The position numbers and the translations under genes were made by a program. 45,941 bases of DNA. It comes from Lachnospiraceae bacterium (lineage in GTDB: Bacteria > Bacillota > Clostridia > Lachnospirales > Lachnospiraceae). The notes under the pieces were generated by a model that saw nothing but the letters and a program-made list of their open reading frames with translations, was not told where the DNA came from and made no database searches. Positions 1-45,941 of this stretch are shown piece by piece (within the stretch, counting starts at the first letter, position 1; the number at the start of each line of letters is the position of its first letter). The DNA is taken from assembly GCA_017622845.1 (NCBI GenBank), contig JAGAQJ010000043.1, positions 1 to 45,941 on the forward strand. The letters are read 5' to 3'.

Positions 1-37
1 CTATGAGAGTGGTATAATCATCTTGGAACTTCAACAT
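1..37 (-). CDS. 5' end of an unidentified divergent gene (truncated by window edge)
   Basis: On the minus strand an ATG at 37-35 opens a frame reading MLKFQDDYTTLI up to the window edge. It is preceded by a strong ribosome site (AAGGAGG at 50-44, complement of cctcctt) at a normal distance. The frame is too short to identify. It is divergent from the maltodextrin operon, so its promoter must lie in the shared 38-447 spacer. A starch-utilisation gene or regulator would fit the context, but that is a guess from position only. Confidence 0.5.
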   Translation of the reverse strand, partial: MLKFQDDYTTLI

Positions 38-179
38 AATGTGCCTCCTTTCATAGTGTGTCGTGATTTACAACTATAGGATAGCATATTTTGTTGAAGT
101 TTTTCTATACCGACAATCAACTAGCACAACAGGTTAATTTAGAGGTTAACCTTCAAGTCGCTGCCATGAGTGAATGTAA

Positions 180-238
180 CCGCAAAAGCATATATTTTAG
201 CGGTTTTATTTATGACAGATATTGGTATCGTTTCCAAT
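180..238. promoter_or_regulatory. Candidate LacI-family operator and adjacent hairpin
   Basis: At 221-238 lies an imperfect palindrome with a central CG, ATTGGTATC/GTTTCCAAT, in which seven of nine positions per half are symmetric. This is the usual shape of LacI/GalR-family operators, which commonly control maltose and maltodextrin genes in Firmicutes. Just upstream, CCGCAAAA (180-187) can pair with TTTT-A-GCGG (195-203). A further perfect palindrome AGGTTAACCT sits at 143-152, with a half copy AGGTTAA at 131-137. The binding protein is not in the window, so the assignment is inference from shape and position. Confidence 0.35.
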
Positions 239-324
239 GGTTGAAATTGCACGAAATAGGATTGGAATAAGTATTTTATTTATGTGCAATTTGTTGGAAA
301 ATTAAATAGAAAAGTGCATTTGAT

Positions 325-353
325 TTGACAACATTATTAAAAAGATTTATTAA
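325..353 (+). promoter_or_regulatory. Sigma-A promoter of the maltodextrin operon
   Basis: A perfect -35 TTGACA at 325-330 is followed after 17 bases by TATTAA at 348-353. This gives a 5' leader of roughly 90 nt before the binding-protein start at 448. The operator-like palindrome at 221-238 lies about 90 bases upstream of the -35. Confidence 0.65.
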
Positions 354-447
354 TAATGGAACAGTTTATTATTATTCTATTTTACAGATAGGATTTTAAT
401 AATATAGAAATTTAAAAAATTTTACATTATCAAGGAGAGGTAGAAAG

Positions 448-1785
448 ATGAAAAAGCGTGTATTAGCATTAGTAATGTCAACAGCAATGATCGCATCAGT
501 GTTGACAGCATGTGGTTCAAGCTCTGACGCTCCGGCAGCAGACACCAACACCAACACAGACACCAACACTACAACAGAGACAAAAACTGAGACAACAGGA
601 ACAGAAGCAGCAGGCACAGAGGCAGCAGCAGAAAATGTTGACTATGGTACTGGTGAGATTACCATTTGGGTTGCTGAGAATGTTCAGACATTTACACAGG
701 ATCAGATTAAAGCATTCCAGGAGGCAAATCCCCAGTATGCAGGTTATACTGTAACTGTTGAGCCTGTAGGTGAAGGTGATGCAGCAAGCAATATGATCAC
801 AGACGTTGAGGGCGGAGCTGATATTTACGGATTTGCACAGGATCAGTTAGCTCGTCTTGTTTCATCAGGAGCTATCATGCCGATTACAGGTGATTATGCT
901 ACATTTGTTAATGAGGAGAATGATGCAGGTGCAGCAGCAGCAGCTACCGTAGGCGGCACAGTATATGCATTCCCGATTACATCAGACAACGGATATTTCA
1001 TGTATTATGATAAGAGCGTTGTTACAGATCCTACATCTTTAGACGCTATTGTTGCTGACTGCGAGGCAGCAGGCAAGGGCTTCTATATGGAGATTAACTC
1101 AGGATGGTATCAGCCTGCATTTTTCTTTGGCGCAGGATGTACTTTGACATATGATGCTGATGATGCAGGAAACTTTACTGCATGCAACATAGACTATGCA
1201 TCTGATAATGGTCTTGCTGCTTTGAAGGCTATCATCAACCTTAAGAAGTCTTCTGCATTTGTAAATGGTTCTGCAGCAAGCAACGCAACAAACTGTGCAG
1301 TAATCATTGATGGTACATGGGATGCAGAGACAATCAAGTCTATGTTTGGCGACAATTATGCATGTGCAAAGCTCCCTAAGTTCACAGTAGACGGAACAGA
1401 TTATCAGCTTGGCGGCTTTGGCGGATTTAAGCTTTTAGGTGTTAAGCCTCAGACAGATTCTAACAAGATGCAGGTTTGCCTTGCAATGGCTCAGTACCTT
1501 TCAAGCGAGGAAGTACAGCTTGCACGTTATCAGGCTGTTTCATGGGGACCTTCTAATAAGCAAGCTCAGCAGAGCAGCGACGTTCAGGCTGATGAGGCTC
1601 TTTCAGCACTTGCAGAGCAGTTAGCAGAAACAATTCCTCAGGGTCAGTATCCGAATGATTACTGGACACTTGCTACATCACTTGGTGATTCTATTATCGC
1701 TGGTGAGTATGACAATGCATCTGATGAAGAGTTGATGGCAGTACTGAATGATTTCCAGACAACATGCCAGTCATATGCACAATAA
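448..1785 (+). CDS. malE: Maltodextrin-type ABC transporter, extracellular solute-binding lipoprotein
   Basis: This 445-residue protein begins with a lipoprotein signal: a basic start, a hydrophobic core and the lipobox LTAC with lipidated Cys22. A Thr/Glu/Asn-rich linker of about 40 residues follows, typical of a tether to the outer membrane face. The remainder is a family 1 extracellular solute-binding fold, with a segment resembling maltose-binding proteins (AFPITSDNGYFMYYDKS). It should capture malto-oligosaccharides outside the cell and deliver them to the MalF/MalG permeases that follow. The start is set by AAGGAGAGG at 432-440. It heads an operon with the two permeases and is separated from them by a 209-base spacer with three hairpins. 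The exact sugar cannot be read from sequence. The maltodextrin assignment rests on the permeases and the GH13 lipoprotein downstream. Confidence 0.88.
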   Translation: MKKRVLALVMSTAMIASVLTACGSSSDAPAADTNTNTDTNTTTETKTETTGTEAAGTEAAAENVDYGTGEITIWVAENVQTFTQDQIKAFQEANPQYAGYTVTVEPVGEGDAASNMITDVEGGADIYGFAQDQLARLVSSGAIMPITGDYATFVNEENDAGAAAAATVGGTVYAFPITSDNGYFMYYDKSVVTDPTSLDAIVADCEAAGKGFYMEINSGWYQPAFFFGAGCTLTYDADDAGNFTACNIDYASDNGLAALKAIINLKKSSAFVNGSAASNATNCAVIIDGTWDAETIKSMFGDNYACAKLPKFTVDGTDYQLGGFGGFKLLGVKPQTDSNKMQVCLAMAQYLSSEEVQLARYQAVSWGPSNKQAQQSSDVQADEALSALAEQLAETIPQGQYPNDYWTLATSLGDSIIAGEYDNASDEELMAVLNDFQTTCQSYAQ

Positions 1786-1837
1786 TTGATTGTTTATGAT
1801 GAATTAGAGAATGAATTAAGAACTGATAGAAACTTAT

Positions 1838-1936
1838 AACTGGGGGGAATCTCTCCCCCCAGTTTCATTCCCATCGGAATGCCGATGCACTTATATCCGG
1901 ATAAATATTGTGCAGCATGCAGATTTATACGGATAT
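1838..1936 (+). promoter_or_regulatory. Three consecutive hairpins between malE and malF
   Basis: Hairpin 1 has perfect 11-bp arms, AACTGGGGGGA (1838-1848) and TCCCCCCAGTT (1854-1864). Hairpin 2 is CATCGG (1872-1877) with CCGATG (1882-1887). Hairpin 3 pairs ATATCCGGATAAAT (1893-1906) with ATTTATACGGATAT (1923-1936) with one mismatch. None is followed by a long T run. They therefore look more like 3'-end stabilisers or partial attenuators, which would let the binding protein be made in excess over the permeases. That role is known for malE-malF spacers elsewhere but is inferred here. Confidence 0.6.
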
Positions 1937-1994
1937 CAGTGTGTCAGCTTATGGGAATATTACATTAATAGTATAGTCTGGAGGGGTACGTCGA

Positions 1995-3392
1995 ATGAGT
2001 AAAGCAAATCAGCCTTCTGGCAATAAAATAGCTGGCTTTTTTAAGGGGATTGGCGCAGATTTGGCAGACATTGGTACTACGTTTGTACAGGGTAACTGGA
2101 TGACAAAAGTATCATTTCTGATAATGGGTTTTGGTCCTTTGCTTCGTAAGCAGTTTCTTAGGGGAATTGCATTTTTATTAACTGAAATCGCTTTTATTTA
2201 TTATATGGCATCCTTTGGAGTAGGTTACTTAAAGGATATCACTACACTTGGTACACAGGGAAGAGGTTTTAATCCGGACGGAACAGTTTCCTATGGTGAC
2301 AACAGCTTTTTGATTTTATTGTATAGTATTCTGAGTATTATCATTATTTTTGCATTCATATTTGTATGGCGGATTAATGTACGTCAGAATAAGACAGCAG
2401 AGAAGCTTCTTGCAGAGGGAAAGAAACTTCCAACAGTAAAGCAGGATTTACTTTCGCTGTTAGATGAACATTTCGATAAGACATTATTGGCACTGCCGTG
2501 TTTGGGCGTATTTCTGTTTATTGTGTTACCAATCATTTTCATGATCTGCGTAGCATTTACGAACTATGATGCGCAGCATCAGGCACCGGCACAGCTTTTC
2601 ACATGGGTTGGCCTGGAGAACTTTAAAAGTTTGTTCTCTATGGGTTCATCAGGCTTTGGAAGTACGTTTCTGACAGTACTGGCGTGGACTGTTGTATGGG
2701 CATTTTTTGCTACATTCCTGAATTATTTTCTGGGAATGGCAGTTGCAATCTTGATTAATAAAAAGGGCATTAAGTTCAAAAAGTTATGGAGAACGATTCT
2801 GGTTATGACAATTGCGGTGCCGCAGTTTGTATCATTGCTCTATATTGGCAAGATGTTTGCAGCAGACGGTCTTGTAAACGGATATCTGCTGAAATGGGGA
2901 TTGATTGACAATGCGATTCCGTTCTGGACAGATCCAACGATTGCTAAGGTATTAATTATTATCTTGAACTGCTGGGTTGGTATTCCTTATATCATGTTAA
3001 TCTGTACTGGTCTTTTGATGAATATTCCGGCAGATTTGTATGAAAGCGCCCGTATCGATGGTGCAAATGCGTTCCAGATGTTCCGCAAGATTACACTTCC
3101 CTATATGCTGTTTGTTACAGGTCCTTTCCTGCTGACACAGTTTACAGGCAATTTGAACAACTTTAATATCATATACCTGCTCAGCGGCGGCGGTCCGCAG
3201 TCTATGAGTCTGACTGGCGGTGCAGGACATACAGACTTGCTGGTAACATGGCTGTATAAGCTGACATTGAATGATACAAACTACAAGATGGCAGCAGTTC
3301 TTGGTATTATGGTATTCGTGGTAACTGCAGTGATATCGCTGGTGGTATATAATATTTTACCGTCAGTTAAAGATGAGGAGGGATTCCAATAA
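1995..3392 (+). CDS. malF: Maltodextrin ABC transporter permease, MalF type
   Basis: A 465-residue integral membrane protein of the binding-protein-dependent transport inner membrane family. The N-terminal half carries hydrophobic segments and a soluble stretch, as in long MalF proteins. The C-terminal half contains the EAA loop (ESARIDGANAFQMFRKITLP, around residues 350-369) that docks to the ABC ATPase. It pairs with MalG to form the translocation channel for sugar delivered by the upstream lipoprotein. GGAGGGG just before the ATG supports the start. Its stop overlaps the malG start by one base (TAATG), indicating translational coupling. No MalK/MsmK ATPase gene occurs in the window. Lachnospiraceae often use a shared ATPase encoded elsewhere, so this absence is not odd. 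Confidence 0.88.
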   Translation: MSKANQPSGNKIAGFFKGIGADLADIGTTFVQGNWMTKVSFLIMGFGPLLRKQFLRGIAFLLTEIAFIYYMASFGVGYLKDITTLGTQGRGFNPDGTVSYGDNSFLILLYSILSIIIIFAFIFVWRINVRQNKTAEKLLAEGKKLPTVKQDLLSLLDEHFDKTLLALPCLGVFLFIVLPIIFMICVAFTNYDAQHQAPAQLFTWVGLENFKSLFSMGSSGFGSTFLTVLAWTVVWAFFATFLNYFLGMAVAILINKKGIKFKKLWRTILVMTIAVPQFVSLLYIGKMFAADGLVNGYLLKWGLIDNAIPFWTDPTIAKVLIIILNCWVGIPYIMLICTGLLMNIPADLYESARIDGANAFQMFRKITLPYMLFVTGPFLLTQFTGNLNNFNIIYLLSGGGPQSMSLTGGAGHTDLLVTWLYKLTLNDTNYKMAAVLGIMVFVVTAVISLVVYNILPSVKDEEGFQ

Positions 3393-4243
3393 TGTCAAAG
3401 CGCAATAAGATAAGTAATACAATTACCTATGTGATATTGATTTTAATCAGCATTGTTTGGTTGTTCCCATTTGTATGCTTGGTTTTACAGAGTTTCCGTT
3501 CTTACATTTTAGAGCCGGGCGGACAGGTAAATTATCTGCTGCCGAAGACATTCTCACTGGATTCCTATAAGTTCCTGTTTAGTGAGGATTGTCAGTTCTT
3601 CAGATGGTATGGAAATACTTTTATTATCGCTACATTTGTGGCAATTTTGCAGACAATCTTTGTATTGATGGTAAGCTATGCGCTTTCCAGAATGCGTTTT
3701 AAAGGAAGAGAGCTTTTGATGCGTTTCTGGCTGATTTTGGGTATGTTCCCAGGCTTCCTTACCATGATTTGCTTATACTTCCTGTTAAAGCAGTTTGGCT
3801 TGACCCAGCAAGGAGCTATCCCGGGTTTGATACTGATTGGATTTGCAAGTTCAGGTATGGGATATTATGTATGTAAGGGATATTTTGATACAATTCCGAA
3901 ATCCCTTGACGAGGCAGCCCGTATTGATGGTGCGAATCGGTTTCAGGTATTTACAATTATGCTGATACCTTTGTCAAAGCCGATCATTATCTATACAGCA
4001 TTGGTAGCTTTCATGGCTCCATGGTGTGACTACATTTTTGCATCTTATATTGCCTTTGGTTATTCAGACAGCTATAACGTAGCAGTCGCAATGTACCGCT
4101 GGGTTATGACAAATGATTACCAGGGATATTTTACAAGATTCTGTGCAGGCGGCATTTTGGTAGCAGTGCCAATTACAATTCTTTTCATGTGCTTGCAGAA
4201 GTATTATGTAGAAGGTGTAACTGGTGGCGCAGTAAAGGGTTAA
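3392..4243 (+). CDS. malG: Maltodextrin ABC transporter permease, MalG type
   Basis: A 283-residue permease of the same family with about six membrane helices, the usual MalG size. The EAA motif reads EAARIDGANRFQVFTIMLIP and matches the one in MalF. It begins within the stop codon of malF, so equal amounts of the two permeases are expected. A rho-independent terminator follows at 4263-4300, separating it from the amylase gene 100 bases on. Confidence 0.88.
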   Translation: MSKRNKISNTITYVILILISIVWLFPFVCLVLQSFRSYILEPGGQVNYLLPKTFSLDSYKFLFSEDCQFFRWYGNTFIIATFVAILQTIFVLMVSYALSRMRFKGRELLMRFWLILGMFPGFLTMICLYFLLKQFGLTQQGAIPGLILIGFASSGMGYYVCKGYFDTIPKSLDEAARIDGANRFQVFTIMLIPLSKPIIIYTALVAFMAPWCDYIFASYIAFGYSDSYNVAVAMYRWVMTNDYQGYFTRFCAGGILVAVPITILFMCLQKYYVEGVTGGAVKG

Positions 4244-4262
4244 TAACGTATCTGACATATCG

Positions 4263-4300
4263 AATCGGCAGCTATTTGTGTAGCTGTCGATTTTGTTTAT
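4263..4300 (+). terminator. Rho-independent terminator after malG
   Basis: AATCGGCAGCTA (4263-4274) pairs with TAGCTGTCGATT (4281-4292) across a six-base loop, with one G-U pair, and runs into TTTTGTTT. It closes the malEFG unit. Some read-through into the amylase gene is plausible because no strong promoter is seen in the 45 bases that follow. Confidence 0.75.
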
Positions 4301-4344
4301 ATTAGCAGCATAATTTTTAAATATAAGGAAAAGGGGAGAGTAAA

Positions 4345-6084
4345 ATGAAACAATCTCAAGTTAAGGCAGTATGTGCAGCAACAGCGTTACTGTTGGGAGT
4401 CACAGCATGCGGAAATGGAAAAATGACAGAGGTGTCAGAAAATGATGCAAAAACGCTGCAGAGTGCAAGTTCGGAGCCGGAGTCCGGAATTTTGGAGGGT
4501 GAGAGCGCGTCTGAAATAAAGATTATTGAGACGCAGACCGTAGTTAGTGATAATGAAAAAGAAAATAAGGTGCAGTATGAGTATGAGCAGGAATTGAATA
4601 TAATTGATGACAATTATAGGAATTATTATGAGATTTTTGTCTATTCTTTCTATGATTCTGACGGAGATGGCATTGGAGACTTAAATGGCGTTACCCAGAA
4701 GCTTGATTACATACAGGATATGGGCTTTAATGGGATATGGCTTATGCCGATAATGCAGTCCATGACATACCATAAGTACGATGTTACGGACTATTATTCA
4801 ATCGATACAGAATACGGAACGATAGAAGACTTTCAGAAATTGGTAGACGAATGCCATAAGAGAGATATCAGAGTCATAATAGATTTTGTTATCAACCACT
4901 CATCTTCAAAGCATGAATGGTTTCAAGAGGCATGTGCTTATTTGAGAGAACTGCCTGATGGAGAAGAACCTGATGCAGGTGAATGCCCATACATTGATTT
5001 TTATCATTTTTCAAATGAGAAGGTAAATGGCAATTATTATCCTGTGAATGGAAGTAATTGGTATTATGAAGGGGTATTTTGGTCTGAAATGCCGGATTTA
5101 AATCTGGCAAGCGATGCACTTAGGGAAGAGCTTCAAAACGTGTCAAAATTTTGGATTGATTTGGGGATAGATGGCTTTCGAATGGACGCTGCCATGCATT
5201 TTGAGGAAAATGATACAGCATTTAACACGGAAGTATTGAACTGGCTTTACAGCTATTGTACAGATATGAATCCCGATTTTTACATGGTATCGGAGGTCTG
5301 GGCAAATAAGGCGACAATTGCAGATTATTATGAGAGTAAGACTCCAAGTATGTTTAATTTTGATGCAGCAGATACAGAAGGAAAATTAATTAAGGCGGCA
5401 AGAGGAAATTATAAGGCTGCCAATTTTGTTGAAAGCATGGTGGGCTATCAGACAGATTATGCCGAAAAAAACGAGGACTATATCGATGCCCCGTTTATTG
5501 CAAACCACGATATGGGACGTGTGGCAAATGCATTGATGAAAGATGAAAATGATATAAAAATGGCATGTGGTCTGCTGATGACAATGAATGGCAGCCCGTT
5601 TGTATATTACGGAGAAGAGATTGGTATGTCAAGCTCCGGTAAAAAGGACGAGAATAAGAGGCTTGCCATGATATGGTCCAAGACAGACACAACGGGCATG
5701 ACGAATGGTCCCAAGGAGGCAGATAACGATATCGAGTCTGCGTTTGCTGGGGTTGATGAGCAGTTGGAAGACCCATATTCCTTATTGAACTATTATAAAA
5801 GAGCTATTCGGCTGAGAAACGAGAATCCGGAGCTTGCAAGAGGGCAGATTGAAATTGTGGAAGCTTTGACAGAAGAGAATCAGGCAGCGATTATTAAAAG
5901 CTATGGAGACAGCAGAATTGGTGTGGTATATAATACTTCTGATGAAACATTAGCAGTGAATTTGACAGATACAGAGCTTTCCGGTATGACAATCCGCGGT
6001 TATCTTACCTTGAATGGCGAAGGGATTGTTCTGGAAAATGGTACGCTTACAATGCCGGCACAGTCTATCTGTTTATTAAAATAA
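4345..6084 (+). CDS. Cell-surface alpha-amylase family GH13 lipoprotein
   Basis: A 579-residue glycoside hydrolase family 13 enzyme anchored by a lipoprotein signal (lipobox VTAC, Cys22), followed by a Ser/Glu-rich linker to about residue 90. The catalytic barrel shows all four GH13 regions: region I DFVINHSSS (about 180-188), region II GFRMDAAM with nucleophile Asp281, region III YMVSEVW with acid/base Glu317, and region IV IANHDMGR with Asp389. The opening FYDSDGDGIGDLNGV is typical of the calcium-site segment of SusG-like and Halothermothrix AmyA-like lipoprotein amylases (subfamily GH13_36), though the subfamily needs a database check. It should cut starch or maltodextrins at the cell surface for uptake by the upstream transporter. 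RBS AAGGGGAG precedes the start. Confidence 0.9.
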   Translation: MKQSQVKAVCAATALLLGVTACGNGKMTEVSENDAKTLQSASSEPESGILEGESASEIKIIETQTVVSDNEKENKVQYEYEQELNIIDDNYRNYYEIFVYSFYDSDGDGIGDLNGVTQKLDYIQDMGFNGIWLMPIMQSMTYHKYDVTDYYSIDTEYGTIEDFQKLVDECHKRDIRVIIDFVINHSSSKHEWFQEACAYLRELPDGEEPDAGECPYIDFYHFSNEKVNGNYYPVNGSNWYYEGVFWSEMPDLNLASDALREELQNVSKFWIDLGIDGFRMDAAMHFEENDTAFNTEVLNWLYSYCTDMNPDFYMVSEVWANKATIADYYESKTPSMFNFDAADTEGKLIKAARGNYKAANFVESMVGYQTDYAEKNEDYIDAPFIANHDMGRVANALMKDENDIKMACGLLMTMNGSPFVYYGEEIGMSSSGKKDENKRLAMIWSKTDTTGMTNGPKEADNDIESAFAGVDEQLEDPYSLLNYYKRAIRLRNENPELARGQIEIVEALTEENQAAIIKSYGDSRIGVVYNTSDETLAVNLTDTELSGMTIRGYLTLNGEGIVLENGTLTMPAQSICLLK

Positions 6085-6130
6085 AGTAGCATCAGTGTAC
6101 AGGAGCACAAATCGACTGTTTCTGAGGCTG

Positions 6131-6299
6131 TATATTGACGCTGACATTCAGCCATGCAGAAATGATTCTACAGAATGACCCTGTGAGTCTGCCCGCTAAG
6201 AGCAGCTGATACAATCATTTCTTTAGGGCAGATGGCAGTGCTAAAGAGCAAGCATTTTGGCGCATACTTCTTTCTGCTTTGATATATGGGCGGGCTGAA
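6131..6299. repeat. Intergenic structured repeat, copy A
   Basis: TTCAGCC (6147-6153) and its exact complement GGCTGAA (6293-6299) bound the element. The central helix is AGAAATGATT (6158-6167) with AATCATTTCT (6213-6222), a perfect 10 bp. After the helix comes TTTAGGGCAGATGGC, corresponding to TATAGGGCGGACGCCC in copies B and D. Just upstream a separate long hairpin (AGCATCAGTGTACAG around 6087-6101 with CTGTATATTGACGCT at 6128-6142, 14 of 15 pairs counting wobbles) resembles the one ahead of copy C. It lies between the GH13 gene and the phosphatase. Confidence 0.75.
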
Positions 6300-6335
6300 C
6301 GGTTACAAAATAAAAGGGGCGTTACCGCATTCCAC

Positions 6336-6364
6336 TTGTATTTTTGCACTAATTATATTATAGT
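6336..6364 (+). promoter_or_regulatory. Sigma-A promoter of the phosphatase gene
   Basis: TTGTAT at 6336-6341, a 17-base spacer and TATAGT at 6359-6364 make a good sigma-A promoter. The transcript would start near 6371 and include the degenerate repeat copy A2 as its leader before the start at 6528. Confidence 0.5.
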
Positions 6365-6389
6365 TAATATGGAAGCCGCAATTTGGTTA

Positions 6390-6504
6390 TGCAGAAATTT
6401 CAGTGATTATTTCCGTGCTGCCATTTTTATGGGGCAGATGCCCCGTGACATTAGTATGGCATTGCAGAGCGGCAGTAAAGGTAATGCTATCAAAGACTGA
6501 ACGG
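6390..6504. repeat. Degenerate intergenic repeat, copy A2
   Basis: The stretch keeps the order of elements seen in the other copies. TATGCAGAAAT (6389-6399) with a short GAAAT/ATTTC helix replaces the long arms. TATGGGGCAGATGCCCCGTGA (hairpin GGGGC 6431-6435, GCCCC 6440-6444) corresponds to TATAGGGCGGACGCCCG. The end reads GACTGAACGG (6495-6504). The outer left end is eroded. It lies wholly inside the predicted leader of the phosphatase gene. Confidence 0.5.
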
Positions 6505-6527
6505 ATAGAAAATATTTGGAGGAAGAA

Positions 6528-7139
6528 ATGAAGCTCTATATGATACGCCATGGTGAGACAGATTGGAATGTTGCAAAGCGTTTTCAGGGAAGATCAGATA
6601 TTCCATTGAATGAAGAAGGACGAAGACTTGCGCGTGTTACATCGGAAGCACTTAGGGAGACACATTTTACCCGAATATATACAAGTCCGTTAAAAAGAGC
6701 ATATGAAACAGCGATGATAATAAAGAGGGATAGAAATATTCCTGTGATAAATGAGCCAAGAATTATAGAAATCAGTTTTGGAGAATATGAAGGGCTTTGC
6801 TGCAGCAAAGAAAATTATAATATTCCTGATCCGGAATTTATGAATTTTTTTGACAAACCAGAAGCATATAAGCCGCCGAAGGGAGCCGAATCAATTGAAC
6901 AATTAAAAATGCGTACCGCTGATTTTTTGCAGGAAATTGTGCATAATAAAACTATGGAAAATGACACAATATTAGTGTCAACACATGGAGCAGCGCTCAG
7001 AGGAATTTTATCCGGTATAAATAACGTCAGGATAGAGGATTTCTGGAAGGGCGGCGTGCACAAAAATTGTGCAGTCACCATCGTAGAGGTGAAGAATGGA
7101 CAGGCATTCATTATTGAAGAAGGAAAAACATATTATTAA
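6528..7139 (+). CDS. Histidine phosphatase superfamily protein (phosphoglycerate mutase-like)
   Basis: A 203-residue protein with the family signature at its N terminus (LYMIRHGETDWN, catalytic His8) and the second catalytic histidine in STHGAALRG. The Arg/Glu residues typical of the fold are in place (RSDIPLNEEGRRLA; SPLKRAYETA). The enzyme should remove phosphate through a phosphohistidine intermediate. Members act on phosphosugars, alpha-ribazole phosphate and other small molecules, so the substrate is not assignable. I chose the ATG at 6528 because GGAGGAAG lies just before it. An upstream in-frame TTG at 6516 would overlap that ribosome site. It probably shares a transcript with the next gene. 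Confidence 0.85.
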   Translation: MKLYMIRHGETDWNVAKRFQGRSDIPLNEEGRRLARVTSEALRETHFTRIYTSPLKRAYETAMIIKRDRNIPVINEPRIIEISFGEYEGLCCSKENYNIPDPEFMNFFDKPEAYKPPKGAESIEQLKMRTADFLQEIVHNKTMENDTILVSTHGAALRGILSGINNVRIEDFWKGGVHKNCAVTIVEVKNGQAFIIEEGKTYY

Positions 7140-7172
7140 TAGAAAAATGTAACGAAAGAAGGCATCGTAATT

Positions 7173-7472
7173 TTGGAAAATGAATATAGCAAAGTCAAAG
7201 TAAATAATGAAATGGATTTCTGTTCTGTTACAGAGCCGGAGGTAAAGGCGGTTCTTGAGAAAGCATTTATGAAAGCAAGGGTTTCGTACTTTCTCAGATG
7301 GGAAAAGCCTGGTTTTTTTTCAAGAATTTTGGGCGGTGGAAAGACGAGGATTGTATTTTGCATTAATTCTGCCCAGCTTGATACAGCAGATGAGGTTCTT
7401 AAGGAGCTTGGAGAGATAGAAGGGGATATTAAAATGCTGAGAACCAAATCCAATAATAGGATTGGTTTTTAA
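7173..7472 (+). CDS. Small protein of unknown function
   Basis: A 99-residue frame starting at TTG 7173, preceded by AGAAGG about ten bases upstream. The protein is soluble, mixed alpha/beta, with a Gly-rich turn (RILGGGKTRIVFCIN) and no membrane segment. I do not recognise a family. It lies 33 bases after the phosphatase in the same direction and ends just before a strong terminator hairpin, so the two likely form a short operon. The TTG start is uncertain; the next in-frame ATG is at 7212. Confidence 0.6.
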   Translation: MENEYSKVKVNNEMDFCSVTEPEVKAVLEKAFMKARVSYFLRWEKPGFFSRILGGGKTRIVFCINSAQLDTADEVLKELGEIEGDIKMLRTKSNNRIGF

Positions 7473-7484
7473 GGATGTCTTTTA

Positions 7485-7528
7485 GTAAAAACAGGGGCAT
7501 AAGAAATATGCAGGATTTCTTATGCCCT
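7485..7528. terminator. Bidirectional terminator between convergent genes
   Basis: GGGCATAAGAAAT (7495-7507) and ATTTCTTATGCCC (7515-7527) are perfect 13-bp arms around a seven-base loop. The minus-strand transcript runs into five Ts (AAAAA at about 7487-7491 on the plus strand) and the plus-strand one into TCTTCTT. It sits between the small plus-strand gene and the minus-strand SH3 protein. Confidence 0.85.
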
Positions 7529-7548
7529 CTTCTTATGGTCTGAGTTGG

Positions 7549-8655
7549 TTATGGATTATTCTGCCGGTTATTTTTATCATATTCCTGCTCATCATATTCG
7601 TCTTCAAAGTATGTGTCAGATTCATACTCGATATCAGTATCCTCTTCTTCATTGTCATACGCATCCTCAGAATAGACCGCATTATTCCCGGAAGCATCAT
7701 AATATTCATCTTCAGGGCAGCTGTCATCATCTTGAAAATCGTCATCATATTCGTCTTCAGAATAGGTCATATCATCTTCGGAAGCCGTATCCTTTTTGAA
7801 AAGTCCATATACAGAATATCCAATCAAAGCAATGACGCCGAGAATGGCAAATACAAGAACGACGACGACAGGAGTTCCTAACAGACCAGAGAAAGCTTCT
7901 GTATCCGTATCAGCAGAAGGTGTTTCTGTGTCCGGCTGCTCTGTGCCGGTTTCCATATCTGTGCCGGTATCAGGCAAAGATTCTGTGCCGGTATCAGGCA
8001 AAGATTCTGTGCCGGATGGATTGTCTGCGGCTAAGGGGGTGTCGGACACATACTGCACTGCGACATATCCGTAGCCGTTGGAATAACGAATCTGATACCA
8101 GTCGTTTCCGATTTTGCCTGTCACTGTGATTTCCTGACCGTATTTGAGCGTTCCAAGCTTGTCATAGCTTGTGGCTGGTCCGCTGCGGACATTAAGTCCG
8201 GATTGTGTTGCGGCATAAACCGTCGCCTGCATGGGGGTGACGTCGAAGCTGTCATTGGAAGGACTCGAAAGCTCCGGAAGCTTGTCCTGTACAGGGGGAT
8301 TACTGCTGTTTTCCGGTGTTTGTGCCGGAGTAGAGGCGTTTTCTGGTGTTGAAGCTTCCTCTGCCGTTGACGCTTCGGAAGAAGCAGCCTCGGAAGATGC
8401 AGGTTCAGAGCTGACAGCAGAAGAGGCTTCTTCTGCCGTTGACGCTTCGGAGGAAGCAGTTTCTGAAGAATTATTATCAGGGGAAGCAGCTTCGGAAGAT
8501 TCCGGCTCGGTGGTACTGACTGAGGGGGAACTTTCTGTCTGCGCACTTTCCTCGGACGCGTGTACGGAAAGCGGCGATGCTGTGATAAGCAAGGCTGCTG
8601 ATGTATATAAAATAAATTTTGAGGTAATTAAGTTTTTGAAAAAATTTGTTTTCAT
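7549..8655 (-). CDS. SH3b-domain membrane protein with repeat linkers and acidic tail
   Basis: A 368-residue protein. A signal peptide (about residues 1-35, ending SPLSVHA) is followed by a Ser/Ala/Glu-rich linker with repeated SSEASTAEEAS units. A bacterial SH3 domain comes next (SGLNVRSGPATSYDKLGTL to YGYVAVQYVSD), then a second linker with LPDTG twice, one membrane helix (TPVVVVLVFAILGVIALIGY) and a tail of about 75 residues dominated by Asp, Glu and Tyr. SH3b domains usually bind cell wall peptides, so this is probably a wall-contacting, membrane-anchored protein with the acidic tail inside. The start at 8655 follows AGAAAGGA; an upstream in-frame start lacks one. The acidic tail means it is not a classical sortase substrate despite LPDTG. 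Confidence 0.75.
   Translation of the reverse strand: MKTNFFKNLITSKFILYTSAALLITASPLSVHASEESAQTESSPSVSTTEPESSEAASPDNNSSETASSEASTAEEASSAVSSEPASSEAASSEASTAEEASTPENASTPAQTPENSSNPPVQDKLPELSSPSNDSFDVTPMQATVYAATQSGLNVRSGPATSYDKLGTLKYGQEITVTGKIGNDWYQIRYSNGYGYVAVQYVSDTPLAADNPSGTESLPDTGTESLPDTGTDMETGTEQPDTETPSADTDTEAFSGLLGTPVVVVLVFAILGVIALIGYSVYGLFKKDTASEDDMTYSEDEYDDDFQDDDSCPEDEYYDASGNNAVYSEDAYDNEEEDTDIEYESDTYFEDEYDEQEYDKNNRQNNP
7961..8015. repeat. Perfect 24-bp tandem duplication in the SH3 gene
   Basis: The 24-base unit beginning gtgccggtatcaggcaaaga occurs at 7961-7984 and 7985-8008, followed by seven bases of a third copy. It encodes the repeated ESLPDTGT linker. Exact identity of the two copies points to a recent duplication and likely length variation between strains. 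Confidence 0.9.
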
Positions 8656-8777
8656 GAAGAAATCCTTTCTGCACGTTATGGGATAGGAGTTTGTATAAGA
8701 ACTTCGCAGTGACACTCGCTTGCACTTATTATATCATGCCCACGGAAAAGATTATATATAAAATAAATAAAAATTTC

Positions 8778-8809
8778 TTGACATTTGAGGATGGATTTAC
8801 TAGTATAAT
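8778..8809 (+). promoter_or_regulatory. Promoter of the valS T-box transcript
   Basis: TTGACA at 8778-8783 is followed by TAGTATAAT at 8801-8809. TAGTAT gives a 17-base spacer and TATAAT a 20-base one. Transcription would begin around 8815, directly ahead of the T-box stem I. Confidence 0.7.
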
Positions 8810-8828
8810 TAAATATAAATATTTTTGG

Positions 8829-9217
8829 AAAAGGTAGTGCCAAAGAGGAGTATCCGTCAGCCCCTTAGCAGAGAGAGAAATTCTGGCAGGTATGTGCCAT
8901 GTCAGGCTGTGAGATTTCTTTAAGGAAGAAATGGAGAAGGTAGCTTTGAAACCGGAGGTCTGAACAGATAATTTGAAGGTGGAAGTACTCATTATTTTGA
9001 AGTGTTTTTATTTTCAAAATGCTTTTCATTTTCAGAGTATTTTTTGTTTCATAGTAGGATTTCACGTTTTGCCTGCGTTACAGGGCAGGGCTTTGTCAGA
9101 GCATGATTAGAATTGCTCAGGGAGTCTGTTGAGATGATGCATGGGATATGCATAAAACAAAGGTGGTACCGCGTTGATTCGCCCTTTGCTGTAAGGATAC
9201 AGTGAAGGGTTTTTTTG
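8829..9217 (+). promoter_or_regulatory. T-box leader of valS, specifier GUA (valine)
   Basis: Stem I features are recognisable: CAAAG (8841-8845) pairing with CTTTG (8944-8948), the AAGAGGAGTA S-turn segment, the AGAGAG motif near 8870, and an AGAAAT/ATTTCT upper helix. On the 3' side of the specifier loop GUA (8940-8942) is followed by a purine and is a valine codon, matching the gene controlled. The conserved T-box AGGTGGTACCGCG is at 9161-9173. The intrinsic terminator pairs CCCTT-TGCTGT (9182-9192) with ACAGTG-AAGGG (9199-9209), followed by seven Ts. Uncharged tRNA-Val should stabilise the antiterminator and allow valS transcription. Confidence 0.9.
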
Positions 9218-9265
9218 ATGCACGAGCAGGGGGAGAGGGGCGTTTCTCTGCACAATATTACATGG

Positions 9266-9288
9266 GCGCCCAAAGGAAGTTTGGGTGC
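9266..9288 (+). promoter_or_regulatory. Second hairpin between T-box terminator and valS
   Basis: GCGCCCAAA (9266-9274) pairs with TTTGGGTGC (9280-9288) with one G-U pair across a five-base loop. It lies after the T-box terminator and just ahead of the ribosome site. It has no T run, so it is more likely to affect translation or mRNA stability. Confidence 0.5.
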
Positions 9289-9314
9289 AATATAATTCAG
9301 AAAGGAAAATGATG

Positions 9315-11969
9315 ATGAGTAAGGAATTAGCAAAAACCTATGATCCACATGGTCTGGAAGACAGAATTTATCAAAAATGGCTTGATAAGAAGTATTTTCA
9401 CGCAGAGGTGGACAGAAGCAAAAAGCCGTTTACGATTGTGATTCCGCCGCCAAATATTACGGGACAGCTTCATATGGGACATGCACTTGATAATACAATG
9501 CAGGATATTTTGATTCGCTTTAAGAGGATGCAGGGGTACAATGCGCTCTGGCAGCCGGGAACGGATCACGCAAGTATCGCAACAGAAGTTAAGATTATAC
9601 AGAAGTTAAAAGAAGAAGGAATTGACAAGCATGATCTTGGCCGTGAAAAATTCCTTGAGCGTGCATGGGACTGGAAGAAGGAATACGGCGGACGTATCAT
9701 CAGCCAGCTAAAGAAGCTTGGTTCTTCCTGTGACTGGGACAGAGAGCGTTTTACCATGGATGAGGGCTGTAATAAGGCAGTTACAGAGGTTTTCTGTAAG
9801 ATGCACGAGAAAGGCTACATCTACAAAGGCGCAAGAATGATTAACTGGTGTCCGGTATGTAATACTTCAATATCAGATGCAGAGGTTGAGTACGAAGATC
9901 AGGCAGGACATTTCTGGCATATTAAATATCCGGTGCTCAACGATGACGGCACGGAGTCAGGCGAGTATTTGACATTTGCAACAACAAGACCGGAAACCAT
10001 GCTTGGAGATACTGCGGTAGCGATTCACCCTGATGATGAGAGATATGCACATTTAAGAGGAAAGAAGCTGATGCTGCCTCTTATGAACCGCGAGATTCCT
10101 GTTGTTGAGGATACTTATGTAGATATGGAATTTGGTACAGGTGTTGTTAAAATTACACCGGCGCACGACCCGAATGACTTTGAGGTTGGCAAACGCCACA
10201 ATCTTCCTATTATTAATATCATGAATGATGACGCGACCATCAACGAGAACGGCGGAAAGTTTGCAGGCATGGACCGCTATGAGGCGAGAAAGGCGATTGT
10301 AGAGGAGCTTGATAAGATGGGGCTTCTCGTAAAGATTGAGGATTACAGCCACAATGTAGGTACGCATGACCGCTGCAAGACAACAATAGAACCGTTGGTA
10401 AAACAGCAGTGGTTTGTAAAGATGGATGAGCTGATTAAGCCGGCAGTAGAGGCTGTTAAAAATGGCGAGATTAAGCTGATTCCTGAGAGAATGGATAAGA
10501 CATATTACAACTGGACAGATAATATTAAGGACTGGTGTATCTCAAGGCAGCTTTGGTGGGGACATAGAATCCCTGCTTACTACTGTGATAAGTGCGGAGA
10601 GATTGTTGTGGCAAAGAGTATGCCCAAGGTATGTCCGAAGTGCGGATGCGAGCATTTTACCCAGGACCCTGACACGCTTGATACATGGTTCTCATCTGCG
10701 CTTTGGCCGTTTTCAACACTCGGCTGGCCGGATAAGACAGAGGACTTGGAGTATTTTTATCCGACAGATGTGTTGGTAACAGGTTATGATATCATTTTCT
10801 TCTGGGTTATCCGTATGATTTTCTCCGGCTATGAGCATATGAAGGAGAAGCCTTTTAAGACGGTATTGTTCCATGGGCTTGTACGTGATTCACAGGGAAG
10901 AAAGATGTCGAAATCCCTTGGAAACGGCATTGACCCGCTTGAGGTGATTGAGCAGTATGGCGCTGACGCCCTTAGAATGACACTGATTACCGGAAATGCG
11001 CCTGGAAATGATATGCGTTTTTATTACGAGAGAGTTGAGGCTAACAGAAACTTCGCAAACAAGATATGGAACGCTTCACGCTTTATAATGATGAATATGG
11101 AGGGCAAGGAGGTAACGGACGCGTCTGCTTCCTTAGAGCCTGTAGACCGTTGGATTATTTCTAAACTTAACAGCCTTGTGAAAGAAGTAACAGATAACAT
11201 GGAAAGCTTTGAACTCGGTATTGCGGTTCAGAAGATTTATGACTTTATCTGGGATGAATTCTGCGACTGGTATATTGAGATGGTAAAGCCAAGGCTCTAC
11301 AATTCGGACAATGCACAGTCACAAAATGCAGCGCTTGGGACATTGAAAACGGTATTAATCGATGCTTTAAAGCTTCTTCATCCGTACATGCCGTTTATCA
11401 CGGAGGAAATCTTTTGTACTCTTCAGTCAGAGGAAGAATCGATTATGATATCCAAGTGGCCTGAATACATGGAGTCACGCAATTTCAAAAAGGACGAGAA
11501 GGATATCGAGATTATTAAGGAGGCAGTCCGCGGCATCAGAAATGTGAGAACAGAGATGAATGTAGCGCCTTCTAAGAAAGCACATGTATTTGTCGTTTCT
11601 GAAAATGCAGACATCAGAAGAACCTTTGAGGAAGGCAAATTATTCTTTGGCTCCCTTGCATATGCTTCTGAGGTTGCCATACAAAGCGATAAGAGCGGTA
11701 TTGCAGAGGACGCGGTTTCTGTTGTGATTGCCAATGCCAATATTTATATCCCATTTGCGGAATTAGTGGATATCAGTCAGGAGATAGAGCGTCTTGAGAA
11801 GGAAGCGAAACGTCTTGACGGTGAGCTTGCAAGAGTAAACGGAATGCTCAACAATGAGAAATTTATGTCAAAGGCTCCGGAGTCAAAGATTGCTGAAGAG
11901 AGGGAAAAGCTGAGCAAGTATACACAAATGAAAGAACAAGTTGTAGAACGTCTTGCGCAACTAAGGTAA
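9315..11969 (+). CDS. valS: Valyl-tRNA synthetase
   Basis: An 884-residue class Ia aminoacyl-tRNA synthetase that charges tRNA-Val with valine. The ATP-binding HIGH signature appears as HMGH (residues 53-56) in [15 protein letters not shown], and KMSKS at about residue 530. The editing domain is the segment with [17 protein letters not shown], and the anticodon-binding and C-terminal coiled-coil regions are complete, ending in a Glu/Lys/Arg-rich helix pair. Length matches ordinary bacterial ValRS. Three ATGs lie in frame at 9309, 9312 and 9315. AAAGGA at 9301-9306 best positions the last. Regulation is by the valine T-box ahead of it. Confidence 0.97.
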
Positions 11970-11982
11970 ATAGTGTTACAAT
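11953..11982 (+). promoter_or_regulatory. Promoter of the DUF342 gene inside the valS 3' end
   Basis: TTGCGC (11953-11958), an 18-base spacer and TACAAT (11977-11982) overlap the last codons and stop of valS, giving the DUF342 gene its own start site. Confidence 0.45.
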
Positions 11983-12026
11983 ATAAGACATAGGAGGGCG
12001 GTTTTTGCTTTCCCGGAGGTGAACGG

Positions 12027-13412
12027 ATGGTTAATGTCAAATCTTATGTCAGAATAACGGATGACAAAACGGAAGCATGGCTTTATTTGTGTGCGCCTGA
12101 GGACGGCGCAAGCTATGAAAAGCCTGAAATTATGAGGTATCTGCAGCACAATGGCGTTGTGGCAGGTATTAATGAGTCACATGTAGCGGCAATGTGCAAA
12201 AAGAAAATATATGAGCGTGAGGTAAAGATAGCAGCAAGTGAGAAAGGAGAACCGGGCAGAGAAGGGCGGTTCGAGTTCTTCTTTAACACGGAGAAGCCAA
12301 AGCCTGAAATCCGTAATGATGGTACGGTGGATTATAGAAGCATGAGTCTGGTACAGAATGTCGAGGAGGGGCAGCTTCTGGCTGTATATCACCCTGCTGT
12401 ACAGGGAACGTCGGGCAGAGATGTTACGGGCGCGTTTGAAAAGGCGAATGCATATAAGGATCTCAGACCGCTTAGCGGAAAGGGAATCAGCAATGAAGAG
12501 GACCGCAACAAGTATTATGCTGCGAAGTCGGGCAAGGTGGAGTATGACGGCGAAAATAAGCTGTCCGTTGTGGAAGTGTACGAGGTACAGGGCGGATGCG
12601 ACTTTGCCAACAATGCGCTGGTGGATTTTAACGGAGATGTTATTATACATGGAAACATAGAGGCCGGTGTCACGGTGAGGGCAGGAAAGAGCCTTACCGT
12701 TGAGGGCGTTGTGGAGTCAGCAAATTTAACAGCCGGGGGCGATGTATGTCTCAAAAGAGGCATGCAGGGAGCAGGAAAAGGTTCTATCGTTGCCGGAGGC
12801 GATATTTTCACAGAGTTTCTGGAATATGCCAACGTGAAGGCAAGGGGAAGCATACAGTCCAATGTTATCTTAAACTCCAACGTCAATGCGGGCGAACAGA
12901 TTACACTGACCGGAAAGAAGGGGCTGATAGCCGGAGGAAATGTACATGCAATGCTGGGAGTCAGCTGTCAGAATGTGGGAAACCAATCTGAGATTAAGAC
13001 GGGTATTCATGTGGGAGTACTGCCTGAAATAATGGATAAGCGTATGACAGTCAACGAGGAATACAGCAAAGTCAATCAGGAGCTTGATGAAGTGGTTGCC
13101 GGTATGGCAAAAATACTCCGGGTCAGACAGCAGACAGGGGAGCTTAGCGAGCCGCTCCAGGCACATCTTGATGATCTGAAGGCAAGAAAAGATGAAGTTT
13201 ATGCAAGATGCATGGAGCTGAAAAAGCGTGCTGATGAGCTTGAGAATACGGTACTGAAATCAAGAGAGGCAAAGATAAGAATCAGCGGAAATATATACAA
13301 GGGCACGGTTATCGGGATAGATGATCGACAAATTACGGTGAATCGTGATACAAGCTTTACCGAATACTCCGCCCAAAACGGTACCATCGTAGGAAACGTT
13401 ATCGTGATATGA
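12027..13412 (+). CDS. DUF342 / FapA family protein
   Basis: A 461-residue protein of the DUF342 (flagellar assembly protein A) family. An N-terminal region of about 150 residues leads into a long series of short beta strands with Gly/Asn turns (NGDVIIHGNIEAGVTVRAGK, VVESANLTAGGDV, GSIVAGGDIF), which predict a right-handed beta-helix of polymer-forming type. A coiled-coil segment of about 60 residues follows (KVNQELDEVVAGM to KRADELENTVLK), then a short strand domain. Family members are linked to flagellar or cell-surface functions in Firmicutes, but the molecular role is poorly known. RBS GGAGGTGA precedes the start. A repeat element separates it from folC. Confidence 0.85.
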   Translation: MVNVKSYVRITDDKTEAWLYLCAPEDGASYEKPEIMRYLQHNGVVAGINESHVAAMCKKKIYEREVKIAASEKGEPGREGRFEFFFNTEKPKPEIRNDGTVDYRSMSLVQNVEEGQLLAVYHPAVQGTSGRDVTGAFEKANAYKDLRPLSGKGISNEEDRNKYYAAKSGKVEYDGENKLSVVEVYEVQGGCDFANNALVDFNGDVIIHGNIEAGVTVRAGKSLTVEGVVESANLTAGGDVCLKRGMQGAGKGSIVAGGDIFTEFLEYANVKARGSIQSNVILNSNVNAGEQITLTGKKGLIAGGNVHAMLGVSCQNVGNQSEIKTGIHVGVLPEIMDKRMTVNEEYSKVNQELDEVVAGMAKILRVRQQTGELSEPLQAHLDDLKARKDEVYARCMELKKRADELENTVLKSREAKIRISGNIYKGTVIGIDDRQITVNRDTSFTEYSAQNGTIVGNVIVI

Positions 13413-13417
13413 TTTCA

Positions 13418-13592
13418 CAGTTCAGCCATGCAGAAATGAATGTGCAAAAAGCCCGTGGGAGCTTGCTCACAAAGGGCGTTATGAGCATTCATTTCTATAG
13501 GGCGGACGCCCGTCATGAATAAGTTGTCGGAAAGAAGCCAAAAAAGCAGAGAGAAAGGCAGCCAAGGAGACAACTTATGAATGGCTGAACTG
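13418..13592. repeat. Intergenic structured repeat, copy B, with 12-bp terminal inverted repeats
   Basis: CAGTTCAGCCAT (13418-13429) and ATGGCTGAACTG (13581-13592) are perfect complements at the two ends. Inside are AGAAATGAATG (13432-13442) with CATTCATTTCT (13486-13496), GCCC/GGGC (13451-13454, 13474-13477) enclosing a GTG...CAC hairpin, the GGGCGGACGCCC hairpin (about 13500-13511), and ATAAGTTGTC (13519-13528) with GACAACTTAT (13569-13578). It carries no gene. It resembles a MITE or a structured RNA repeat and starts six bases after the DUF342 stop codon. Confidence 0.8.
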
Positions 13593-13602
13593 TTGAAAAA
13601 AA

Positions 13603-13662
13603 GCCATGCAGAAATGAATGTGCTGGACAATTAGAAATAAAAAGCCATGCAGAAATGAATGT
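13603..13662. repeat. Two solo left-end fragments of the repeat
   Basis: The 19-base string GCCATGCAGAAATGAATGT, the left end of copy B (13425-13443), recurs exactly at 13603-13621 and 13644-13662. Each is preceded by a run of As and has no right half. They are 41 bases apart and look like abortive or recombined copies of the same element. Confidence 0.75.
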
Positions 13663-13672
13663 ACAGTGATAG

Positions 13673-13715
13673 GATAAAAGGGTTTGCGGATTACTGCGGA
13701 CTCTTTTATCAATTT
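13673..13715 (+). terminator. Terminator-like hairpin ahead of folC
   Basis: GATAAAAG (13673-13680) pairs with CTTTTATC (13703-13710), and inside GTTTGC (13682-13687) pairs with GCGGAC (13696-13701) using two wobbles. AATTTT follows. It probably ends read-through from the DUF342 transcript. Confidence 0.55.
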
Positions 13716-13735
13716 TGGGATTTGAGGGAACAGAT

Positions 13736-15115
13736 ATGGAAGAAATCATTGCGCGTAGTTATGCGGAAGCGGAGAAATTTTTAAATGATGTACCGAAATT
13801 TACAAAAAAGAATCCGCTTCAGGAGACAACAGGATTTTATGAATATCTGCAAGACTGTGATGCAGGCAGATACAGGGAAAAATATCTGGGGAAAGTGGTT
13901 CATGTGGCAGGTACAAACGGAAAAGGCTCGGTATGCGCTTTTTTACAGAGTATCTGTATCAAGAGCGGATACAGGACAGGAATGTTTATCTCGCCGCATC
14001 TGGTGACAACAAGGGAACGCTTCTGCATTGACGGCAGCATGATATCAGAGGAGGAATTTCTGGAGGCTTTTAACTGGCTTTCGGTGAAGCTTGCGGCATA
14101 TCGCCGGCATAAACCGGATTACAGCCCGACATATTTTGAACGGCTGTTTTTTATGGGAGTGTATATATTTACGAAGGCAGGCGTTGAGCTGCTGATACTG
14201 GAAACAGGACTTGGCGGCAGGCTTGATACAACAAATGTAATAAAAAAACCGGCGCTGACCATCATTACGGAAATCGGACTTGACCACATGGCTTATCTGG
14301 GGGATACCGTCACAAAGATTGCATCGGAGAAGGCAGGAATTATAAAGCCCAATGTACCTGTCGTATTTTCTGACAGAAAAAAGGAGGCTTCTGAGGTAAT
14401 CAGGAGAAAAGCTGCGGAATGCGGCGTTATGTGTTATGCAGTGTCGGAAAATGACTACAAAATAAATGAAATTCAGAAAAAATTCATTGATTTTTCCGTT
14501 GCCAGTCTGTATTATGATTATGGTAGTTTTACAGCAGAAACCACGGCAGCTTATCAGGCAGAGAATGCAGCGATTGCCGTCCGTGCCTGTGAGGTTCTTA
14601 AGAGGGACTGCGGTTTTGATAATATAGCAGTAAAACCTATAAAGGAAGGAATCAGGGCGATGCACTGGGCAGGGCGTATGGAGGAAATAATGCCCGGCGT
14701 ATTGGTTGACGGAGCACACAATGAAGACGGGATTGAGGCGTTTGTGCAGTCTTTAGAAAAAGCAGAGGCTTTTGGCAGTATCAATAGTGCGCGCAGGCAC
14801 GTTTTGATTTTTTCTGTTGTGAAGGATAAACAATATCATAAAATGATAGAGACGCTTTGCAGACTTGATATGATAACGGATTTTGTGATTACGCATATTC
14901 CGAATGAGAGAGGGGCAAATCTGACAGAGCTTGAGAATATATTTTGTCAATATGCTGACAAGAATGTGCAGACGATACATGCCTGTGAGAAAATCGAAGA
15001 TGCGATAGCATTGGGAATGGCAATGAGGGGAGAGAACGGCGTGGTATATGTAGTCGGTTCGCTGTATCTGGCGGGAATCGTGGAAAAGATTTTTACCGCA
15101 TATAGAGGGGAGTAA
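13736..15115 (+). CDS. folC: Folylpolyglutamate synthase / dihydrofolate synthase
   Basis: A 459-residue Mur-ligase-like enzyme that adds glutamate to folates, and in many bacteria also makes dihydrofolate from dihydropteroate. The ATP-binding loop is HVAGTNGKGSVCAF (about residues 56-69). The family segment YLGDTVTKIASEKAGIIKP and the C-terminal domain start LVDGAHNEDGIEAF are both intact. Length fits FolC. The start is the ATG at 13736, with GAGGGA six bases upstream; an earlier in-frame TTG lies before that site. Two small genes follow closely, suggesting an operon through the TPR protein. Confidence 0.93.
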   Translation: MEEIIARSYAEAEKFLNDVPKFTKKNPLQETTGFYEYLQDCDAGRYREKYLGKVVHVAGTNGKGSVCAFLQSICIKSGYRTGMFISPHLVTTRERFCIDGSMISEEEFLEAFNWLSVKLAAYRRHKPDYSPTYFERLFFMGVYIFTKAGVELLILETGLGGRLDTTNVIKKPALTIITEIGLDHMAYLGDTVTKIASEKAGIIKPNVPVVFSDRKKEASEVIRRKAAECGVMCYAVSENDYKINEIQKKFIDFSVASLYYDYGSFTAETTAAYQAENAAIAVRACEVLKRDCGFDNIAVKPIKEGIRAMHWAGRMEEIMPGVLVDGAHNEDGIEAFVQSLEKAEAFGSINSARRHVLIFSVVKDKQYHKMIETLCRLDMITDFVITHIPNERGANLTELENIFCQYADKNVQTIHACEKIEDAIALGMAMRGENGVVYVVGSLYLAGIVEKIFTAYRGE

Positions 15116-15146
15116 AATTGTCAGCATTAGGATTTGGAGGACTATT

Positions 15147-15287
15147 ATGATAGAATTTGAAGAAGAATTAAAGAAATTCCACCCTAGTCTTGAAGTGGAG
15201 GAAGTAGAGGATGCAATCTATAATCAGGACGTGACAGACCTTGCAGACGTTTTGGTAAAGATGGTAAAAGAGGCGAAGGAAGAGTAG
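15147..15287 (+). CDS. 46-residue acidic small protein
   Basis: A short open frame with a strong ribosome site (TGGAGG at 15135-15140, six bases before the ATG). It encodes 46 residues rich in Glu and Asp (MIEFEEELKKFHPSLEVEEV onward), predicted as two short amphipathic helices with no membrane segment or Cys. It sits between folC (31 bases before) and the TPR protein (11 bases after), all co-directional. I do not recognise a family. The good ribosome site, tight packing and regular reading frame support a real gene. Confidence 0.7.
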   Translation: MIEFEEELKKFHPSLEVEEVEDAIYNQDVTDLADVLVKMVKEAKEE

Positions 15288-15298
15288 GGGAGCTGGAT

Positions 15299-16690
15299 AT
15301 GTTATGCTTTAAATGTGGATGCCGCCTGTCGGAGAAGAATTTTTGCACCGGCTGTGGGGCTGATGTAGGTTTGTACAAGAAAATTATGTACACGGCAAAC
15401 CGTTTTTATAATGATGGGCTGGAAAAAGCGAATGTGAGGGATTTGTCCGGTGCGGTGTCAAGCCTGAGACAATGCCTGAAACTGAATAAAAATCATATTG
15501 ACGCAAGAAATTTGCTGGGACTTGTTTATTTTGAACGCGGCGAGGTCGTAGCAGCCTTAAGTGAATGGGTTATGAGTAAAAACATCAGAAGTGAGAAAAA
15601 TATCGCTGATGACTATATTGATATGATACAAAATAATCCGGGAAGGCTTGACGCATACAATCAGACAATTAAAAAATACAATCTGGCGCTGAATTACTGC
15701 CGGCAGAGCAGCGTTGACCTGGCTGTGATACAGTTAAAAAAGGTTATTTCCATGAACCCGAGGTTTGTGCAGGCAAGACAGCTTTTGGCGCTTTTGTACA
15801 TCAATAGCCAAGAGTGGGAAAAGGCAAAAAAAGAGCTTGACAAAGCACTGAAGATTGATGCGAATAATACGATGACGCTCAGATATCTCAGAGAAACAGA
15901 AGCAATGATGCCGTCTGAAGAAGAGCGTATACGAAAAAAGAAGGATGCCATCGTTTATCAAAGCGGTAATGATACTGTGATACAGCCTGTAAGAAAAAAA
16001 GATATGGTTGGGATGCAGACGATAATCAATATTGTAATAGGCATTGTGCTTGGAGCAGGCATCGCATGGTTTCTGGCAGTTCCGGCAAGAGAACAGCAGG
16101 TCAGGGATGAGATGAATGAGAAATACAAGGTTGTGAGTGAGCAGCTTGATGCAAAGACTGTACAGGTAGATGAATTGACTACACAAGTCAGTGAACTGAC
16201 ACAGGAGAAGAATTCGCTTTCAAGCAGTTTGAGCCAGGTGCAGGGAAATAATGTGATATTAGAGGCAAATGACAACCTGATTGAAGCTGCTTTTCTGTAT
16301 ATCAATGGAACCGGAGATGAGATGGCAATTGCACAGGAGCTTGAGCAGATTGATGAGGATTATCTCCAGACAGAGTCAGCGGAGAGCTTCCGGAATTTAT
16401 ATAATGCACTGAAGGACAGCGTGAGTGAGGTTGTTGCAGAAGACAGTTATAATTTAGGCTATGAAGCATTCCGCGCAGAAGAATACGATACCGCGATAGA
16501 ATATCTCGACAGGGCATTCCGCTATGACCAGTCAAACGGTGAGGCGCTTTACAATCTTGGAAACTCTTATCATCAAAAGGGAGACACAGACAAGGCGATT
16601 GAAATCTATGAGCAGGTGATAGAGCTGTTTCCTAACACGGAGAAGGCGAGAAAGTCGCAGAATTACATTAAAGAAATAAAGGGTGAGTAA
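15299..16690 (+). CDS. Zinc-ribbon, TPR-repeat membrane protein
   Basis: A 463-residue protein. Cys3/Cys6 and Cys16/Cys19 form an N-terminal zinc ribbon. TPR helices follow (about 40-110 and 130-195), then one membrane helix (239-262, INIVIGIVLGAGIAWFLAVP), a coiled coil rich in Gln/Glu/Ser (264-313), and two further TPRs at the C terminus (about 380-460, including NGEALYNLGNSYHQKGDTDKAIEIY). TPR arrays on both sides of the membrane suggest a scaffold linking cytoplasmic and extracytoplasmic partners. No partner is evident. GGGGAG before the ATG supports the start, and a terminator closes the unit at 16707-16739. Confidence 0.8.
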   Translation: MLCFKCGCRLSEKNFCTGCGADVGLYKKIMYTANRFYNDGLEKANVRDLSGAVSSLRQCLKLNKNHIDARNLLGLVYFERGEVVAALSEWVMSKNIRSEKNIADDYIDMIQNNPGRLDAYNQTIKKYNLALNYCRQSSVDLAVIQLKKVISMNPRFVQARQLLALLYINSQEWEKAKKELDKALKIDANNTMTLRYLRETEAMMPSEEERIRKKKDAIVYQSGNDTVIQPVRKKDMVGMQTIINIVIGIVLGAGIAWFLAVPAREQQVRDEMNEKYKVVSEQLDAKTVQVDELTTQVSELTQEKNSLSSSLSQVQGNNVILEANDNLIEAAFLYINGTGDEMAIAQELEQIDEDYLQTESAESFRNLYNALKDSVSEVVAEDSYNLGYEAFRAEEYDTAIEYLDRAFRYDQSNGEALYNLGNSYHQKGDTDKAIEIYEQVIELFPNTEKARKSQNYIKEIKGE

Positions 16691-16706
16691 TATCTCAGAA
16701 ACACGA

Positions 16707-16739
16707 AAGAGAACATGTCGGAAAGATGTGTTCTTTTTT
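16707..16739 (+). terminator. Terminator after the TPR gene
   Basis: GAACATGT (16711-16718) pairs with ATGTGTTC (16726-16733), with two wobbles, and runs into six Ts at 16734-16739. A second GC hairpin, CGGGCAG (16748-16754) with CTGCCCG (16772-16778), lies in the spoIIAA leader just after it. Confidence 0.75.
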
Positions 16740-16817
16740 CATGCACGCGGGCAGAGGAGAAGGAAGTTCCCCTGCCCGATTGCCAGGATGAATCAATGAA
16801 AAGGAGGAGGAAAATGA

Positions 16818-17135
16818 ATGGAGCAGAAGATGGAGGAATACGCGATTATTGACAATTATCTGTGCATCAGGATGCCCAAAGAGGTTGACCACCACGGGGC
16901 AGCCGGTATCAGGGAATGCGCAGACAGAATGATACTTGATGATAAGGTGAAAAATATTGTATTTGATTTTGAGGACACGACCTTTATGGACAGTTCAGGA
17001 CTGGGAATTATCATCGGAAGATACAGGAAGATATCATGCTTCGGGGGAAAGGTATATGCCATCAATACCAGTGAGCGTATCGGAAAAATTCTGCGGTCTT
17101 CGGGCATGTCTTCTATCATAGAGATACTGGCTTAG
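16818..17135 (+). CDS. spoIIAA: Anti-sigma F factor antagonist SpoIIAA (STAS domain)
   Basis: A 105-residue STAS-domain protein. The phosphorylation-site region reads TTFMDSSGLGIIIGRYR, where the serine in DSSG is the one phosphorylated by SpoIIAB in the family. In the forespore the unphosphorylated form binds SpoIIAB and frees sigma F. AGGAGGAGG precedes the ATG. It is the first gene of the spoIIA operon, followed by spoIIAB and sigF in the classical order. I could not find a convincing sigma-H promoter in front. Confidence 0.93.
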   Translation: MEQKMEEYAIIDNYLCIRMPKEVDHHGAAGIRECADRMILDDKVKNIVFDFEDTTFMDSSGLGIIIGRYRKISCFGGKVYAINTSERIGKILRSSGMSSIIEILA

Positions 17136-17264
17136 GAGACGGAATAAAAAATATCGGCATGGAAAGCTGCCGCGAAATATCGGACAAGCCGTAAAGATGG
17201 GATAAGAGGAAGGAAAACTTTCTGTATGGAAAATGAGCTTACAAGGATTGAAAGGAAACAAAAT

Positions 17265-17747
17265 ATGGAAAATCAAATATCTATGGAGTTTGACGCATTA
17301 TCTGAAAATGAAGGACTGGCAAGAGTGGTAATCGCCGCATTTGTGGCGCGGGTTGACCCGACCGTTGACCAGGTGGAAGATGTTAAGACCGCAGTGTCGG
17401 AGGCGGTTACAAATGCCATTATACATGGTTACGCGGAGAAAGGCGGTCGTGTTGTGATGAAAGCAAGGCTGTCTGATGAGGGAGAGCTGTCCGTAGATAT
17501 CATTGACAGCGGAGTAGGAATTGCCGATGTGGAACAGGCAATGCAGCCGCTCTTTACCACAGGTGCGGAAAATGAGCGTTCAGGCATGGGGTTCTCATTT
17601 ATGGAGGCTTTTATGGATGGGCTTGAGGTAGAGAGCAGTCCGGGTCAGGGAACACATGTACATATGTGGAAGCGTTTTGTGTGCGCGCAGGAGCAGTCCG
17701 CGCCAATTTTACAAGCAGCAGTGTGGAACAGAAGCGGCAGGTTGTAA
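17265..17747 (+). CDS. spoIIAB: Anti-sigma F factor SpoIIAB
   Basis: A 160-residue GHKL-fold serine kinase and anti-sigma factor. The N box (VSEAVTNAIIHGY), the G1 region (DIIDSGVGI) and the G2 region (ERSGMGFSFMEAFMD) are all present. It binds sigma F and phosphorylates SpoIIAA. I chose ATG 17265 because MENQISMEFDALSENEG aligns with the known N terminus of Bacillus SpoIIAB (MKNEM-LEFSALS) and AAAGGA lies eight bases before. An upstream in-frame ATG at 17226 would add 13 residues. The C-terminal tail is about 15 residues longer than in Bacillus. Confidence 0.93.
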   Translation: MENQISMEFDALSENEGLARVVIAAFVARVDPTVDQVEDVKTAVSEAVTNAIIHGYAEKGGRVVMKARLSDEGELSVDIIDSGVGIADVEQAMQPLFTTGAENERSGMGFSFMEAFMDGLEVESSPGQGTHVHMWKRFVCAQEQSAPILQAAVWNRSGRL

Positions 17748-17750
17748 TCT

Positions 17751-18467
17751 ATGGAGGAGAAGGAACTTTTTATCAGGGCACAGAGAGGAGAAAGAGAGGC
17801 AAAAGAAGAACTTTTTGATAAAAATAGGGGACTGGTGCATCATGTCATGAAGCGCTTTATCGGACGAAGCGGTATTGAAGCGGAGGATTTATTTCAGATT
17901 GGCTCGTTAGGGCTTCTGAAAGCAATCGAAAAGTTTGATACGGATTACGGTGTGTGTTTTTCCACCTATGCAGTTCCTTTAATCATGGGAGAGATACGCC
18001 GTTTCCTGCGGGACGACGGAATTATTAAAATCAGCAGAAGTATCAAGGAAAACAGCAGACAGTTAAAGCAGATTCGGGAGTTTTTGCAGCAGAAGACAGG
18101 CAGGGAACCGACACTGTCAGAGCTTGCGCAGGAATCAGGGCTTGCTGTCGAGGATATTGTGACTGCGCTGGAGGCGGGACGGGAAGTGGAGTCAATTGAT
18201 AAGACGATTTATGAATCGGACGGAAGTGAGGTGCGTCTTCTGGATATGCTCGGCAAAGAGGGAGAGAGTGAGGAGATTGTGAATAAGCTGCTGTTGGAAA
18301 AACTGTTGGACGGGCTGGATGAGAGAGAGAAGAATCTTATCCGGTTAAGATATTTTGAGAACAAAACCCAGATACAGGTTGCAGGTGATTTGGGAATGAG
18401 TCAGGTTCAGGTAAGCCGTATGGAGAAAAGGGTGCTGCTCAGACTCCGCCAGGAAGCAATGGCATAA
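17751..18467 (+). CDS. sigF: Sporulation RNA polymerase sigma factor F
   Basis: A 238-residue sigma-70 family factor with region 2 (EDLFQIGSLGLLKAIEKFD), the STYAVPLIMGEIRRFLRDDG segment typical of SigF/SigG, region 3 and a region 4 helix-turn-helix (KTQIQVAGDLGMSQVQVSRME). As sigma F it starts the forespore programme after septation. The ATG is three bases after the spoIIAB stop with only a weak ribosome site, suggesting translational coupling to its own inhibitor. SigG is closely related, but position directly after spoIIAB settles the call. Confidence 0.95.
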   Translation: MEEKELFIRAQRGEREAKEELFDKNRGLVHHVMKRFIGRSGIEAEDLFQIGSLGLLKAIEKFDTDYGVCFSTYAVPLIMGEIRRFLRDDGIIKISRSIKENSRQLKQIREFLQQKTGREPTLSELAQESGLAVEDIVTALEAGREVESIDKTIYESDGSEVRLLDMLGKEGESEEIVNKLLLEKLLDGLDEREKNLIRLRYFENKTQIQVAGDLGMSQVQVSRMEKRVLLRLRQEAMA

Positions 18468-18506
18468 ACACATATCAATAGAAATGTGTTCAAAAGCCTT
18501 GAACTA

Positions 18507-18534
18507 TAAAGTTTCACATGAAATGTGCCGATAA
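18507..18534 (+). promoter_or_regulatory. Flagellar sigma-D (sigma-28) promoter
   Basis: TAAA (18507-18510), a 16-base spacer and GCCGATAA (18527-18534) match the sigma-D/sigma-28 consensus TAAA-N15/16-GCCGATAA in every consensus base. The -35 even extends to TAAAGTTT. It lies 101 bases upstream of the DUF6033-like gene, in a spacer just after sigF. Confidence 0.85.
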
Positions 18535-18635
18535 TATAAGTAACAGAGTACCTATGTCATTATATGGGGAAAGGTGTGAGGGAAGGGAATCCCTGTTATG
18601 GTCAACATTTTATTATAAGGAAAGGCTGGTATCAT

Positions 18636-19538
18636 ATGAATGGAATCAATTACAGCTCTCTTTTGAGCAATACGGGACTTTTTTCTAATCAGGCAGCAAA
18701 CAAAGATGAGGTAGGCATCAAAGGAAGCCTTACCAGTGTAAATAAAAGGACAGGAAGCCGAACGGCTGAGGACAAGAGACAGACAAACGCTGACAAGGAT
18801 ACCTATGAGTACAGCGGACAGGCACGTGATGTCAAGGCCGGCTATGACAGACCAAAGCGCGTGGAGGCTGCCAAAGAGGATGAGTACAAAGCGCTTGACG
18901 CAGACGGCATACAAGAAGGAATCCGGTTGAGCGATGCAGCCAGGGATTTGCTTGCAGAGCTGAGGGAAAAATATGGAAATATGGATATTGCCGTGGCTGA
19001 GTGGTCCACAGACGAGGAACAGGACTATTATGCAGGTAAGGCGACAAAGGAGTACAGTGTTTTGATTAATCCTGAGCTTCTGGAAAAGATGGCAGCAGAT
19101 GAGTCCGTAAGAGCGGAATATGAGGCTGTGCTCAGCGGTGCGGGCGAAAAGTTCGATACGTTAAAGGAAGAGCTGGGTGAAGATGCCGACAAGATAAAGA
19201 GCTTCAGCATTACAATCGATAAAGACGGAAAGATATCTTATGCAGTACAGCTTTTAAAGGATATGGCAGAGAGCAGCAAGGCGGAGAAAAAGGAAAATAC
19301 AGCGTCCAGGACACAGCAGGAGCGTATGGAAGAGAGGCGTGCCGGGAGGAAGAAGGCTGAGAAGGAACGGCTTGAAAAGCTTGAGCTGGAGAAACAGGAA
19401 ACAGAGAAGATTGAGGCAGATTCGATTGAGGAGCTGATAGCAGCAATTAAGGAAAAGCTTCATCCGGAGCAGATGAGTGTGACAGATGCTGTAGAAGCTG
19501 CCGAAACAGCAGCGGAGGGACAGACCGCAGCAGAATAG
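18636..19538 (+). CDS. DUF6033-like protein under flagellar sigma control
   Basis: A 300-residue soluble protein with no signal peptide. The N terminus is Asn/Ser/Gly-rich (NGINYSSLLSNTGLF). A conserved core (about 100-210) runs from RLSDAARDLLAELREKYGN through EYSVLINPELLEKMAADES to SFSITIDKDGKISYAVQLL, and the C-terminal third is a long Glu/Lys/Arg coiled coil. The core resembles DUF6033 proteins of Lachnospiraceae as I recall them; function unknown. The start follows AAGGAAAGG; a longer in-frame ATG at 18564 lacks one. The flagellar-type promoter and a terminator on either side make it a single-gene unit. Confidence 0.7.
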   Translation: MNGINYSSLLSNTGLFSNQAANKDEVGIKGSLTSVNKRTGSRTAEDKRQTNADKDTYEYSGQARDVKAGYDRPKRVEAAKEDEYKALDADGIQEGIRLSDAARDLLAELREKYGNMDIAVAEWSTDEEQDYYAGKATKEYSVLINPELLEKMAADESVRAEYEAVLSGAGEKFDTLKEELGEDADKIKSFSITIDKDGKISYAVQLLKDMAESSKAEKKENTASRTQQERMEERRAGRKKAEKERLEKLELEKQETEKIEADSIEELIAAIKEKLHPEQMSVTDAVEAAETAAEGQTAAE

Positions 19539-19548
19539 ATGATTCGAA

Positions 19549-19595
19549 AGCGCTACCGCATTGAAAACCAAAATGTGGCGGCGCTTTTTTGTTGT
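19549..19595 (+). terminator. Strong terminator after the DUF6033-like gene
   Basis: AAAGCGC pairs with GCGCTTT and, inside it, CCGCAT with ATGTGG; the hairpin runs into six Ts. It separates the sigma-D unit from the trkA region. Confidence 0.85.
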
Positions 19596-19624
19596 CTTTT
19601 TGTTATTACGTGCTATAATTACAA

Positions 19625-19786
19625 GGTAGCGCCAGTAGTCCCCTGTATACTGACGCTGCCATGACGATATATAAGGATAATGGTTCAGCCATGCTGATTG
19701 ACAGGCTGCCGGATTGTACAAGCTGCCCTTAGCGGTCAGGCTGTCGCGGTCGTTTTGTACAATCAGCTCTGCAGGACTGAACTGTT
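19625..19786. repeat. Intergenic structured repeat, copy C
   Basis: An upstream hairpin pairs GTAGCGCCAGTA with TACTGACGCTGC (about 19626-19659) and shares CTGTATAYTGACGCTG with the hairpin ahead of copy A. TTCAGCCATG (19684-19693) then opens the main element, which closes with CTGAACTGTT (19777-19786). Inside, GATTGTACAA (19712-19721) pairs perfectly with TTGTACAATC (19755-19764). An alternative outer pairing CTGATTG/CAATCAG is also possible. The last element bases abut TATAAT at 19790-19795, a possible -10 for trkA. Confidence 0.7.
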
Positions 19787-19822
19787 ACATATAATGTTGA
19801 TTAATTTGGAGGACTGCTTGAC

Positions 19823-21184
19823 GTGAAAATTATTATTGCAGGTGATGGTAAGGTAGGCTCGATGCTTACGAGACAGCTCTCGGCAGAGGGATATGATTTG
19901 ACACTGATTGATGCGAATTTAAAGGTGTTGGAATCTACCGAGGAACGATACGATATTATGGTAGTACAGGGGAATTGCGCTTCCATGGAGACTTTAGAGC
20001 AGGCCGGAGCAGCAGAGGCTGATTTGCTGATTGCTGTGACCAATGCAGATGAAGTCAATCTGCTTTGCTGTATGACGGCACACGGGCTGAATCCGGATAT
20101 TCACACAATAGCCCGTGTCAGAAACCCGGAGTACACGGAGCAGGTATATAAAATGCGGGGGCTGTTTGCGCTTTCCATGATGGTAAATCCTGAGAAGCTG
20201 GCTGCTGTAGAGATTGAAAGGCTGCTCAAATACCCGGGCTTTTTAAAGCGGGACACCTTTGCAAAAGGAAGAGTGGAAATTGTAGAGCTTCGCGTGGAGG
20301 CAGACCATAAGCTGTGCAGCACGGCGCTGAATGACCTTTACAGTATTGTAAAGTGTAAAATTCTCGTGTGTACAGTCATCAGAAATGGCAAAGCAGTTGC
20401 GCCGGACGGTAATTTCGTGCTGCAGGCAGGAGACAGGATTTTTGTTACGGCTCCAACGAATACACTGACCATTCTTCTGAAAAACCTGGGAATCATCACG
20501 CATAAAGTGAAACGGGTGATTCTCTGCGGCGGCGGACGTGTCAGCTATTATCTTGCCCAAATCCTTCTCAAGAATGGTATCGGAGTACAGATTGTAGAAC
20601 AAAATTATGACAGGTGCCTTCAGCTTGCGAATCTGCTTCCGCAGGCTTCCATTATACATGGCGATGCCAGCAGGGAGTTTCTGCTGGACAATGAGGGAAT
20701 CTCGGACTGTGATGCGCTTGTGACTTTGACAGGCATGGACGAGACGAATATTATCATCTCGCTGTACGGAAGCAATTGTAAAGTTCCGCAGATTATCACA
20801 AAGCTTGGACGGCTTGAGAATAACACGATACTGGATTCTCTGCCAATTGGAAGCATTATCAGTCCCAAGGAGCTTTGCTGCAACCATATTGTAAGGTATG
20901 TGCGTGCTATGGAAAATCAGACGGGTGCGGCGCTTACAGTACATACAATTGCAGACGGACAGACCGAAGCGGTGGAATTTATGGTTGATGAGAATACGCT
21001 TCATTGCGGAGAACCTTTAAAAAAATTGAAGCTTAAGAAGAACGTACTGATTGTGTGCATCACGCATGGCGCCCGGCTTGAGATTCCAAACGGTGATTCC
21101 AGCTTTGTACGGGGAGACACTATGATTGTGGTGACGGGAGCAGACAGGGTGATTTACCAGCTAAATGACATTTTTGAGGATTGA
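19823..21184 (+). CDS. trkA: Trk potassium uptake regulatory protein TrkA
   Basis: A 453-residue cytoplasmic protein with two RCK repeats, each with a Rossmann NAD-binding domain followed by a TrkA-C domain. The glycine motifs are GDGKVGSMLTR at the N terminus and CGGGRVSYYLAQ near residue 235. It forms the gating ring of the TrkH potassium channel/transporter encoded next. The start is GTG at 19823 with GGAGGA nine bases before. The trkH gene follows at once. Confidence 0.95.
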   Translation: MKIIIAGDGKVGSMLTRQLSAEGYDLTLIDANLKVLESTEERYDIMVVQGNCASMETLEQAGAAEADLLIAVTNADEVNLLCCMTAHGLNPDIHTIARVRNPEYTEQVYKMRGLFALSMMVNPEKLAAVEIERLLKYPGFLKRDTFAKGRVEIVELRVEADHKLCSTALNDLYSIVKCKILVCTVIRNGKAVAPDGNFVLQAGDRIFVTAPTNTLTILLKNLGIITHKVKRVILCGGGRVSYYLAQILLKNGIGVQIVEQNYDRCLQLANLLPQASIIHGDASREFLLDNEGISDCDALVTLTGMDETNIIISLYGSNCKVPQIITKLGRLENNTILDSLPIGSIISPKELCCNHIVRYVRAMENQTGAALTVHTIADGQTEAVEFMVDENTLHCGEPLKKLKLKKNVLIVCITHGARLEIPNGDSSFVRGDTMIVVTGADRVIYQLNDIFED

Positions 21185-21198
21185 GGATAAGAAGGGCT

Positions 21199-22668
21199 AT
21201 GAATTACAAAATGATGGGCAGATTTATCGGGCACATTCTCCTGGTTGAGGCGATTTTTATGCTGCCTTCCCTGCTGATTGGTCTGTACCAAAAGGAAGAA
21301 ATGGCAAGCATCGGATTTGCGGCAGGCATCGGTATTATTTTGGCAATTGCACTGATTCTGCTTTTTCTGAGCAGAGACAGCAAAAAGGGCTTTAAGGCAA
21401 AGGAAGGGCTTGTCTGTGTGGGGATAAGCTGGATTGCGATGAGTATTTTGGGAAGCCTGCCATTCTATATATCAAGAGAGATTCCGCACTATGTTGATGC
21501 ATTGTTTGAGACGGTTTCCGGCTTTACGACAACCGGAGCTTCCATCGTGTCTGATGTTGAAGGACTTTCCATGAGTATTCTGTATTGGAGAAGCTTTACC
21601 CACTGGATTGGCGGAATGGGCGTGCTTGTATTTGTGCTGGCAGTGGGAGCCTCAGGGGAAAGCAATAAGGGCTTTACCATGCATCTTCTGCGTGCAGAAA
21701 GTCCGGGACCGCAGGTTGGAAAACTGGTGCCGAAGATGAAAAAGACAGCAGAGATTATGTATCTGATCTATATCCTTCTTACCATTGTCAATATTTTATT
21801 TTTGCTGTTGGGAAAAATGCCTGTGTTTGATGCGGTATGTACAGCCTTTGGCACGGCAGGAACCGGTGGATTTGGTATTAAAAATGACAGTATAGCAGGG
21901 TACAGCCCCTACATTCAAAATGTATGTACAGTTTTTATGCTGTTGTTTGGTGTGAATTTCAGCTGTTATTATATGCTTTTGCTGAAGCAGTTTCACAGCG
22001 TGTTTAAGGACGAGGAATTAAGGCTTTATCTGGGCATTGTAATTGGAAGCATTGCGCTGATCACGCTGAATCTCAGAGGCTTTTACGGCACCTTGGAGGA
22101 GACAGTGCGGCATGCGGCATTTCAGGTGGCAAGCATTGTGACTACGACTGGATATGCCACGACAGACTTTGATCTGTGGCCGGGCTTTTCCAAGGCGATA
22201 ATACTGGGGCTTATGGTGATTGGCGCGAGTGCAGGAAGCACAGGCGGCGGCTTTAAATGTGCAAGAGTTTTGATTATCCTAAAGAGTCTTCGCAGAAATC
22301 TGCGGCGTGCAATATCGCCTCAGAAGGTCCAGGTCGTAAGAATTAATGACCGCATGATTGACGAGAAGGTATTGGAAAATACAAATGCATATCTCTCAGC
22401 GTATGTCATTATTATTTTTATCAGCTTTATCCTGATTTCAATCGATAAATTTTCTGTCACGACCAATATTACTGCAGTGCTTTCCTGCTTTAATAATATT
22501 GGGCCGGGGCTTGATGCGGTAGGTCCGACCTGCAACTTTGGCGGATACAGCCTGTTTTCCAAGCTTGTACTGATCGTGGATATGCTTGCAGGCAGACTTG
22601 AGATTTTCCCGATTCTAATCCTGTTCTCGAGAAGCACATGGGGGATTATAGATACCAAAAGAGGTTAA
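21199..22668 (+). CDS. trkH: Trk potassium uptake membrane subunit TrkH
   Basis: A 489-residue polytopic membrane protein of the TrkH/KtrB family. The four selectivity-filter loops are visible as the glycine-containing segments SGFTTTGAS, FGTAGTGGFG, TTTGYATTDFD and NNIGPGLDAVG. It transports potassium together with TrkA. I prefer ATG 21199, 14 bases after the trkA stop, over an overlapping in-frame TTG at 21181. The stop overlaps by four bases the stop of the convergent PHP gene. Confidence 0.95.
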   Translation: MNYKMMGRFIGHILLVEAIFMLPSLLIGLYQKEEMASIGFAAGIGIILAIALILLFLSRDSKKGFKAKEGLVCVGISWIAMSILGSLPFYISREIPHYVDALFETVSGFTTTGASIVSDVEGLSMSILYWRSFTHWIGGMGVLVFVLAVGASGESNKGFTMHLLRAESPGPQVGKLVPKMKKTAEIMYLIYILLTIVNILFLLLGKMPVFDAVCTAFGTAGTGGFGIKNDSIAGYSPYIQNVCTVFMLLFGVNFSCYYMLLLKQFHSVFKDEELRLYLGIVIGSIALITLNLRGFYGTLEETVRHAAFQVASIVTTTGYATTDFDLWPGFSKAIILGLMVIGASAGSTGGGFKCARVLIILKSLRRNLRRAISPQKVQVVRINDRMIDEKVLENTNAYLSAYVIIIFISFILISIDKFSVTTNITAVLSCFNNIGPGLDAVGPTCNFGGYSLFSKLVLIVDMLAGRLEIFPILILFSRSTWGIIDTKRG

Positions 22669-23462
22669 AATGTGGCAAAGATTTCTTCGACACTGTGTGT
22701 GGCGATGGGAATATTTGCCTTGTCAAAAATGAATACAGGCAGATGGTTAGAGGTATGTTCCTCCCACGCAAGCTGCTGCTGCGGCACATGGAGATGAAAT
22801 CCTGTGCCGCTTTTCACACGTTTGACGTAATCGGCTATGGAATGTAAAGGTTCCTCAAATGCCATACCGTAGATGCTGCCGTTGTCAGTCACTCCAACCT
22901 TATGAATATCAGAGCCGGCTGTCATAGTGATGCCATGCTCTTTGGCGTAACGGTATGCCATGCGGTTCTGCTCATATGGATTTCCGGCATTTGCGACCTC
23001 AAAAGCATCGCATTGATGAGGGTGTACATATACCTCGGACAGATAGCCCCTCTCACGAAAGGGGTGTGCCTGAACAACAAGTCCGCCGTCCGCCTTGATG
23101 CGGTGATAGTGGGTGATATGATCCCACTCCATCATGTCAGGATGAGCGATAAGCCATTGTTTATCCAGTCCGTAGACAAGAAATTCATCGCCGTAAAAAC
23201 GGCATTCCCATGCAAAAAATACCTTTAAGCCTTGCCGGTCGCCTTCTGCTTTGGCTTCCTCGTACCCTTTACAGAACAGACTGACACGCTCCTCCCACGA
23301 AAGATTTTTGGGAATACAGCAGTTTCCGTTAAAAAAGTGGTCTGTGACAATAATGCCGTCATAGCCGAGATTTTTGTAGAATGAGATATATTCTGCTCCT
23401 GCGCTTTTCGCACATGCGCTTGCAGCAGTGGTATGCAGGTGTGTTTCATATAAATATGACAT
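22665..23462 (-). CDS. PHP-domain metal-dependent phosphoesterase
   Basis: A 265-residue protein of the polymerase-and-histidinol-phosphatase (PHP) superfamily. Metal-ligand motifs are in order: ETHLHTTAASACAKS at the N terminus, GIIVTDHFFNGN, WECRFYG, VVQAHPFRE and AGSDIH. It should hydrolyse a phosphoester with two or three bound metals; the substrate is unknown. The ATG at 23462 has AAGGAG eight bases upstream; a GTG three codons earlier overlaps that site. It is a lone minus-strand gene among plus-strand neighbours, with no room for a terminator before trkH. Confidence 0.88.
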   Translation of the reverse strand: MSYLYETHLHTTAASACAKSAGAEYISFYKNLGYDGIIVTDHFFNGNCCIPKNLSWEERVSLFCKGYEEAKAEGDRQGLKVFFAWECRFYGDEFLVYGLDKQWLIAHPDMMEWDHITHYHRIKADGGLVVQAHPFRERGYLSEVYVHPHQCDAFEVANAGNPYEQNRMAYRYAKEHGITMTAGSDIHKVGVTDNGSIYGMAFEEPLHSIADYVKRVKSGTGFHLHVPQQQLAWEEHTSNHLPVFIFDKANIPIATHSVEEIFATF

Positions 23463-23596
23463 GTGTGTCACTCCTTTTCATGCGATGTGAATACTGTAAT
23501 TGTTCAGTGAATGTTCTTCATTAATATAGCATAAAGCTGAAAGAGAGTCCAGCTTGTAATGAAGTTGGCAGGGAAAAAGGACTGAAAATGCTGCTG

Positions 23597-23645
23597 TTCA
23601 CACCGAAAACATATATCGATGCTCAATATTTAATTGGGGTGTGAA
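23597..23645. promoter_or_regulatory. Hairpin in the divergent PHP / hydrolase spacer
   Basis: TTCACACC (23597-23604) and GGTGTGAA (23638-23645) are perfect 8-bp arms 33 bases apart, about 65 bases before the carbon-nitrogen hydrolase start. It could be an operator pair or a leader stem. No function can be assigned. Confidence 0.35.
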
Positions 23646-23708
23646 TAGTAGCCGGATAACAGTCGATAGAACAAGCAGTTCGATAAATCAAAATGATTGG
23701 AGGATATT

Positions 23709-24482
23709 ATGAAAATAGGAGCCTATCAATTTGCTGTTACAAATGATATAGCACATAATCTTGATATTATCAAAACGGCTGTCATAAAAGCTGCCCATGA
23801 GGGTATCAGGTTATTTGTTTTCCCGGAGTGCGCGCTGACCGGATATCCGCCTCGTGACATTGAAAATTCATCTGCTGTTCAATTTCATGAATTAACGCTT
23901 GCATATGAACAGTTACAAAATCTGGTCAATCAGTATGCCATATATGTAATTATTGGAACAATTACAAGAAAAGATACAAAATATTTTAATAGTGCAGTTG
24001 TTTTCACGCCTCATCAAGAAAAAATGTTTTACCACAAAAGAGCCTTATGGGGCTGGGACAGAGATAATTTCAGTATTGGAAACAATAAAGGAATATTTGA
24101 AATAGATGGACTGAAAATAGGCGTCAGGATATGCTTTGAAGTCAGATTTCCCGAATTTTTCAGAGAACTTTATAAGGAACATACGGATTTAAATATCATT
24201 CTGTTTTACGATGTTTCTGATTATAATGATGCAGAGAGATTCGAGCTGATACGGGCGCATATAAGAACAAGAGCTGTTGAGAATGTTACATATACATTAT
24301 CCGTAGACACAATTGGACCATATCAGACTGCACCGACTGCATTATATGATAAATCAGGATATCCTCTCGTAGAATTGAAAAAAAATGAAGAAGGTATGCT
24401 GGTGTATGAATTGGAAACTCCGGAACTGGATTTTGGGGAACAGGGAAGACGGCAGATTTCAGATTGGCTGACGACGGATTAG
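23709..24482 (+). CDS. Carbon-nitrogen hydrolase (nitrilase superfamily)
   Basis: A 257-residue nitrilase-superfamily amidase with the full catalytic triad: Glu40 (FVFPECALTGYPP), Lys110 (YHKRALWGWDRDNF) and Cys142 (VRICFEVRFPE). It hydrolyses a C-N bond, most often an amide or carbamoyl group. GGAGGA before ATG 23709 supports the start. It is 15 bases upstream of a PLP arginine/lysine/ornithine-type decarboxylase. Because bacterial and plant N-carbamoylputrescine amidases belong to this family, a polyamine role is a reasonable inference, but an agmatine deiminase is not nearby. Confidence 0.88.
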   Translation: MKIGAYQFAVTNDIAHNLDIIKTAVIKAAHEGIRLFVFPECALTGYPPRDIENSSAVQFHELTLAYEQLQNLVNQYAIYVIIGTITRKDTKYFNSAVVFTPHQEKMFYHKRALWGWDRDNFSIGNNKGIFEIDGLKIGVRICFEVRFPEFFRELYKEHTDLNIILFYDVSDYNDAERFELIRAHIRTRAVENVTYTLSVDTIGPYQTAPTALYDKSGYPLVELKKNEEGMLVYELETPELDFGEQGRRQISDWLTTD

Positions 24483-24497
24483 GAAAGGAGCAGAAAG

Positions 24498-25973
24498 ATG
24501 GACCAAAACAGAACACCGCTGCTGGAAGCGATAACAGATTTTATAGAAACAAAGCCGGCGTATTTCAGGATACCGGGACACAGAATGGCGAAGGGTATCA
24601 GTAAGCGCTGGACAGATAAGGTAGGAACAGATATCTTCGCCTATGATGTGACAGAGACTCCCGCAACAGATGATTTGCACAGTCCGGAGGGAGCAATCAG
24701 TGAGGCGCAGGAGCTTTTAAGGGAACTGTATGGAGCAGACAAAAGCTTTTTTCTCGTGAACGGAAGCACTTGCGGAAATGAAGCGATGATTATGAGTGCA
24801 GCGCTTGAAGGCGAGAAGATTATGATTGCGAGAAATGCTCACAAGTCAGCCATGATGGGACTGATCATATCCGGCGCGGAGCCTGTGTATGTAATGCCCG
24901 GGGTGATTGGGCAGTGGGGAATACAGGGAGGAATTACAGCAAAAGAAGTCAGAAAATGCTTTGCAGAAAATCCGGACTGCAAAGCATTGTTTCTGGTGAG
25001 TCCAAGCTATTATGGCGTGTGTTCGGAGTTGGAGGAGATTTCCAAGGTATGCCATGCGTATGGAGCGCTTTTGCTGGTTGATGAAGCACATGGAGGTCAT
25101 GTCTATTTTCATGCCGGACTTCCGCAGGGAGCGCTTGAGGCAGGAGCAGATATGTGTGTTCAAAGTATGCATAAGGTTACAGGCGCCCTGACACAAAGCT
25201 CAGTGCTGCATCTTAAATATCATGGGATAAATCAGGAGGCATATGACAGAGCAGCGCAGAATCTGCATCTGGTACAGAGCACAAGTCCGAATTATCTGCT
25301 GATGACATCGCTTGATTGTGCAAGGTATGAGCTTGCTCTGCACGGTACGGATATGATGTCAAAAGCGTTAAGACTCGCAGAGCAGACAAGGAATCAAATC
25401 AATGCAATTAGCGGATTTCAGTGTATGGCTTCTGATGAGATTGGAAGAGCGGGAGTGCATGAGCTGGATGGGACGCGTCTTGTGATTTCTGCTAAGGAGC
25501 TGGGTCTTACAGGATTTGAACTGGATGCACTTTTATTTGAAAAATATGCAGTTAATGTGGAGCTTTCCGATTATCAAAATGTGCTTGCCATAGTAACCTA
25601 TGCCAATGATGAGGCGGATATGGACAGGCTGGCTGATGCGTGCAGAAGCATCAGCGAAACATATGTTCGCAGGAAAACGGACAGCGGCAGAGCTTTGCTG
25701 CCTGAGTTTCCGATGCTTCCACAGCAGGTAATGACACCGCGCAAGGCGTATTTTTCCAAGACAAAAATGATTCGGTGGGAGGACGCAGTTGATAAGATAT
25801 CAGGACAGATGATTGCACCGTATCCTCCCGGCATTCCGGCGATTTATCCCGGTGAGCGCATCAGCAGGCAAGTGTGGGAGTATGTAGAGCGTTTTCGGAA
25901 AGACGGAAGGCATATGCATGGAACAGATAAGGACGGAAAGCTTGAAAAAATAAAAATAATTGACGAATTGTAA
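24498..25973 (+). CDS. Orn/Lys/Arg decarboxylase family (PLP, fold type I)
   Basis: A 491-residue PLP enzyme. The cofactor lysine is Lys226 in VQSMHKVTGAL; Asp195 and His198 are in LLVDEAHGGH. The N terminus (YFRIPGHRMAKG) and the C-terminal domain (APYPPGIPAIYPGE) are typical of the short, wingless SpeA/Cad-type decarboxylases of Firmicutes. These make agmatine, cadaverine or putrescine; the substrate is not certain from sequence. AAAGGAG precedes the start. It forms a two-gene unit with the hydrolase and ends in a strong terminator at 26029-26083. Confidence 0.9.
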   Translation: MDQNRTPLLEAITDFIETKPAYFRIPGHRMAKGISKRWTDKVGTDIFAYDVTETPATDDLHSPEGAISEAQELLRELYGADKSFFLVNGSTCGNEAMIMSAALEGEKIMIARNAHKSAMMGLIISGAEPVYVMPGVIGQWGIQGGITAKEVRKCFAENPDCKALFLVSPSYYGVCSELEEISKVCHAYGALLLVDEAHGGHVYFHAGLPQGALEAGADMCVQSMHKVTGALTQSSVLHLKYHGINQEAYDRAAQNLHLVQSTSPNYLLMTSLDCARYELALHGTDMMSKALRLAEQTRNQINAISGFQCMASDEIGRAGVHELDGTRLVISAKELGLTGFELDALLFEKYAVNVELSDYQNVLAIVTYANDEADMDRLADACRSISETYVRRKTDSGRALLPEFPMLPQQVMTPRKAYFSKTKMIRWEDAVDKISGQMIAPYPPGIPAIYPGERISRQVWEYVERFRKDGRHMHGTDKDGKLEKIKIIDEL

Positions 25974-25996
25974 CGATAGAGGTGCTGAATCGTTAC
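25970..25996 (+). promoter_or_regulatory. Hairpin across the decarboxylase stop codon
   Basis: GTAACGAT (25970-25977) and ATCGTTAC (25989-25996) are perfect 8-bp arms that include the TAA stop codon. There is no T run. It may protect the mRNA 3' end ahead of the true terminator. Confidence 0.4.
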
Positions 25997-26028
25997 TGAT
26001 GTATAAAATATAAAACACTGTAAATAAT

Positions 26029-26083
26029 AACCATATCATTTCAAGAAGCTTTAATATGCTTCGGAAAGGTATGGTTATTTTTT
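26029..26083 (+). terminator. Terminator abutting the spoVAA start codon
   Basis: AACCATATC (26029-26037), TTTC (26039-26042) and GAAGC (26045-26049) pair with GCTTC (26058-26062), GAAA (26064-26067) and GGTATGGTT (26068-26076). The T run at 26078-26083 ends exactly where the GTG start of spoVAA begins (26084). The ribosome-site-like GGAAAGG lies inside the 3' arm. Confidence 0.8.
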
Positions 26084-26728
26084 GTGGCAAATGTAGTATT
26101 GTATCTTATGGCAAAACAAAATGTAGCGCTTTCCAAGGAAGATGTGGAGCTGTGCGATGTGGCAAGTATCTACTGCGAAGATGAGACGGTCAGGGCAAAG
26201 GCAGAGTCGCTTAAAATCCACCGCTTTCGGCATGATTCGAAGCCAAGAGTTGTCATCAGTGTTTTAAATATTATAGAACAGCTCACAAAGCTTTGTCCGG
26301 GGATAACAGTGGAGAGCATCGGCGGGACGGATATTATCATAGAGAAGGCATCAATGCAGCATGACAAGCCAACCCAGAAAAAGAGCTGGTGGGCATATGT
26401 TAAAATTGCCTTTGTCTCATTGATATGCTTTTTCGGCTCTGCGTTTACAATTATGGCATTTCACAATGATGTCAATATATCTGATGTGCTCGGAAAAATC
26501 TATGAGCTGGTGACCGGAGTGCAGTCAGACGGCTTCACGTCGCTGGAAATCGCATATTCTGTCGGATTGGCAGCAGGTATTATCATCTTTTATAATCATA
26601 TCGGTGGTAAAAAGCTTACTTCCGACCCGACACCGCTTGAAGTTGAGATGAGAAATTATGAGCGCGATGTTAATCAGGCAATTGTGGAAATGGCGGACAG
26701 GCAGAAGCTGGAAAAGGATGTGGATTAA
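26084..26728 (+). CDS. spoVAA: Stage V sporulation protein AA
   Basis: A 214-residue SpoVAA protein: an N-terminal soluble alpha/beta region followed by membrane segments (FVSLICFFGSAFTIMAF and YSVGLAAGIIIFYNHI) and the family C terminus DPTPLEVEMRNYERDVNQ. SpoVA proteins form the channel that moves calcium-dipicolinate into and out of spores. The GTG start at 26084 is chosen because VVLYLMAKQNV aligns with the conserved first strand of SpoVAA. No normally spaced ribosome site precedes it, as the start directly follows a terminator hairpin. spoVAB starts immediately after the stop. Confidence 0.88.
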   Translation: MANVVLYLMAKQNVALSKEDVELCDVASIYCEDETVRAKAESLKIHRFRHDSKPRVVISVLNIIEQLTKLCPGITVESIGGTDIIIEKASMQHDKPTQKKSWWAYVKIAFVSLICFFGSAFTIMAFHNDVNISDVLGKIYELVTGVQSDGFTSLEIAYSVGLAAGIIIFYNHIGGKKLTSDPTPLEVEMRNYERDVNQAIVEMADRQKLEKDVD

Positions 26729-27196
26729 ATGATATGGCAGACAATTCTGATGTGGCTGGTTGGTATCAGTTCAGGGCTTATGGTATCAGCAGGTGTTTTC
26801 ACAGTGCTCTTTGTTGTTGGACTGATACCGCGTTTTGCAGGCAGAACGGATACGGCATGGTGTGAATTTTTCTATGAAGAGTGCCTGGTGTTTGGGGCTA
26901 TTACAGCGGATATTATAAGCGTATATCCTATCAAAGGTTCCATAGGCGGACTTATGACACACGTGTCATTTTCTGAAATGATTACGACTGCGCTTTTGAT
27001 ACTGATTGGAGTCTTTGCAGGAATTTTTGTAGGCTGTCTTTCTATCGCTCTTGCCGAAGTGCTTGACGGAATACCGATTTTTGCAAGACGCATTCATCTG
27101 AAAATGGGTGTGAGTATTGCAGTGCTTGCAGTGGCGCTTGGAAAGATAACAGGGTCACTTTATTATTTTATGAATGAATTTTTTGAAGGCATATAA
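26729..27196 (+). CDS. spoVAB: Stage V sporulation protein AB
   Basis: A 155-residue membrane protein with about four or five helices and the SpoVAB-like N terminus (SGLMVSAGVFTVLFVVGLIPRFAGRT) and C terminus (HLKMGVSIAVLAVALGKITGSLYYF). It begins directly after the spoVAA stop codon, implying coupled translation. It should act with SpoVAA and SpoVAC in the spore inner membrane. Confidence 0.9.
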   Translation: MIWQTILMWLVGISSGLMVSAGVFTVLFVVGLIPRFAGRTDTAWCEFFYEECLVFGAITADIISVYPIKGSIGGLMTHVSFSEMITTALLILIGVFAGIFVGCLSIALAEVLDGIPIFARRIHLKMGVSIAVLAVALGKITGSLYYFMNEFFEGI

Positions 27197-27209
27197 GGAG
27201 GAAGCTAAG

Positions 27210-27671
27210 ATGGCATCGGAACAGAAAAAAGAAGAATATCAGGAGTATGTAAAACAAAATTCCCCCAAGACCAATCTGCCGTTACAGATGGGAAAAGCGT
27301 TTATCATGGGAGGAATTATATGCTGCATCGGACAGTTTATTGTGAATACTGCAACGGACAGGTTCGGACTGGAGGAGGATATTGCAGCAAGCTGGTGCTC
27401 CATGATATTGATATTGCTCAGTGCGTTGCTTACAGGTTTTAATTTGTATGGAAAGCTTGTGAAATGGGGAGGTGCGGGCGCGCTGGTGCCGATTACGGGC
27501 TTTGCCAATTCCGTAGTGGCTTCGGCAATAGAATATAAGACAGAAGGTCAGGTGTATGGTATCGGCTGCAAGATTTTTACGATTGCAGGTCCGGTAATTT
27601 TATATGGTATCTTTACAAGCTGGTGTCTTGGGGTAGTGTATTGGATTGGAAAACTAATGGGAATCGTATAG
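27210..27671 (+). CDS. spoVAC: Stage V sporulation protein AC
   Basis: A 153-residue SpoVAC membrane protein with the conserved segments MGKAFIMGGIICCIGQF, GGAGALVPITGFANSVVASAIEYKTEG and AGPVILYGIFTSWCLGVVYWI. In Bacillus SpoVAC is a mechanosensitive dipicolinate channel subunit. AAGGAGGAAG before ATG 27210 fixes the start; an in-frame ATG at 27174 would overlap spoVAB. The usual following genes spoVAD and spoVAE are absent; a terminator and a convergent amylase gene follow instead. Confidence 0.92.
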   Translation: MASEQKKEEYQEYVKQNSPKTNLPLQMGKAFIMGGIICCIGQFIVNTATDRFGLEEDIAASWCSMILILLSALLTGFNLYGKLVKWGGAGALVPITGFANSVVASAIEYKTEGQVYGIGCKIFTIAGPVILYGIFTSWCLGVVYWIGKLMGIV

Positions 27672-27791
27672 CTGTCATATGGTAACGGTTTACGACAGAG
27701 AGTATCCCTCAAACTGCCATGGTTCCGAATGGGAATTTCGTTAAAGGGGATTAAGCAGCAAAATGATAATCATAAAAGTATTGCATACAAG

Positions 27792-27835
27792 AACGCGGTA
27801 TGGGAATCGATTCGGACGTCTCATACCGCGTTTTT
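27792..27835 (+). terminator. Terminator of the spoVA genes
   Basis: AACGCGGTATG (27792-27802) and CATACCGCGTT (27822-27832) are perfect 11-bp arms followed by TTTTT on the plus strand. It closes the spoVA unit 26 bases before the end of the convergent GH13 gene. Confidence 0.88.
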
Positions 27836-27860
27836 GCTGTAGGTCATTGTACCAGGCTGC

Positions 27861-29654
27861 TTACCGGAAGCTCTTTACCCAGTTGATAAGAGAATCGTGA
27901 TATACATTATCTGTCACGTCTTTACGCATCTGGTCGGTTACAGGACCGTTTTTCTCCATGATGGCAAGAATTGCCTCCTGAAGTCCTGCTATTTTTCCTT
28001 TTTCAAAGGCTTCTGCATATTCTGGGCTGATGCAAGGCTCTGACTGTGCAGGAGCAGTATTGGAAGCATGTCCTGCTGCAGAAGGCGTTTCGCCGACTGT
28101 CTGAGCAGCAGCTTCTTCAATAGCAGTATTTGCAGTCGCATCTTTTTTGGCGGAAGCTTCTTCGGTTTTGTGGTCAGCAGGCGTTTTTTCTATAGCGGAT
28201 GGTTCGGCAGATGGTTGTTCGGCAGCTGCATCTTCTGCTATATTTTTTACGGCATCATTGACATCAAGTGCAACAGGCTTTCCGTCAGCCTTGAAGGAAT
28301 TTCCGTCAGTGACAGGAAGCCAGATATCACCGGAGTTTGCCTTGACGTTTACACAGATTGTTCCGTTTGTGACGCTGACCTTCTCGCCGGAGAGTGCACC
28401 GACATACCCGGCAGCATTTCCGGCCGGTACAGTCATGACAAAATCACTGTCATCGTTATTGACTGTCACGATAACACATTCTCCTTCAAAGCTGCGTGAG
28501 AAGGCATACTGGCGGTTTGTAAGTGTCAGCTCCTTGAAATCGCCGTAAGACAATGCCTTGGACTGCTGTCTGATGTTTCCAAGCGCTGCAATCAATGCAG
28601 TAAAGGAATTGGTTTCTACGGCATCCTGATAGTCTGCAAGATTCAGTGCAGGACGAAGTGACGCATCTGAGAACTTCTCCTTTCTGCCTTCGATGCCGAA
28701 CTCGGAACCATAATATATGGAAGGAATACCGGGAAGTGTGTACAGCAGGATGTGTACAGGCGCAAAGTGCGCTTTGTTCGTCAGCTTTGTGTAGATGCGT
28801 TCTACATCGTGGTTGTCGACAAAGTTGTAAAGCTTGAATTTGTTTGAGTTGCCGCCGCCCATCTCATACAGACGCTTTACAGTGTGCGCAATCTCAAAGA
28901 AATTATGGTCATTGTGGCCGGAGTAAAGCGCCTTGTGCAGCTGATAGTTGGTTACGGAATGGAGCGTGCCTTCATTGACCCAGCGGGAGTAATCGCCGTG
29001 AATGACCTCGCCCATCAGCCAGAAATCAGGCTTTACCTCGTTTGCAACCTGTCTTAAAGCCTTCATAAAATCAAAGTCAAGGACGTCCGCCGCATCAAGA
29101 CGGATACCGTCCACATCAAACTCGCTTACCCAGAAACGGATGACATCACAGATATAATCCCTGACAGCGGGATTTCTCTGGTTGAGCTTTACAAGCAGAT
29201 TATATCCGCCCCAGTTGTCGTAGCTGAAGCCGTCATTGTACTCGTTGTTGCCGTAAAAGTTGACATTGCAGTACCAATCTCTGTACGGAGATGACTCGCG
29301 TTTTTCCTTAATATCTTTGAATGCGAAAAAATCGCGTCCTGTGTGGTTGAATACGCCGTCAAAGATAACTTTAATCCCTTTTTTATGGCATTCTGCCACG
29401 AAATTCTTCAAGTCGTCATTGTCGCCGAGACGGCTGTCAAGCTTCTTGTAATCAGTCGTTTCATAGCCATGTCCTACAGATTCGAATAATGGTCCGATAT
29501 AGATGGCATTGCAGCCAATATTTTTAATATGATCAATCCATGGCAGCAGTGTATTTAACCGATGCTCAGGCGCTCCGTAAGAATTTTCCTTCGGCGCTCC
29601 CGTGAGTCCTAAAGGATAAATGTGATAAAAAACTGCTTCGTCATACCAAGCCAT
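27861..29654 (-). CDS. Cytoplasmic GH13 alpha-amylase family enzyme with C-terminal extension
   Basis: A 597-residue GH13 enzyme without a signal peptide. The four catalytic regions are FDGVFNHTG, GIRLDAAD with nucleophile Asp187, LMGEV with acid/base Glu216, and NFVDNHD with Asp283. The barrel and beta-sandwich end near residue 450. Then comes a linker of about 80 residues made of Ala, Glu, Pro, Thr and Ser (about 465-540), and a short helical domain (SPEYAEAFEKGKIAGLQEAI to LINWVKSFR). The compact barrel suits cyclomaltodextrinase or neopullulanase-like action on imported maltodextrins. The linker and tail are unusual for that group. RBS AAAGGGGGAC supports the start. Confidence 0.88.
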   Translation of the reverse strand: MAWYDEAVFYHIYPLGLTGAPKENSYGAPEHRLNTLLPWIDHIKNIGCNAIYIGPLFESVGHGYETTDYKKLDSRLGDNDDLKNFVAECHKKGIKVIFDGVFNHTGRDFFAFKDIKEKRESSPYRDWYCNVNFYGNNEYNDGFSYDNWGGYNLLVKLNQRNPAVRDYICDVIRFWVSEFDVDGIRLDAADVLDFDFMKALRQVANEVKPDFWLMGEVIHGDYSRWVNEGTLHSVTNYQLHKALYSGHNDHNFFEIAHTVKRLYEMGGGNSNKFKLYNFVDNHDVERIYTKLTNKAHFAPVHILLYTLPGIPSIYYGSEFGIEGRKEKFSDASLRPALNLADYQDAVETNSFTALIAALGNIRQQSKALSYGDFKELTLTNRQYAFSRSFEGECVIVTVNNDDSDFVMTVPAGNAAGYVGALSGEKVSVTNGTICVNVKANSGDIWLPVTDGNSFKADGKPVALDVNDAVKNIAEDAAAEQPSAEPSAIEKTPADHKTEEASAKKDATANTAIEEAAAQTVGETPSAAGHASNTAPAQSEPCISPEYAEAFEKGKIAGLQEAILAIMEKNGPVTDQMRKDVTDNVYHDSLINWVKSFR

Positions 29655-29689
29655 TGTATGTCCCCCTTTAAATGTTTTAAGATGCAGTT

Positions 29690-29744
29690 ACAATTCAGCA
29701 GTATTATCTGAAATATGGTAAAATATTCCATTTTTCTGAATTGT
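29690..29744 (-). promoter_or_regulatory. Leader hairpin of the cytoplasmic GH13 gene
   Basis: ACAATTCAG (29690-29698) and CTGAATTGT (29736-29744) are perfect 9-bp arms, and a further AT-rich helix can form inside the loop. It lies 36-90 bases upstream of the minus-strand start. No T run follows. It could be a leader stem or a regulator site; nothing more can be said. Confidence 0.4.
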
Positions 29745-29820
29745 ATCAAATATTTACATGATTAGTATAACACAAATAAAACATTCATGCATTAGTGTGT
29801 TTCATAGTTACTGTTTATTT

Positions 29821-29866
29821 CCCATTAGAGTAATGGGAATCGTGCGCCAAAATGCCTGCCCCTTTG
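29821..29866. other. Small hairpin and repeat-like motif after carB
   Basis: CCCATTA (29821-29827) and TAATGGG (29831-29837) form a hairpin. Next to it, read on the minus strand, GCAGGCATTTTGGCGCACGATTC matches 18 of 23 bases of the copy A segment at about 6249-6271 (shared core GCATTTTGGCGC). It may be another small intergenic repeat fragment, or the end region of the carB transcript. No T run follows. Confidence 0.35.
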
Positions 29867-29885
29867 CAGTTTCATATTGTAAGGA

Positions 29886-32800
29886 TTATTCCTTATCCCT
29901 GATTTCGCTGTGAAGCTGCTGGAGAGACTTGACGTCTGCATTTCCATGCTCCTGCACATAGAGAATGCCTTTTGCGGTGGCTCTTGCAGCGGCAATGGTC
30001 GTCACATAAGGAACTCTTGCCTTTATCGCTGCCTTGCGCAGATAGCTGTCGTCATGGACGCTGTCCTTTCCGACAGGCGAGTTTACAATCAGGTCAATAT
30101 CGCCATTTGTGATGAGGTCAAGCACATTGGGACGGCCTTCATGGAGCTTCTTGACAGGCTCTGCATCGATGCCTGCCTCTGTGATAATCTCGTATGTCTT
30201 TCCCGTAGCGACAATCTCAAAACCAGCCTTTTTGAACAGTCCGGCGATTTCGACAACCTCGGGTTTGTCTTTGCGGTTCACGGAAATCAGTACCGTGCCC
30301 TTAAGCGGCAGTTGTGTCTGGGTTGCCTCCTGTGCCTTGAAAAAAGCTTCTCCGTAATAGGTGGAGAGTCCAAGGACTTCGCCTGTGGAGCGCATCTCTG
30401 GTCCAAGTACGGGGTCTACCTCCGGGAACATATTGAACGGGAAGACTGCTTCCTTTACGCCATAGTAAGGAATATCCTTCTCCTTAAGCGCCGGTACCGG
30501 AGAGGGACGGGAAGTGATTTCGGAGGTAATAATGTCCGTTGCAAGCGGAACCATGCGGATATTGCACACCTTTGATACAAGCGGTACGGTACGCGATGCA
30601 CGCGGATTTGCCTCAAGCACATAGACCTTGCCGTTTTCAATGGCATACTGCATGTTCATTAAGCCTTTGACATGCATTTCTTCTGCAATCTTTTTGGTGT
30701 ACTCTTTGATGGTGGCAACATTTTCTTCTGAGATATGGACAGAAGGAATGATGCATGCCGAGTCGCCGGAGTGGACGCCTGCAAGCTCGATATGCTCCAT
30801 AACAGCAGGAACAAAGGCATGTGTGCCGTCGCTGATTGCGTCTGCTTCACATTCCAGCGCATGATTTAAGAAACGGTCAATCAAAATCGGTCTGTCGGGA
30901 GTTACACCGACCGCTGCATTCATGTAGCCCTTCATGCTTTCGTCGTCGTATACGACCTCCATGCCGCGGCCGCCGAGTACGTAAGAAGGACGAACCATAA
31001 CAGGATAGCCAATCTTATTTGCAATCACAAGCGCTTCCTCAACAGTGGTTGCCATGCCTGCTTCAGGCATAGGGATTCCAAGCTTGTCCATCATGGCGCG
31101 GAACAAATCGCGGTCCTCTGCAAGGTCAATCACGGCAGGAGAGGTTCCAAGAATCTTCACGCCGTTTTTCTCAAGCTCAGAGGCGAGATTGAGCGGTGTC
31201 TGGCCGCCAAACTGTGCAATGACGCCAAGCGGTTTTTCTTTATTATAGATGCTTAATACATCTTCCAGGGTAAGCGGCTCAAAGTAAAGCTTGTCAGAGG
31301 TGTCATAATCTGTTGAAACAGTCTCAGGATTACAGTTTACAATAATTGTCTCAAAACCAAGCTTTTTCAAGGCTAATGAGGCATGGACACAACAGTAATC
31401 AAACTCGATACCCTGACCGATTCGGTTGGGACCGCCGCCGAGAATCATAATCTTTGGCTTGTCCGTATTGACAGGATTCTTGTCCTCGGCATTGTAGGTA
31501 GAGTAGTAGTATGCACTGTCAGGCGTACCGCTTACATGAACGCCTTCCCAGGCTTCCACAACGCCAAGCGCAATGCGTTTATTGCGAATTGTTTCTTCGG
31601 GAATATCTAAAATCTGGCTTAAGTATTTATCCGAAAATCCGTTCTTCTTTGCAGAAATCAAAGCTTCGTCCGACGGAAGCGAGCCCTTTGATTTTGCAAG
31701 CGCCTCTTCTTCCTCAACAAGCTCCTGCATCTGCTTTACGAAATAGTGCTTTACCTTTGTAATGTCAAAGATTTCATCAACGGTTGCTCCTTTTCTAAGC
31801 GCTTCATACATAATGAAGTGGCGGTCGCTTGACGGGTGGGCAAGCATCAGGAGCAATTCTTCCTTCGTTTTTGTATTGTAGTCCTTTGCGTAGCCAAGAC
31901 CGTAGCGGCCTGTTTCAAGGCTTCGGATTGCCTTCTGGAAAGCTTCTTTATAAGTCTTTCCGATGCTCATGACTTCACCGACAGCGCGCATTTGTGTACC
32001 GAGCTTATCCTCAACACCCTTGAACTTTTCAAATGCCCATCGCGCAAATTTGATCACAACATAGTCTCCGTCAGGAACATATTTATCCAGAGTGCCGTAT
32101 TTGCCGCACTCGATATCCTTTAAGGTAAGTCCGGCAGCGAGCATTGCGGAGACAAGCGCAATCGGGAAGCCGGTTGCCTTGGAAGCAAGTGCGGAAGAAC
32201 GTGAGGTTCTTGGATTGATTTCAATGACAACGATACGGTCTGTCACAGGGTCATGCGCAAACTGAACATTTGTGCCGCCGATGACCTTTACGGAATCAAC
32301 GATGCGGTACGCCTGTTCCTGAAGTCTCTTTTGAAGCTCCTCGGAGATGGTCAGCATCGGAGCGGAACAGAAGGAATCGCCGGTATGGATTCCAAGCGGG
32401 TCAATATTTTCAATGAAGCAGACAGTAATCATGTTGCCTTCTGCATCGCGGACGATTTCGAGCTCAAGTTCTTCCCAGCCAAGAATAGACTCCTCAACGA
32501 GTACCTGACCGACAAGACTTGCCTGAAGTCCGCGTGCACAGACGGTCTTTAATTCCTCTTTGTTGTAGACAAGTCCGCCGCCTGCGCCGCCCATGGTGTA
32601 GGCAGGGCGGAGTACAACAGGATAGCCAAGCCTGTCTGCAATTTCAAGCGCTTCCTCAACACTGTAGGAAACTTCGCTTCTTGCCATTTCGATGCCGATT
32701 GCATCCATAGACTTTTTGAACTCAATGCGGTCCTCACCGCGCTCAATGGCATCGACCTGAACACCGATTACCTGAACATGGTATTTGTCAAGGATTCCCT

Positions 32801-33113
32801 CTTTGGCAAGTTCTGCACAAAGGTTTAACCCGGACTGCCCCCCAAGATTTGGAAGAAGCGCATCAGGTCTTTCCTTTGCAATTATCTGCTCTAAACGGCG
32901 GACATTTAAAGGCTCGATATAAGTGACATCTGCAATCTCAGGGTCCGTCATGATTGTTGCAGGATTCGAGTTTACTAAGACAATCTGATATCCGAGCTTG
33001 CGGAGTGCTTTGCAGGCCTGTGTACCGGAGTAATCGAACTCACACGCCTGTCCGATGATAATTGGACCGGAGCCAATTATCAGAACTTTGTTGATATCTT
33101 CTCTTTTTGGCAT
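29886..33113 (-). CDS. carB: Carbamoyl-phosphate synthase large subunit
   Basis: A full-length 1075-residue CarB. Two homologous ATP-grasp halves are visible: [21 protein letters not shown] at the N terminus and [20 protein letters not shown] near residue 565, each followed by carboxylate-binding segments ([26 protein letters not shown]). An MGS-like allosteric domain forms the C terminus. It makes carbamoyl phosphate for pyrimidine and arginine synthesis with ammonia from CarA. RBS AAAGGAG lies before the ATG. No carA is in the window. It is 25 bases downstream of iorB and probably shares its transcript, which is an unusual partner. Confidence 0.97.
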   Translation of the reverse strand: [1075 protein letters not shown]

Positions 33114-33138
33114 ACATATCTCCTTTCAATATTTATAG

Positions 33139-33711
33139 TTAACCTAAGGCATATCCGGCTTCAAATGCTGCCAGATTCATGTCTGCTGTCTTAGGCGGAA
33201 CAGTCGTTTTGATAACCTCAAGCCACTGTGCTTTGTCAAAATCCATACGTTTTGCGGCAACACCGATGATAATGGTGTTAAATACCTTGGGATTTCCAAG
33301 CTTTTTAGCTTCGCCCATCGCATCGACGGCAATGACATTGTAATCTTTTTTAAGATTTTCGATTATCTGCTCAGGATATTGTGCGGCGCCTGTCACAACG
33401 GTAATCGGGTCAATCCGCTGGTCATTGACGATGATGACACCGTCTTTTTTCAGAAAATGTGCATATCGAAGCGCCTCAAGACGCTCAAATGCGATTAATA
33501 CATCTGCCTGACCTTCCTCAACAATCGGCTCTGCCACAGATTCGCCGTAGCGTACAAAGGTAACGACGCTTCCGCCGCGCTGTGCCATACCATGTACCTC
33601 GGAAAGCTTTACATCATAGCCGGCTTTTGTAATAATGCCGCCAAGAATACGGCTTGTAAGCAGTGTACCCTGACCGCCTACGCCAACAATCATAATATTT
33701 TTGGTAGTCAT
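33139..33711 (-). CDS. iorB: Indolepyruvate ferredoxin oxidoreductase, beta subunit
   Basis: A 190-residue IorB with the family N terminus IMIVGVGGQGTLLTSRILGG, the conserved SEVHGMAQRGGSVVTFVRYG and a C-terminal catalytic gamma-like domain. With IorA it oxidatively decarboxylates arylpyruvates from Trp, Tyr and Phe to aryl-acetyl-CoA, reducing ferredoxin. The ATG at 33711 has GGAGG eight bases upstream. An ATG two codons earlier is too close to that site. The ribosome site overlaps the iorA stop, showing tight coupling. Confidence 0.93.
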   Translation of the reverse strand: MTTKNIMIVGVGGQGTLLTSRILGGIITKAGYDVKLSEVHGMAQRGGSVVTFVRYGESVAEPIVEEGQADVLIAFERLEALRYAHFLKKDGVIIVNDQRIDPITVVTGAAQYPEQIIENLKKDYNVIAVDAMGEAKKLGNPKVFNTIIIGVAAKRMDFDKAQWLEVIKTTVPPKTADMNLAAFEAGYALG

Positions 33712-33724
33712 TGTCATGTCCTCC

Positions 33725-35461
33725 TTACTCAATTCTCTCAATCGCATCAAACTTGCAGCGTTTCATGCAAAGTCCGCAGCCGTTACACATGGTATCATCA
33801 ATTGTCACAGTGCCGTCCTCGTTTTTCGTGAGGGCAGGACAGCCGGGAACAAGGCACATTCCGCATTTTTTGCATTTCTCAGGAATGGTCACGCATTTTG
33901 CCTTGGTAGCCTGTGATTTGAGCAGTGCACAGGGAGCGCAGACGATGATAACCGATACCTCGTCACGTGCAACCTCGCGTTTTACAAGCTTTTCAAGCTC
34001 ATCAATGTCAAAGGCGTCTACCTCGTAAACATGCTCAACGCCGATTGCCTTGCACAGATGGTACAGGCTGATTGCCTTTGTTTCCTTGCCGTTTAGCATT
34101 TTTCCGGTGGCAGCGTGGTCCTGATGGCCTGTCATGCCGGTGGTTGAGTTGTCGAGGATAAGAACCGTACCGGTAGACTGATTGTATACCATGTTCATCA
34201 GGGAGTTCACGCCTGTGTGAAGGAAGGTGGAATCACCAATCAATGCCACCCAGTTTTTGATATAATCTTTGCCCTTTGCTTTTTCCATACCGTGTAAGGT
34301 GGAAATGGAAGCGCCCATGCATACGGTGGTGTCGATAACGTTGAGCGGAGCTACTGCGCCAAGGGTATAGCAGCCGATATCTCCGGCACCATGGATACCG
34401 AGCTTTTTGAGAACGGAGTAGGTGCTTCTGTGAGGGCAGCCGGGACATAGAATCGGAGGACGTGCAGGAACCTGTGCAGGAGCAGCAGTTTCAACTTTCA
34501 TGCCTAGTACGCGCTCGCGAAGCATATTTGCACTGTATTCGCCCTGTAAGGTAAACAATTCTTTACCGATACATTCGATGCCCCATGATTTTACCTGTTC
34601 TTCAATCAAAGGCTCAAGCTCCTCAAAGATGTAAAGCTTGTCAACCTTGGAGGCAAATTCTTCGATTAATTTTCTGGGAAGCGGATGCACCAGACCAAGC
34701 TTCAAAACGCTGGCATTCGGCATTGCTTCCACAACATATGTATAGGGAATACCGCTTGTGATAAATCCAATAGATGTATCTTTATAAATTGCTTGATTGA
34801 TTTCAAAGGAACAGGCGTCCTCCGCCATCTGCTTGAGGCGGTTTTCCACATGAACATGACGTCCTTTGGCATTTCCGGGCATCATGACATTTTTTGCTGC
34901 ATTTCTTTCATAGGGCTTATCAGGAATTTCCTGTCTTTCTTCAAGGGTGACAGGTCCTTGAGAGTGCGCAAGCCTTGTCGTGGTCCGGATCATGACAGGA
35001 GTGTCATATTTCTCGCTGTATTCAAAGGCAAGCTTTGTGAAATCCTTAGCCTCCTGAGAGTCGGACGGCTCCAGGACAGGAACCTGTGCGACACGTGCGA
35101 CACAGCGGGAATCCTGCTCATTTTGAGAGGAGTAAAGTCCGGGGTCGTCGGCTGCCACGAGGACAAGACCGCCGTTTGCCCCGATATAGGATACGGTGTA
35201 GAGGGGGTCGCTTGCCACATTGACGCCTACCATTTTCATGGATGCCATAGCACGCACGCCGCTGATGGAAGCGCCGATGGCAACCTCCATGGCAACCTTT
35301 TCATTTGGCGCCCATTCTGCATAGATTTCAGGGTATTTTACGATATTTTCGCTGATTTCGGTGCTGGGAGTGCCGGGATAGGCACTGGATACCTTCACAC
35401 CGGCTTCATAGGCACCGCGGGCAATGGCTTCGTTGCCCAACATGATTTTCTTTTCGCTCAT
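33725..35461 (-). CDS. iorA: Indolepyruvate ferredoxin oxidoreductase, alpha subunit
   Basis: A 578-residue IorA. The N-terminal pyruvate-type oxidoreductase domain opens MLGNEAIARGAYEAGVKVSSAYPGTPSTE. The thiamine-diphosphate-binding domain is in the middle (CPGCPHRSTY, IGDSTFLHTGVNSLMNMVYN). The C terminus carries two 4Fe-4S cysteine clusters (CKKCGMCLVPGCP and CNGCGLCMKRC). It provides the active site of the enzyme completed by IorB, used in amino acid fermentation. RBS AGGAAGGA precedes the start. It heads the minus-strand unit iorA-iorB-carB. Confidence 0.95.
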   Translation of the reverse strand: MSEKKIMLGNEAIARGAYEAGVKVSSAYPGTPSTEISENIVKYPEIYAEWAPNEKVAMEVAIGASISGVRAMASMKMVGVNVASDPLYTVSYIGANGGLVLVAADDPGLYSSQNEQDSRCVARVAQVPVLEPSDSQEAKDFTKLAFEYSEKYDTPVMIRTTTRLAHSQGPVTLEERQEIPDKPYERNAAKNVMMPGNAKGRHVHVENRLKQMAEDACSFEINQAIYKDTSIGFITSGIPYTYVVEAMPNASVLKLGLVHPLPRKLIEEFASKVDKLYIFEELEPLIEEQVKSWGIECIGKELFTLQGEYSANMLRERVLGMKVETAAPAQVPARPPILCPGCPHRSTYSVLKKLGIHGAGDIGCYTLGAVAPLNVIDTTVCMGASISTLHGMEKAKGKDYIKNWVALIGDSTFLHTGVNSLMNMVYNQSTGTVLILDNSTTGMTGHQDHAATGKMLNGKETKAISLYHLCKAIGVEHVYEVDAFDIDELEKLVKREVARDEVSVIIVCAPCALLKSQATKAKCVTIPEKCKKCGMCLVPGCPALTKNEDGTVTIDDTMCNGCGLCMKRCKFDAIERIE

Positions 35462-35520
35462 TTGTTATTCCTTCCTGTTTCATGTAAAAAGTAAAAAAGT
35501 AATAAAACCTCAATATATCT

Positions 35521-35549
35521 ATGATAGTGAAAAAAACGGATTCCGTCAA
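35521..35549 (-). promoter_or_regulatory. Promoter of iorA-iorB-carB
   Basis: On the minus strand TTGACG (complement of 35544-35549), a 17-base spacer and TATCAT (complement of 35521-35526) form a good sigma-A promoter, about 60 bases before the iorA start. Confidence 0.7.
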
Positions 35550-35723
35550 TTGTTAAGTGATGATTCTAAAAAAATTGATAACAATTCCATTTAAAATACC
35601 CATTATTATATAGTAAAAACAGTTGTGGTATCAACAATATATAATGATATATTATAAAGACAGTATCTATGTGCCTTAGCTAATAAAGCTGAGGCTGTAG
35701 AATAATTGAAAGGATAGGTAAAA

Positions 35724-36337
35724 ATGAAAAGATTTATAATTGTTTTTTAATTTTGGTTACGGCGCTATTAACATCCTGTGGTGCAGAATCAGCTAAAAGA
35801 TCAATCGTCGAAGATAAATTGTCAGAGCATGAAAATGGAATAGTTAATACAGACGCGTTAAAGGTGCATATAGACGCGGAAAGTGAGGGAATCTTTTTAA
35901 GCGGAGCAAGTGAATTGGAAAATACGGCATCAGAGTATGCAGATATGATTTCATTATTGGAGAAACAACATGAGCTGGAAACTTATATGGAGACTGTGTG
36001 GGAAAGAAAAGAGGGATTAGATACATGGGAAGATTTTGAGGAATATGCCCAGAGTGTGTACACAAAGGAGTATGTAGACTGCTTTTTCACACCAAAGTAT
36101 TTTGGTTTAAACAGTGCCTATTATTATCTTGATGAGCAGGGTCAGTTATGCAGGATGGAATCAGACGGAATTGTCGATAGTATAAAGTCTAACAGTCTGT
36201 GGAAGATGGCGCAGTCGGAGAATAATTATGCAGCAGTGCAGAAGCTCGATACGGATGATGAACAGTTGTATCGCATTTATCAGATAATAAAGACAGATGC
36301 AGGATTTCGGATTTACAGTCAGATTGAGTTTCATTAA
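35724..36337 (+). pseudogene. Lipoprotein of unknown function with a one-base frameshift in a T tract
   Basis: An ATG at 35724 with an AAAGGAT ribosome site reads MKRFIIVF then stops at TAA. The six-T run at 35743-35748 is one base short of joining this to the next frame. With seven Ts the product would be a normal lipoprotein (signal followed by lipobox LTSC) and then 190 mostly acidic residues to 36337. The downstream frame is intact and well formed (YADMISLLEKQHELETYMETVW). I recognise no family. The break could be a true mutation, a phase-variable tract, slippage on the T run, or a sequencing error. Confidence 0.6.
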
Positions 36338-36724
36338 ATTTTAAAAGAAATTTAATGAAAATTGAGAATCAGAGAATTTCCAAGGAGAAAAACCTTGAAG
36401 ATATTATGGATACAGCCGAAAATGCAAAACAAAGAAAGCATATTGAAAAAGCAAGGAAAGAAAAACATGCCGATAAAGAAAGCGGAAGAAAAAAGAGACG
36501 AAAGAGTTCAAAAATTATGAAGATAATCGTAAAGATACAAAGCGAACAAATGTTCAGAATGGCAGCATATAGGAGCTTTGGGAAAAATGAAGAGTTTGGA
36601 TTGGAATACTGTCAGGGCATGTCATTTTTATTGACCATACCAATAAAAAAGGGTATATTGATTAATAGATAACTGCTGCCAATGTGCAATCACCATGCAA
36701 GCATCAGGAAAGGAAGTGTTTTAT
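36338..36724 (+). other. Gene-poor stretch with one doubtful basic ORF
   Basis: The only frame of note runs from ATG 36355 to 36672 and would encode 105 residues, very Lys/Arg/Glu-rich in its first half. It has no ribosome site (AAAAGAAATTTA before the ATG) and the second half looks unlike the first. It may be a decayed gene end rather than a real gene. No repeat-family copy, tRNA or clear promoter is visible here. Confidence 0.35.
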
Positions 36725-37279
36725 ATGCCATTACCCCAAGAACAATATTGCACTGCTGAGGACTTTTATAATATGCCGGAGGATATTCATGCGGAACTGA
36801 TAAGCGGTAAGATAGTCTACATGGCTGCGCCCAGCACATTGCATCAAACAATATCAGGAGAACTGTATTTTGCTATTATAGGATATATAAAATCAAAAGG
36901 CGGTAAATGTCGTGTCTTTACAGCTCCCTTTAGCGTACAGCTTCGCAAAGAGGAGAATACGATAATTGAGCCTGATATCTCTGTTATATGTGATCCTGAT
37001 AAGCTAAATGAGCGCGGCTGCCTTGGCGCTCCTGATTGGGTGATTGAAATTGTATCATCTTCCAGCATCAAGCATGACTATATTACCAAGTTAGGATTAT
37101 ATGCCAATTCCGGTGTGCGTGAATACTGGATTGTTGACCCACAAAATAAATCAATACATGTCTACAGTATGGAACAGGGAAACTTTATTCTGAAAACCTA
37201 TTCATTTAGCGATACTGTCAAAGCAGGAATTTATGAGGATTTATCGATTGATTTTGCTGTTTTCGATTTAAGTATCTGA
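36725..37279 (+). CDS. Uma2-family (DUF820) endonuclease-like protein
   Basis: A 184-residue Uma2-family protein of the PD-(D/E)XK nuclease superfamily. The conserved order is AELISGKIVYMAAPS at the N terminus, then EPDISVIC and GAPDWVIEIVSSSS, which hold the likely metal-binding acidic residues, then the REYWIVDP motif. Members are abundant in cyanobacteria and in accessory regions of Firmicutes, with poorly known roles. ATG 36725 follows GGAAAGGAAG; an in-frame ATG at 36695 has no such site. A terminator follows directly, so it is a single-gene unit in an accessory patch. Confidence 0.85.
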   Translation: MPLPQEQYCTAEDFYNMPEDIHAELISGKIVYMAAPSTLHQTISGELYFAIIGYIKSKGGKCRVFTAPFSVQLRKEENTIIEPDISVICDPDKLNERGCLGAPDWVIEIVSSSSIKHDYITKLGLYANSGVREYWIVDPQNKSIHVYSMEQGNFILKTYSFSDTVKAGIYEDLSIDFAVFDLSI

Positions 37280-37289
37280 TATCTTTCAA

Positions 37290-37324
37290 CTTGCTGCCAT
37301 GATTTCAAATTGGCAGCAGGTTTT
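37290..37324 (+). terminator. Terminator after the Uma2 gene
   Basis: CTTGCTGCCA (37290-37299) pairs with TGGCAGCAGG (37311-37320) with one wobble, followed by TTTT. Confidence 0.75.
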
Positions 37325-37475
37325 ATACGATACACAACAGCAATTGTTAGATGATATGCGGATTGGCAAGAGTGGGTCATTCGCGAAGGAAATCAAACAG
37401 GCATGCACATTTTATATGTATTGATTCGGTTGGGCGTACTGTATGTTTTGAAAAAGACAGAGAAGGAATAGTGAA

Positions 37476-37616
37476 ATGAAAACCATAATCCACGATTTAG
37501 ATGAAAAGTATGATGTGATGTTAAAAGGAAAGTGTCAGGATATTATTAGCACCAATGGAAAATATGCGCCTTGCCAAGGGTGCTTCGGCTGTTGGACAAA
37601 GCATCCTGCGGAGTGA
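37476..37616 (+). pseudogene. Truncated N-terminus of a flavodoxin/NADPH-dependent reductase-like gene
   Basis: ATG 37476, with AGAAGGA upstream, encodes 46 residues (MKTIIHDLDEKYDVMLKGKC onward) ending CQGCFGCWTKHPAE and a stop. The CxGCFGCW segment is characteristic of the flavodoxin/NADPH-dependent FMN reductase family, where it continues as P-G-x-C into a full-length protein of about 180 residues. Here it stops at that point, so only the N-terminal quarter remains. It looks like a gene remnant. Confidence 0.6.
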
Positions 37617-37618
37617 AA

Positions 37619-37732
37619 TTTACTCGTGTCCTGCTGCCATCATTTATATTTATTCTTGTTGCAGATATATTTTTTGTTATTCGTTCCATATTTCAGGGAG
37701 GAATTTTTAAAGGCTGGCTGGCGAAGAAGTAG
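37619..37732 (+). pseudogene. C-terminal remnant of a membrane protein
   Basis: Starting two bases after the flavodoxin-remnant stop, in another frame, 37 residues read FTRVLLPSFIFILVADIFFV then a charged end (WLAKK) and a stop. One membrane helix is evident, but there is no start or ribosome site. It appears to be the tail of a lost membrane protein joined to the flavodoxin fragment by a deletion. Confidence 0.45.
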
Positions 37733-37782
37733 AATCCATTTAGTAAGGGGTGATTGGCCGGCTGCTTATTTATAAAAACCTG

Positions 37783-37811
37783 TTTACTTTGTTGCTTTAA
37801 AGTGGCATAAT
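37783..37811 (+). promoter_or_regulatory. Promoter of the acyl-CoA synthetase gene
   Basis: TTTACT (37783-37788), a 17-base spacer and CATAAT (37806-37811) make a plausible sigma-A promoter. A small hairpin (AGAGC 37829-37833, GCTCT 37848-37852) lies in the leader. Confidence 0.45.
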
Positions 37812-37881
37812 TAATAAATATGGGGCATAGAGCATTTTGAAAAATACGCTCTGGCAAAAATAATATAAGGAGTTACAAACG

Positions 37882-39516
37882 ATGCCGATTACAGACATTT
37901 TAGAGAGAAACTGCAAATTATATGGAAATGATATTTGTCTTGTGGAAATTAATCCGGAGATTAAGGAGACAAGACGTGTCACATGGAAGGAATATGAGCT
38001 GATGGAGCCGAATCCCGTGACACATTACCGCAGGGAGATTACATGGAGCGTGTTTAACGAGAAGGCAAACCGTTTTGCCAACCTGCTGATGCAAAGAGGG
38101 GTAAAAAAGGGCGATAAGGTAGCGATACTGCTGATGAACTGCTTAGAGTGGCTTCCGATTTATTTTGGCATCTTAAAGACCGGGGCGCTGGCAGTGCCGC
38201 TCAATTTCCGTTACGCGCCGGACGAGATTGAATACTGTCTCAATCTGGCAGAGGTCGATGTGCTGGTATTCGGACCGGAGTTCATCGGCCGCGTGGAGGA
38301 GATTGCAGAGAGCATCAGCAAGAACCGCCTGTTGTTTTTCGTAGGAGATAATTGTCCAAGCTTTGCGGAGGATTACAACAGCCTTACGGCAAATTGTTCC
38401 AGCCAGACACCAATGATTGCGCTGACGGATACAGACGATGCTGCCATCTATTTCTCATCGGGTACAACAGGATTTCCGAAGGCGATTTTACATAATCATG
38501 AGAGCCTGATGCATGCCTGCAAGGTGGAGCAGAATCACCATGGACAGACAAAGCAGGACGTATTTTTATGCATACCGCCGCTTTATCATACAGGAGCGAA
38601 GATGCATTGGTTTGGAAGCTTTTTGGAGGGCGGAAAAGCGGTATTATTGAAAGGAACAAAACCGGAGTTTATCCTGGATGCTGTATCAAAAGAGAAATGC
38701 ACGATTGTGTGGCTGCTGGTTCCGTGGGCGCAGGATATTCTGGATGCAATTGACAGAGGGGATATCAGACTTGAGGATTATGAGCTTTCCCAGTGGCGAT
38801 TAATGCACATCGGCGCACAACCTGTACCGCAAAGCCTGATACAGCGCTGGAAAAAGGTATTCCCGCATCATCAGTATGATACAAACTACGGACTGAGTGA
38901 ATCAATTGGACCGGGCTGTGTCCATCTTGGTGTTGAAAATATTCACAAGGTCGGTGCAATCGGCAAGGCAGGGTATGGCTGGCAGGTAAAGATTGTAGAT
39001 GAAAACGGCAGTCAGGTAGAACAGGGAGCTGTCGGAGAGCTTGCAGTAAAAGGTCCGGGCGTTATGACCTGTTACTACAATGATGAAAAAGCTACCAATG
39101 AAGTGCTTCGCGACGGATGGCTCTTTACCGGCGACATGGCACAGGAAGACGAGGACGGTTTTATCTTCCTTGTAGACCGTAAAAAAGATGTTGTTATCAG
39201 CGGCGGCGAAAATATTTACCCTGTTCAGATTGAGGACTTTCTGCGCACCAACAACAAGATTAAGGATGTGGCAGTCATCGGTATTCCTGACAAGCGTCTG
39301 GGAGAAATAACGGCTGCTATTATTGAAATAAAGGAAGGAATGACCTGCACGGAGGAAGAAATCAGTGAGTATTGCATGAAGCTTCCAAAGTACAAGAGAC
39401 CAAGAAAGATTATCTTTGCAGAGATTCCAAGAAATCCGACAGGCAAGATTGAGAAGCCGAAGCTTCGGAAAATCTATGGCGGAGAGAGTCTTGTGGCGGC
39501 GCAGAATAATTCATAA
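37882..39516 (+). CDS. AMP-forming acyl-CoA synthetase / ligase
   Basis: A 544-residue member of the adenylate-forming (ANL) superfamily. The phosphate-binding motif is IYFSSGTTGFPKAILHNH (about residue 190), followed by YGLSES, the hinge segment WLFTGDMAQEDEDGFIFLVDRKKDVV, and the catalytic lysine region PRNPTGKIEKPKLRK near the C terminus. It activates a carboxylic acid to acyl-AMP and then acyl-CoA; chain length or substrate is not readable. AAGGAG lies before the ATG. It sits 28 bases ahead of rarA and may be co-transcribed with it. Confidence 0.9.
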   Translation: MPITDILERNCKLYGNDICLVEINPEIKETRRVTWKEYELMEPNPVTHYRREITWSVFNEKANRFANLLMQRGVKKGDKVAILLMNCLEWLPIYFGILKTGALAVPLNFRYAPDEIEYCLNLAEVDVLVFGPEFIGRVEEIAESISKNRLLFFVGDNCPSFAEDYNSLTANCSSQTPMIALTDTDDAAIYFSSGTTGFPKAILHNHESLMHACKVEQNHHGQTKQDVFLCIPPLYHTGAKMHWFGSFLEGGKAVLLKGTKPEFILDAVSKEKCTIVWLLVPWAQDILDAIDRGDIRLEDYELSQWRLMHIGAQPVPQSLIQRWKKVFPHHQYDTNYGLSESIGPGCVHLGVENIHKVGAIGKAGYGWQVKIVDENGSQVEQGAVGELAVKGPGVMTCYYNDEKATNEVLRDGWLFTGDMAQEDEDGFIFLVDRKKDVVISGGENIYPVQIEDFLRTNNKIKDVAVIGIPDKRLGEITAAIIEIKEGMTCTEEEISEYCMKLPKYKRPRKIIFAEIPRNPTGKIEKPKLRKIYGGESLVAAQNNS

Positions 39517-39544
39517 GGTAAGCATTTTCAATGGGAGAAAGCAT

Positions 39545-40876
39545 ATGGATTTGTTTGAATATATGAGAAATACAGCCAGGGAAAAGGATTCTCCTTTGGC
39601 TGCAAGGCTCAGACCTGCGACACTTGATGAGGTGGTAGGGCAGTCGCATATTATAGGTAAGGATAAGCTGCTGTACAGGGCTATCAAGGCGGACAAAATC
39701 AGTTCCATCATCTTCTATGGACCTCCCGGTACAGGTAAGACAACGCTTGCAAAGGTGATTGCGAACACGACAAGCGCGGAGTTTACACAGATTAATGCGA
39801 CAGTGGCGGGCAAAAAGGACATGGAGGAGGTCATCAACAAGGCAAAAGAGACACTTGCCATGTACGCAAAGCGCACAATACTGTTTATCGATGAGATTCA
39901 CCGTTTTAATAAAGGACAGCAGGACTATCTGCTGCCTTTTGTGGAGGACGGAACGATTATATTAATTGGTGCGACGACTGAGAACCCGTATTTTGAGGTA
40001 AACGGGGCGCTGATATCGCGCTCAATTATCTTTGAGCTGAAGCCGCTTGAAAAGGAGGATATCAAAGAACTGCTGAGAAGGGCGGTCTATGATATGGAAA
40101 AAGGAATGGGAAGCTTTGATGCCCAAATCGACGAAGATGCGCTTGATTTTCTTGCAGATTTGTCGGGCGGCGACGCAAGACATGCCCTGAATGCGGTTGA
40201 ACTTGGCATTATGACCACGGACAGAAGCAAGGACGGTAAAATTCACATCACGATGGAGGTGGCACAGGAGTGTATCCAGAAGCGGCGCGTATTGTATGAC
40301 AAGAACGGCGACAGCCATTATGATACGATTTCTGCTTTTATCAAAAGTATGCGCGGCTCTGACCCTGATGCGGCAGTGTATTATCTGGCAAAGATGCTCT
40401 ATGCAGGTGAAGAAGTCGCCTTTATCGCAAGGCGCATCATGATATGTGCGGCAGAGGACGTGGGAAATGCTGACCCTATGGCGTTAAATGTGGCGGTGAG
40501 CGCATCTCTTGCCGTGGAGCGAATCGGTATGCCGGAGGCACAGATTATCCTTTCACAGGCGGCCTCATACGTGGCATGTGCGCCAAAGAGCAATGCCGCG
40601 TGCAATGCCATCTTTGCAGCCAATGAGGAGATAAGAAAAAGCGGAAACCTGCCGATACCTGCACATTTGCAGGATGCACATTATAAAGGAGCAGCAAAAT
40701 TGGGACGCGGAACAGGATACAAATATGCCCATGATTACAAAAATCATTATGTGGAGCAGCAATACCTTCCATATGAGCTTACCGGAAAGAAATTTTATGA
40801 GCCGTCATGGAACGGATATGAGGCAAAAATCAGGGAGCATATGAAGAAAATTAAAGAAGAAGCGGAAGAAAATTAA
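39545..40876 (+). CDS. rarA: Replication-associated recombination protein A (RarA/MgsA)
   Basis: A 443-residue AAA+ ATPase. The N terminus PLAARLRPATLDEVVGQSHI is the family hallmark. Walker A is FYGPPGTGKTTLAK (about 57-70), Walker B ILFIDEIHRFN, and the C-terminal domain is complete to the end (YLPYELTGKKFYEPSWNGYE). It acts at stalled replication forks with SSB. GGGAGAAAG supports ATG 39545; the frame continues upstream but has no better start. Length is typical of the family. Confidence 0.95.
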   Translation: MDLFEYMRNTAREKDSPLAARLRPATLDEVVGQSHIIGKDKLLYRAIKADKISSIIFYGPPGTGKTTLAKVIANTTSAEFTQINATVAGKKDMEEVINKAKETLAMYAKRTILFIDEIHRFNKGQQDYLLPFVEDGTIILIGATTENPYFEVNGALISRSIIFELKPLEKEDIKELLRRAVYDMEKGMGSFDAQIDEDALDFLADLSGGDARHALNAVELGIMTTDRSKDGKIHITMEVAQECIQKRRVLYDKNGDSHYDTISAFIKSMRGSDPDAAVYYLAKMLYAGEEVAFIARRIMICAAEDVGNADPMALNVAVSASLAVERIGMPEAQIILSQAASYVACAPKSNAACNAIFAANEEIRKSGNLPIPAHLQDAHYKGAAKLGRGTGYKYAHDYKNHYVEQQYLPYELTGKKFYEPSWNGYEAKIREHMKKIKEEAEEN

Positions 40877-40892
40877 AAGTACGATTGAAACA

Positions 40893-40915
40893 GACTTAGC
40901 ATTTACTGCTAAGTC
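40893..40915. terminator. Hairpin between rarA and the convergent DUF4364 gene
   Basis: GACTTAGCA (40893-40901) and TGCTAAGTC (40907-40915) are perfect 9-bp arms around a five-base loop. There is no long T run on either side, so it may serve as a weak bidirectional terminator. Confidence 0.55.
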
Positions 40916-40955
40916 CGTGAGAAAACATGTTACTGGAATGAAGTGACAGGAATGT

Positions 40956-41471
40956 CTAGAATAACTCCTCCATTAAATATTTATAGATTTTTTGATTTTT
41001 ATTGTACCAACTGTCGCATATAGTCTCTGCCATATCCTCTGTGGGAACGGAGAGCTTGATATGAACCAGCTCAATATCTTTTTCCCGGGCAATCAATTCC
41101 GTCTCATATTCACCGGAGGTTGCTTTATAATAGTTTGCCGTGATAGAGGCTTCATTTTTCAACTCAAGATGCTTTTCAGAGAGGAAGGTATCGATATCAT
41201 TGATGATGGCATCACCGATGCGGCTGCCAAAATAGGATAAGGTATTCTTCCCTTCTTCCGTGATGGAAAAATAGGTACGGTTCATCAGCGTATCCGCTTT
41301 GATAAGCTCGGCATCCTGCAAATCAGAGATTACCTGCTGCAGTGTGATGAAGTTTGTGTATTCCTTCTCCAGGATAAATCCGCTGATTTGTGAGTAGGTA
41401 AGCTTGAATTTTACCTTGTTCAGCATATAGAGAACGATTAATTTATACAGTGTCAACGGGTCCTGAGTCAT
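40956..41471 (-). CDS. DUF4364 family protein
   Basis: A 171-residue protein matching the DUF4364 pattern: an N-terminal winged-helix-like segment (DPLTLYKLIVLYMLNKVKFKLTYSQISGFIL, then FITLQQVISDLQDAELI) and an alpha/beta C-terminal part. It is probably a small DNA-binding or adaptor protein of unknown role. AGGAAAGG precedes ATG 41471. Its start overlaps the end of the radical SAM gene by 29 bases, so the three minus-strand genes here form one unit. Confidence 0.75.
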   Translation of the reverse strand: MTQDPLTLYKLIVLYMLNKVKFKLTYSQISGFILEKEYTNFITLQQVISDLQDAELIKADTLMNRTYFSITEEGKNTLSYFGSRIGDAIINDIDTFLSEKHLELKNEASITANYYKATSGEYETELIAREKDIELVHIKLSVPTEDMAETICDSWYNKNQKIYKYLMEELF

Positions 41472-42429
41472 CGGATACCACACCTTTCCTATTATAATTA
41501 CAAGTTTTACGGGCAGCGGACTGCCATGTTCCGCGCCGTTTCATTTCCTGATGAAGTGTATTGAGGACGCGCCTCTTGTCAAGGCTCCAAAGAGGGGCTA
41601 TGAGTAAGTCTCTTGGTCCGTCTCCGGTGACACGGTGGATTACCATGTCGGGAGGAAGGATTTCCAGAGCAGAGATTACGATATCAATATACTCCATTAA
41701 ATCAAGAATTTCAAAGGTTTTCTTTTCGTATAATTCGACTAAATCCGTGTTTTTTAAGACATGCAGCAGTTGTAATTTGATTCCGTCAATCCCTTTATCT
41801 GCAAGAAAGCTGCAGGTTTCCAGCATCATTCTTTTATCTTCTCCGGGAAGTCCCAGAATAACATGCGTTATGATTGGGATAGATAATTCCTGAAGATTTT
41901 TTACTGCAGACTCGAAAACGGAAAGCGGATATCCGCGGCGAATCCGTTCGCCAGTCTTTTCATGGATTGTCTGTAAGCCAAGCTCTATCCAGATGAACTT
42001 ATCCGCGTATTCCCTGTTCAGTGCATCAAGCAGTGAGAGGATATCGCTGCCAAGACAGTCGGGTCTGGTGGCAATGGATATTCCCACAACAGAAGGCTCG
42101 TCAAGTGCCGCGCGGTAGAGCGTTTCCAGTCTGGATACAGGCGCATACGTATTGGTATATGCCTGAAAATAAGCGATGAAATGACTGCCGATTTTTTTGC
42201 TGTGAAAAGATTGTTTGCCTTGTTCAAGCTGGTCAGTGATGGAGACACCCTTTGCAGCAAAATCGCCGCTTCCTCCGGCGCTGCAAAAAATACAGCCCCG
42301 AACGCCGCATGACCCGTCCCGGTTCGGGCAGGTCATGCCGGCATCAAGGGCGATTTTGTATATCTTTTCGCCGTATCGCCGTTTCAGCTCGTAGTCAAGC
42401 GAATGATAAGGCTTATCGTTCCAGCGCAT
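41443..42429 (-). CDS. Radical SAM protein of the TIGR01212 (YhcC-like) family
   Basis: A 328-residue radical SAM enzyme. Cysteines for the 4Fe-4S cluster lie near the N terminus in TCPNRDGSCGVRGCIFCSAGG (Cys34, Cys46, Cys49). Later motifs include SIATRPDCL, WIELGLQTIHEKTGERIRRG and THVILGLPGED, as in the YhcC family. The reaction is unknown. ATG 42429 follows the malic enzyme stop at once (TAAAATG), indicating coupled translation, with no clear ribosome site of its own. Confidence 0.88.
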   Translation of the reverse strand: MRWNDKPYHSLDYELKRRYGEKIYKIALDAGMTCPNRDGSCGVRGCIFCSAGGSGDFAAKGVSITDQLEQGKQSFHSKKIGSHFIAYFQAYTNTYAPVSRLETLYRAALDEPSVVGISIATRPDCLGSDILSLLDALNREYADKFIWIELGLQTIHEKTGERIRRGYPLSVFESAVKNLQELSIPIITHVILGLPGEDKRMMLETCSFLADKGIDGIKLQLLHVLKNTDLVELYEKKTFEILDLMEYIDIVISALEILPPDMVIHRVTGDGPRDLLIAPLWSLDKRRVLNTLHQEMKRRGTWQSAARKTCNYNRKGVVSDDSGPVDTV

Positions 42430-42430
42430 T

Positions 42431-43585
42431 TTATCGGACAATGTGTGACTTGACAGCCTCAGCGACAAGCTCGGCAACCTTAGGATTAAACGCTTCGGGC
42501 ATAATATTGTCCTCGTTCAATTCCTCATCAGGCACAAGCCCTGCAATCGCCTCAGCAGCAGCAAGCTTCATTTCTTCCGTAATCTGTGTAGCCCGTCCCT
42601 CAAGCGCACCCTTGAAGATACCGGGGAACGCAACGACGTTGTTGACCTGATTTGGAAAATCGCTTCGTCCGGTGCCCACAACGCGCGCACCGGCAGCTTT
42701 TGCTACATCAGGCATGATTTCCGGTGTAGGATTTGCCATTGCAAAAAGGATGGAGTCGGGTGCCATAGACTGAACCATTTCCGGAGTAACAATATTGGGG
42801 GCAGATACGCCGATAAAGATGTCTGCACCTTTTAAAGCATCGGCGAGGGAGCCTGTCTCATTGTTCGGGTTTGTAATCTTTGCCATTTTTTCCTGCATCC
42901 AGTTCAGCCCCTCTGTGGAGGTTGATACGATGCCGACCTTGTCGCACATGATGACGTTGGTGAAGCCGTAGGTAAGCAGAAGCTTAGTGATGGCAACGCC
43001 TGCACTTCCGGCGCCGTTTACGACAACCTTGCAGTTTTCCTTCTGCTTGCCGACAACCTTTAAGGCGTTGATAATGCCTGCAAGCACAACAATTGCCGTA
43101 CCATGCTGGTCATCATGGAATACAGGGATATCAAGTGCTGCTTTCAGGCGCTCCTCGATTTCAAAGCAGCGCGGTGCGCTGATATCCTCAAGATTGATGC
43201 CGCCGTAAGCAGGTGCAAGCCATGTAACTGCCTTGATAATTTCCTCTGTATCCTGCGTGTCAAGACAGATAGGAACCGCGTTGACACCGCCGAACTCCTT
43301 GAAAAGAACTGCCTTTCCCTCCATAACCGGCATGGCGGCATAAGGACCGATATTGCCAAGACCAAGTACCGCACTGCCGTCCGATACAACGGCTACCGTA
43401 TTTGCCTTCATGGTATATTGATAAGCAGCCTCTTTATCCTCAGCGATAACCTTACATGGTTCTGCTACGCCGGGAGTATATGCCAGAGACAGTGCTTCCC
43501 TTGATTTGACAGGTGTCTTTGACACAGTCTCGATTTTTCCGTTCCACTCTTTATGAAGCTGTAATGCTTTTTCCTGAATTGTCAT
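42431..43585 (-). CDS. NAD-dependent malic enzyme (malate dehydrogenase, decarboxylating)
   Basis: A 384-residue malic enzyme of the short bacterial type without a phosphotransacetylase tail. The catalytic Tyr is in SLAYTPGVAEPCK and Lys in VLFKEFGGVNAVPICLD. The metal-binding acidic pair lies in VFHDDQHGTA, and the nucleotide-binding loop is VVNGAGSAGVAITKL. It converts malate to pyruvate and CO2. AAGGAGA lies before ATG 43585; the longer upstream frame lacks a ribosome site. It leads the minus-strand unit malic enzyme-radical SAM-DUF4364, probably from a TATAAT-type -10 at 43616-43621 (complement). Confidence 0.92.
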   Translation of the reverse strand: MTIQEKALQLHKEWNGKIETVSKTPVKSREALSLAYTPGVAEPCKVIAEDKEAAYQYTMKANTVAVVSDGSAVLGLGNIGPYAAMPVMEGKAVLFKEFGGVNAVPICLDTQDTEEIIKAVTWLAPAYGGINLEDISAPRCFEIEERLKAALDIPVFHDDQHGTAIVVLAGIINALKVVGKQKENCKVVVNGAGSAGVAITKLLLTYGFTNVIMCDKVGIVSTSTEGLNWMQEKMAKITNPNNETGSLADALKGADIFIGVSAPNIVTPEMVQSMAPDSILFAMANPTPEIMPDVAKAAGARVVGTGRSDFPNQVNNVVAFPGIFKGALEGRATQITEEMKLAAAEAIAGLVPDEELNEDNIMPEAFNPKVAELVAEAVKSHIVR

Positions 43586-43682
43586 AAGTAAAATCTCCTT
43601 TTTCAAATCATTCTTATTATAATGTATAATAAATCTTTGCAATTCGCAATAAATTCTTCTTTCTATTTTGGAAAAAATGAGT

Positions 43683-44162
43683 TATAATAAGCTTGCAGTA
43701 AAAATCTGGGAACTGCATCTGTTTATTTTACGAATTGACAGCATTTCAAAATGTTTTCCAAAATGATTGATTTAATAAAATTATATGGATTAGAGATTCA
43801 GCAATTGATTGCCGCGCTGATTTCTATATCATGAAGCCGCCGGCAGCAATCAATTCTTATGGATGAAAGCATAGGAGCCGGCAGCATGCGAAAAAGCATG
43901 GTCATCGTGCCGTTTCGTTCAGTCGGAGGTGAATGATGCAGCACAAGCATCATAGTCAAATCTGCTTTGTGCGGCAGTATGATTGCCGGATGGCACTGTC
44001 TTACTGGCAAGGCGTCTGAACGAGTCAATGCGGCAGCGCCGTTAGCGGAGAAAACGCAGAATAATGGAAAATCAGGCAAGGAGGCTTGCCTGGACATGAA
44101 TGATACAGTACACTGGGTTCAATATTATAAGTTCTATTATTTTTAATTTCAGAAAGGGATAA
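43683..44162 (+). promoter_or_regulatory. Long structured leader upstream of rho
   Basis: A TATAAT at 43683-43688 could start a leader of about 470 nt. It contains several perfect hairpins: AATTGATTGC (43803-43812) with GCAATCAATT (43846-43855), ATGATGC (43933-43939) with GCATCAT (43947-43953), and CAGGCAAG (44073-44080) with CTTGCCTG (44085-44092). The segment from TTCAGC (43797) to CTGAACG (44016-44022) loosely follows the plan of the intergenic repeat family. Rho genes elsewhere autoregulate through their leaders; whether this does so is inference. Confidence 0.5.
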
Positions 44163-45794
44163 TTGAGGTATATGAGAGAGAAGTACGAATCGCTGGCACT
44201 TGCCGAGTTAAGAGAAATTGCAAAGGCGCGCGGAATGAAGCGCACCAGCAGCTTGAAAAAGGCGGAGCTGGTAGAGCTGATGCTGGCGGAGGATGACAAG
44301 GACAAAGCAGCAGGAAAGGACGTGGAGCCAAAGCCGGTGCTTCGCGGCATGAAGGAGCCTTCTTATGCCACGTCCGTGCCGAACAATACAAATGACAGAA
44401 GCACAAGATATGAGCATCGGGAAAAGCCGGTAAGGGAGCCAAAGCAGTATGGCGATAACGCTGAGAGACAGTCTCAGGAGCAAAGGCAGTATGGAGACAA
44501 CGCAGAAAGACCGGTGAGGGAACAAAGACAGCACACGGATAATGCCGAGAGACAGCCGCGGGAGCAAAGGATTCCTGCAGACAGCGCTGAACGGGCGGTA
44601 AGGGAACAAAAACCTGCACCGGAAAATACGGAACGGCAGCAGGATGAGAAATTTCCGTCGGAGCTTGACAGCGGTGTTACGGCAAGAGGCATCTTGGAGG
44701 TAATGCCGGATGGCTTCGGCTTTATCAGAAGTGAAAATTTTCTGCCCGGTGAGAATGATGTATATGTGGCGCCAAGCCAGATTCGCCGTTTCGGACTGCG
44801 CACCGGTGACATTATAGAAGGAAACACACGTATCAAGACAATGAACGAAAAGTTCAGTGCGCTGCTGTATCTGAAAAAAATAAATGGATATCCGCCTGAA
44901 ATTGCAGTCAGAAGGCGCAATTTCGAGGACATGACACCGATTTTCCCCAATGAGCGCATCCGGCTTGAAACCTCCGGAGCGAGTGTGGCAATGCGTATCA
45001 TGGACTTGATGAGTCCTGTAGGCAAGGGACAGCGCGGCATGATTGTATCTCCGCCCAAGGCCGGTAAAACCACGCTTTTAAAGGAGGTTGCAAAGTCAAT
45101 TCTTAAGAATGCGCCGCAGATGCATATGATTATTCTTTTGATTGATGAGCGTCCGGAGGAGGTTACGGACATTAAGGAGGCGATTGAAGGACCGAATGTT
45201 GAAGTGATTTATTCTACGTTTGATGAGCTTCCCGAGCATCACAAAAGAGTTGCGGAGATGGTGATTGAGCGCGCAAAGCGTCTTGTAGAGCACAGAAAAG
45301 ATGTGTGTATCCTGCTTGACAGCATCACCAGACTGACACGGGCTTACAATCTGACGGTTCCGCCAAGCGGCCGTACGCTTTCAGGAGGACTTGACCCGGC
45401 AGCGCTGCATATGCCGAAGCGGTTTTTCGGAGCTGCCAGAAATATGCGTGAGGGAGGAAGCCTTACGATACTTGCAACAGCTCTTGTTGACACAGGTTCT
45501 AAGATGGACGATGTGGTATATGAGGAATTTAAGGGAACCGGTAACATGGAGATGGTGCTTGACAGAAAGCTTTCCGAAAAGCGTGTATTTCCTGCCATTG
45601 ATATCCCGAAGTCCGGCACCAGACGAGAGGATTTGCTGCTGACGCCGGATGAGCTTGAGGCAATCAACATTATGAGGAAGGCGCTGAACGGCTTAAAATC
45701 AGATGAGGCAGTCGACAAGATACTTGATATGTTCTACCGCACCAAAAATAATGTGGAATTTGTCGAAACCGTTAAAAAAATGAGGGTTTTGTAA
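44163..45794 (+). CDS. rho: Transcription termination factor Rho with repetitive N-terminal insert
   Basis: A 543-residue Rho helicase. An N-terminal helical domain (EKYESLALAELREIAKARGMK) is followed by a polar insert (about residues 50-165) containing tandem 14-residue units of the type YGDNAERQxxEQRQ. The RNA-binding cold-shock domain begins RGILEVMPDGFGFIRSENFL. The Walker A loop is SPPKAGKTTLLKEVA, followed by the Q and R loops (TVPPSGRTLSGGL) and the usual C terminus. It is longer than E. coli Rho (419 residues) because of the insert. TTG 44163 fits the AAAGGG at 44153-44158; ATG 44172 is an alternative start. Confidence 0.95.
   Translation: MRYMREKYESLALAELREIAKARGMKRTSSLKKAELVELMLAEDDKDKAAGKDVEPKPVLRGMKEPSYATSVPNNTNDRSTRYEHREKPVREPKQYGDNAERQSQEQRQYGDNAERPVREQRQHTDNAERQPREQRIPADSAERAVREQKPAPENTERQQDEKFPSELDSGVTARGILEVMPDGFGFIRSENFLPGENDVYVAPSQIRRFGLRTGDIIEGNTRIKTMNEKFSALLYLKKINGYPPEIAVRRRNFEDMTPIFPNERIRLETSGASVAMRIMDLMSPVGKGQRGMIVSPPKAGKTTLLKEVAKSILKNAPQMHMIILLIDERPEEVTDIKEAIEGPNVEVIYSTFDELPEHHKRVAEMVIERAKRLVEHRKDVCILLDSITRLTRAYNLTVPPSGRTLSGGLDPAALHMPKRFFGAARNMREGGSLTILATALVDTGSKMDDVVYEEFKGTGNMEMVLDRKLSEKRVFPAIDIPKSGTRREDLLLTPDELEAINIMRKALNGLKSDEAVDKILDMFYRTKNNVEFVETVKKMRVL
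44433..44650 (+). repeat. Coding tandem repeat in rho (42-base units)
   Basis: Five degenerate units of about 14 codons follow one another: YGDNAERQSQEQRQ, YGDNAERPVREQRQ, HTDNAERQPREQRI, PADSAERAVREQKP and APENTERQQDEKFP. Conserved positions are D/E-N-A-E-R and E-Q-R/K. The nucleotide copies have drifted, so the array is not very recent. It forms the disordered insert between the N-terminal helices and the RNA-binding domain. Confidence 0.85.
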
Positions 45795-45804
45795 TGTAAC
45801 GTAA

Positions 45805-45941
45805 CAGTTCAGCCATGCAGAAAGGATTGTACAAAATGACCGTGGGAGCTTGCTCACTAAGGGCAAGTTGTACAATCCTTTCTATAGGGCGGACGCCCGA
45901 CATGAAATAAGTTGTCGGAAAGAACAAATATTATTGTTAAA
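45805..45941. repeat. Intergenic structured repeat, copy D (runs off the window)
   Basis: CAGTTCAGCCAT (45805-45816) is identical to the left end of copy B. AGAAAGGATTGTACAA (45819-45834) pairs perfectly over 16 bp with TTGTACAATCCTTTCT (45868-45883). GTGGGAGCTTGCTCAC and the GGGCGGACGCCC hairpin are shared exactly with copy B, as is ATAAGTTGTCGGAAAGAA. The right end, expected to be ATGGCTGAACTG, lies beyond the window. It begins 11 bases after the rho stop. Confidence 0.8.

Follow-up and report, generated by a model that had tools for sequence, protein, structure and literature searches.

Hairpin-forming repeats recur between the genes of a 45,941-nt stretch of a Lachnospiraceae genome (contig JAGAQJ010000043.1, positions 1 to 45,941; hereafter the window), which raises the question of what these elements are, what moves them, and whether their fold is maintained by selection. 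A preliminary description had placed them in four spacers (6147-6299, 13418-13592, 19684-19786 and 45805 to the end), and considered a MITE, a REP-like element moved by a RAYT-type enzyme, or a multicopy structured RNA. Here we argue that they probably belong to a Lachnospiraceae MITE family mobilised in trans by a single-ORF IS66 transposase, with a fold in one of its hairpins (hairpin 1) that appears to be selected on one strand.

All four spacers hold members of one repeat family, each matched by a covariance model (R1) built from 29 copies, with E-values of 2e-24 for copy D, 5e-19 for copy B, 1e-7 (more exactly 1.1e-7) for copy A and 1.6e-4 for copy C. Copies A, B and C lay outside the training set; the match to copy D is no independent test, because its identical twin (L009) was in the model. 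The locations first proposed stand, with two corrections: copy C is a shortened element in minus-strand orientation, and the contig end truncates copy D. The features of the window are as follows.

6140..6306, plus strand: copy A, 167 bp and decayed, with its left end at 6140-6157 and its right end at 6289-6306
13414..13596, plus strand: copy B, 183 bp and almost complete, with a FapA gene on one side and a Mur-ligase-domain gene on the other
13432..13496, plus strand: hairpin 1 of copy B, variable stem with GTGGGAGCTTGCTCAC tip (A2/R1 register; inverted repeat I1)
13500..13511, plus strand: hairpin 2 of copy B, GGGC GGAC GCCC (A2 register)
13514..13583, plus strand: hairpin 3 of copy B, whose two arms occupy 13514-13528 and 13569-13583 (inverted repeat I5)
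13602..13665, plus strand: two extra element left-end pieces behind copy B (13602-13621 and 13643-13665)
19677..19788, minus strand: copy C, shortened, inverted, 112 bp, upstream of a trkA gene
45801..45941, plus strand: copy D, 141 of 187 bp with the left part intact, behind a rho gene and cut by the contig end
45819..45883, plus strand: hairpin 1 of copy D (R1 register)

The R1 matches span 6140-6239 in copy A (45.9 bits; 18-bp ends mismatched at 6 and 4 positions), 13414-13513 in copy B (94.2 bits; 2 and 3 positions), 19685-19788 on the minus strand in copy C, and 45801-45900 in copy D (116.7 bits), where a BLAST match covers element positions 1-141. Contig C69 also ends at element position 141; the truncation of copy D is due to an assembly break within the repeat. 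A full-length copy measures 183-188 bp, carries 18-bp inverted ends (GTAACAGTTCAGCCATGC) and has no ORF; in keeping with the original claim, the list of window ORFs (at least 80 aa) shows none within any copy. The covariance-model search suggested at the outset returned 34 matches across the source genome, so further copies exist, and together with 81 occurrences there of the core GTTCAGCCATGC (at most 1 mismatch), against 2 for the reversed pattern, these matches exclude chance. The main type of copy is also present in isolates such as Lachnospiraceae bacterium IMSAGC_011 and Konateibacter massiliensis.

By their sequence features, namely the lack of a gene, inverted ends, 8-bp target duplications, empty sites and a matching autonomous IS66-type element, the repeats are a MITE, the first of the options originally put forward. 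Perfect 8-bp direct repeats flank 46 of 97 distinct insertion sites (shuffled mean 0.49), and the flanking 8-mers are alike in at least 6 of 8 positions at 76 of them (shuffled 3.4); duplication lengths of 6, 7, 9 and 10 are perfect at 0-1 sites each. These 97 sites are an earlier 100 minus 3 that had been counted twice (earlier counts 47 and 79 of 100). The flanks of copy C (ATATAAGG / ATATAATG) are alike in 7 of 8 positions, and around copy B the duplication is no longer visible (2/8 alike). Insertion sites are AT-rich and intergenic. A comparison with congeners, a check likewise proposed at the outset and covering sites B and C, revealed empty sites: for site B, 29 congener loci were fetched, of which 6 were unreadable at the site and all 23 readable ones were empty, none with the end core, and site C was empty in 5 of 29 fetched loci, all 5 that were readable there.

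The likely source of mobility was found in another Lachnospiraceae genome, where a 1,817-bp IS66-family element (L363, coordinates 436-2252) has the same ends as the MITE, matching them at 18/18 and 17/18 positions, with an identical 8-mer, AATGTGGA, outside both as a perfect 8-bp duplication. Its one open frame of 515 aa scores 68.5 bits against DDE_Tnp_IS66 (PF03050; cut-off 23.1), and 136.7 against the NCBIfam IS66 model NF033517, under the cut-off of 180. One-ORF IS66 elements form a subgroup named ISBst12. Two other loci (L364 and L365) have single matching ends with transposase frames that are cut off, one congener retains a 441-bp remnant of an L363-type transposase between such ends with no visible duplication, and a genome with 75 end matches (G029) has a transposase start after such an end (17/18) at a contig edge. 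These matches suggest that movement of the MITE copies probably depended on a borrowed transposase of the IS66 type, with L363 as the likely driver type.

The source genome (95.3% complete, 76 contigs) gave 0 matches to PF03050 and 0 to the L363-type transposase, and the MITE-rich congeners G180, G182, G187 and G203 also carry neither a PF03050 match nor an L363-type transposase. An IS66 match is present in 18 of 38 genus members, several MITE-rich members having none, and in 9 of 30 MITE-bearing genomes; among the 28 IS66 loci examined in the latter, just two were judged close and read further, namely L169 (ends GTAACTATTCAG) and L179 (one end GTAACAATTCAGCC). An L363-type transposase, or close kin since lost from the source genome, probably moved the window copies; such an enzyme would act on the 18-bp ends and make 8-bp duplications at AT-rich sites. 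When R1 was run on the IS, only the ends were found (11-19 bits), the interior module being absent. A supposed long composite transposon in L108, with ends 3.8 kb apart, proved to be two 68-bp elements around host genes, and no transposase was recognised by eye among the 40 largest clusters of proteins shared near orphan ends.

Ends of the IS66 family begin GTAAGCG and are accompanied by 8-bp direct repeats, according to the available text of PMC11946415. Those described here, on L363 with its IS66 transposase as well as on the MITE, begin GTAACAG, so that the first four bases are alike and the next three are not. The family shares with single-ORF IS66 elements the GTAA-starting ends, the 8-bp repeats and a partner transposase over the PF03050 cut-off, but differs in those three bases and in being a MITE without ORF, whose interior has no counterpart in the IS.

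The copies adopt a four-helix junction, in which hairpins 1, 2 and 3 are closed by the paired ends; this module, foreign to the IS, lies between the ends on which, in the mechanism that we propose, the transposase acts. From 49 distinct two-ended elements, those of 183-188 bp contributed 33 sequences to the alignment, a 187-bp element (L131 at 3705) being omitted; alignment A1 holds 32 copies, L100 with its inverted tip being excluded, and alignment A2 holds 29, with L117, L132 and copy B also excluded. The compensatory changes first noticed in the window copies are borne out on this larger scale (29 copies x 30 pairs), with 24 of the 30 pairs changed on both sides and 95.1% of cells paired. 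The covariation score is 0.488, against 0.155 when shuffled (0 of 500 reach 0.488) and at most 0.100 in slid controls. Hairpins 1 and 3 stay paired while their sequence changes, hairpin 2 is a small GGGC-GGAC-GCCC hairpin, and much of the tip and linkers is conserved while the stems vary.

Pneumococcal BOX and RUP elements are likewise small and tightly folded, with inverted ends paired together, and their folds likewise derive from alignments, in which the colour of a pairing shows how many compatible pairs occur at a site (available text of PMC3049150); these alignment-derived folds provide a precedent for pair changes in a MITE fold, although, as described there, BOX and RUP have other hosts and other ends. 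QMITE2 of Coxiella and MITEPsy1 have inverted ends, duplications and AT-rich intergenic sites, all shared with the family described here, as well as stem-loop transcripts (PMC10969869, PMC3189936), but in the available text neither is linked to IS66, which has 0 mentions in the former paper and in the latter is used for two unnamed IS only.

Pair changes in hairpin 1 favour one strand. In parsimony counts, with ties resolved toward no change and then toward Watson-Crick, 58 non-identical copies of 183-189 bp, selected through their ends and not through the model, show 38 changes from Watson-Crick to G-U against 9 to A-C (p 2.5e-5), compared with 58 against 47 in the other helices together, an excess from which the fold of one strand, as RNA or single-stranded DNA, appears to be kept. 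A set of 67 model-found copies (exactly 100-nt matches only; 74 hand-chosen, 7 identical removed) gives 51 against 19 (p 1.7e-4) with an unpaired-site spectrum of 58:63, both p values being optimistic because the two sets overlap and the copies are related. Thinning to one copy per cluster leaves the main stem at 30:11 (p 0.004) for <88% identity and at 11:4 (p 0.12) for <80%, where significance is lost. The ends also favour G-U (29:15, p 0.049), the tip leans the opposite way (4:12, p 0.08), and in 54 of 58 copies the plus strand of hairpin 1 folds more stably than the opposite strand. On these counts, one particular strand of hairpin 1 appears to be kept folded by paired mutations, a bias that is insignificant in strongly thinned sets; together with the covariation of hairpin 1, it makes a structured RNA inside the MITE possible.

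These counts also bear on the view that the repeats are a plain IS66-type MITE, with hairpins that are passive palindromes homogenised by replication strand switching and a fold that is unselected. Template switching can indeed homogenise palindromes, and the distances between matching ends range from 46 to 357 bp, with shorter and longer interiors that differ in sequence, so that mobility does not seem to depend on any one interior. However, template switching predicts equal G-U and A-C, unlike the ratios in hairpin 1; G-U pairs reverted to Watson-Crick 17 and 14 times in the two sets and A-C never, there being also fewer A-C to revert; and the tip and linkers are largely conserved while the stems change. 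We give this view a minor chance.

The selected strand might act as RNA or as DNA, and the placement of copies is relevant to both. The placement set comprised 52 copies flanked on either side by 900 bp or more and by a gene, genes being longest-ORF guesses without annotation. After removal of two rows that were one site in two near-identical genomes, a copy lies within 30 nt in 22 of 42 cases facing gene 3' ends and in 8 of 58 facing gene starts (23/44 and 8/60 before the removal). Copies thus often sit directly behind stop codons, in putative untranslated regions, where the left end tends weakly to be closer than the right (Mann-Whitney p 0.012; Fisher at 30 nt p 0.08). Selection would see the single-stranded form of hairpin 1's strand, and RNA is our preferred, if tentative, candidate for it, given this placement; a tight RNA fold may make copies harmless or useful in untranslated regions. 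The main alternative is that the hairpin forms in a single DNA strand exposed by replication or transposition and aids mobility on one strand. The strand bias does not depend on gene orientation, which suits this alternative, and G-T is the better mismatch in DNA too, but the IS itself lacks the hairpin module, and we regard this alternative as unlikely. Read-through transcription found no support as the cause of the bias: G-U stands to A-C at 16:12 in copies read along the gene and 14:2 in those read against it (Fisher p 0.049, in the wrong direction), an excess not larger in gene-sense copies, which speaks against selection by that route.

A host regulatory RNA, riboswitch-like or terminator, spread by the MITE and kept for its effect on neighbouring genes would fit the location just after stop codons, the stable fold (z -12.4) and the strand bias. 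It seems improbable, since orientation relative to genes shows no bias (between tandem genes, 30 copies run in the direction of the genes and 24 in the other; 71 of 77 copies classifiable, 70 via neighbours and 1 inside an ORF), the neighbours of the window copies are unrelated genes, and sites B and C are empty in congeners; at the one locus scanned, promoters were not enriched and terminator-like sites or tails were absent. A REP-like origin with movement by a RAYT (Y1) enzyme, another of the original options, would fit the intergenic, palindromic and high-copy character but is hardly credible, as the source genome has no Y1 (PF01797) match in a profile search that was positive in 5 of 14 control genomes, and to our knowledge Y1 single-strand transposition gives no 18-bp inverted ends or 8-bp duplications such as these.

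The preliminary description knew of no named family with these features, and none of the papers listed by our literature searches was on this family. Rfam gave no gathering-score match in the window; an additional 16 loci, mainly belonging to other subtypes, gave 8, none over an element, and at E<=1 three loci gave 5 matches, all below gathering (four miRNA, one RNA-OUT). The exact 18-mer had 0 occurrences in viral contigs, phage records gave no match, 62 plasmid records were all below 60% protein identity, and a PDB sequence search gave 0 matches. With further copies, strong covariation and no Rfam match, the case for a structured family holds as first made; its ends and transposase now connect it with an IS family.

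A common view of bacterial MITEs is that they amount to two ends with nothing of note between them, whereas the interior of this family bears the marks of a kept fold. It is conceivable, though rather unlikely, that the family represents a transposon-borne RNA, a one-strand module foreign to its driver IS and selected across Lachnospiraceae despite sequence turnover, in which the folded RNA or single strand would serve spread or tolerance in untranslated regions. The family accounts for assembly breaks in gut Lachnospiraceae and for a class of spacers that recurs there, MITE and IS form a candidate working pair in these bacteria, and its compensatory changes and strand bias, joined to an identifiable IS66-type driver, make the function of a MITE hairpin testable.

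Each of the four intergenic spacers in which the preliminary description had noted structured repeats holds a member of one repeat family, as reading the spacers and locating the ends by script made plain:

Copy A: 6140-6306, decayed
Copy B: 13414-13596
Copy C: 19677-19788, minus strand, shortened
Copy D: 45801 onwards, cut off by the contig end

Other copies in this genome give the full element as 187 bp long, bounded by GTAACAGTTCAGCCATGC and its reverse complement. The family extends well beyond these spacers in its own genome: 81 occurrences of a 12-mer core, one mismatch allowed, stand against 2 of the reversed pattern, the covariance model built from 29 copies gives 34 matches (E up to 0.001), and a full copy used as BLAST query gives 68 (E up to 0.1), many of which are fragments or hit the second strand of a copy already counted. 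Two contigs of the assembly, the window (at 45941) and C69 (G000 C69:12648), stop at the identical element position (141), so the repeat breaks the assembly. Behind copy B (13598-13665) lie two direct copies of AAAAAGCCATGCAGAAATGAATGT, 41 bp apart, pieces of the element's left end.

Among 97 distinct sites that have both ends and flanks that could be read, 46 lie between perfect 8-bp direct repeats, where shuffling predicts 0.49, and 76 have 8-bp flanks alike in at least six of eight positions (3.4 expected); direct repeats of 6, 7, 9 or 10 bp were found at none or one of these sites. The left 8-mers are 78% A+T. Copy C retains 7 of 8 duplication positions, and no duplication is visible around copy B (2 of 8 alike). 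Of 29 congener loci fetched, all 23 that could be read at the site of copy B are empty there, their flanking genes lying close together with no end core between them; for the site of copy C this holds at all 5 readable loci. An apparent terminator of the upstream gene, which in relatives follows the stop codon at a short distance, stands behind copy B in the window.

The accessible part of one account gives IS66 elements 8-bp repeats and ends GTAAGCG (PMC11946415); the MITE ends agree with the latter in the first four bases and no further. On this basis IS66 transposases were searched for, and none was found in the own genome. A candidate driver is a 1,817-bp element at locus L077/L363 (CAJTCH010000029.1, Lachnospiraceae bacterium A77_70.CF.DSS), whose ends equal the MITE ends in 18/18 and 17/18 positions, with the same 8-mer AATGTGGA outside both; its single 515-aa open frame matches DDE_Tnp_IS66 above the cut-off and falls below the NCBIfam IS66 cut-off. 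Pieces with such an end occur in genomes G210 (L364, L365) and G029 (L367, 17/18), and in the congener G208 a remnant of this transposase, 441 bp long, lies between two such ends with no visible duplication. The MITE interior module is absent from the IS, where the model matches the ends only (11-19 bits); the MITE thus did not arise simply by loss of the interior of the IS in its present form. A related element (L368, 296-2196) has a 53% identical transposase and ends GTAACAGTTCAGAC and GTAACAGTTCAGAT.

The exact 18-mer of the ends is present in at least 116 stretches of the genome collection; among the matches listed, most are titled Lachnospiraceae or other Clostridia, some just bacterium or Bacillota, and four, all metagenome bins, otherwise (L067 Bacillus, L071 Bacteroidetes, L150 and L152 Gastranaerophilales). 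It was not found in viral contigs, nor the element in phage records. In a family sample of 150 genomes (one per genus, own genome included), 19 have the 18-mer with at most one mismatch and three are heavily loaded (own genome, 29 matches; G029, 75; G038, 41); among 38 genomes of the own genus, 22 have a model match. Identical ends also enclose a second interior in the own genome (L033, L035, L036, L039), beginning like AGTTGGTTTCAAGCAGGACGAAGG, with TTTTCTAATGGGTGATG common to the last three. Other sizes, for example 202, 174, 144, 100, 68 and 50 bp, combine different hairpins with the same ends (loci L060, L064, L082, L133, L137, L138 (Muricomes intestini); L108, L097 and others). At L082, Clostridiales-1 RNA (RF01699; 3379-3531 and 4270-4368) flanks a 202-bp element (3604-3805), and at L130 element ends stand on either side of a 6S RNA gene (5089-5267; ends at the 4998-5043 pair and at 5336).

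Thermodynamic folding yields a four-helix junction of the paired ends and hairpins 1, 2 and 3, with z of -12.4 on the + strand and -11.2 on the - strand for one copy (L010). The earlier claim of paired changes with pairing kept holds in 29 copies: for the 30 base pairs of hairpins 1 and 2, pairing is intact in 95.1% of cells and 24 pairs show changes in both partners; the covariation score of 0.488 compares with 0.155 after shuffling and no more than 0.100 after sliding. RNAalifold predicts 53 pairs from 32 full copies, hairpin 3 included, and 34 of these pairs carry double changes. Between lineages the stems diverge widely, and tip and linkers are largely conserved. No Rfam family matched an element at gathering score, in the window or at 16 further loci. 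Small folded repeats are known among MITEs in general (accessible parts of PMC10969869, PMC2229807 and PMC3189936), and the folds of pneumococcal BOX and RUP, which were likewise derived from alignments, compatible pairs being highlighted (PMC3049150, in its accessible part), are a precedent for a MITE with a covarying fold.

The hairpins could instead be kept as DNA palindromes only, no fold being selected, a reading that the precedent of BOX and RUP, together with the departure from GTAAGCG, made slightly less improbable but which we still judge unlikely. Palindromes alone should yield G-U and A-C equally from single changes, whereas parsimony on 67 model-found copies counts 51 changes from Watson-Crick to G-U in hairpin 1 against 19 to A-C. 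At unpaired sites in these copies, 58 changes are of kinds that would create G-U and 63 of kinds that would create A-C (Fisher p 0.0009), so mutation bias does not explain the excess. The model-found set may favour G-U; in an overlapping set of 58 copies chosen by ends alone, hairpin 1 gave 38:9, against 16:10 in hairpin 3, 5:6 in hairpin 2, 4:4 in junction pairs, 4:12 in the tip and 29:15 in the paired ends (p 0.003 for hairpin 1 versus all other parts together), the similar lean of the ends counting against the strand reading. G-U reverted to Watson-Crick 14 and 17 times in the two sets, A-C never. The overlap of the two sets also counts against the bias, as does thinning: below 88% identity the main stem gave 30:11 (p 0.004), and below 80%, 11:4 (p 0.12).

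With genes called as longest ORFs, copies are intergenic, 1 of 71 lying inside an ORF. Of the facing 3' ends, 22 of 42 lie within 30 nt of the element, against just 8 of 58 facing starts, and the coordinates place the ends of several genes at the TAA within its GTAACAG. At L250, L305, L310, L226, L262 and other loci, adjacent reading frames enter the element and stop inside, some at that TAA. Read-through transcription finds no support as the point where selection acts, since gene-sense copies show no stronger strand bias (16:12, against 14:2 in copies read against the gene) and orientation to genes is even (30 versus 24 in tandem pairs).

The sequences are probably best explained as an IS66-type MITE family with an apparently kept fold, a confidence that the precedent of BOX and RUP and the departure from GTAAGCG lowered slightly. 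The literature within reach, which excluded most subscription papers and ISfinder, yielded nothing on IS66-type MITEs in Lachnospiraceae, and the strand bias, driver-foreign module and IS66-type ends met no parallel in what was searched. As the bias is not tied to gene direction, selection would act on a transcript of the element's own or on single-stranded DNA; the preferred reading, though somewhat less likely than not, is a role as RNA, by which the element would be tolerated or active.
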